Source: a virus
Length of the DNA: 33,238 nucleotides
Direction: 5' to 3' (one strand)
IMG/VR virus record: IMGVR_UViG_3300006751_000067
Location: 1 to 33,238 of that record
Every line of letters begins with the position of its first letter. Positions within the stretch are counted from its first letter, which is position 1. A model generated the notes under the pieces. That model saw only the letters and a list, made by a program, of their open reading frames with translations. It did not search any database and was not told the DNA's origin. Position numbers and translations under genes: made by a program. Below, one piece after another: positions 1 through 33,238 of this stretch.

Positions 1-654
1 AGAGCTGATGATATGGGTGCATATACCGGTAAGATATTTGGTTTAGAACAAGAAGATCAAAATGCTCCTAGAACAGAGATAACTAGAATAGAAGATTTAG
101 CTAAGTATAGCGCGTTTGCATTAGGCAATGCTAACACTCCGGAAATAGGGAATGTTGGTTCTGTATTAAAATTTAAAATGCCTCGAAAACGAGCTGGATT
201 ATTTTTTGCTCCGGCCAATCTCGAATATATAGACTACAAAATAGACTATGAAGACGACGATCTAGATGATGAGGGTAAACCTGAAACTGCATATATTAAA
301 GTAGATGCTGAGTATGCTGAAGCGGCTAAAAAGATATTGAATTACATGGCACCGGGTGTATATGAATTAATAACTGGTGATGATAATGATGTTAGCGGGA
401 CTGATGTTAAATTTGATGTAGTAGGACCTGATGAAGCTGAAGTAATGGATGCTATAAATATTTTAAATAGAGATATGATGAATCCCGATCGCTCATTTCG
501 TGATAAACTTAAAGTTCAAGATGGGACAGGACGCGAATTAAATGGTCAATACGTTGTTACTGTAACAAAGACCGGAACTTCGGAACCTAGACAATATATT
601 ATTGACTCAAACAAGTATTTAAAAGAACGTGGGTATGACACTGAATTAAGATAG
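1..654 (+). CDS. 5'-partial hypothetical acidic protein
   Basis: The reading frame is open from base 1; the first ATG is at 13, but it has no ribosome site and in-frame codons precede it, so the gene probably starts outside the window. The visible 213 residues are acidic, with an Asp-rich patch near residues 76-88 (YEDDDLDDEG), and end in a basic-acidic tail (RGYDTELR). No signal peptide, membrane segment or catalytic motif is visible and I do not recognise the family. It lies directly upstream of a run of genes with capsid-targeting-like N-termini, so a head or internal virion role is conceivable but not shown. That it is a real gene is well supported by length and codon use; its function is unknown. 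Confidence 0.8.
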   Translation, partial: RADDMGAYTGKIFGLEQEDQNAPRTEITRIEDLAKYSAFALGNANTPEIGNVGSVLKFKMPRKRAGLFFAPANLEYIDYKIDYEDDDLDDEGKPETAYIKVDAEYAEAAKKILNYMAPGVYELITGDDNDVSGTDVKFDVVGPDEAEVMDAINILNRDMMNPDRSFRDKLKVQDGTGRELNGQYVVTVTKTGTSEPRQYIIDSNKYLKERGYDTELR

Positions 655-699
655 AAAGGACGTTGAAAACGTACTAACGTACTAAACCTGGAATTTAAA

Positions 700-1233
700 A
701 TGATAAAACTAAAAAATATTTTAGATGAACAACAAAGAATGGTGTCTAAAGCTACAATAGAACAAACTAAAAGCTTTGCTAATGATGTTAAGTCAAAAGG
801 CAAAAAAGCACAACAAATGTTAAGTCAAAAAATTGCAAATAAAATGCAAGTAAAGGGATATACTTTATTTACAAATGGAACTATATCTAAAGTTAAAGTT
901 TCTTATAATCAAGAAGCTGAGTTTAAAACAAGTCCACAAGCGCCTCACTTGCAAGTTGTAATTACAAATAATAAAGGAAAAAGTATATTAGGAAAAAATT
1001 GGAAGCAAAAAGGTCTAACAAAAGCCCAAGGAGGTACAGACTATAGTCCAAATGCAACTGCTGATAGCATAACTGCATATTATATTAAACAATTATTACC
1101 ATGGGTTAATCAAGCTAATAAAAATAATAAAGGAAGTGCTATAGGTATGGAAAATGAAGTAAGAGCTATTTTAAAACAAAGTGGATTAGCTCAATCTATT
1201 GCTAATTTTATTAATAGTTTAAGAACAACATAA
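700..1233 (+). CDS. hypothetical protein with capsid-targeting-like N-terminus
   Basis: A 177-residue protein starting MIKLKNILDEQQ. The first ten residues form a short basic/hydrophobic helix ending in L-D-E, the shape of T4 internal-protein targeting peptides that the prohead protease cuts after L-x-E. The remainder is Lys/Gln/Asn-rich with a basic helix (residues 20-55), a beta-rich centre and a C-terminal helix; there is no recognisable enzyme motif. Residues 110-140 (HLQ-to-LPW region) look globular. The gene starts 45 bp after the previous gene and is followed after one base by the zinc-ribbon gene, so the two are probably co-transcribed. Inference: an internal or head-associated protein. 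Family not recognised. Confidence 0.8.
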   Translation: MIKLKNILDEQQRMVSKATIEQTKSFANDVKSKGKKAQQMLSQKIANKMQVKGYTLFTNGTISKVKVSYNQEAEFKTSPQAPHLQVVITNNKGKSILGKNWKQKGLTKAQGGTDYSPNATADSITAYYIKQLLPWVNQANKNNKGSAIGMENEVRAILKQSGLAQSIANFINSLRTT

Positions 1234-1234
1234 A

Positions 1235-1417
1235 ATGGCACACAAAGTATTCATACGGCACACATATATTTATAAATGTAGTTCGTGCAAGGGAGAATGG
1301 AAAATTAATGAAGCTGAAAATATAGAACATTTAAATTGTCCTCACTGCGGAAAGCATGACACAATAGAATATGTTTTAATAGATCAAAGAACTAAATATA
1401 AAAAGCGATGGAATTAG
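1235..1417 (+). CDS. small zinc-ribbon protein
   Basis: A 60-residue protein with two CxxC knuckles, C15-S-S-C18 and C35-P-H-C38, about 16 residues apart, the layout of a treble-clef or rubredoxin-like zinc ribbon. It is basic at both ends (HKVFIRHTYIYK; KYKKRW), which would suit nucleic-acid binding, but no partner can be named. The start ATG follows the stop of the upstream gene by one base and its own stop is followed after one base by the next ATG, so translation is probably coupled along this cluster. Zinc binding is inferred from the cysteines; the function is unknown. Confidence 0.8.
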   Translation: MAHKVFIRHTYIYKCSSCKGEWKINEAENIEHLNCPHCGKHDTIEYVLIDQRTKYKKRWN

Positions 1418-1418
1418 T

Positions 1419-1790
1419 ATGAAAAAACATATTTTAGCAAAAAATATGAGAAGGTTCAAAACTAAAAATCTAAATGAATCTCCTATGATGGATAGATATC
1501 CAAAAGCGGTAAAAGGAAACCTTATATGGGGACATACATATGAAGTATATCTAGTAAAACCTAATTTAGGTAAAATAAAATTAAACTATATAAAACCTAT
1601 AAAAAATGAAGATGTATATGAAGCTGAAGGACAGAAAGTATTTTTATCAAAAATAAAACAATTTCCTAGAGAAGTTTTAGATAAACATCGCTATAAATTT
1701 AAAAATGGTAAAAAAGTAATAATAGGTGAATGGACAGAAAAAATAGAAAATGAAACTAAAAGATATAAATTAGCATTTAAACTTGTATAA
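1419..1790 (+). CDS. hypothetical protein with tag MRRFKTKNLNES
   Basis: A 123-residue basic protein. Residues 10-21 (MRRFKTKNLNES) are almost identical to residues 8-19 of the next gene (MKRFKTKNLNEQ), although the remainders of the two proteins are unrelated. The shared piece is a basic helix ending in L-N-E, which fits a prohead-protease type cleavage site. I use the ATG at 1419, one base after the previous stop; an in-frame ATG at 1446 would start exactly at the shared tag and is a real alternative. The body alternates basic and hydrophobic residues (beta-rich) with no catalytic motif. Function unknown; packaging into the head is an inference from the tag. Confidence 0.78.
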   Translation: MKKHILAKNMRRFKTKNLNESPMMDRYPKAVKGNLIWGHTYEVYLVKPNLGKIKLNYIKPIKNEDVYEAEGQKVFLSKIKQFPREVLDKHRYKFKNGKKVIIGEWTEKIENETKRYKLAFKLV

Positions 1791-1802
1791 TATATTATTG
1801 TT

Positions 1803-1825
1803 ATATTTATTATTATAAATAGGAT
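1803..1825 (+). promoter_or_regulatory. candidate late promoter (ATATTTAT box plus TATAAATA)
   Basis: ATATTTAT at 1803-1810 is followed by an exact T4-type late box TATAAATA at 1814-1821 and an AGGA at 1821-1825, all within the 41-bp gap before the ATG at 1832. The same ATATTTAT-(4-6)-AAATAGGA arrangement recurs before several other gene clusters in this window. Confidence 0.45.
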
Positions 1826-1831
1826 TATCAT

Positions 1832-2284
1832 ATGAAGAAATTTAAAGAACAAATGAAAAGGTTCAAAACCAAGAACCTAAACGAACAAGATCAACCAATC
1901 GGTACCGATCCATCTATATTTAAAGAATTAGGAGAATTTCTCTTAATGATTGCTGCACCTAAAAAACTAAGTAAGCTTTCACCGGAAATGATAAAAAAGA
2001 TGAAAGATTTAAAAAAAGAAATCGAACAAGGTGGTGCAATTGGTGATGCAATGAAAGGTATGAATGAACAAACATATGATGACCTCAAAAAATTGGCTCC
2101 ACTACCATTTCTCCCACGTCCCCAAGATCTTCAAAACGCCCATAAGCTTCTTATGAAGATCGCGACAATAGGAGCAGAAGAGGTAGGAGAAGATGTATTA
2201 CAAGCTACTGAATTGCTATTGAAGGTTATTAACAAAACGATAGATAAAACAAAACAAGCTGGTGGTGTAATGAAAGGAATGTAA
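1832..2284 (+). CDS. hypothetical helical protein with tag MKRFKTKNLNEQ
   Basis: A 150-residue, mostly helical protein. Its N-terminus (MKKFKEQ then MKRFKTKNLNEQ) repeats the tag of the preceding gene; cleavage after L-N-E (residue 18) would release a body starting QDQPIG. The body has amphipathic helices with many Lys/Leu (residues 40-75 and 95-145) and no cysteine or obvious active site. The start at 1832 is supported by AGGA about 8 bases upstream and the adjacent promoter-like box; an internal ATG at 1853 begins the shared tag. Likely a prohead core or internal protein by context; family not recognised. Confidence 0.78.
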   Translation: MKKFKEQMKRFKTKNLNEQDQPIGTDPSIFKELGEFLLMIAAPKKLSKLSPEMIKKMKDLKKEIEQGGAIGDAMKGMNEQTYDDLKKLAPLPFLPRPQDLQNAHKLLMKIATIGAEEVGEDVLQATELLLKVINKTIDKTKQAGGVMKGM

Positions 2285-2296
2285 TAAATAAAAATT

Positions 2297-2899
2297 ATGA
2301 TAAAGCTAAAAAACATATTATTAGAACAACTTAATGAGTTTCCAACGCCACTACCTGGTAAATATGATCTGAGATTTGAAAAGAGATATAAAGATGGTGA
2401 ACGTGAACCGGAACGCTATGATAATATAGAAGTAACTGCAGAAGATATTAAAGAGTTTGAAAAGAATAAAAGACTCTACCCAAGTTATGATATAACTAAT
2501 CAAGATTTTTGGAATGGTATAGCTAGTGAAATAAGTAGCCATCCTCAAAATAAAATTGCCAGAATTAGAGTAACAATGACTTCAGTAACAAAACCAGAAT
2601 TTGAAATTTATATTGATAGTGTAGATATTGGCAATGTCACAATCACACCTCCAAATAAAACAACTACATATGAGGATTTAAAAGATGATATTAAAGATCA
2701 ATTAGAAGAAGAAGGCGAAAATTTTGTTAAAGCAACAATAGAATGTCGTTGTAGAGTTGATAATAAAGATTATAAATTTCAATTTGAAACTGACGACCCA
2801 GATACAACTGCTGACCACATATATTGGAATAGTGACTCATTTCAACAAGAAACAGGCCTAGACGAGTTTGATGATATAGTAGCTAAATTAACTGCGTAA
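2297..2899 (+). CDS. hypothetical protein with capsid-targeting-like N-terminus MIKLKNILLEQ
   Basis: A 200-residue acidic protein. The first eleven residues MIKLKNILLEQ differ by one residue from the tag of the gene at 700 and are very close to those of the genes at 7916, 10285 and 29827, while the bodies do not resemble each other. The body is beta-rich and acidic, with a CRCR cluster (ECRCRVDNKDYKF, around residue 149) and a C-terminal acidic helix. No membrane segment. It lies 12 bases after the previous stop. The tag suggests cleavage after residue 10 and packaging in the prohead; this is inference. Function of the body unknown. Confidence 0.8.
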   Translation: MIKLKNILLEQLNEFPTPLPGKYDLRFEKRYKDGEREPERYDNIEVTAEDIKEFEKNKRLYPSYDITNQDFWNGIASEISSHPQNKIARIRVTMTSVTKPEFEIYIDSVDIGNVTITPPNKTTTYEDLKDDIKDQLEEEGENFVKATIECRCRVDNKDYKFQFETDDPDTTADHIYWNSDSFQQETGLDEFDDIVAKLTA

Positions 2900-2900
2900 T

Positions 2901-2920
2901 ATATTTATATTAAAATAGGA
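2901..2920 (+). promoter_or_regulatory. candidate late promoter (ATATTTAT...AAAATAGGA)
   Basis: ATATTTAT at 2901-2908 begins directly after the stop of the upstream gene and is followed by TTAAAATAGGA; the ATG of the next gene is 20 bases past the box. Same layout as the boxes at 1803, 17210 and 26154. Confidence 0.45.
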
Positions 2921-2928
2921 TATTTAAA

Positions 2929-3381
2929 ATGTCAAAATTAAAAAAAATACAAAAAAAATATGGAATGTTAACTGAGTCTTATGCGTGGGAAAGACAGGAA
3001 GGTAAACCATTACCAACATTAGCAGACGTTCAAGCTGCATATAATGCTAAACCCATTAATGAACAAGATGTTGAACCTACAGAGATTAATGAACAAGATG
3101 ATGAATCTATAGATATTAATGTGTTAACACATAGCGACTTCAGAAATAATGGCGGACCGGATTTGGATCATGTAACGCAATTATATAAAAAAATGGCAAT
3201 AAAATTGCATCGTCGAGCGAGAAAAAGTGATAATGCAGTAGAAACTATAGATTCTATACAAAAAATGAATAATCATATGCAAAATGTATTACAGTTAGCT
3301 CATAAAGCATTAAATACACAACAAGGAAAAATGGGAGATGGCAGTGAGGATCCAAGTATAGACAATCCTTTAGGCCTATAA
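2929..3381 (+). CDS. hypothetical protein with repeated I-N-E-Q-D sites
   Basis: A 150-residue protein with a basic start (MSKLKKIQKKYGMLTES) ending in L-T-E at residue 16, followed by two copies of I-N-E-Q-D at residues 43-47 and 53-57. All three fit the (L/I)-x-E pattern that T4-type prohead proteases cut, so the N-terminal third could be trimmed into small peptides as T4 core proteins are. Residues 60-120 contain a helical section with basic residues (LHRRARK). Preceded by a promoter-like box. Function not recognised; a prohead core or internal protein is the best contextual guess. Confidence 0.75.
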   Translation: MSKLKKIQKKYGMLTESYAWERQEGKPLPTLADVQAAYNAKPINEQDVEPTEINEQDDESIDINVLTHSDFRNNGGPDLDHVTQLYKKMAIKLHRRARKSDNAVETIDSIQKMNNHMQNVLQLAHKALNTQQGKMGDGSEDPSIDNPLGL

Positions 3382-3390
3382 TTACATTGA

Positions 3391-3585
3391 ATGCCTAAAT
3401 TTATAAAATTACATATTATTGACAAAAATGATACTATAATAATAGATTATGTTAATGTTAATCATATATTAAAAATATATATGAATGATCAAAATGTACA
3501 TGTGAAACTTATTAATCAAGAAATATTAAAATTAAAAGATGAAAATTTAGACGTATTCATGGATCGTTTTTATTTTTCAAAATAA
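3391..3585 (+). CDS. small hypothetical protein, FlbD-like shape
   Basis: A 64-residue protein, nine bases after the previous stop. It reads as four or five beta strands followed by a short helix (ENLDVFMDRF). The arrangement of an opening I-K-L-H strand, a central V-N-V-N-H-I-L-K-I strand and a closing L-x-N-x-E helix is reminiscent of small FlbD-type proteins, but similarity by eye is weak and no function should be assigned. Tight spacing suggests it shares a transcript with its neighbours. Confidence 0.65.
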   Translation: MPKFIKLHIIDKNDTIIIDYVNVNHILKIYMNDQNVHVKLINQEILKLKDENLDVFMDRFYFSK

Positions 3586-3603
3586 TTATTAAAAAAGGAT
3601 GTT

Positions 3604-3786
3604 ATGACGTCAAAAGAAATTTTTGAAACTATGGAAGACCATTGGTTAAATTTCAAAGAAAATCATGATCGGTTTTCAGAAAAAGGAGTTAAAGCTGCAG
3701 CAGTTCGAGCTAGAAAATCTATTAATGAAATAAGAAAATTAGCAAGTAAATATAGATCTACACAATTAGCAGAAACTAAAAAATAA
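3604..3786 (+). CDS. histone H1-like (Hc1-type) DNA-binding protein
   Basis: A 60-residue, mostly helical, basic protein. The central block EKGVKAAAVRARKSINEIRK (residues 26-45) closely follows the pattern of the small Bacteroidota histone H1 (Hc1) proteins, in which an acidic/aromatic first helix precedes a K-A-A-x-R-A-R-K-x-x-x-E-I signature and a basic tail. Such proteins bind DNA without sequence specificity. A purine-rich AAAAAAGGA lies 4-12 bases upstream of the ATG and supports the start. It sits among genes that look like head or internal proteins, so a role in packaged-DNA or host-nucleoid condensation is possible, but that is inference. Confidence 0.72.
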   Translation: MTSKEIFETMEDHWLNFKENHDRFSEKGVKAAAVRARKSINEIRKLASKYRSTQLAETKK

Positions 3787-3789
3787 TAA

Positions 3790-4647
3790 ATGAAACAAAT
3801 TAACGAACATATAATATATAAAACTTTAAATAAATTAATTCTTGAGCAAGAAGAAGGTGATGAAGTAGAAGAACAATCTACCGATGATTCATTTTCGCCA
3901 TTTTCAAAAGAAGAAGAATTATTTTTAGGTAATTTTGATACTCATAAATCAAAAACAATTGGAATATTATATAGTGTGTCTGACATAGGAATTCGTGAAT
4001 TTATTGCAAGAAGTGGAAAAGCATTTAATTGTACTCCGGGGTTACTATTACAATTATTAAAAGATAAAATTATAAAACTTGTTCCAGCTGGTGGATATGG
4101 AAGTGATACTGATTATACTATAGAATTACAACTTTCAGCTGAAGATGTTGAAGGATTAGGAGGAGAACCACCAGAAGTAGGAGGAGGAGAAACACCAGAA
4201 GTAGGAGGAGGAGAAACACCAGAAGTAGGAGGAGGAGAAACTGGAGATATGGGTGGTACTGAGCCACCGCCTGCTCTAGAAGGACCTCCCATGGAATGGG
4301 TAACAAATTATAAAGATATTATTAATGAATCTGTTAATACTGCTAAAAAAATAATTCTCGAACGGAGATCTAAAAAAAAAAGTAAACAAAAACTAGCAGA
4401 TCAAGTTAAAATATATGTTAGTCAATCTAGAACATTACAGCGACTTCCAAAAGAATTTATACATCAACTCAAACGTGTAATAACAATGATGTCAAAGAAA
4501 ACATATAATAAATTAGATCAAGAACGATTAATTGCAGATATTTTAGATACAATGCAACATAATTTTGATTTAACAGATAAACAAATTAGACGATCATATG
4601 AATTTCATAGAAATCAAAAACGATTACAAAAATATTTAAAAAAATAA
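3790..4647 (+). CDS. hypothetical structural/core protein with PEVGGGET repeats
   Basis: A 285-residue protein in three parts. Residues 1-19 (MKQINEHIIYKTLNKLILE) form an amphipathic helix ending in L-E before an acidic stretch, compatible with a cleaved prohead tag. Residues 35-125 look globular. Residues 128-151 are three PEVGGGET repeats followed by a Gly/Pro/Glu linker. Residues 180-285 are a highly basic, helical domain (ERRSKKKSKQK onwards) that could bind DNA or a partner. This acidic-linker-basic layout is seen in scaffold or core proteins, but there is no decisive motif. It begins three bases after the H1-like gene, so both probably share a transcript. Confidence 0.75.
   Translation: MKQINEHIIYKTLNKLILEQEEGDEVEEQSTDDSFSPFSKEEELFLGNFDTHKSKTIGILYSVSDIGIREFIARSGKAFNCTPGLLLQLLKDKIIKLVPAGGYGSDTDYTIELQLSAEDVEGLGGEPPEVGGGETPEVGGGETPEVGGGETGDMGGTEPPPALEGPPMEWVTNYKDIINESVNTAKKIILERRSKKKSKQKLADQVKIYVSQSRTLQRLPKEFIHQLKRVITMMSKKTYNKLDQERLIADILDTMQHNFDLTDKQIRRSYEFHRNQKRLQKYLKK
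4171..4242 (+). repeat. three 24-bp tandem repeats (PEVGGGET)
   Basis: A 24-bp unit coding for PEVGGGET occurs three times in a row, the first two copies identical and the last diverging at its final bases. A degenerate earlier copy (EPPEVGGGE) precedes it. Copy number is likely to vary between related phages through slippage. Confidence 0.85.
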
Positions 4648-4693
4648 TTATAATATATTTTTGAAAATATAATCAAATTTCATATATTATTAA

Positions 4694-4701
4694 TATAAAT
4701 A
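4694..4701 (+). promoter_or_regulatory. TATAAATA box, candidate late promoter
   Basis: An exact TATAAATA lies 23 bases upstream of the ATG at 4725, in a 77-bp gap that follows a gene end. TATAAATA is the T4 late promoter box recognised by gp55; a gp55-like gene is present at 14196. The gap is extremely AT-rich, so chance occurrence cannot be excluded. Confidence 0.4.
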
Positions 4702-4724
4702 AGTTATAAAAAAATAATTAAAAA

Positions 4725-4934
4725 ATGTCATATTACACAGCAAAAGTGCAATTAACGCAATTAATTGACACATCAAAAGGCACTAAAGAAAAAAGTGCAA
4801 CTGAAATCTATCTTGTAGAAGCATTATCTGTAACGGAAGCTGAAGCTAAAGTTATAAATGATTTTAAAGGAGAATCCATGGATTTCGAAGTAAAAGCAGT
4901 AAATTCAAGTAGAATCATTAAAATCATAGAATAA
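4725..4934 (+). CDS. small DUF4494-like protein
   Basis: A 69-residue protein whose layout (an opening strand Y-T-A-K-V, then I-Y-L-V-E-A-L-S-V-T-E-A-E-A-K-V, then a closing strand) matches small Bacteroidota DUF4494-type proteins as I remember them. Function of that family is unknown. It follows a TATAAATA box and its stop overlaps the next ATG by one base (TAATG), indicating translational coupling. Confidence 0.65.
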   Translation: MSYYTAKVQLTQLIDTSKGTKEKSATEIYLVEALSVTEAEAKVINDFKGESMDFEVKAVNSSRIIKIIE

Positions 4935-5209
4935 TGTCATATAAAGCAGGAACAACCGTTATAGTAACTAAAGATGATGTAAATCATGTAGGAGTAGTTT
5001 TAGATCAATTTTCTTTAAGAAAACAAACAATGTATGATGTACTATTAGAAAATAGAAGTGTTATTACAATGTTAAATACATCTAATAATAATAATATTTA
5101 TATTAATCGTACTCTAACTAGAAACTTATGTGAGACTGGAGAAATTACTACTACTATTCCATATAAACATTTAGTTGAAAATAATTTATTACCAGAATTT
5201 AAATCTTAA
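4934..5209 (+). CDS. hypothetical small beta-rich protein
   Basis: A 91-residue protein whose start overlaps the upstream stop by one base. The N-terminal half (GTTVIVTKDDVNHVGVVLDQF then MYDVLLENRSVITML) reads as a small beta-barrel of the KOW/SH3 kind, followed by an Asn-rich turn and a polar tail. No cysteines in motif arrangement and no catalytic residues. Family not recognised; cytoplasmic. Confidence 0.65.
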   Translation: MSYKAGTTVIVTKDDVNHVGVVLDQFSLRKQTMYDVLLENRSVITMLNTSNNNNIYINRTLTRNLCETGEITTTIPYKHLVENNLLPEFKS

Positions 5210-5214
5210 ATTAA

Positions 5215-5850
5215 ATGTATCAAGAATCATTAACTAATATGTTATTGGAAGATAGCGATTATGATAAATTATTACCAAATGACGAAAAATATATGTTACA
5301 TAGTCCGATACCGGTCGGGTATAGTAGTATTTCAGAACAACAATATATTTTTCAAAATTTAATTATAGGTTATGATCCTGAATTATTTACTATTTTAGAT
5401 ATAGGTTCTGGTAGAGGTGATTTATTTGGATTTATCAAACAAATACATAATAATAAAATAATATCATATAAAGGTTTAGATTATAATAAAATAATGTGTA
5501 ATTTAGCAAAAGAAAAATATGATATTAATATACAAAATAAACAATTTGAATCTGCAAAATTAGATACTGCTGATTGGGTTGTTGCTTCTGGATTTTTTAC
5601 TCAACGTAGATTTGATTCCGAAGATAAAGATTTACATAAATTATTCGATGATGTAGACAAAATGTATCAATTAGCTAATAATTGTGTATCATTTAATTTA
5701 TTATCACCTATAGGCAATGAAATTGTAGATGGGTTTTTTTATGTACATCCTGGTTTAGTAATGGATATGTTAATTGAAAAATATCGATATGTAACAATTA
5801 GAGCTAATTATTCAAACGACGTATATACAGTAACAATTTATAAATTTTAA
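5215..5850 (+). CDS. class I SAM-dependent methyltransferase
   Basis: A 211-residue protein with a clear motif I, I-L-D-I-G-S-G-R-G-D-L at residues 60-70, followed by an acidic residue closing strand 2 (KGLDYN) and a strand 4 region (ADWVVASGFFTQR). This is the Rossmann-type fold that binds S-adenosylmethionine. The substrate cannot be read from the sequence; there is no DNA-methyltransferase [DNS]PPY motif, so small-molecule, protein or sugar methylation is more likely than base methylation. Residues 1-12 (MYQESLTNMLLE) end in L-L-E and weakly resemble the capsid tags seen elsewhere here. Start is five bases after the previous stop. Confidence 0.78.
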   Translation: MYQESLTNMLLEDSDYDKLLPNDEKYMLHSPIPVGYSSISEQQYIFQNLIIGYDPELFTILDIGSGRGDLFGFIKQIHNNKIISYKGLDYNKIMCNLAKEKYDINIQNKQFESAKLDTADWVVASGFFTQRRFDSEDKDLHKLFDDVDKMYQLANNCVSFNLLSPIGNEIVDGFFYVHPGLVMDMLIEKYRYVTIRANYSNDVYTVTIYKF

Positions 5851-5863
5851 TTAAAAAAAACAT

Positions 5864-6250
5864 ATGACAAGTAGTATTAATCACCCTTGGGGGATATCTA
5901 AAAAAATGAGAGAAAAAATGGGAGAAACATGGGCGGACATGGATTTTAGTATTAATCCTAGACTATCAACCCATAATATGCGTGAAGATTTAATAAACCA
6001 ACCAGTAGGAATTTTATATTTAGCTAATACAAATATTAAAATGAAATATAAAGAATTATTATCTATTAGTAAATCTTTAAAAAAACATGTTAATAATAGT
6101 TATAATGCATCTATAGAAGATAAATTTCCAATTGATATCAATACACATACATTTCTTTTAAATAAAAAAGAAATAGAACGATTAGAAGAAACAATTAACA
6201 TAACAACCACTGCTCTTATAAGAAAATATGAGTTAGGTTTATATTTATAA
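5864..6250 (+). CDS. hypothetical protein
   Basis: A 128-residue protein starting 13 bases after the methyltransferase. It has a polar N-terminal region (HPWGISKKMREKMGETWADM) and a mostly helical C-terminal half with a coiled-coil-like LLNKKEIERLEETI segment near residues 86-100. No membrane segment, signal peptide or catalytic motif is visible. I do not recognise it. Position in a tight plus-strand cluster suggests co-expression with the methyltransferase. Confidence 0.65.
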   Translation: MTSSINHPWGISKKMREKMGETWADMDFSINPRLSTHNMREDLINQPVGILYLANTNIKMKYKELLSISKSLKKHVNNSYNASIEDKFPIDINTHTFLLNKKEIERLEETINITTTALIRKYELGLYL

Positions 6251-6255
6251 TAAAG

Positions 6256-6450
6256 ATGGATACTTATACATATTCATATAGAACAGATTCAAAAAAAGAA
6301 ATAATAGGTCGTGTACAAGCTATAGATCTTTTCGAAGCTCAGATAAAGGTAGCAGTAATTAAACAATTATCAAACCAAGACACGATACAATTATTTGAAA
6401 TAAATAAAGCTGTTAAAAATGAAAAGAACGTTAGAACATATCAAAATTAA
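6256..6450 (+). CDS. small hypothetical protein
   Basis: A 64-residue protein five bases after the previous stop. The pattern of an initial strand (TYTYSYRT), then I-I-G-R-V-Q-A-I-D-L-F-E-A-Q-I-K-V-A-V, resembles in outline the small DUF4494-like protein at 4725 (strand, then a helix in which A and E alternate), so it may be a distant relative; this is weak. Its last 32 bases overlap the next gene in another frame. Confidence 0.55.
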   Translation: MDTYTYSYRTDSKKEIIGRVQAIDLFEAQIKVAVIKQLSNQDTIQLFEINKAVKNEKNVRTYQN

Positions 6451-6868
6451 AGATGCGGAATTTAATTATTTTATAACGCTATCTCCGTCTGATCAATTAA
6501 CATATTTTTTTGAATTATATGAAGCTGAAAAAAATATGCAATCTGGAAATGTTAATTTAAAACAATTTTTTAATAATATTAAAGAAGCATTAATTAATAG
6601 AGAAGAAGATTCAATTGAAATTGATTTATCAAAAAATACAATACCAGAAAATTATAATCTAGTAGATATATTAATTGATGATAAACGTATCATGATTGAA
6701 TCTGATAGTCTTTCTGCTATTAGAAAAGTAATACGAAAATTTATAGAATCTGGATATGTAATGTCCCGGGACCATAAATTAGAAAAATTATTTAAACGAG
6801 ATAAAGTAACAAGATATATGAGAGTGTTTAAAATTATACATCACGGCTCATGTTTTAGTTACAATTAA
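6419..6868 (+). CDS. hypothetical protein
   Basis: A 149-residue protein whose ATG lies inside the preceding gene (32-bp overlap, different frame). It is largely helical with a central beta portion (NLVDILIDDKRIMIESDSL) and a basic C-terminus (KLFKRDKVTRYMRVFKIIHH). No motif identified. The next possible Met would truncate most of the first helix, so the overlapping start is preferred. It ends 84 bp before the Hsp20 gene, where composition changes. Confidence 0.65.
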   Translation: MKRTLEHIKIKDAEFNYFITLSPSDQLTYFFELYEAEKNMQSGNVNLKQFFNNIKEALINREEDSIEIDLSKNTIPENYNLVDILIDDKRIMIESDSLSAIRKVIRKFIESGYVMSRDHKLEKLFKRDKVTRYMRVFKIIHHGSCFSYN

Positions 6869-6877
6869 TATATATTA

Positions 6878-6898
6878 TTGAGATACGGTAGGTCTCAA
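6878..6898 (+). other. hairpin between gene end and hsp20 leader
   Basis: A 6-bp stem TTGAGA/TCTCAA encloses a 9-base loop, 10 bases past the stop of the upstream gene. There is no U-run after it, so it is not a standard intrinsic terminator. Its loop and right arm contain GGTAGGTCTC, the left copy of the inverted repeat that flanks hsp20, so this hairpin and the long-range pairing are mutually exclusive. Confidence 0.4.
6887..6896 (+). repeat. left arm of 10-bp inverted repeat flanking hsp20
   Basis: GGTAGGTCTC here is the exact reverse complement of GAGACCTACC at 7360-7369, directly after the hsp20 stop. The two copies bracket the whole hsp20 transcription unit. Confidence 0.7.
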
Positions 6899-6913
6899 AT
6901 TATTTATAACACC

Positions 6914-6930
6914 GGTTAGCTTAAGCAACC
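6914..6930 (+). other. hairpin in hsp20 leader
   Basis: GGTT-A-GC / GC-AACC pairs around a TTAA loop with one bulged A, ending 9 bases before the AGGAGG ribosome site at 6940-6945. AACC (6927-6930) could alternatively pair with GGTT at 6944-6947 and partly cover the ribosome site. Small heat-shock genes are often controlled by leader RNA thermometers, but this pairing is short, so the idea is tentative. Confidence 0.3.
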
Positions 6931-6951
6931 ATTAAACACAGGAGGTTTATT

Positions 6952-7353
6952 ATGACACAATTTATCAATGATTTTGATTTAGTTTTCAAAAACTTTTTCG
7001 ATCAAAAATCCCGTTTCCAATCAGTCTACGGAAACAAAATGAATTACCCAGTAGATATTTATATTAAAGACGAAGACGGAATTGTCTTTGATATCGCAGC
7101 GGTAGGTTTAACTCAAGACGATATAGAAATATTAACAGAAGGCGAAACACTGCGTGTACGCCACGAACGGACAGGTGCTGATACTAGAGATTATATCCAT
7201 AAAGGCATAGCACGTAGGGCGTTCGATTTCGCTTGGAAAATATCTACCGATTTAGATTTATCTAAAACAAAAGCAACCATGGTAGATGGTTTGCTTAATA
7301 TATTTATTCCTTATGCATATGAACGTGCACCTAAAAGAATAAAAATTAATTAA
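6952..7353 (+). CDS. Hsp20-family small heat-shock protein
   Basis: A 133-residue alpha-crystallin-domain chaperone of the IbpA/Hsp20 family, as found in many T4-like marine phages. The domain spans about residues 33-123: opening strand YPVDIYIKDEDGIVFDIAAVG, the turn D-D-I-E-I, and the closing A-T-M-V-D-G-L-L-N-I-F-I-P block at 108-120. The C-terminus ends in I-K-I (130-132), the I-x-I anchor used for oligomer assembly. It would hold unfolding proteins, perhaps virion components, without ATP. Unlike almost all genes nearby it has a textbook ribosome site, AGGAGG, 6 bases before the ATG, richer G+C codons, and 10-bp inverted repeats on both sides, which together suggest acquisition as a unit. 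Confidence 0.9.
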   Translation: MTQFINDFDLVFKNFFDQKSRFQSVYGNKMNYPVDIYIKDEDGIVFDIAAVGLTQDDIEILTEGETLRVRHERTGADTRDYIHKGIARRAFDFAWKISTDLDLSKTKATMVDGLLNIFIPYAYERAPKRIKIN

Positions 7354-7359
7354 TCCAAC

Positions 7360-7369
7360 GAGACCTACC
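7360..7369 (-). repeat. right arm of 10-bp inverted repeat flanking hsp20
   Basis: GAGACCTACC on the plus strand, exact reverse complement of 6887-6896, beginning 7 bases after the hsp20 stop codon. Could pair with the left arm in RNA (circularising the message ends) or mark a cassette boundary. Confidence 0.7.
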
Positions 7370-7382
7370 AAATCTTTTAATT

Positions 7383-7895
7383 ATGAAACAATATAAAAAA
7401 ACACCTAAAAATATAATTAAACAATTTAATCGGCCGCAATTTAAAATAGGAGATTATGTTTACTTTTCTTTTTTAGGATCTAAAAATGAAGGTTATGTTA
7501 AAAAAATTACTACGCAGAATTGGGGAGTACAGTATACGGTTGTTGCGGAATCTTATGGGAAGACGTACAAATACCCATGCGGAATCGACATTAAAGGATA
7601 TAAAACTTCTTACCACACCGGATGTGTCTTCCGGGAAGAATCTAAAAAACTTCTTAAAGACAAAAGAAGGCCAATTATTGAAGGCGGAGATGACAATAAA
7701 AGCCGGAGAAGAGATGTTAATGGAAATAGCTCTGAGGTTGCAACAAGCAGAAACAATGCCGGAAAAAATGTTAATGAGTCTAGCTCTACACGAATTTGCG
7801 ACAGCAGTACAACGAAGCAACGAGATAATAGAGAGCTTAAAGATGCCATCCAAAAGCAAAAAGATTTCCTAAACGGGTTTGTGAAAAAAGATTAA
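7383..7895 (+). CDS. hypothetical protein with KOW-like N-terminal domain
   Basis: A 170-residue protein. Residues 18-85 (K-I-G-D-Y-V-Y-F-S-F-L-G-S to Y-H-T-G-C-V-F) read as a small beta-barrel of the KOW/SH3 type common in phage accessory proteins. Residues 95-145 are Asn/Ser/Arg-rich and look disordered; the last 25 residues (ELKDAIQKQKDFLNGFVKK) form a helix. The disordered part overlaps a second open frame (7690-7872), and the whole block is less AT-rich than its surroundings. Codon third positions favour this frame over the other only mildly. Function unknown. Confidence 0.7.
   Translation: MKQYKKTPKNIIKQFNRPQFKIGDYVYFSFLGSKNEGYVKKITTQNWGVQYTVVAESYGKTYKYPCGIDIKGYKTSYHTGCVFREESKKLLKDKRRPIIEGGDDNKSRRRDVNGNSSEVATSRNNAGKNVNESSSTRICDSSTTKQRDNRELKDAIQKQKDFLNGFVKKD
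7690..7872 (+). CDS. possible nested overlapping gene (+1 frame)
   Basis: In the +1 frame relative to the host gene an ORF is open from 7486 to 7872. Its last 60 residues, from the ATG at 7690 (MTIKAGEEMLMEIALRLQQ...), look like a genuine protein: amphipathic helices, Met/Leu/Glu-rich, no low-complexity, whereas the same DNA in the host frame codes an apparently disordered Asn/Ser linker. A GAAGGCGGAG stretch abuts the ATG, too close for an ideal ribosome site. G+C at third codon positions is higher in this frame, which argues against it. Alternatives: a longer form from 7486, a sequencing indel that split one longer gene, or a fortuitous ORF. Confidence 0.4.
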   Translation: MTIKAGEEMLMEIALRLQQAETMPEKMLMSLALHEFATAVQRSNEIIESLKMPSKSKKIS

Positions 7896-7915
7896 GGTAA
7901 ATTTTTTAGGTACTT

Positions 7916-8722
7916 TTATTTATTATCAACACCGGTATAATTGAGTATAGTATTCCATAAATTAGGTTTATCATCTTTAATATGAATATCTTTTTCTTTT
8001 GGATATAATGAATCTAAATATACTGGAAATGATTCTTTAATTTTTTCTTTTACTATCCCCGGATCTCCCCTTAAGGTTTTTCCGTCTATATCTTTAAAGA
8101 AATGAAAATAACAACTATCGGTACTAGTAGGATCTATAGAAATGTGGTGGTGGTTACCTTTTGCTGAATCAGATGGTTTTTTATATTCGTTAATATAAAT
8201 TATAGTTACATCCGGGTTTTCGTATATATATTTTGCAATTGCATTTTCCATTTGTAGTTGTGAATCATCTGATGCTTTTCCTTCTTGTACAAAATCAATC
8301 GCAAAGCCACGCGTATGGTCACTTTCGTAGTTTAAACAACGATGAAATGCATCATCACCCCCAGTAAGTTCTATTTTCCCATAATAGTTGTTTTGTATGC
8401 CGTTTACAACTTTTAAGGTTGATAATATATTAGTGTAATTAACAGGTTTAGTTCTCCAATCAGTACTTCCTGGATATGCATTTGCAATTGCAGCTGCAGA
8501 TATTATTTCAGAATAATCTGTTTCAAGTGCTAAATATTTTAATTTTCTACCGTTATCAGGATGGTTGTACCATTTTTTTATTTTTAAAATTTGTTTTGCA
8601 AACCTTCTCTTATATTTAATAAACATTCCTTTAGATCTAGCATAATTATGTATTGATTTTATCATATCTACATTATACAGTATATCTTGTTGTTCTAACA
8701 GTAAGTCTTGTAATTTTATCAT
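7916..8722 (-). CDS. M15-type peptidoglycan peptidase with capsid-targeting-like tag
   Basis: A 268-residue protein. Residues 131-143 contain S134-x-H136-x-x-G-x-A-x-D143 and residues 191-193 H-H-H supply the H-x-H; this is the zinc-binding pattern of the M15 (VanY / D-Ala-D-Ala carboxypeptidase / L-Ala-D-Glu endopeptidase) family, which cuts peptidoglycan cross-links. Residues 1-11, MIKLQDLLLEQ, match the tag on the genes at 700, 2297, 10285 and 29827 rather than a signal peptide. A lysis endolysin is one possible role; the tag instead suggests a virion-packaged enzyme. It is one of only two minus-strand genes here, convergent with 7383-7895 and divergent from the exported-protein cluster. 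Confidence 0.82.
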   Translation of the reverse strand: MIKLQDLLLEQQDILYNVDMIKSIHNYARSKGMFIKYKRRFAKQILKIKKWYNHPDNGRKLKYLALETDYSEIISAAAIANAYPGSTDWRTKPVNYTNILSTLKVVNGIQNNYYGKIELTGGDDAFHRCLNYESDHTRGFAIDFVQEGKASDDSQLQMENAIAKYIYENPDVTIIYINEYKKPSDSAKGNHHHISIDPTSTDSCYFHFFKDIDGKTLRGDPGIVKEKIKESFPVYLDSLYPKEKDIHIKDDKPNLWNTILNYTGVDNK

Positions 8723-8732
8723 ATATAATATA

Positions 8733-8855
8733 AATATTTGGATAATAGAAATTAATTATATATTATAGTTATATAAATAATTAAATACTTAACCAATGAA
8801 AAAAACCATTTTAATCACAGCAGCTATATTCATAGCTACTCAACTATTTTCTCAA
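8733..8855 (+). repeat. promoter plus signal-peptide direct repeat, copy 1
   Basis: Bases 8733-8855 and 9277-9399 (offset 544) are near-identical copies covering an AT-rich leader and the signal peptide codons. Bases 8748-8803, including TATAAATA, the leader and the start codon, match perfectly over 56 bp; the signal peptide codons that follow diverge moderately. The unit precedes two different genes. Confidence 0.88.
8772..8779 (+). promoter_or_regulatory. TATAAATA box, candidate late promoter
   Basis: Exact TATAAATA 16 bases before the ATG at 8796, inside the perfectly conserved part of the duplicated leader. An identical copy is at 9316-9323. Conservation of the box and spacing in both copies supports function. 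Confidence 0.5.
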
Positions 8856-9269
8856 ACTATAAATAATATTACTATTACTTATAATAACACAAAAATATAC
8901 ACCGCGTTTGGAGAAAATATTAATATCAATAAAATAATTTCTAAAAAATATTTAAATACAACAATACCAAATAAGCCAGGTATTGCAACAAGAACATATG
9001 ATATTAAAAATATGAAATGTTATTTTAAATTAGATACCAATGAAAATAATGTTAAAGATATCGTGAAATTTGAACAATTATCAAATGGAATTATTCATAT
9101 TGTAGTTGAAGAACCAAATGCTTTATATGAAGATGAAAATATATATACACATCAATATATAGATAAAAATAAAAATACTAGTATTTATTCATGGAAATGG
9201 AATGAAGGCACTGATTTTACAAGTTCTTTTGCAGTTAAAGCAATTAATCCGAAAATTTTATTAAAATAA
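8796..9269 (+). CDS. exported protein, paralogue A
   Basis: A 157-residue protein with a Bacteroidota-style signal peptide (MKKTILITAAIFIATQLFSQ; cleavage probably after FSQ at residue 20), so it should be sent to the periplasm or surface of the host. The mature part is beta-rich and Asn/Ile-rich and aligns along its whole length with the next gene: N-I-T-I-T-Y-N near the start, D-I-V-K-F-E, N-G-I-I-H-I-V, a T-H-x-Y-x-D segment, and the closing N-P-K-I-L-L-K. No cysteine follows the signal, so not a lipoprotein. Function unknown; phage-coded exported proteins often alter the infected cell's envelope. Confidence 0.8.
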   Translation: MKKTILITAAIFIATQLFSQTINNITITYNNTKIYTAFGENININKIISKKYLNTTIPNKPGIATRTYDIKNMKCYFKLDTNENNVKDIVKFEQLSNGIIHIVVEEPNALYEDENIYTHQYIDKNKNTSIYSWKWNEGTDFTSSFAVKAINPKILLK

Positions 9270-9276
9270 GTTTAAT

Positions 9277-9399
9277 AATATTTGGATATATGAAATTAAT
9301 TATATATTATAGTTATATAAATAATTAAATACTTAACCAATGAAAAAGACAATTTTATTCCTCGCAGCTATATTCATAGCAACACAAGTTTTTTCTCAA
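9277..9399 (+). repeat. promoter plus signal-peptide direct repeat, copy 2
   Basis: Second copy of the unit described at 8733-8855. It lies between paralogues A and B and supplies the B gene with its own TATAAATA box (9316-9323), leader and signal peptide. Confidence 0.88.
9316..9323 (+). promoter_or_regulatory. TATAAATA box, second copy
   Basis: Exact TATAAATA 16 bases before the ATG at 9340, part of the duplicated leader. Confidence 0.5.
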
Positions 9400-9810
9400 A
9401 GTGTAGAAAAAATAACAATCACTTATAACACCGTAGATTTATATAATAATATCGGAAATGTTAACACTTTAGAGCTTTTAAAAGAAGAACCTTATACTAA
9501 AAATTTAGGTCCCGAAAAAGCTAAAAGAGTTATTGATCTAAGAAATATGTCTGCTTATTTTGTTTCAGATGCTGTAGAAGCAATAACTGTCGATATCGTT
9601 AAATATGAAGTATTAGAAAATGGTATCATACATATTGTTTGTGATGAACGAAATATTTTATATCCAGAAGAAGATAATGTTAGAATATTCACTCACACCT
9701 ATGTTGATATAAAAAATAATCTTAGTGTGTATTCCTATGTATGGGGTGATGAATTTTATTCAGAAACATTTGCTAATAAAGCGGTTAATCCGAAAATTGT
9801 TTTAAAATAA
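9340..9810 (+). CDS. exported protein, paralogue B
   Basis: A 156-residue exported protein, signal peptide MKKTILFLAAIFIATQVFSQ. The mature part is clearly homologous to paralogue A (shared K-I-T-I-T-Y-N, R-x-x-D-x-R/K-N-M, V-D-I-V-K-Y-E, E-N-G-I-I-H-I-V, a T-H-T-Y-V-D segment, and N-P-K-I-V-L-K end) but considerably diverged, while the DNA upstream of the start is unchanged. This contrast points to either strong conservation of the expression element or repeated gene conversion of it. No functional motif visible. Its stop is only 8 bases from the next start, so the third gene probably shares its transcript. Confidence 0.8.
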   Translation: MKKTILFLAAIFIATQVFSQSVEKITITYNTVDLYNNIGNVNTLELLKEEPYTKNLGPEKAKRVIDLRNMSAYFVSDAVEAITVDIVKYEVLENGIIHIVCDERNILYPEEDNVRIFTHTYVDIKNNLSVYSYVWGDEFYSETFANKAVNPKIVLK

Positions 9811-9817
9811 TTAATCA

Positions 9818-9877
9818 ATGAAAAAGACACTTTTAATTCTCGCAGCTATATTCATAGCAACTAATTTATTCTCTCAA
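9818..9877 (+). repeat. signal-peptide repeat, copy 3 (coding part only)
   Basis: The first 60 bases of this gene repeat the signal peptide codons of the two upstream genes, including a 23-base identity with copy 2 in the middle of the signal, but lack the upstream promoter half of the repeat. Confidence 0.8.
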
Positions 9878-10279
9878 GATTTAGATTCATTACTCAATAA
9901 AACTATTAATGATGTTAATAAAGTTTTTATAGATAATGGCGAAGAACCAATAAAAATTGATAATGGTGTTTTTAAAAGAGCTGCAGAAGACGATTTAAAA
10001 TCTTGGGAACAAGATAAAAAATATGTTGCAGATTTAATTGAATTTTCTGAAAAACATGGTGTTGTAATTCCATATATTAGATTTGTTAGTGGTCCTAATA
10101 AAGATGAGTTGGTAACCAAAATAGTAAAAGTTATTAATGATGGGCACTTTAAAACATCTTCAAGATCATTAGATTTTGGATTTGCTATAACGACGAATGG
10201 ATATTATTATTATATTAATATCGTAATTGGTTATCCAGGTGATATTAAGAAAACTTGTTATTATAATAAATCAATGTAG
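9818..10279 (+). CDS. exported protein, same signal peptide, unrelated body
   Basis: A 153-residue exported protein. Its signal peptide MKKTLLILAAIFIATNLFSQ is nearly the same at DNA level as those of the two upstream genes, but the mature part (DLDSLLNKTINDVNK onward) does not align with them. It is helical in the first half and beta/Tyr-rich at the end (NGYYYYINIVIGYPG). No separate promoter box is duplicated in front of it; it follows paralogue B by 7 bases. It ends 5 bases before the end of the convergent minus-strand gene. Function unknown. Confidence 0.78.
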   Translation: MKKTLLILAAIFIATNLFSQDLDSLLNKTINDVNKVFIDNGEEPIKIDNGVFKRAAEDDLKSWEQDKKYVADLIEFSEKHGVVIPYIRFVSGPNKDELVTKIVKVINDGHFKTSSRSLDFGFAITTNGYYYYINIVIGYPGDIKKTCYYNKSM

Positions 10280-10284
10280 TTATT

Positions 10285-11529
10285 TTATTTCGAGGCAACA
10301 CATCTACCTTTAACGGTCCATATGGTGCCTCTTAATGGAGGAAATGCTAAAAATTGTACCGGTTTGTCATCATGATTATTTTTAATAATAGTTTCTGTGC
10401 TTTTTTGAGTTCTACCCCATCCACCTGCAACACCAGCTTTCCACTCTCGTAGATATTTTGCCTTTTTGTTTTCTTTGACGGACCTCCAGTTCAGAAATAT
10501 GTCTTTATATTGTTCTATGGTGGCAATTACGGTATCGTAATTTGGCATTACATCGATAGCTGTAACCGGGCTTCCTCCGATGCTTGTAATTTGAGTATTA
10601 ATATGACCTAGTAGATTATGTCTTTGCATTAAATATGCAATTTCAACAGCAAATCTTCTGTTCCATTTCCAACTCCAATTAATACCATAATATCCTAATC
10701 GTTTCATTTCCTTGGTTTGATCACTGGATCCTATTACCATCCCAGAACTGTATTCTGCGCCATTGAAACCACTAAAAAATTCATGATCTCCATACTTTAC
10801 AAAATATGCATCTGGAATAGTAGCTATTGTGCCTCTAAAGCGCATGGAATCATTAACATCTGCACTAAAAGTCATTTCTTCAGATTTCCAAGTATATGGC
10901 GGGTCTGCAGCTCGTCTTTGTTTATCTGAACCCCAATTAAATGTGCACCTTATTTCTGGAACTGGTTTTTTATCATCGGGCAAATCTCCAGTTGTTTTAA
11001 TAGTCGCAGATGCAGATCTAGTAGTTCCAATTGATGAATTAATTTTCATCGGAAGCATTTCTACAAGCTTCGAGCCTATTAAACGCGTTTCAGTACCTTT
11101 TGAATCTTTGACTATCCAATTATTTTTCTGAATAAGGCTAATAATATAGACATATAAACTTTCAGCCCGAGCATAAGCTAATTTTTCATTATCAGCTTTA
11201 GCATTCGCTTCGCCCCCTATAGGTATTGCATTAGCTGCCCACTTTTGCCCATGTCTTCCTTGTTTCCAATAAGTCTCTATCATTTTAGTAGTTAAAGGCG
11301 AAATTGTTGCAACAGCATTAATTGTTAATTGATGTTTCATATTAGCATATTTTCCTGACGCTAATGCAATCTTTAACGGTTGTAGTGCTTTTAATATTTG
11401 TTGTTCAGCACCCGGAACATCGTTTGGATGAGATGCACCACTAGGATATTGTAAATCTATTCCTGTTATAGTTAAATTTAATCCAGCCGGCGTTGCTTGT
11501 TCAGATAAAAGAGATGTTAATTTAATCAT
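10285..11529 (-). CDS. OmpA-like-domain protein with capsid-targeting-like tag
   Basis: A 414-residue protein starting MIKLTSLLSEQ, the shared tag with a possible cut after S-E (residue 10). Residues 13-150 follow the order of an OmpA-C type peptidoglycan-binding fold: strand (TGIDLQYPSG), helix (AEQQILKALQPLKIAL), strand (QLTINAVATISP), and N-E-K-L-A-Y-A-R-A-E-S-L-Y-V-Y-I, which matches the N-x-x-L-x-x-x-R-A-x-x-V signature. The remaining 260 residues are Trp/Lys-rich and unrecognised. There is no signal peptide, so if it binds peptidoglycan it must arrive in the virion or after lysis. Pairs with the tagged M15 peptidase gene, also on the minus strand. Confidence 0.7.
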   Translation of the reverse strand: MIKLTSLLSEQATPAGLNLTITGIDLQYPSGASHPNDVPGAEQQILKALQPLKIALASGKYANMKHQLTINAVATISPLTTKMIETYWKQGRHGQKWAANAIPIGGEANAKADNEKLAYARAESLYVYIISLIQKNNWIVKDSKGTETRLIGSKLVEMLPMKINSSIGTTRSASATIKTTGDLPDDKKPVPEIRCTFNWGSDKQRRAADPPYTWKSEEMTFSADVNDSMRFRGTIATIPDAYFVKYGDHEFFSGFNGAEYSSGMVIGSSDQTKEMKRLGYYGINWSWKWNRRFAVEIAYLMQRHNLLGHINTQITSIGGSPVTAIDVMPNYDTVIATIEQYKDIFLNWRSVKENKKAKYLREWKAGVAGGWGRTQKSTETIIKNNHDDKPVQFLAFPPLRGTIWTVKGRCVASK

Positions 11530-11569
11530 GATATTTTCTTTTTTAAACGTAATTTTAGTTTATATACAT

Positions 11570-11577
11570 ATAAATAT
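11570..11577 (-). promoter_or_regulatory. candidate late promoter box for minus-strand gene
   Basis: Read on the minus strand this is ATATTTAT, 40 bases upstream of the ATG at 11529. The surrounding 150 bp (11530-11677) is almost pure A+T and holds nothing else recognisable. Confidence 0.3.
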
Positions 11578-11662
11578 AATATAATATACTTTTATCGGTT
11601 ATTTGTATATGTGTAAATTTTTTCTTATATTAATAAAAATATACCAATAATTACATAGTAAT

Positions 11663-11670
11663 ATATTTAT
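11663..11670 (+). promoter_or_regulatory. ATATTTAT box at head of plus-strand cluster
   Basis: The same box begins the 11.7-14.9 kb plus-strand cluster. It is only 7 bases from the 34-residue ORF start at 11678 but 123 bases from the better-supported gene at 11794. Confidence 0.35.
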
Positions 11671-11677
11671 TATTATA

Positions 11678-11782
11678 ATGGAAACTATTAAAGCTACATA
11701 TCAAGAAATAAAAATGGCTACACGGCCTAATGTGTACGTTAATAGAAAAAAATACACCAGAAAAACAAAACATAAAAAATAA
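11678..11782 (+). CDS. small basic peptide, uncertain
   Basis: A 34-residue ORF, METIKATYQEIKMATRPNVY... ending in a very basic tail (RKKYTRKTKHKK). It has no ribosome site and begins 7 bases after a promoter-like box, so it would need a leaderless or very short message. It is followed 11 bases later by a gene with a good ribosome site. It may be a real small nucleic-acid-binding peptide or simply leader sequence. Confidence 0.4.
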   Translation: METIKATYQEIKMATRPNVYVNRKKYTRKTKHKK

Positions 11783-11793
11783 GGAGTTATAAT

Positions 11794-11973
11794 ATGGCAC
11801 ATTACCGATTCAAAAACAAAGTAACTGATGATTTAGAAGATGCACATGATATTGTAAAAAATACCGGAAGAATGTTAAAAGAAGGCAAAATTGATAAAAG
11901 CTCAGCACTTAATAATTTAGCTCGTGCATTAAAAAAATTAGAATCTGCGAAATATTATGTTGAGCGTGAATAA
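11794..11973 (+). CDS. small helical protein
   Basis: A 59-residue protein (MAHYRFKNKVTDDLEDAHDI...) preceded by AAGGAG with 7-base spacing, one of the few clear ribosome sites in the window. It is predicted to be two helices (residues 10-30 and 36-58) with a short G-K-I-D turn, the shape of a small dimerising bundle. Its stop overlaps the ATG of the membrane protein by one base, so the two are probably translated together. Function unknown. Confidence 0.75.
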   Translation: MAHYRFKNKVTDDLEDAHDIVKNTGRMLKEGKIDKSSALNNLARALKKLESAKYYVERE

Positions 11974-12968
11974 TGAATCGATTTTTTCCATACTTAACAT
12001 TAAGTATTGCATTGATTTTAGCATCAATAGCAGCATATTATAGTGTATTTGGACTAAGCAAATTATTTTCTTCACAAGCAACGGCTATTATAATAATGGC
12101 AGCTGCATTAGAAACTGCAAAATTAATTACAGCATTATATCTACATAGATATTGGAAACATGTTGCATTATTAGCTAAAACATATTTAATTTCTGCATTA
12201 ATTATTTTAATGTGTATAACATCATTAGGTATATATGGATTCTTAGTTTCAGCTTATCAAGAAACTGCATATAATGTCCAAGAAGTAGATCAAAAAATAG
12301 CTTTACAAAATAATAAAAAAATTAGATTTGAATCTCAATTAAAAACTATTTCAGCAGAAAAAGAATCATTAAATAAAAATATTACAGAATTAACAACAGG
12401 ATTATCTAATAATAAAATACAAAGAAAAGATCGAGATGGTAATATTATTACTACAACTTCGGGGTCTACTAGGAGGGCTTTAACAAAACAATTAGATAAT
12501 TCTATTAAACGAAGAGATACATTAGCAGTTAAAGAATATGCATTAACTGATTCTGTTTCTAATATAGATTTAAAAATATTAGATTTACAAACAAATTCAA
12601 ATGCTGCAGCTGAAATAGGACCATTAAAATATGTTGCTAAAATATCTGGTAAGGATACTGATAAAGTAGTTAATTGGTTTATTTTATTGTTTATAATTGT
12701 ATTCGATCCGCTAGCGGTTATATTATTAGTTTCAGCACAACATTCTTTTAAATTTAATAATACTAAAAATATATATGGAGAAACTAAAAATTATTTTAAA
12801 CAAAGAAATAAAGTTATAACTAAAATTATTAAACAAAACATGAAAAAACCAGAACCAGAATTATCATTGCAAGAAAAATCTGATCAGATAACAGATCAAG
12901 AAATCCAAAAAGAGAAAAATAAAATAAAAAAACCATCGAAATATAAATTTCCAAAAGTACATTCATGA
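11973..12968 (+). CDS. membrane protein with long coiled coil
   Basis: A 331-residue integral membrane protein. Hydrophobic segments lie near residues 5-26, 36-57 and 69-94, followed by a polar, Lys/Glu/Asn-rich coiled-coil section (about 100-215) and a fourth hydrophobic segment (about 232-255, W-F-I-L-L-F-I-I-V-F-D-P-L-A-V-I-L-L-V) leading to a basic cytoplasmic tail. With four segments both ends would be on the same side and the coiled coil would face the other side. Proteins of this layout occur in marine T4-like phages without known function; spanin-like, lysis-timing or superinfection roles are guesses. No signal peptide cleavage site is evident. Coupled to genes on both sides by overlapping stops and starts. 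Confidence 0.8.
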   Translation: MNRFFPYLTLSIALILASIAAYYSVFGLSKLFSSQATAIIIMAAALETAKLITALYLHRYWKHVALLAKTYLISALIILMCITSLGIYGFLVSAYQETAYNVQEVDQKIALQNNKKIRFESQLKTISAEKESLNKNITELTTGLSNNKIQRKDRDGNIITTTSGSTRRALTKQLDNSIKRRDTLAVKEYALTDSVSNIDLKILDLQTNSNAAAEIGPLKYVAKISGKDTDKVVNWFILLFIIVFDPLAVILLVSAQHSFKFNNTKNIYGETKNYFKQRNKVITKIIKQNMKKPEPELSLQEKSDQITDQEIQKEKNKIKKPSKYKFPKVHS

Positions 12969-13126
12969 AAAAAAATAAAAATATAAAAAGACCTGGATTT
13001 AAAAAATTAAAATGTAAATATTGTAATAATATATCATTTAATGTTGATTCTAGAGCAACAGCACGTACATGTTGGAGATGTACATCTAAATTAGTTAATG
13101 GCCAAACTTTGGAATTATCAAAATAA
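12965..13126 (+). CDS. small zinc-ribbon protein
   Basis: A 53-residue protein that starts inside the last codons of the membrane protein gene (ATGA overlap). It has a very basic N-terminus (MKKNKNIKRPGFKKLK) and two CxxC pairs, C17-K-Y-C20 and C36-W-R-C39, typical of a zinc ribbon of the ribosomal or transcription type. The overlap and the motif together make it very likely real. Nucleic-acid binding is a reasonable inference; specific role unknown. Confidence 0.78.
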   Translation: MKKNKNIKRPGFKKLKCKYCNNISFNVDSRATARTCWRCTSKLVNGQTLELSK

Positions 13127-13145
13127 TTATCTATTATTAAAATAA

Positions 13146-13922
13146 ATGTTAGAAGCGCAAGAAATTAAAGATAATTGGACTAAGTATCGAGAAATAGTTA
13201 ATACTTTATTTCCTACTAGAAAAGATCAATTAAATAAATTATATGATGAATTTGAAGAACGATTAGTATTTATGCCAGCGTCTTCCATGGCTCATTATCA
13301 TAATGCTTTTGCGGGGGGCTATATAGATCACGTGCTTCGAGTAATGGATTGTACAGAAACTTTATATGAAGTTTGGTTCCATCAAGGGGCTGATATGTCT
13401 GGATATACAAAAGAAGAATTATTATTTTCTGCTATGCATCATGATTTAGGTAAATGTGGGTTCCCGGGGCAAGGAAATGAAGTATATCAAACAGAGACTT
13501 CAGATTGGCACCGTAAAAATATGGGAAGACTTTATAAACATAATGAAAAGATTCCATTTACTATGGTACCAGATTTATCACTATTTTTACTTCATAAATA
13601 TAATGTAAATATGTCTTGGAATGAATATCAAGCTATTAAAATTCATGATGGTGTATATGATGATGCTAATAAACCATATTTTATTTCAAGATCAGCTCAA
13701 GCTAAATTAAAAACAAATTTACCATTTATATTACATCATGCAGATCATATGGCAGCACAGATTGAATACGAACGATGGAGAAATTATAAAAACGGAACAC
13801 CTATTAAAACTTCTGAGAAATCTAAAACTACTAAATCTAATGCATTAAAGAATTTAGCAGAATCAAATCCAAATATAAAAGAATCTATTTCAGATATTTT
13901 TAGTTCATTTAAAGAAGATTAA
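13146..13922 (+). CDS. HD-domain phosphohydrolase
   Basis: A 258-residue protein with the HD-superfamily metal ligands: an opening H-Y-H-N-A-F-A-G-G-Y-I-D-H (residues 50-62), the H99-D100 pair in M-H-H-D-L-G-K, and a late H-H-A-D (197-200). The A-F-x-G-G-x-x-x-H element is characteristic of the YhaM / cyclic-nucleotide type branch, whose members hydrolyse phosphodiester bonds in RNA or nucleotides. The likely substrate is nucleic acid or a nucleotide; it cannot be fixed from sequence. The C-terminal 40 residues are Ser/Lys-rich and probably flexible. It lies in the cluster leading to the sigma factor. Confidence 0.85.
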   Translation: MLEAQEIKDNWTKYREIVNTLFPTRKDQLNKLYDEFEERLVFMPASSMAHYHNAFAGGYIDHVLRVMDCTETLYEVWFHQGADMSGYTKEELLFSAMHHDLGKCGFPGQGNEVYQTETSDWHRKNMGRLYKHNEKIPFTMVPDLSLFLLHKYNVNMSWNEYQAIKIHDGVYDDANKPYFISRSAQAKLKTNLPFILHHADHMAAQIEYERWRNYKNGTPIKTSEKSKTTKSNALKNLAESNPNIKESISDIFSSFKED

Positions 13923-13924
13923 TT

Positions 13925-14221
13925 ATGATTTTATTAATTATATTATGTATTATTTTTGCTGGTATTGCTGGCTATATGAGTTATCGTGCTTATATACTAG
14001 CCGGATTATTAGCAGATATAGAAGACTATTATATAGATGTAGAAAAAACTAATATTTTTATGTATGATCGAATACAAAAAGCATATGATAATATGAAACA
14101 AATCGATCAATTGGGTGCATTTGAATCAGAAGATGAAGCAGGAACGACATTCCAAATGTTAAAACAAATTATAGATGAATTAAAAGGAGATTTTGATGGG
14201 CCGGAGAAAAAAGAAGAGTAA
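13925..14221 (+). CDS. small single-span membrane protein
   Basis: A 98-residue protein with an N-terminal hydrophobic helix (residues 2-24, ILLIILCIIFAGIAGYMSY), then an acidic helical cytoplasmic or periplasmic part (residues 33-98). No cleavage site follows the hydrophobic stretch, so it is probably a membrane anchor. It begins two bases after the HD-domain stop and its end overlaps the sigma factor start by 26 bp. Function unknown. Confidence 0.72.
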   Translation: MILLIILCIIFAGIAGYMSYRAYILAGLLADIEDYYIDVEKTNIFMYDRIQKAYDNMKQIDQLGAFESEDEAGTTFQMLKQIIDELKGDFDGPEKKEE

Positions 14222-14897
14222 TATATATTGGACTAAAATAACAGAATTATCTATTACAGCTTATAATCAAACAATTGATGAGCCACAATTACGAGAACGC
14301 ATATATAGAAGATTTGTTTATCCAGCTCTTATGAAATTAGCTGAAAATCTTATAAATAAAATGAAACCAGCTTATATAAGATCTAATTTCAAAGATTTAC
14401 AAACTGATTTAGTAACTTATTTAACTGCTAGATTAGATAAATTTAATCCAGAAAATGGTAAAGCATATTCTTATTATACAAGATCGTCTTTTAATTATTT
14501 AATCGCAGAAAATCAAAAAGCATATATTAAATTAAAACAAAAATCAGAACCTGTTAATATAGATGAAAGTCGTAATGTATTAATAGAACTTCATAATGAT
14601 GATATGCGAGATACATTAAAATATTTTATGGATGCGTATGTAGAATATTGTTATGATAATCTTAATTTTATATTTACAAATCCAACAGATATACATGTAG
14701 CAGATTCTATTCTTCATATATTCGAAACCAGAGAAAATATAGAAGAGTTTAATAAAAAAGCATTATATGTATTTATACGAGAAAGAACGGGATTGCAAAC
14801 AAATAATATTACACGCGTAATTAAAACTCTAAAACTTTTATACGAAACTAAATTTAAAGAATATGAACAGACAGAGTTCATAAAATTGCCATTTTGA
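14196..14897 (+). CDS. late transcription sigma factor, gp55-like
   Basis: A 233-residue protein resembling T4 gp55, the small sigma factor that directs host RNA polymerase to late promoters. The key region is residues 41-105, where P-A-L-M-K-L-A-E-N-L-I-N-K-M (like gp55 I-A-E-G-L-S-K-R-F) leads to D-L-V-T-Y-L-T-A-R-L-D-K-F-N-P-E-N-G-K-A and Y-S-Y-Y-T-R-S-S-F-N-Y-L, the sigma region 2 core and -10 recognition helix. The C-terminal third is unlike bacterial sigma region 4, as in gp55. I place the start at ATG 14196 because AAGGAG lies 7 bases upstream; a TTG three bases earlier is possible. It overlaps the previous gene by 26 bp. Its expected targets are the AT boxes listed here. Confidence 0.75.
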   Translation: MGRRKKKSNIYWTKITELSITAYNQTIDEPQLRERIYRRFVYPALMKLAENLINKMKPAYIRSNFKDLQTDLVTYLTARLDKFNPENGKAYSYYTRSSFNYLIAENQKAYIKLKQKSEPVNIDESRNVLIELHNDDMRDTLKYFMDAYVEYCYDNLNFIFTNPTDIHVADSILHIFETRENIEEFNKKALYVFIRERTGLQTNNITRVIKTLKLLYETKFKEYEQTEFIKLPF

Positions 14898-14904
14898 TAT
14901 TTAT
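14897..14904 (+). promoter_or_regulatory. candidate late promoter box (tail module)
   Basis: ATATTTAT overlapping the stop of the sigma gene, 17 bases before the ATG at 14922, followed by TATTAAAGTA. It would be the first promoter of the tail module. Confidence 0.42.
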
Positions 14905-14921
14905 TATTAAAGTATCATATT

Positions 14922-15362
14922 ATGGATAACAATGAAGAACTATTTAAAGGCATAACCTTTTCTGATTTAATGTCTGATGTATATCATAACTCAAAAAGAA
15001 CATCTAGGCAAATAAATCAATTAATCGCTCAATTACAACCATTAATACGTAGTTCATCAGATGCAACTATTATAGTACCATTAATAAAAGAATATTTAGA
15101 AGTATCAGTAAAAAATGATGATCATTTAGTAAAATTAACTGCTATTGTACAGCGGTATATTTCTACTAAACAAACAATTGTAGGATCAGATAGTTTATTA
15201 AGTGATGAAGAAAAAAAGCAATTATTACAAATTGCTGATGATTCACTAACAACCGAATTAGAGTCTGAATTAAATTTAATTGAAGAAGAAGAAACTCAAT
15301 TAAATAAAAAAATCGAAATAGCAAAATCAAAATTAAATAAAACACAAGATGATACCAAATAA
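14922..15362 (+). CDS. conserved hypothetical helical protein upstream of tail hub
   Basis: A 146-residue all-helical protein. Notable segments are F-K-G-I-T-F-S-D-L-M-S-D-V-Y (residues 8-21), a central P-L-I-K-E-Y-L-E-V-S-V-K-N-D-D-H-L-V-K-L-T (residues 47-68) and a C-terminal coiled coil (EEEETQLNKKIEIAKSKL). The central element slightly resembles the 'N-x-x-L-L-x-L' helix of T4-type small terminase proteins, but the match is too weak to call. It overlaps the hub gene by 14 bp, so a structural or assembly role alongside the tail hub is the more likely reading. Confidence 0.75.
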   Translation: MDNNEELFKGITFSDLMSDVYHNSKRTSRQINQLIAQLQPLIRSSSDATIIVPLIKEYLEVSVKNDDHLVKLTAIVQRYISTKQTIVGSDSLLSDEEKKQLLQIADDSLTTELESELNLIEEEETQLNKKIEIAKSKLNKTQDDTK

Positions 15363-16350
15363 TATTAATGTCTGTATAGGTGAAGTTATATCAGCAAATA
15401 GGTTAACATATAAACAGATTGCTGATAAACCATTTGAAATACGCGTAAGTATTATTGGTAATCAACTTATAAAACCTCCAATAGACGCAATACCATATAA
15501 TATAAATGAATTGCAAATTCCAGTAATTGGAGAATTAGTAGTATTATTAAAAGGAGTTAAAAAAAATAGTAAACCTGGAGATAAAAACACTCAATGGTAT
15601 TATTTAAAACCAATGTCTACACTTGGAAGTATAAATAAAAATGATATGCCAGGTGTGTCAAAACCTAGGATAAACAAACAAATATCAAAAATAAAAGCTT
15701 CTTCACAGCAAATTATTTCAAAAACAATTTCTCCATTACAACCTAGCCCGGGAGATATTATATATCAAGGACGTTGGGGAAATACAATACGATTAGGATC
15801 AACAAATATTACTCCAGAAAATTCAAAAAAATTACCATATACAGGTCAAATAGGAGATCCTATTATTATTTTATCTAACGGAAAACAACATGAAGAAAAT
15901 AAGTATGTTGTAGAAAATATAAATGAAGATCCTGCTTCTTTATATTTAACATCTACACAACAAATACCTTCATTAAAATTAAATCATGATCTTAGAATTG
16001 GTACTAGTCCAATATATACTGAATTTGCAAATTCACAATTAATTGGTACAGCTGATAGAATTATATTAACGTCAAAAAACGATATTATTGTATTAGATTC
16101 AACAAAAGGAATTGAAATTAATTCTAAAAATATTAAAATTGGAATTAACAAGGAAAAGGAGTCAATGCTTTATTCTGGAATAGTTAAACAAGTTTTACAA
16201 GGTTTAATTGATATAGTATCAACTGGATTTAAAACATCGGATGGCGCAATTGCTACAAAACTCCATACTCCATTAGAAGATTTAAATAATCTTATGACAA
16301 AAATAGATAATGATAACATTAAAGTTGATAAATATAGTAGTAACATTTAA
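15349..16350 (+). CDS. baseplate hub / spike protein, gp5-like OB-fold
   Basis: A 333-residue protein with the features of phage tail hub/spike proteins (T4 gp5, P2 gpV). Residues 1-95 form an OB-like barrel ending in W-Y-Y-L-K-P-M. Residues 140-155 carry the conserved Y-Q-G-R-W-G-N-T-I-R-L-G-S signature, followed by I-G-D-P-I-I-I-L-S-N-G. Residues 195-265 are short repeats of alternating strands (T-A-D-R-I-I-L-T-S-K-N-D-I-I-V-L-D; G-I-E-I-N-S-K-N-I-K-I-G-I) typical of the triple-stranded beta-helix needle. There is no lysozyme domain, unlike T4 gp5. Located at the tail centre and used to pierce the host envelope. Overlaps the upstream gene by 14 bp. Confidence 0.82.
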   Translation: MIPNNINVCIGEVISANRLTYKQIADKPFEIRVSIIGNQLIKPPIDAIPYNINELQIPVIGELVVLLKGVKKNSKPGDKNTQWYYLKPMSTLGSINKNDMPGVSKPRINKQISKIKASSQQIISKTISPLQPSPGDIIYQGRWGNTIRLGSTNITPENSKKLPYTGQIGDPIIILSNGKQHEENKYVVENINEDPASLYLTSTQQIPSLKLNHDLRIGTSPIYTEFANSQLIGTADRIILTSKNDIIVLDSTKGIEINSKNIKIGINKEKESMLYSGIVKQVLQGLIDIVSTGFKTSDGAIATKLHTPLEDLNNLMTKIDNDNIKVDKYSSNI

Positions 16351-16370
16351 CACAGATATAACTTAAAATA

Positions 16371-17204
16371 ATGGCAATAGGAACAACCATACCGGCAGAA
16401 TTAGTACAACGAATATTACCGCTAATTATGAATCAAAAAGAACGTGTGTCTAAATTAGCACAGGATTTAATTGATAAAGTCCAAATGTTACCAGAAAACG
16501 TTAAATGCGACGATCCGGAGGTACAACAATTATTAGATATTTTAAAACAATTACAACAAAATATAGAAAAATTAAAACGTTTATTAGAATTAATTAATCG
16601 TATTGTACCTATAATGCAAAATGTTGGAATTATTGCAACAGTATTACAACTAGTACAATTGGCAATTCCTGCAGTGCCGGGGGTACCTCCCGGGCCTATA
16701 GCAAAATTTATTAATATACTTAGTAAACTTATTGACAATATTAAATCTGCAATTGAATGCTTGAAAGGTGTTTTAGGCACAGTCGACGGAACTGTAAATA
16801 TGGTTAATAATCAAATTGGAAAATCTATTAATAAATTAGGAAGTATATGTAATAATGATGTATTTAATGTAACAACGGACGTTGCATTAGCAATGGATAA
16901 ACTTAATAATACTAATAATTCTGGGTTAAATTCATTATTAGATATAGATAGCGAATTTTATCAAGATATTAATGTTTCAGATGAAGACATAGACAATAGA
17001 ATACAATTAATAGAAGATTTAATACAACAACAACGAGATTTATTACTTTCTATTAAAGAAGCCCCAAGCCAAGTGATTAATCAAAAAGGAATTCCAAATA
17101 ATGATATTGGCGATGAAGGCGATTATTATATAGATTCAACTACAAATTCTGTTTATGGACCTAAAAATAATCAAGGTTGGGAAAAATCATCTATAAATTT
17201 ATAA
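16371..17204 (+). CDS. tail structural protein with YGP-type fibre motif
   Basis: A 277-residue protein. Residues 1-150 are strongly helical with heptad-like Leu/Ile repeats (QQLLDILKQLQQNIEKLKRLLELI) and a hydrophobic Gly/Pro stretch (VQLAIPAVPGVPPGPIA) that could pack within an oligomer. The C-terminal 30 residues carry the G-D-E-G-D-Y-Y-I-D-S-T-T-N-S-V-Y-G-P pattern that often ends Bacteroidota and phage fibre-type proteins. The mixture of coil and fibre end suggests a tail structural or assembly protein near the hub; exact equivalent in T4 not identified. Confidence 0.72.
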   Translation: MAIGTTIPAELVQRILPLIMNQKERVSKLAQDLIDKVQMLPENVKCDDPEVQQLLDILKQLQQNIEKLKRLLELINRIVPIMQNVGIIATVLQLVQLAIPAVPGVPPGPIAKFINILSKLIDNIKSAIECLKGVLGTVDGTVNMVNNQIGKSINKLGSICNNDVFNVTTDVALAMDKLNNTNNSGLNSLLDIDSEFYQDINVSDEDIDNRIQLIEDLIQQQRDLLLSIKEAPSQVINQKGIPNNDIGDEGDYYIDSTTNSVYGPKNNQGWEKSSINL

Positions 17205-17209
17205 TCATA

Positions 17210-17217
17210 ATATTTAT
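17210..17217 (+). promoter_or_regulatory. candidate late promoter box
   Basis: ATATTTAT followed by TATAAAATAAAAC, 17 bases before the ATG at 17235; same spacing as at 14897 and 20029. Confidence 0.42.
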
Positions 17218-17234
17218 TATAAAATAAAACTATT

Positions 17235-17702
17235 ATGGAACAAAAAACATTTTTTACAATTTTAAAAAAGACAATTCGTGAAGAAGTACGAAATGTAATA
17301 AAACAAGAATTATCTGAAATTTTAAAGGAGGGGTTACAATCTACTGTTAATGAATTAAAAGAAGAAAAATTACCAAAAAAGAAAATACTTACAAAATCTG
17401 TTAAGAAAAAACCAAAATTTGAAAAAACAGGGTTTGCTGATATTTTAAATGAAACTCCTATATTAAATGAATCTAATGGCAGTAGTACATATGCTAATAT
17501 AATGAATGAAAGTTATAATGACTTATCATTTACAGCGAGTGATGCTCAGGGATTTGGAATGATGCGTCAAAATTCGACTCCAAATGTAATGGAAGACCCG
17601 GAAACCGGGAAAACTATGAAAGTTGATCCTGTTGTTGCTAAAGCATTAACAAAAGATTATTCTGCATTAATGAAAGCAATAGATAAAAAGAAAGGTAGAT
17701 AA
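17235..17702 (+). CDS. hypothetical tail-module protein
   Basis: A 155-residue, basic protein. Residues 5-45 form a charged coiled coil (IREEVRNVIKQELSEILKEG), residues 45-65 are Lys-rich, residues 66-100 are Asn/Ser-rich with three N-E-(S/T) turns, and the end (PETGKTMKVDPVVAKALTKDY onward) is a compact motif with a basic tail. An AAGGAGG occurs inside the gene at about 17327 but is followed by no start in this frame. Its stop shares one base with the gp25 start (TAATG), so it is translated with the baseplate wedge. Family not recognised. Confidence 0.7.
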   Translation: MEQKTFFTILKKTIREEVRNVIKQELSEILKEGLQSTVNELKEEKLPKKKILTKSVKKKPKFEKTGFADILNETPILNESNGSSTYANIMNESYNDLSFTASDAQGFGMMRQNSTPNVMEDPETGKTMKVDPVVAKALTKDYSALMKAIDKKKGR

Positions 17703-18136
17703 TGGGTTATAATTTTGTTAATAATAATGATATTTCTAATCAAGATATTTCATTAGGAACGTCCCTTCGTTTCCAACGAGGTATTGGTGGATTTAATAAA
17801 ATTACATTAACAGAACAACAAGCAATAGAAAATTTAAAACACTTATTACTTACTAGGAAAGGTGAAATTTTTGAGAACCCGGATTTTGGAAGTGATTTAT
17901 TACTTTTAATTTTTGAACACACTACAGACGATATTAAAGAAAATATAACAGATATAATTAACGATGCAGTATCACAATGGGCGACATATATTAAAATAAT
18001 TGATGTAGTAACAGATATTGATGTAAATGCTAGTATAGTTAATATTAATATATCATTTAATGTTGATAGAATTCCGGTGCCAATTGATATAGGTATATCA
18101 GTAGCACCTACTGGGATTTCGGTAACAACCACATAA
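17702..18136 (+). CDS. baseplate wedge protein, gp25-like
   Basis: A 144-residue member of the gp25/gpW family that forms part of the contractile-tail baseplate wedge and starts sheath assembly. Diagnostic segments are the early I-x-L-T-E-x-Q-A-I-E-N-L-K-H-L-L-L-T-R-K-G-E (residues 36-57), F-E-N-P-D-F-G-S-D-L (58-67), and the two-strand end with I-D-V-N-A-S-I-V-N-I-N-I-S-F. The E-x-P-x-F-G-S core matches the family. It overlaps the upstream gene by one base and precedes gp6, the order seen in many contractile tails. Confidence 0.88.
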   Translation: MGYNFVNNNDISNQDISLGTSLRFQRGIGGFNKITLTEQQAIENLKHLLLTRKGEIFENPDFGSDLLLLIFEHTTDDIKENITDIINDAVSQWATYIKIIDVVTDIDVNASIVNINISFNVDRIPVPIDIGISVAPTGISVTTT

Positions 18137-18149
18137 AATTAGTTAAACT

Positions 18150-20024
18150 ATGAAAAAAGATGTAACATATTTAGGCAAAGATTTTAGTCAATTTAGAAAG
18201 AATTTAATTGATTTTACTAAACAATACTTTCCTGATTCATATACTGATTTTAGTGATGCATCTCCTGGGAATTTATTTATGGAAATGGCTTCATATGTTG
18301 GAGATGTATTAAGTTTTTATATGGATTCTAATTTAAAAGAGTCGTTATTGGAACATGCAACTGAAAGAGGGAATATTTTTAATTTAGCTAGAAATATAGG
18401 ATATATTCCAAAAAATTCAATACCTGCACATGTAAAATTAGATGTATTTCAATTATTACCAGCAATCGGTACCGGTGATGATGTAAGGCCTAATTATGAA
18501 TATGCATTGTCAATTAAACCTAATATGTCAGTAAAACAAAGTACCGGGAATTCTGTATTTCGTACCTTAGATGGAATTGATTTTCGTTATTCATCGTCAT
18601 ATGACCCAACGGAAGTTACTATATACGAAACAGATGGGGTTACTAATTTACCAATATATTATCTTTTAAAAAAACAAATAAAATCAGTTTCTGGCGAATT
18701 AAAAACAAAAGAATTTACATTTGGTACTCCGATTGCATATGACAAAATAGTACTTAATGATACCAATATTATTGATATTGTTTCTGTTACAGAGGCAGAT
18801 GGAGACGGCTGGCATGAAGTTCCATATTTAGCGCAGGATACAATTTTTGAGTCAATTCCAAATATCGCAGAAAATGATCCGGATTTATCTGTTTATAGAT
18901 CAGATGCGCCTAATTTAATAAAATTAAAGAAAACATCTAAACGATTTATTAAACGATTACGTACTGACGGGAAATTAGAATTGCAATTTGGATCTGGAGT
19001 TAGTTCTAATCCAGATGAAGAAGTAATACCAAACCCAGATAATGTAGGAAATGGTTTAGCTGGTGTTAGGCGTAATTTAGATATAGATATTGATCCATCA
19101 AACTTTTTATATACAAGAACTTACGGCCAAGCTCCAGCGAATACTATATTAACTGTAACATATACAGTTGGTAATGGTTTAGTTGATAATGTCCCAGCAG
19201 GAACTCTTACTAAATTAAATTCTATAGAATATGATGATAATATTAATGATACTACGAATGGAGGATTAGTTAATTTTATTAAATCATCATTAGCAATTTC
19301 AAATCCAACTGCAGCAGCTGGGGCGAAATCTGCAGATTCATTACAAGATATTAAAAATAATGCAATGGCTAATTTTGCAACACAAAATCGTTTAGTTACA
19401 AGAGAAGATTATATAATTAGAGCGTATTCCATGCCAGCAAAATTTGGAAGTATAGCTAAATCATATATTGTACCAGACGATCAACTCACTCAAAAAGATT
19501 TAGTTGAATCAAGAATTAAAAATCCTTTAGCATTAAATATGTATATTTTAGGGTATAATTCTTCAAAACAATTAGTTACATTAAACGATGCAATTAAAGA
19601 AAATTTAAAAACATATTTAAGCACATATCGAATGTTAACAGATGCAATTAATATTAAAGATGCATTTATTATTAATATTGGTATTGATTTTGAAATTTCT
19701 GTACTTAGCAATTTTAATAGTAACGAAGTATTATTAAATTGTATTTCTGAACTTAAAAAATATTTTGATAACAGCCGTTGGCAAATTAATCAACCAATTA
19801 TAAAATCTGAAATAGTAAATACGATTGCAAATGTAAAGGGCGTGCAAAATATAATTAATACAAATTTATTAAATTTATATGATTCTGATGCGGGATATTC
19901 TGGAAATACATATGATTTAACTACTGCTACTAAAAATGGAATTATTTATCCATCACTAGATCCTAGCATATTTGAAGTTAAATTTCCAAATAGTGATATC
20001 AGAGGCCGTGTAGTATCTTACTAA
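18150..20024 (+). CDS. baseplate wedge protein, gp6-like (baseplate J)
   Basis: A 624-residue protein, close to T4 gp6 (660). Residues 1-85 hold the gp6 N-terminal signature: F-R-K-N-L-I-D-F-T-K-Q-Y-F-P, F-S-D-A-S-P-G-N-L-F-M-E-M, Y-V-G-D-V-L-S-F-Y-M-D and L-x-E-A-T-E-R-x-N-I-x-x-L-A-R. Later the R-L-V-T-R-E-D-Y-I-I-R-A (residues about 414-425) and the dimerising C-terminal strands (L-N-C-I-S-E-L-K-K-Y-F-D-N onward) fit the baseplate J class. It forms the iris ring that opens on sheath contraction. Follows gp25 by 13 bp and is the largest recognisable baseplate gene. Confidence 0.88.
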   Translation: MKKDVTYLGKDFSQFRKNLIDFTKQYFPDSYTDFSDASPGNLFMEMASYVGDVLSFYMDSNLKESLLEHATERGNIFNLARNIGYIPKNSIPAHVKLDVFQLLPAIGTGDDVRPNYEYALSIKPNMSVKQSTGNSVFRTLDGIDFRYSSSYDPTEVTIYETDGVTNLPIYYLLKKQIKSVSGELKTKEFTFGTPIAYDKIVLNDTNIIDIVSVTEADGDGWHEVPYLAQDTIFESIPNIAENDPDLSVYRSDAPNLIKLKKTSKRFIKRLRTDGKLELQFGSGVSSNPDEEVIPNPDNVGNGLAGVRRNLDIDIDPSNFLYTRTYGQAPANTILTVTYTVGNGLVDNVPAGTLTKLNSIEYDDNINDTTNGGLVNFIKSSLAISNPTAAAGAKSADSLQDIKNNAMANFATQNRLVTREDYIIRAYSMPAKFGSIAKSYIVPDDQLTQKDLVESRIKNPLALNMYILGYNSSKQLVTLNDAIKENLKTYLSTYRMLTDAINIKDAFIINIGIDFEISVLSNFNSNEVLLNCISELKKYFDNSRWQINQPIIKSEIVNTIANVKGVQNIINTNLLNLYDSDAGYSGNTYDLTTATKNGIIYPSLDPSIFEVKFPNSDIRGRVVSY

Positions 20025-20028
20025 TTCT

Positions 20029-20036
20029 ATATTTAT
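20029..20036 (+). promoter_or_regulatory. candidate late promoter box
   Basis: ATATTTAT starting 4 bases after the gp6 stop, followed by an A-run and AAGGA, 16 bases before the ATG at 20053. Confidence 0.42.
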
Positions 20037-20052
20037 AAAAAAAAGGAAAATT

Positions 20053-20535
20053 ATGGGCGTTTTATCTACAAATCGTTCTCAAATAACGTCAGGAGGATTA
20101 ATATCTGCTAGTTTTATTTCTGATGCATATGATGTATTACTAGGAACTAAAGAAGAAAATACTATTTTATCAGGATCAATAACAGTTTCTGGTTCATTAA
20201 ATATTACTGGTAATACAACTGGATCATTTACAGGATCATTATCTGGTACTGCTACTACGGCATCGTATATAGCGTTAGCGGCTTCGGCAACAACAGCTGC
20301 TACAGCATCTTATGTAACTGGATCAAATGTAATAGGAATTGTAACAACTGCATATACGTCATCTATATCTACTACATCGGTAACGGCATCATATGCATTA
20401 AGTGGGTTTCAAATTGCTAGTAGTGGTTCATTAGGTGAATTACCTACTGTTGTAAATGGAGCATTAGCAGTATCGTCGAGTGGAGATTTATATTTTGCAA
20501 GTGCTAGTGCTTGGCATAAAGTAACATTAGGCTAA
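20053..20535 (+). CDS. Ser/Thr/Ala-rich tail fibre-type protein
   Basis: A 160-residue, low-complexity protein. Residues 45-80 contain repeats of S-G-S-(I/L) and T-G-S-F strands, and residues 75-130 repeat the A-S-Y-(I/V/A) unit (TTASY, TAASY-like) about three times, the pattern of fibrous triple-stranded beta shafts in Bacteroidota and marine phage fibres. The C-terminal 25 residues (A-V-S-S-S-G-D-L-Y-F-A-S-A-S-A-W-H-K-V) form a short cap seen at the end of such shafts. AAGGA lies about 9 bases upstream. A trimeric fibre or neck whisker is the best guess; the tip that binds a receptor would be in another chain. Confidence 0.7.
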   Translation: MGVLSTNRSQITSGGLISASFISDAYDVLLGTKEENTILSGSITVSGSLNITGNTTGSFTGSLSGTATTASYIALAASATTAATASYVTGSNVIGIVTTAYTSSISTTSVTASYALSGFQIASSGSLGELPTVVNGALAVSSSGDLYFASASAWHKVTLG

Positions 20536-20543
20536 GGAATAAT

Positions 20544-21746
20544 ATGTTTAGAATTTTATATGCAGAAAGCGATGCTACTTTTTATGAGCATGAATCAGAG
20601 GCAAATACTGGTTTAGATGAAGTATTAGAAGTAGGAAAACGACAATGGACAGCTGGAGCTGATTTAGTTAAGTCTAGATCTGCAATTAAATTTAATATGA
20701 CAGAAGTACAAAATACTTTAACAAAATATTCTGTTAATTTAGATTCGTGTAAATTTATGTTACAATTATATACAACAAACGCATGCGAATTACCGGCTGA
20801 ATATACAGTAGACGCAAATATATTAGCACAACCATGGATTAATGGAACTGGAATGTTATCTAGTAATCCATTAAAAACAAATGGAGCTCGTTGGACAGAG
20901 CCGGCGGCGTCATGGTCATTAGATTCTCAAACATATACTTCACAAAGTGTTAATGTAGATGGAAATTTATGGATATCTAGTAGTCAAGAAATTCGTGTTA
21001 ATGGATCATCTTTATATGTATCGGGATCAGGTAACGGAGGTAGTTGGTTATGGCAAAGTGGTAGTGGTACTTTTAATTTATCATATTTTAATCAATCATT
21101 TTTCCATCAGCCGGGATTAACAGAAAACGAATCATTTTCATATCGGGTGTCTGATATTAATATGGATGTTACTGATGCTATTAAATTATGGATAAGTGGA
21201 AGTGGTGGAAGATCAATACATAATAATGGATTTTTATTAAAATTTTCTGATACAGATGAATCAAATAGTAATGAAGGAATTATTAGATTTTTTAGTAGAG
21301 AGACTGATACTATATATGTACCAAAATTAGTAATGTATTTTGATAATTCTGAATATTCTAGCAGTTTAGATCAAATTGATATAGATTCATATCTATCATA
21401 TTGTAAATTAAAACCTACTTATAAAGATATAGAAGTAAGTAAAATTCGTATATATGCCCGAGATAAATTTCCTAGAAAATCTCCAACAAATAAATTTCCT
21501 ATAGAAACAGTAAAGCGATTACCTAATACTACATATTATGCAATCCGAGACGCTGCTACAGATGAATACATAATTCCATTTGATGATATTTATAATAAAG
21601 TAAGTTGTGATTCTACTAGTAATTTTATACATGTCGATATGAATAATTTCATGCCAGAAAGATATTATCGACTAGAATTTAAAATTACCGATGGAGTTAC
21701 AGAACATTATATTGATGATGATATGTATTTCAAAGTAGTTAGATAA
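20544..21746 (+). CDS. virion protein with DNRLRE-like beta-sandwich
   Basis: A 400-residue protein with two beta-rich parts. Residues 200-275 follow the DNRLRE-type (carbohydrate-binding-like) sandwich: D-M-D-V-T-D-A-I-K-L-W, N-N-G-F-L-L-K-F, N-E-G-I-I-R-F-F-S-R-E-T and P-K-L-V-M-Y-F. The N-terminal part (Y-A-E-S-D-A-T-F-Y-E) begins with the same kind of opening. The C-terminal 120 residues, with a D-I-E-V-S-K-I-R-I-Y-A-R-D-K-F-P strand and F-M-P-E-R-Y-Y-R-L-E-F-K-I, look like an attachment domain. Probably a baseplate or fibre component that may touch sugars. It overlaps the next start by one base. Confidence 0.72.
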   Translation: MFRILYAESDATFYEHESEANTGLDEVLEVGKRQWTAGADLVKSRSAIKFNMTEVQNTLTKYSVNLDSCKFMLQLYTTNACELPAEYTVDANILAQPWINGTGMLSSNPLKTNGARWTEPAASWSLDSQTYTSQSVNVDGNLWISSSQEIRVNGSSLYVSGSGNGGSWLWQSGSGTFNLSYFNQSFFHQPGLTENESFSYRVSDINMDVTDAIKLWISGSGGRSIHNNGFLLKFSDTDESNSNEGIIRFFSRETDTIYVPKLVMYFDNSEYSSSLDQIDIDSYLSYCKLKPTYKDIEVSKIRIYARDKFPRKSPTNKFPIETVKRLPNTTYYAIRDAATDEYIIPFDDIYNKVSCDSTSNFIHVDMNNFMPERYYRLEFKITDGVTEHYIDDDMYFKVVR

Positions 21747-22642
21747 TGGCAAAATTAAATAAAAATATAATACAACAAGTTGTACAACAGACTGTTAAAA
21801 AAGCAGTTAAACAAAATATTCCTGGTGATGCTAGATTATTAGAACGGTTTGTGAAATACCAAGAAATGGGCTTAAATTATAGATCTAATGATGATAATAT
21901 TAATGTTAGAAACAATGCCGGATCTTTAAAATTAAATGAAAATGATGAAAAACATCCTGTATTAATTATTGAGCCATCTTCAAATAATATTTTAAATGAA
22001 TCAATTTTAAAAGTTATAGATACACAATTTAATTATTTTAAATTTCCAGCTACTACAAGAATTATTGGATCAGATAATGTTGATTTAGATTTAGACATAG
22101 ATTTAACAGTTGATCAAGAATCAGAAGATCCTATATTTGCAAGATATAAACCATCTGAAAACAGAAAAATTCTAGCTGGAGCTAAATCTGGAATATTAAT
22201 AGATGAATTAGAAGAAGGACAACTTCAAAAACGACCAAATAAATATTATATAACTAAAGAAATTAAAGAATCTGGAGTAGATTTAAGATTCCGGGTTAAA
22301 ATTAATTTTAGATATGATAGTGATTCTAATGATTTTAATACAACCTATTTTTATATTGCAAGAAGCGGCCCGGATAAATATACACAACGAGATTATATAC
22401 AATATTTTGATTTTGATGAACCATATGCTGGAGGCGGGAAAATTTCACAATATCAAGTACAAAATGCATATAAAGATGTAGTTATTGCAAATTCTGAATT
22501 TGAAGTTGGAGATACATTTAGTATAACAGCTGAAGCTGGTAAAAATGATACTAATAAATATAGTACAATTAACGCCGATCAAACATATTGGTCTGTAACA
22601 GATGCATCTAAAAATGTTGATGAATGGAATAGAGAAATATAA
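21746..22642 (+). CDS. hypothetical tail/baseplate protein
   Basis: A 298-residue protein translated with the upstream gene (TAATG overlap). It starts with a Gln/Lys-rich helix (IIQQVVQQTVKKAVKQ) and is beta-rich afterwards; residues 110-130 include an Asp-alternating stretch (DNVDLDLDIDLTVDQE). There is no catalytic motif and I do not recognise the family. Its fixed position between the DNRLRE-like protein and the large tail protein suggests a connector role in the baseplate or fibre assembly. Its last base overlaps the start of the next gene. Confidence 0.7.
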   Translation: MAKLNKNIIQQVVQQTVKKAVKQNIPGDARLLERFVKYQEMGLNYRSNDDNINVRNNAGSLKLNENDEKHPVLIIEPSSNNILNESILKVIDTQFNYFKFPATTRIIGSDNVDLDLDIDLTVDQESEDPIFARYKPSENRKILAGAKSGILIDELEEGQLQKRPNKYYITKEIKESGVDLRFRVKINFRYDSDSNDFNTTYFYIARSGPDKYTQRDYIQYFDFDEPYAGGGKISQYQVQNAYKDVVIANSEFEVGDTFSITAEAGKNDTNKYSTINADQTYWSVTDASKNVDEWNREI

Positions 22643-25600
22643 TGTTAAATCAATATAAAAATATCAATCAAATTCGTAGCCGGAATAAATCAATTTCTGG
22701 CGATCGAATATCTTCTAGTAAGTCGTCATTTATTTCAATTGATACTACTACAGGCGTATATTTTAATAATGATATAACAATACAGAATAAAGATCAATGC
22801 ATTGAATTACATGTACATTCAGATAATTCATGGATTACTGCAAATTATCATGTAACATTACAACAAAAAATTCCACAATACCGAGATAAATCTACAAATG
22901 CGTTAATAAATTTAAATAAACCATTAGCAATCGATTTATATTCTGAATTAGATTCTTTAAATTTAACTCCAGAAACATATGACATTACAATTAATTTCTT
23001 TAAGAATTTAATAGGTAGTTATGCTAAACAACATTTACGCGTTGATGAAATATCTCCAGATCGTACGGAAGTTAAATTACGAGCAATAGATGCTAAAGAC
23101 CCGGAATTTTTACATCAAATAACTAATTTTATACAAAGACCTAAACAAACTTCTACAAAATTTTATAAGACACATTTATTAAATTTTAATAGAAATAATT
23201 GTATATTATTTGTTAATAGTGTAGTTATCGGAGAATATTTATATGTTAAATTACACGATCCATTACCTGATGATATTGATATAAATTTTAAATGTTGGGT
23301 AGTTGAAGAACAAAAAGCACCATATATTGATCGTGTTACTATTAATGCATTAGAAGAAAAAACGAGTTTTAATAAATTATCAAATCCTAATTGGCAAGCT
23401 AATTATTCATATAATACATCAAATGAGACAGGATTAAAAACATGGACTGAATTACTCGGTTCGTCTGTACAAACATCACAAGAAATTGTAGATACATATT
23501 TTTCTGGTAGTTTACATGGGATGAAATTAAATATCGATTATTCAGATTTTAATAATTTTATTTTTTATAGTTCAGCTACAGAAAGATTAGCTAATTTTAA
23601 ATATAAATTAGAATTAATTGAATATTATGACTCGCAAAGTGTATTTTTAGAAGGAATTTCTGGTAGTGTTTCTACTACTAATATAACTGATAATACAACA
23701 ACAAAAAATAATTTAATTGGTGGATTTGATGAATTTGAGAAATTTTTATATTATGACTCAGCTTCAAAATTAACTACTCATAACATTCCATTAGAAAATC
23801 CAACGGTATTAAACGTAACTGGAAGTTATATACAACCATATCCTAAATCAAATAGTTCATATCCATATACATTATACCCAGTAACTAGTAGTCAATTTAC
23901 ATCATGGTATGATAATGTATATACATCAGCTTCATTATATGATATTAATAATTTAAATGCATTAATATATACTGTACCAGAATATGTTAGAAATGATAGC
24001 GATAATATAGGATTAAATACTTTTGTTAATATGTTAGGACATCATTATGATATACTATATACGTATATAAATAATATGCCTAAAATACATAACCGAGAAG
24101 AAAATCCTAAATTAGGTATGCCAAATGAATTATTATATTCTGTAGCAAAACAATTTGGTTGGAATTTAACTAACGGAAACCAAGATCAAGATTTATGGCA
24201 ATATGTTTTAGGTACTAATGAGTCTGGTATTCCAATAACTGGTTCTAATACTATAGGTGACCCATCTGTATCTGGCCAGAATATAACATATTCAATTTGG
24301 AGGCGTATAGTTAATAACTTACCATTATTATTAAAAACTAAAGGTACTAAACGAAGTATACAAGCATTATTATCATGTTATGGTATTCCTCAATCTCTTA
24401 TTTCTATTAATGAATTTGGAGGACCTAGGTCTGCTAGAATCCCCATATATGAAAAATTAAATTTTGATTATTCACTCGATTTAATTACTAATACTGCAGG
24501 AACTGTAACTACTGATTTTAAAGAAACTATTAATACTATAGAGTTGAGGTTTCGTACAGATGATGTAGTCAAAACACCTACATTACCTAGTACAATGAAT
24601 TTATTTACAGTAGGCGATAATGTAGTTACTTTAGATTTTACTAGAGGTACATTAGGTACTGTACAAATAAATAATACTAGCTCGGCAAATATTGAATTAT
24701 TTGATGGAGGATATTTAACTGCTATGTTACGTACTACTGGTAGTAATTTAGAATTAGTTACAAAAAAATCAAAATATGGTAAAATAGTTGCTGAAGTGTC
24801 ATGTTCAGCAGTTGCATCTTTTCCATCTACTGGATCTGTTATAATTGGCGGATCTGTAAGTGGAAGTAGATTACAAGGACAAGTTCAGGAATTAAGATTA
24901 TGGAATAATAGTTTAGGCGATTCTGCATTTAATAATCATGTAAAAGCCCCAGCTGCATATGATGGAAATATAGATGCATATGATGAATTAATTTACAGAA
25001 TACCATTAACTCAAAAAGTTAATCATACATTAACTGCGAGTTTATCTGGGGTTCAGCCAGTTACTTCAACAATATCATCATCGTTTGCTTCATGGACTAA
25101 TGCTACTCCATATGATTCTATAGAAGAAACATATTATTATGATGGTATATCAATCGGAGCAGGAACTTTTGATGATAATAAAATTAGACTTGAAGATAAT
25201 GAATTAATTGGTGATTTAAATGTAAAAACACGAGCTGAACGAAGCCAATATGATAAAGCTCCATTAGACAGTAAAAAATTAGGAGTATATTTTTCGCCAC
25301 AAACTATGATTGATGAGGATATTATAGCTCAATTAGGATTTACAGATTTAGATCAATATATTGGCGATCCCAGTGATTCTACAGATAAATCATATCCAGA
25401 TCTTATAAGAATCGCAAGAAATTACTGGAAAAAATATGCACAATCAAATGACATAAACGCATATATTAAAATATTTACATTATTTGATTTATCTTTCTTT
25501 AAACAATTAGAACAATTATTACCAGCACGTGCTGATGTTTTATCTGGAATATTAATAAAACCAAATATATTAGAACGTAATAAAGATAAAGTATTACCGG

Positions 25601-26139
25601 AGGTGTCATATCAAGATATGTCTTATAATACAAATTTAGATGGATTAACTCCATCTTCATCAGCTAAATATTTAGTATACGAAGGAAACACATCAGCACG
25701 TATATGTACTATATCTGCAATTGATGATGATCAATCTCAAGGATATTTAACTGCATCAATACAGGAACGATATGAAGGTACTACATATTCACATCAATAT
25801 GTTATCAGATCTGGAAGTCAATGGATAAATACAACATCACCATTTTGGTTAAGTGAAGCTGTTAGTCCAATTTTCTCAGCAAGTTGCGTTTCTGAATTTA
25901 AACAGTCGAGAGAAATTATAAATAATACAGCAAGTTATTCACCAGCTGGCGTTTCAGATTATTTACCTACTGGTATAAATAATCAAAAATACGCTGGGTC
26001 AAAAATGACGTCTGCAGATTTTAATATAGATTCACCAGATACTATAGATGGAAAACCAGTTGTTGAACTATTATCAGCAAATCCAAATCAATTTATTGTA
26101 TCTAATGGAGGAACACAAGGAAGTTTTATAATACCATAA
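22642..26139 (+). CDS. large tail protein with LamG-like domain
   Basis: The longest gene in the window, 1165 residues. Residues 443-597 contain I-W-R-R-I-V-N-N-L-P-L-L-L-K-T-K-G-T-K-R-S-I-Q-A-L-L-S-C-Y-G-I-P, which resembles tail protein I-type segments that set the baseplate-fibre junction. Residues 613-772 fit a LamG/concanavalin-like sandwich, including I-I-G-G-S-V-S-G-S-R-L-Q-G-Q-V-Q-E-L-R-L-W, a usual closing strand of such domains. Residues 860-970 are helical (Y-W-K-K-Y-A-Q-S-N-D-I-N-A-Y). The N-terminal 440 residues are beta-rich and unassigned. Likely a baseplate protein carrying a glycan-binding domain. Confidence 0.78.
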   Translation: MLNQYKNINQIRSRNKSISGDRISSSKSSFISIDTTTGVYFNNDITIQNKDQCIELHVHSDNSWITANYHVTLQQKIPQYRDKSTNALINLNKPLAIDLYSELDSLNLTPETYDITINFFKNLIGSYAKQHLRVDEISPDRTEVKLRAIDAKDPEFLHQITNFIQRPKQTSTKFYKTHLLNFNRNNCILFVNSVVIGEYLYVKLHDPLPDDIDINFKCWVVEEQKAPYIDRVTINALEEKTSFNKLSNPNWQANYSYNTSNETGLKTWTELLGSSVQTSQEIVDTYFSGSLHGMKLNIDYSDFNNFIFYSSATERLANFKYKLELIEYYDSQSVFLEGISGSVSTTNITDNTTTKNNLIGGFDEFEKFLYYDSASKLTTHNIPLENPTVLNVTGSYIQPYPKSNSSYPYTLYPVTSSQFTSWYDNVYTSASLYDINNLNALIYTVPEYVRNDSDNIGLNTFVNMLGHHYDILYTYINNMPKIHNREENPKLGMPNELLYSVAKQFGWNLTNGNQDQDLWQYVLGTNESGIPITGSNTIGDPSVSGQNITYSIWRRIVNNLPLLLKTKGTKRSIQALLSCYGIPQSLISINEFGGPRSARIPIYEKLNFDYSLDLITNTAGTVTTDFKETINTIELRFRTDDVVKTPTLPSTMNLFTVGDNVVTLDFTRGTLGTVQINNTSSANIELFDGGYLTAMLRTTGSNLELVTKKSKYGKIVAEVSCSAVASFPSTGSVIIGGSVSGSRLQGQVQELRLWNNSLGDSAFNNHVKAPAAYDGNIDAYDELIYRIPLTQKVNHTLTASLSGVQPVTSTISSSFASWTNATPYDSIEETYYYDGISIGAGTFDDNKIRLEDNELIGDLNVKTRAERSQYDKAPLDSKKLGVYFSPQTMIDEDIIAQLGFTDLDQYIGDPSDSTDKSYPDLIRIARNYWKKYAQSNDINAYIKIFTLFDLSFFKQLEQLLPARADVLSGILIKPNILERNKDKVLPEVSYQDMSYNTNLDGLTPSSSAKYLVYEGNTSARICTISAIDDDQSQGYLTASIQERYEGTTYSHQYVIRSGSQWINTTSPFWLSEAVSPIFSASCVSEFKQSREIINNTASYSPAGVSDYLPTGINNQKYAGSKMTSADFNIDSPDTIDGKPVVELLSANPNQFIVSNGGTQGSFIIP

Positions 26140-26153
26140 AATATATGTGAATT

Positions 26154-26161
26154 ATATTTAT
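26154..26161 (+). promoter_or_regulatory. candidate late promoter box
   Basis: ATATTTAT followed by TTAAAATAGGA, 19 bases before the ATG at 26181; the closest match to the box at 2901. Confidence 0.45.
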
Positions 26162-26180
26162 TTAAAATAGGAAATAAATT

Positions 26181-26831
26181 ATGGGATACTTAAATAATAG
26201 TACAGTTACCGTTGACGCGATATTAACATTAAAAGGTCGAGAATTATTGTCGAAAGGACAAAATTCATTTAATATTACACAATTTGCATTAGGTGATGAT
26301 GAAATTGATTATAGCTTATGGAATACAGATCATCAATTAGGATCTGCATATTACGGTGCAGTTATTGATAATATGCCAATAACAGAAGCTATACCAGATG
26401 AAACACAAGCATTACGTTATAAATTAATAACATTACCAAAACGGACTACTAATATTCCTGTTATTACTGTTGGTAATACTAGTATAACATTAAGTGCTCC
26501 GGGAGATAGTGCTGCGATAAGACCGAATACAAGTAATTTCCAAGGAGGAAATTCTAATTTGGGTTATTCAGCAATTCTTGCAGATTCAACTATAGCAGAC
26601 TTGCGAGTTACTCGTGCTTTACAAAATTCAATATTACCAACGACACCTGGATTTATTGGAGATAGTGAAGACGCTCAGAGTATTACATTAGCTGGTTTTG
26701 AATTTGAAGTTATAGCAAAAACTCATTTATTGGAAGATAAAGAGACTACAGTTACAATTGTAGCAAATGAAACCGGAGGATTTAAAACTGTTAATATATT
26801 AGTTAAGAAAGCAGATGTAGCAACAATTTAA
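26181..26831 (+). CDS. conserved virion structural protein
   Basis: A 216-residue protein of a type common in marine phage genomes and seen in virions. It opens with L-N-N-S-T-V-T-V-D-A-I-L-T-L-K-G-R-E-L-L, continues I-T-Q-F-A-L-G-D-D-E-I-D-Y-S-L-W-N, and ends in an immunoglobulin-like strand set (VTIVANETGGFKTVNILVKK). The first 50 residues form the family signature; the end may be an Ig-like adhesion module. T4 equivalent not identified. It follows a promoter-like box and lies between the large tail protein and the two paralogous fibre proteins. Confidence 0.78.
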   Translation: MGYLNNSTVTVDAILTLKGRELLSKGQNSFNITQFALGDDEIDYSLWNTDHQLGSAYYGAVIDNMPITEAIPDETQALRYKLITLPKRTTNIPVITVGNTSITLSAPGDSAAIRPNTSNFQGGNSNLGYSAILADSTIADLRVTRALQNSILPTTPGFIGDSEDAQSITLAGFEFEVIAKTHLLEDKETTVTIVANETGGFKTVNILVKKADVATI

Positions 26832-26849
26832 TAAAATAGGTTAAAAAAA

Positions 26850-28151
26850 ATGAATGTTAATAACATTATAGAAAAATTAAGAAAATTACCAAGGCATGGA
26901 GCAAAATTGACTAGGCGCGCTGTAAGAGGACAATTTTTACCAACATCTCCAGCTAGCGCTAGTCCAACGGCACAACCGGAAGAAACTAGTATTGATATAA
27001 ATCAACAAGTACAACAATTAGCTAGGCAAATGGCTGCAGAAATGGTAGCTGAACAAGATGCATTACGTAGTGTTGCTAAAATGGGTAGAACATATACACT
27101 ATTTACATCAGAAGATGTAATAGCTAAACAAACAGAAGTTGTAACTGCAGGTTTATGGAGTGATAATCTTGCAAATTTGACAACATTTTTTACTAGCTCA
27201 ACTGCACAAACTACTTCTCAAAAACAATATTATGTAGATGTATATCAAAAAAATCCAGCATTAACTGGAAGCGCTGTCCAATATTCTATAGCATATGGTA
27301 ATGCATTAGGTAGTGGTTCTGAATCAACAGGTCAATTAAGTGACTCGCCGTCTAAAGCAATTTATTCTCAGTATAGACAATTATTACTTAATCCAGGAGA
27401 TTCTAGATTTACAACAGCTGGGAGTGGTAGTACTGATTCTATATATGTAATTAATTTTAAACGAGATAGAATGAAAGAAAGATTAGATCCAGGTAATTGG
27501 CAACTTTCTTTATCTAATCTTCATGAAGGAAATCCTCAAAACAAAACCGGAAGTTTAATTGTTAGTGAATCAATATTACATACATTAATTGATGATTCAA
27601 CGGTTACTTCTGCAACGTTAGGAGAATCTGGAAAAGTTTATAACATTGTATCTGGATCAATAACATCCGGAGTTTATAATTCTACTGCTCCTATTTATTA
27701 TGGATTAGCTTATCCAGACCATGGTGTATTAGTATTTGATGCAAAAATGTTAGACGGTCATTTAAATTATCATACGAATGTTAGTTCTAGTTCCGCAGGA
27801 CATAATCATTTTGCAATGTTCCATTCAATATCTGGTTCTTCATTAGCAACAGAACCATTGAGTGGCGATCCATATGGATTCCAAGCAAGAAATTCTGAAA
27901 AAGTTACTAGTACTCATTATTTTGTAAGAATAAAAAATGCAGAATATAATTTTTCTAATAATCCTTCTTATATAACAGGCAGTGTAGGGCAATTATCACA
28001 AACATCATTTGTTGGTGATCCTAAAACATATATTACTACAGTTGGATTATATAATGATAATAGAGAATTATTAGCTGTTGCAAAATTAAGTAAACCATTA
28101 TTGAAATCTTTTTCAAGAGAAGCGTTAATACGCGTTAAATTAGATTTTTAA
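26850..28151 (+). CDS. tail/fibre protein, shared C-terminal module (A)
   Basis: A 433-residue protein. Residues 1-80 are basic then helical (a likely attachment end, V-Q-Q-L-A-R-Q-M-A-A-E-M-V-A). The middle is Ser/Thr/Gly-rich beta. The last 85 residues, including Y-I-T-T-V-G-L-Y-N-D-N-R-E-L-L-A-V-A-K, are shared with the next gene while the rest is not. Such shared ends usually mark a common assembly or trimerisation part of otherwise different fibres. A histidine-rich segment near residue 312 (AGHNHFAMFH) could bind metal, as in some fibre tips. Function in the tail is inferred. Confidence 0.72.
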   Translation: MNVNNIIEKLRKLPRHGAKLTRRAVRGQFLPTSPASASPTAQPEETSIDINQQVQQLARQMAAEMVAEQDALRSVAKMGRTYTLFTSEDVIAKQTEVVTAGLWSDNLANLTTFFTSSTAQTTSQKQYYVDVYQKNPALTGSAVQYSIAYGNALGSGSESTGQLSDSPSKAIYSQYRQLLLNPGDSRFTTAGSGSTDSIYVINFKRDRMKERLDPGNWQLSLSNLHEGNPQNKTGSLIVSESILHTLIDDSTVTSATLGESGKVYNIVSGSITSGVYNSTAPIYYGLAYPDHGVLVFDAKMLDGHLNYHTNVSSSSAGHNHFAMFHSISGSSLATEPLSGDPYGFQARNSEKVTSTHYFVRIKNAEYNFSNNPSYITGSVGQLSQTSFVGDPKTYITTVGLYNDNRELLAVAKLSKPLLKSFSREALIRVKLDF

Positions 28152-28168
28152 CGGATTTAATTTAATCA

Positions 28169-28176
28169 ATATTTAT
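28169..28176 (+). promoter_or_regulatory. candidate late promoter box
   Basis: ATATTTAT followed by AATAGATAC, 24 bases before the ATG at 28201, in the 49-bp gap between the two related fibre genes. Confidence 0.4.
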
Positions 28177-28200
28177 AATAGATACAATTAAGTTTCTATT

Positions 28201-29826
28201 ATGCCAGAATCTAAAATAGTAAATACCGAAGATTTAAAACGAGGGCTATATCCATCAGTTTTTAAAAAAATTGATCAGTCTGATGTTAAAGTTAATCCTT
28301 TTTTAGCTCATAAAACATTTACTGTTTTATCTGGTAGTTCAACAAGTAGTTTATTACCATTGCATGGGGTTTATACAAATACAAAAAATTTACCAGCAAT
28401 TGGTTCTGAATTAACATATAATGACGCAAAAAATATTGATGGAAGTTTACAATCAATTACATATTTTTCAATTAATCATTTATTTTATAAAAGAAAAAAT
28501 CAACCTAGTAATATATTTGGCTTTACAAATTTAAATAAAACAAAAAGAGCTTTATTTGAAACAGCTTCTATATTTTCAATACCACAAAAAAATATAGGTG
28601 ATCGAATTAAACATGGATCGTTTAATATAACTGCATCAAATTCTGCATTATATGGAACAGCTATATATGGTGGATCAGTATATGGTGATTCTACACTTTT
28701 AATTAGTAGTGACCGATATGGTAATTTAATTAATAGTAATTTTCTTACACAGTCAATAGTTACTGGAGAACAGTATTATGAAGGATTTAATGAATATTTT
28801 GATACTTCAAGAATTTTATATAAATCATCAAATATTTCATATGTAAAAGGAATAACTACTAATTCGGGACTAACCCAATCATTAGGTTATGCGGCAAACT
28901 TTGCCGGCAATGGATATATTTCTACTGATATTAATGGATTATATAATCGAGATAATGATTATTGTATATCAATGTTTATATCGGGAGCAAATTCAACTTC
29001 TAATAACGAACTTATTTTAACAAAAGCATCTAGTTCGGCTAGTCCACAATATCCATTTAAATTAGAATTATCAGGTAGTAATCAATTAATATTTTCTGCT
29101 GCTGGTTCTCATGAATATATTGCTCAAATTACATCATCTACTTCTGTTACTGAATGGACTCATGTTGTTTGTCAAAAAACAGGTAGCTCATTAGAAATGT
29201 ATTTAAATGGAACTTTACATTCATCTATTTCTTCTAATTTACTTAAAGTACACGCATCTCCATTTACCGCTTCTGCTAGAATTGATAATAAAGATCCGTT
29301 ATATATAGGAGGATTTAGTCAAACAAATTATTTAGAAGGAAAATTAGACGAAATACGTATTTTTGAAAAAGCTTTAAATAGTACAAAAATTGGATATTTA
29401 GGAGATCGGAGTGAAACTGGATCTTTATTACAAACAAAATATGTTGGTAATATTTTTCATGAACAAGGTATTGGTATAATATCAACTCCTGATTATAGAT
29501 TTCATGATTTAATTAATATACCATATACCGCTAGTTATAAAAGTACAAAAACAATTAATGAATTAAATGTAATTACTAGAATTGAGAAAGGTGATTTTAA
29601 TATGTCATCTAATAAAACATTAACTAATGATGACGATATAACATATAAATCATTTGTATCAAGTAGTGATTTTTCTCCATATATTACTACAATTGGTTTA
29701 TATAATGATGCCGGTGTATTATTAGCAATTGCAAAACCAGCTCAAGCTATAAGAAAACGGCCGGATGTAGATATGAATTTTGCAATACAAATAGATTTAG
29801 ATAAAAATATAACATTTAAAGGATAA
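28201..29826 (+). CDS. tail/fibre protein with LamG domain, shared C-terminal module (B)
   Basis: A 541-residue protein. Residues 220-400 form a clear LamG/concanavalin-like sandwich: A-N-F-A-G-N-G-Y-I-S-T at the start, E-W-T-H-V-V-C-Q-K-T-G-S-S-L-E-M-Y-L-N-G in the middle and L-D-E-I-R-I-F-E-K-A-L at the end, the three hallmarks of the fold. These domains bind glycans or proteins. The last 85 residues match the C-terminus of the preceding gene (Y-I-T-T-I-G-L-Y-N-D-x-x-x-L-L-A-I-A-K). It is the best candidate here for a receptor-contacting fibre. The next gene starts right after its stop. Confidence 0.8.
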   Translation: MPESKIVNTEDLKRGLYPSVFKKIDQSDVKVNPFLAHKTFTVLSGSSTSSLLPLHGVYTNTKNLPAIGSELTYNDAKNIDGSLQSITYFSINHLFYKRKNQPSNIFGFTNLNKTKRALFETASIFSIPQKNIGDRIKHGSFNITASNSALYGTAIYGGSVYGDSTLLISSDRYGNLINSNFLTQSIVTGEQYYEGFNEYFDTSRILYKSSNISYVKGITTNSGLTQSLGYAANFAGNGYISTDINGLYNRDNDYCISMFISGANSTSNNELILTKASSSASPQYPFKLELSGSNQLIFSAAGSHEYIAQITSSTSVTEWTHVVCQKTGSSLEMYLNGTLHSSISSNLLKVHASPFTASARIDNKDPLYIGGFSQTNYLEGKLDEIRIFEKALNSTKIGYLGDRSETGSLLQTKYVGNIFHEQGIGIISTPDYRFHDLINIPYTASYKSTKTINELNVITRIEKGDFNMSSNKTLTNDDDITYKSFVSSSDFSPYITTIGLYNDAGVLLAIAKPAQAIRKRPDVDMNFAIQIDLDKNITFKG

Positions 29827-30369
29827 ATGATACGACTTAAAAATATATTAAATGAATTATCTGAAGATGAAATGAATAGATTAGTGGATAAAATTTCAAA
29901 TAAACAATTTACGTTTTTTGATAAAGGAGATAATGGTCGAATATATACAATTAATGGAGAAGATAAAATTTTTAAAATAACTACAGAATCAGAAGAATAT
30001 AAAGTAGCTGATATAATAGTAGGAAAAAAAGATTTATATACATCATTTATTCCAGTTCATTATGTAGACGGAAAAAATATGTATATAATGTCAAAAGCAG
30101 AATCAATAAACAGAAATGAAATAAATGAAATTAATAATTTTTTAAATGGATTTAAAGATTTTGCTAAAGAACACGGAGGAGAAGTTTCGATATTTGATTA
30201 TCTAGATGCAGAAGGCGCACGAGATAATAATGAACAAATTGTTAATTTTTTACGAGCATTACAACAAGATATACAACGTATTGGATTACCTGACTTAGAT
30301 TTAGATTTAGATTTTAAAGCTGATAATGTTATGAGATGGGATGGTAATTTAGTAATGATTGATTGGTAA
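29827..30369 (+). CDS. minimal protein-kinase-like protein with capsid-targeting-like tag
   Basis: A 180-residue protein beginning MIRLKNILNEL, matching the shared tag (cut possible after residue 10). The rest follows the kinase-fold order: Gly-rich loop G34-D-N-G-R-I-Y, strand-3 lysine K50 (I-F-K-I-T), helix-C-like E-E-Y-K-V-A, a hinge-like M-Y-I-M-S-K, then the catalytic-loop pattern D162-F-K-A-D-N167 and a final I-D179-W at the DFG position, where the protein ends. Upstream H of H-R-D is missing and there is no activation segment or C-lobe remainder, so it is a minimal aminoglycoside-kinase-like or atypical protein kinase, active or pseudo. Tag plus fold suggests an injected kinase. It starts directly after the LamG fibre stop. 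Confidence 0.75.
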   Translation: MIRLKNILNELSEDEMNRLVDKISNKQFTFFDKGDNGRIYTINGEDKIFKITTESEEYKVADIIVGKKDLYTSFIPVHYVDGKNMYIMSKAESINRNEINEINNFLNGFKDFAKEHGGEVSIFDYLDAEGARDNNEQIVNFLRALQQDIQRIGLPDLDLDLDFKADNVMRWDGNLVMIDW

Positions 30370-30393
30370 ATTTAAAATAAAAGTTATATTATA

Positions 30394-30876
30394 ATGAAAA
30401 AAAATCATTGGCACACGGCTGGCAGTAAACAACGACAAGCTGCTTATAAATACGGTTACCGTTCTGGATTAGAACTTTTAGTAGCTGAACAAATTAAAGA
30501 AACATCGTTTGAACTTCGATATGAAACTGATGTAATTAAATATATTGTTCCTCAACGAGATGCAAAATATACACCAGATTTCGTGTTTACTAAACGCAAT
30601 GGATCTATGATGTACATAGAAACAAAAGGTCGTTGGACTGCAACAGATCGTAAAAAAATGAAACACGTATTACAATCCAATCCAGGTGTTGATATACGAA
30701 TGGTATTTCAAAATCCAAATCAGAGAATTTCAAAAGCCAGTAAAACAACATATGAAGCTTATGCAAATAAATTAGGAATAACTCATGTTAGCAAAAAAAC
30801 TATACCAGAAGAATGGTTAGCCGAATGTATTCAACAAGGAGAAAAAATAAATAATCCGAAACAATTTTTTAAATAA
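30394..30876 (+). CDS. endonuclease I, Holliday junction resolvase (T7 gp3-like)
   Basis: A 160-residue homologue of T7 endonuclease I, which cuts branched DNA such as Holliday junctions during recombination and before packaging. All four catalytic residues align with T7: E27 (R-S-G-L-E, T7 E20), D62 (Y-T-P-D-F, T7 D55), and E76/K78 (Y-I-E-T-K-G-R-W, T7 E65/K67). The K-T-T-Y-E-A-Y-A-N-K and I-P-E-E-W end also matches. It lies 24 bp after the kinase-like gene and upstream of primase and SbcCD, so it belongs to a replication and recombination group. Confidence 0.92.
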   Translation: MKKNHWHTAGSKQRQAAYKYGYRSGLELLVAEQIKETSFELRYETDVIKYIVPQRDAKYTPDFVFTKRNGSMMYIETKGRWTATDRKKMKHVLQSNPGVDIRMVFQNPNQRISKASKTTYEAYANKLGITHVSKKTIPEEWLAECIQQGEKINNPKQFFK

Positions 30877-30955
30877 GGTTTGATTTGTGAAAAATAAATA
30901 TTATATTCAAAATAAATGTATTATTTATAATGATTAATTCAGTATTGAATTGATC

Positions 30956-30978
30956 GTTAGACCAGATATGTGTCTAAC
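30956..30978 (+). other. hairpin between endonuclease I and primase
   Basis: A perfect 7-bp inverted repeat, GTTAGAC and GTCTAAC, with a 9-base loop, 80 bases after the endonuclease stop. No U-run follows, so a classical terminator is not supported; it might be an RNA structure at the primase leader. Confidence 0.45.
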
Positions 30979-30987
30979 CATTATTAT

Positions 30988-31002
30988 TTATTATATTATT
31001 GT
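30988..31002 (+). repeat. 15-bp direct repeat, copy 1
   Basis: TTATTATATTATTGT occurs here and again at 31026-31040, 38 bases apart. The second copy ends on the GTG proposed as the primase start. Low-complexity sequence, so chance or slippage is likely. Confidence 0.5.
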
Positions 31003-31025
31003 CTTGGGTTAGTTACAGTTTTTTC

Positions 31026-31040
31026 TTATTATATTATTGT
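31026..31040 (+). repeat. 15-bp direct repeat, copy 2
   Basis: Exact second copy of 30988-31002, with its last two bases forming the beginning of the GTG at 31039. Confidence 0.5.
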
Positions 31041-31983
31041 GGAGAATTTAAAATTATTACACCTCCTAGAATCTGTGTTAGGTAAAGGAAAGCCAACGTC
31101 TGGTCATAATATCGCATTTTTCTCACCATTCGTATCACATTATAAGCCAAAATTAGAAATTAATATAAATACTGATAATAATGGACAAAATCCATGGCAT
31201 TGTTGGATATCTGATAAAAAAGGCAGAAGTATATTATCTTTATTCAAGCAACTAAAATTACCAAAACAAAAATTTGAACAATTAAAAAAAATTATAGATA
31301 CAACTAAGTATCGAACTTATAAAACCGAAGAAACTGCAAATGAAATTATTCAATTACCTGCAGAATATATTCCATTATGGAATAAAAAGAATACACCAGA
31401 TTATCGGAATGCCATGCATTATTTAAAAGGAAGAGGTGTTTCTATATTAGATATTTTAAAATATAGAATTGGTTATTGTGAATCCGGAGAATATACAGGT
31501 AAAATAGTAATACCAAGTTATGATTGTAATGGACAATTAAATTATTTTGTATCCAGAGCATTTTATAAAGCAGATAAATATAAACATAAAAATCCTAAAA
31601 TATCTAAAGACATTATTGGTTTTGATTTAATGATAAATTGGTCTCAACCTATTGTGTTATGTGAAGGTGCATTTGATGCAATTGCAATAAAACGAAATGC
31701 AATACCACTATTTGGTAAAACTATACATTCAGCTTTACAAAAAAAAATTATAGAAAATCACGTTAAAGAAATATATATTTGCTTAGATGCTGATGCATTA
31801 AAAAATGCTATTAATATAGCAGAAAAATTTATGGGGGAAGGAATTGATGTATATTTTATTGAATTACAAGATGAAGATGCATCTGATTTAGGTTTTGAAA
31901 AAATAAGAACAATATTAGAAGATACTGACATATTAACATTTGAACGTGTTATGCAGTTAAAAATGAATTTATTATGGAAATAA
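31039..31983 (+). CDS. DnaG-type DNA primase with eroded zinc site
   Basis: A 314-residue primase that makes RNA primers for replication. The catalytic TOPRIM part is clear: V-L-C-E209-G-A-F-D-A-I-A near residue 209 and L-D250-A-D252-A, followed by A-I-N-I-A-E-K-F. The N-terminus has the primase zinc-domain layout (F-S-P-F-V-S-H34 and W-H-C55-W-I-S) but only H34 and C55 of the expected C-P-x-C-x-x-H and C-x-x-C remain. I choose GTG at 31039 because it gives M-E-N-L-K-L-L-H-L-L-E-S, the start of similar phage primases, and no ATG is available before residue 125; a GTG at 30970 in the same frame would add 23 hydrophobic residues. Its end overlaps the next gene by 10 bp. Confidence 0.8.
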   Translation: MENLKLLHLLESVLGKGKPTSGHNIAFFSPFVSHYKPKLEININTDNNGQNPWHCWISDKKGRSILSLFKQLKLPKQKFEQLKKIIDTTKYRTYKTEETANEIIQLPAEYIPLWNKKNTPDYRNAMHYLKGRGVSILDILKYRIGYCESGEYTGKIVIPSYDCNGQLNYFVSRAFYKADKYKHKNPKISKDIIGFDLMINWSQPIVLCEGAFDAIAIKRNAIPLFGKTIHSALQKKIIENHVKEIYICLDADALKNAINIAEKFMGEGIDVYFIELQDEDASDLGFEKIRTILEDTDILTFERVMQLKMNLLWK

Positions 31984-33238
31984 GAAAAATTAAAAGTTCT
32001 ATAAAACAGATAGATAAAATATATCATGTTTCAGATATTCATATAAGAACTTTAAAACGTCATAAAGAATATAAAATTGTATTCAAAAACTTATTTGACT
32101 ATATTAATAATAATGCAACAGAAAATAGTGTAGCGGTAGTTACTGGAGATATTGTTCATAGCAAATTAGATATGTCCCCAGAGTTAATTCAAATGTTAGT
32201 AGATTTTTTCCAAGGATTTACTATTCCAACAATTGTTATACTTGGAAATCATGACATGAATCTTAATAATTTATATCGTTTAGATGCTGTTAGTCCTATT
32301 TTAGAAGTTTTAGATAATTCTAATATAATTTTTATAAAAGATAATGAAGTTTTTGAATATGGTGGTATAACATGGAATCATATGGCAGTTGATATTGCCC
32401 CAAATGATTATATACGAGGCAAAGATATTAATGCTCCATATAAAATTGCACTTCATCATGGAGCGGTAGATACTGCTACAACAGATATTGGTTATGTTAT
32501 TTCTAATAAACATGTAACTACTGAAAACTTTGAAGGACATGATTTAGTTTTATTAGGAGATATTCATAAACCAGCACAATTTTTAAATAAAGAAAAAACT
32601 ATAGGATATCCTGGTTCTCTTATTCAGCAAAATCATGGAGAAGCATTAGAACATGGAATATTAGTTTGGGATGTAGCTACAAAAACTTCTGAATTTGTTA
32701 AAATAGAAAATGATTATGGTTATGTAACATTAATTACCAAAGGAGCTAAAATAATTGAATATCCTAAACATATGCCTAAAAAGCCAAGAATACGTATTAA
32801 ATTTGATAATACCGATGCGTCTGATATGAAACGGTTAATTACAACTATTAAAAAACGTTATAGTGTACAAGATATAAGTATTCAAAGGACTATTAATAAT
32901 TCTAATATTAATTCTAATACTAATTCTACAATTGGAAATATACGAGATGTAGAATATCAAAATACTTTATTAACTGATTATGTAGCAACTAATTTTCCAC
33001 AATCAACAGACGCTGAAATAGATGCTATAAGACATATTAATAGAAATACAAACTCAAAATTACCAGTATTAGAATCAGTACGCCATGTTACATGGAAACC
33101 ATTAACATTTGAATTTGACAATATGTTTTCATATGGTCAAGGAAACGTTGTAGACTTTACATGTTTAGAAAGTGTATGTGGTTTATTTGCTGCTAATACA
33201 TCTGGTAAATCTTCTTTATTAGATGCAATAACATATAC
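31974..33238 (+). CDS. fused SbcD-SbcC (gp47-gp46) recombination nuclease, 3'-partial
   Basis: Open to the window end; 421 residues visible. Residues 1-240 hold all five Mre11/SbcD/gp47 phosphoesterase motifs: D21-I-H23, G58-D59, G91-N-H-D94, H161-H-G, and G195-D-I-H198. After an Asn-rich linker (about 307-318) the chain continues without stop into a gp46/SbcC/Rad50-type ATPase start, M-F-S-Y-G-Q-G-N-V-V-D-F, then the Walker A A406-A-N-T-S-G-K-S413. In T4 these are separate genes; here they form one polypeptide. The complex resects DNA ends for recombination-dependent replication. The Walker A starts with Ala instead of the usual Gly. The ATG at 31974 lies inside the primase end (10-bp overlap). 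Confidence 0.85.
   Translation, partial: MEIRKIKSSIKQIDKIYHVSDIHIRTLKRHKEYKIVFKNLFDYINNNATENSVAVVTGDIVHSKLDMSPELIQMLVDFFQGFTIPTIVILGNHDMNLNNLYRLDAVSPILEVLDNSNIIFIKDNEVFEYGGITWNHMAVDIAPNDYIRGKDINAPYKIALHHGAVDTATTDIGYVISNKHVTTENFEGHDLVLLGDIHKPAQFLNKEKTIGYPGSLIQQNHGEALEHGILVWDVATKTSEFVKIENDYGYVTLITKGAKIIEYPKHMPKKPRIRIKFDNTDASDMKRLITTIKKRYSVQDISIQRTINNSNINSNTNSTIGNIRDVEYQNTLLTDYVATNFPQSTDAEIDAIRHINRNTNSKLPVLESVRHVTWKPLTFEFDNMFSYGQGNVVDFTCLESVCGLFAANTSGKSSLLDAITY

Follow-up and report, generated by a model that had tools for sequence, protein, structure and literature searches.

Why should nine proteins with unrelated bodies, encoded on both strands of one viral contig, begin with the same kind of short peptide? 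The window analysed here is the whole of a 33,238-nucleotide stretch (IMG/VR record IMGVR_UViG_3300006751_000067), for which the original prediction was a modular tag of the T4 type that loads cargo proteins into the phage head. All nine ORFs were present at the predicted positions and on the predicted strands, with the corrections that those at 1419 and 1832 start slightly upstream and that the N-terminus of 3790 reads MKQINEHIIYKTLNKLILE before a Q (Table 1).

Table 1. Tagged ORFs and putative cargo islands in the window.
Feature	Coordinates	Strand	Tag or content	Context
Tagged ORF, 177 aa	700..1233	+	MIKLKNILDE 700-729, then Q	island A
Tagged ORF, 123 aa	1419..1790	+	bipartite-type tag MKKHILAKNMRRFKTKNLNE 1419-1478	island A
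Tagged ORF, 150 aa	1832..2284	+	MKKFKEQMKRFKTKNLNE 1832-1885, second module only	island A
Tagged ORF, 200 aa	2297..2899	+	MIKLKNILLE 2297-2326, then Q	island A
Tagged ORF, 150 aa	2929..3381	+	long tag MSKLKKIQKKYGMLTE 2929-2976	
Tagged ORF, 285 aa	3790..4647	+	long helical tag MKQINEHIIYKTLNKLILE 3790-3846, then Q	
Tagged ORF, 268 aa	7916..8722	-	MIKLQDLLLE 8722-8693, then Q	island B
Tagged ORF, 414 aa	10285..11529	-	MIKLTSLLSE 11529-11500, then Q	island B
Tagged ORF, 180 aa	29827..30369	+	MIRLKNILNE 29827-29856	conserved family
Cargo island A	700..2899	+	four tagged genes	adjoins conserved genes 2929-7895
Cargo island B	7916..11529	both	a minus-strand tagged gene on each side of three plus-strand genes	

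In the window the tags span 10–20 residues and all nine share one architecture, a basic/hydrophobic helix that closes with (L/I)-x-E. The exact spacing M-x-x-Φ4-x-x-Φ7-Φ8-x-E10 occurred in 5 of the 46 window ORFs against 0.07 expected when residues 2–16 were shuffled (p=0.0005), and a similar pattern was found at none of 128 internal Met positions, the control for N-terminal enrichment. The longer variant tags of 2929 and 3790 depart from the 4/7 spacing and lie outside any strict pattern, yet they are backed by homologs. Some look-alikes were set aside. The methyltransferase-like ORF at 5215, with MYQESLTNMLLE, was rejected as cargo; its homologs are untagged. Conserved ORFs with MSPELVxxLV(E/D) or M(N/T)IDxILTEW, as well as ORF 17235, a baseplate neighbour with amphipathic helices and several LxE, matched only a loose pattern and were left out of the confident cargo.

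The constraint on individual positions was assessed in 37 distinct homologs of 29827, gathered by homology of the body. In this family L4 and E10 are invariant, positions 7 and 8 are only L or I, and positions 6 and 9 are variable. Mutagenesis of T4 IPIII has assigned positions 4 and 7 to targeting and 8 and 10 to processing (PMC9026906), and these are the same four positions that are constrained here; the alignment of tags across related phages that had been proposed as a check places conservation at the targeting and cleavage positions and variation at 6 and 9. In T4, changing residue 10 to D stops processing yet leaves targeting intact (PMC9026906). In T4, the capsid targeting sequence (CTS) is found on IPI, IPII, IPIII and Alt, along with the gp24 propeptide, and is cut by gp21 (PMC9026906; PMC3012670); our exact-spacing pattern also picks up IPII, IPIII, Alt and gp24. 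Like the CTS, the present tags would form a short N-terminal propeptide of 10–20 residues on unrelated bodies; positions 4 and 7 take hydrophobic or aromatic residues, position 8 takes L, I or F, and the E at position 10 ends a terminal (L/I)-x-E.

A search for gp21 in the window found nothing; as this 33 kb fragment lacks head genes, the result is uninformative for the full genome. An S77 protease was present in all relatives of at least 38 kb, that is, in every one large enough to judge, so an absence of the protease, named beforehand as a result that would refute the idea, does not hold there. It was likewise present in all contigs of at least 75 kb with the bipartite tag described below. 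The stretches GEL(D/N)HP and G(I/V)SSRG are conserved in the proteases of the relatives, whose major capsid protein retains (L/I)xE↓(A/S) (the arrow marks the putative cut), aligned with the T4 gp23 cut site FLTE↓A. As far as sequence can tell, a T4-type tag cut by a gp21-type protease agrees with the spacing, the constrained positions, the protease and capsid site of the relatives and the exchange of tags after E (see below). A point on the other side is that S-PM2 and HTVC008M have the protease yet show no tag excess, so the two do not go together throughout the T4-like phages; SPO1, T5 and phiKZ, without S77 protease by PF03420, also had no excess of the pattern.

Exact-spacing tags number 8–13 per relative genome of about 160 kb (about 14–17 when variants are included) versus 4 in T4, a comparison that bears out the suspicion that the number and diversity of cargo are unusual. 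Besides the short tag there is a bipartite one, LAE↓NMRRFGTKNLxE, with a second module of 12 residues that has a counterpart, NKLTxNSKLLxE, in Flavobacterium phages. We found no description of the bipartite tag in a literature search for its letters, and a short-peptide tblastn against 50,697 named phages gave no match; matches to the immuto-type tag were confined to immuto phages. In all, 212 distinct tagged proteins fall into 79 body families, in keeping with the claim that the bodies are unrelated, and seven families carry either kind of tag. Homologous bodies are joined to different tags directly after E.

The tagged genes also occupy cargo islands, fixed places whose contents differ between phages. 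None of the four tagged bodies of island A was found in the relatives compared. Island B has conserved borders (window genes 7383 and 11794), between which relatives have other opposite-strand tagged genes; the three plus-strand genes inside it have signal-peptide-like N-termini. The motif TATTTAT lies upstream of 26 of 52 tagged genes versus 109 of 634, and likewise upstream of virion genes; a late-promoter-like WTATTTATA stands 28 bases upstream of 2929. At the level of sequence, what is new here is the number of tags, the bipartite tag, the breadth of body families and the exchangeable islands.

As for the bodies themselves, none of the labels first attached to some of them ('peptidase', 'OmpA-like' and 'kinase-like') received significant backing in searches against Pfam, PHROGs, NCBIfam or PDB sequences. 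The body of 700 had no homolog in G002, G005, G006, Microcystis phage Mel-JY01 or Flavobacterium phage immuto, and that of 2297 none in the large relatives. The 1419 tag has lost the first LxE and retained the second, and it can be aligned to many of the bipartite tags present on viral contigs. In relatives, the 2929 body (SYAWERQEGKPLPTLAD) is fused to the short tag MIKLKSILNE; these homologs were found by blastp among fetched loci, though peptide-pattern scans of viral contigs gave none for 2929, 7916 or 10285. The 3790 gene is syntenic in relatives, and in its homologs (G002, G007, L222, L256 and others) the helix varies in sequence and closes with (L/I)xE↓(Q/A). By eye, 7916 shows peptidase-M15-like motifs (AIDF, GNHHHIS) that make it a candidate only; it had no profile or PDB match and no homolog in large relatives, and its single-sequence AlphaFold model (pLDDT 39) was uninformative. 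The 29827 family has the kinase-like motifs GDNGRVY, LDLDFxxDN(V/I)M and (I/V)DW, in that order. For 29827, searches against Pfam, NCBIfam and PDB sequences gave no match to kinases, and the top 14 fold matches of its predicted model (low confidence, pLDDT 60) were kinases/APH, with a best E of only 0.029. Among tagged cargo at large, some are peptidoglycan hydrolases (Phage_lysozyme2, M23, LysM). The system appears to operate like the T4 internal proteins and Alt, but the cargo bodies are other families: none in the window matched the IPI, IPII, IPIII or Alt families in Pfam or PHROGs.

A recurrent peptide could be the incidental product of a DNA- or RNA-level element, such as a translation enhancer or a recombination site, and the tag does always sit at the start codon, while the exchange islands imply recombination. 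However, the same residue is encoded by differing codons between tags, and also within the kinase-like 29827 family, so the tag is maintained at the protein level; in addition, positions 6 and 9 vary whereas L4 and E10 do not. Given this synonymous variation we reject DNA-level explanations, which are already disfavoured and have a likelihood close to nil. It is very unlikely that the tag acts apart from the virion, by directing proteins to a membrane, a host factor or degradation within the infected cell. Attachment to a membrane is conceivable for a short amphipathic helix, but the spacing is that of known T4 head proteins, LxE is conserved, the upstream sequence resembles that of virion genes, and SPO1, T5 and phiKZ, which lack the S77 protease by PF03420, show no tag excess.

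Within the virion, the tag might be a docking helix for another part (tail, baseplate or neck), with E10 structural rather than a cut site. The hydrolases would suit tail-associated enzymes, and several tagged genes, 29827 included, adjoin tail genes; docking does not, however, predict an exchange junction exactly after E, and the tag positions match those of T4 targeting and cleavage, so that we regard it as improbable.

Very probably the tag is a capsid targeting sequence that loads cargo into the head for delivery and is removed by a gp21-type protease. Late in infection, each tagged protein would use the hydrophobic side of its N-terminal helix (as in T4, residues 4 and 7) to bind the scaffolding core while the prohead assembles, and would thereby be enclosed together with the core. 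During head maturation the protease would cut after (L/I)-x-E and release the mature protein inside the head, from where it would enter the next host together with the DNA. Core binding, packaging, cleavage and injection, as well as any anti-defence or host take-over role, are what we infer. Because targeting would need only 10–20 residues, any gene gaining a tag would become cargo, and the lineage may thus have built its exchangeable islands. Many tags are doubled and would give two cuts. Counting against this reading, the residue after E is often Q, D, M or I (A, S or D at the T4 sites examined), and cell-wall hydrolases are unexpected as head cargo. Rather more speculatively, NMRRFGTKNLxE/NKLTxNSKLLxE may be a second, distinct sorting signal, either released as a separate peptide or setting a particular place or time for cargo in the head, in a two-step multi-effector delivery with dedicated replaceable islands and a dozen or more proteins per particle, hydrolases and a kinase-like protein among them; we consider this possible but doubtful.

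Known systems resemble the present one in part. In T4 only a handful of proteins are tagged and the tag reads MKTYQEFIAE, whereas tags here are K/R-L-rich (MIRLKxLLxE), and the second module, hydrolase cargo and islands belong to the present lineage. In phage P1, DarB reaches the head by way of an N-terminal signal that also takes a fused reporter there, but BLAST in that study found no consensus common to the Dar proteins (PMC9024508). In the giant phages phiKZ and SPN3US a diverged gp21 homolog cuts after Glu in a short motif and many proteins are ejected; in contrast, several propeptides exceed 100 residues, the SPN3US motif is A-x-E (PMC5694885), and phiKZ lacks an excess of the present pattern.

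If the targeting reading is true, the tag would be a reading key by which dozens of 'hypothetical' phage protein families become candidate injected proteins, and exact mature N-termini could be predicted for them. In T4 the injected class includes a restriction inhibitor (IPI) and a modifier of the host polymerase (Alt). Compact new tags such as MIRLKNILNE or MKKLENILAENMRRFGTKNLNE may serve for loading proteins into phage heads, and protein delivery by T4-like phages could far exceed that of T4 in extent and exchangeability.

The nine tag N-termini of the original prediction, short stretches ending in (L/I)-x-E on unrelated proteins, were all found in the window, a 33,238-base IMG/VR fragment that carries a T4-like baseplate/tail block and whose head genes lie outside the fragment. 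This block is collinear with large uncultured contigs of 160–169 kb (G002, G005 and G006), and a more distant collinearity extends to Microcystis phage Mel-JY01 and Flavobacterium phage immuto; contigs G001–G003 are approximately one phage, as are G004–G005, so that few of the large genomes are independent. Five window tags fit the spacing M-x-x-Φ4-x-x-Φ7-Φ8-x-E10, where shuffling the N-termini gives an expectation of 0.07 (p = 0.0005), and a similar pattern occurred at none of 128 internal Met positions. ORF 5215 was rejected as a tagged protein: its N-terminus is a look-alike, but the motif is absent from its homologs. Mid-protein, ORF 3790-4647 carries an in-frame short tandem repeat, GGGETPEVGGGETPEV, likely a flexible linker.

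Judging by sequence, what these proteins share is very probably a T4-type capsid targeting sequence, from which we infer packaging and cleavage. Cleaved T4 head proteins include the IPs, Alt and gp24; the first 10 residues of IPIII are enough for targeting, residues 4 and 7 serving targeting and 8 and 10 processing, and gp21 cuts after L/I-x-E (PMC9026906). The same spacing finds in T4 IPII (MKTYQEFIAE↓A; the arrow marks the putative cut), IPIII, gp24 (MAKINELLRE↓S) and the small gene 61.1, and Alt (MELITELFDE↓D) fits when its annotated start is used. The strongest single line of evidence is the agreement of these T4 positions with the constraint on tagged window protein 29827. Among 37 distinct homologs, gathered by whole-protein homology without the tag as a selection criterion, R3, L4 and E10 are invariant, positions 7 and 8 are only L or I, and 6 and 9 are highly variable, while Leu and Arg codons differ synonymously. 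The immuto ortholog, 30% identical, retains M1 and E10. As for 61.1 itself (NC_000866, 18966-19130, annotated hypothetical), its start, MKTFKEFIKE↓D, is close to the IPII/IPIII targeting sequence, and it may therefore be an overlooked internal head protein.

The S77 (gp21-type) prohead protease was present in all eight relatives of at least 38 kb, in both named phages, where Pfam PF03420 matches it, and in 5/5 contigs of at least 75 kb with the bipartite tag described below. Its GEL(D/N)HP and G(I/V)SSRG stretches are kept in alignment with T4 gp21, and the Gp23 capsid proteins have QLVKE↓A/S, QLISE↓A or QIVSE↓A where T4 gp23 has FLTE↓A, so the cleavage rule appears conserved.

Exact-spacing matches numbered 11, 13 and 8 in G002, G005 and G006 (expected 0.4–0.5), 4 in immuto, 5 in Mel-JY01, 4 in T4, 3 in RB49, 2 in KVP40, 1 each in HTVC008M, RM378 and T5, and 0 in S-PM2, SPO1 and phiKZ (248 of 280 kb covered), with an ORF caller that takes the first ATG and misses some true starts. 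PF03420 detected the protease in T4, RB49, KVP40, HTVC008M, RM378 and S-PM2 and not in SPO1, T5 or phiKZ. Including variants, G002, G005 and G006 each have about 14–17 tagged proteins by our count; the high tag count is lineage-specific.

A double, bipartite tag, N(I/L)LAE↓NMRRFGTKNLxE and variants, was found in one scan on at least 65 distinct proteins of at least 38 body families (the body being the rest of the protein), with no internal positions among the matches listed. In all sequence gathered, the distinct tagged proteins number 212 and fall into 79 body families, seven of which contain both tag kinds. In clear swap cases the body alignment reaches the E of both tags (register 0 or -1); the larger group of register-12 pairs consists of two bipartite tags, one too diverged for the pattern used. 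The same switch at E separates window 2929 (MSKLKKIQKKYGMLTE↓SYAWERQEGKPLPTLAD) from its homologs (MIKLKSILNE↓GYAWEREEGKPLPTLAD). Selection for a removable tag would be expected to hold the junction at the putative cut site, as is the case here. A third common module, D-x-D-Q-N-N-N-G-Y-P-D-x-(S/T)-E, directly follows the tag on many different tagged proteins and resembles the calcium-binding loop of an EF-hand or a dockerin. Immuto has another bipartite tag, whose second half, like NMRRFGTKNLxE, has 12 residues; its best copies share N1, K8, L10 and E12 with that module.

The window departs from collinearity with its relatives mainly at two clusters of tagged genes, islands A and B. Bodies of island A have no homologs in G002, G005 or G006. 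At the island B site these contigs carry other tagged genes, and these too run counter to the backbone, which explains why tags had been noticed on both strands. Within island B, three tandem ORFs (8796-10279) have near-identical signal-peptide-like N-termini (MKKTILFLAAIFIATQVFSQ), a form typical of Bacteroidota secreted proteins that hints at the host.

Tags, modules and islands, with their positions
Feature	Location	Details
Island A	window 700-2899	four tagged genes
Island B	window 7916-11529	conserved flanking genes 7383 and 11794
Tagged genes at island B site	G002 87031, 87353; G005 26128; G006 126312, 127511, 128935	
Module (N/Q)M(R/K)RFKTKNLNE	window ORFs 1419, 1832	
Longer tag variants	window ORFs 2929, 3790	backed by homologs
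Swap junctions		E↓DxDQNNNGYPD; E↓(A/V)GKFYKGS; E↓(N/S)EESDKxFAEY; others
DxDQNNNGYPD module	viral loci L219, L224, L237, L250, L261, L319, L322; G006:61342	
Immuto bipartite tag	NC_055915 at 1803, 103806, 117631, 118632	(F/L)L(V/T)E↓NKLTxNSKLLxE

A strand-specific motif, WTATTTATA, lies about 20–35 bases before the start codons of portal-like, sheath, tube, baseplate and tagged genes in G002, G005 and G006, and also in the window at about 2901; it is a candidate late promoter. Its core, TATTTAT, precedes 26/52 tagged genes versus 109/634 others (p = 2.8e-7, somewhat inflated by near-identical genes among relatives), with the longer form reaching only p = 0.049. This correlation suggests that tagged genes are expressed late, together with the head.

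Confident domains on the relatives' tagged proteins (the cargo) were Phage_lysozyme, Phage_lysozyme2, Peptidase_M23, LysM, GDSL lipase, DUF5872 and DUF6934; functional assignment so far covers only a minority of the cargo. ORF 29827 has kinase-like motifs, and a weak model ranked kinases and aminoglycoside phosphotransferases first, at no significant score. Inside the capsid gene cluster of Mel-JY01 (PP395634, 22429-23595), one protein has a T4-like tag (MYEYVEYILE↓K) and, by eye, ADP-ribosyltransferase-like motifs (YRA, YVSTT, ESE). This situation would parallel that of T4 Alt; no profile matched the protein.

By analogy with T4, and with less confidence than the reading of the tag itself, most tagged proteins are probably delivered to the host. 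What is new relative to T4, with its four exact-spacing tags, is the scale, together with the bipartite tag and the islands.
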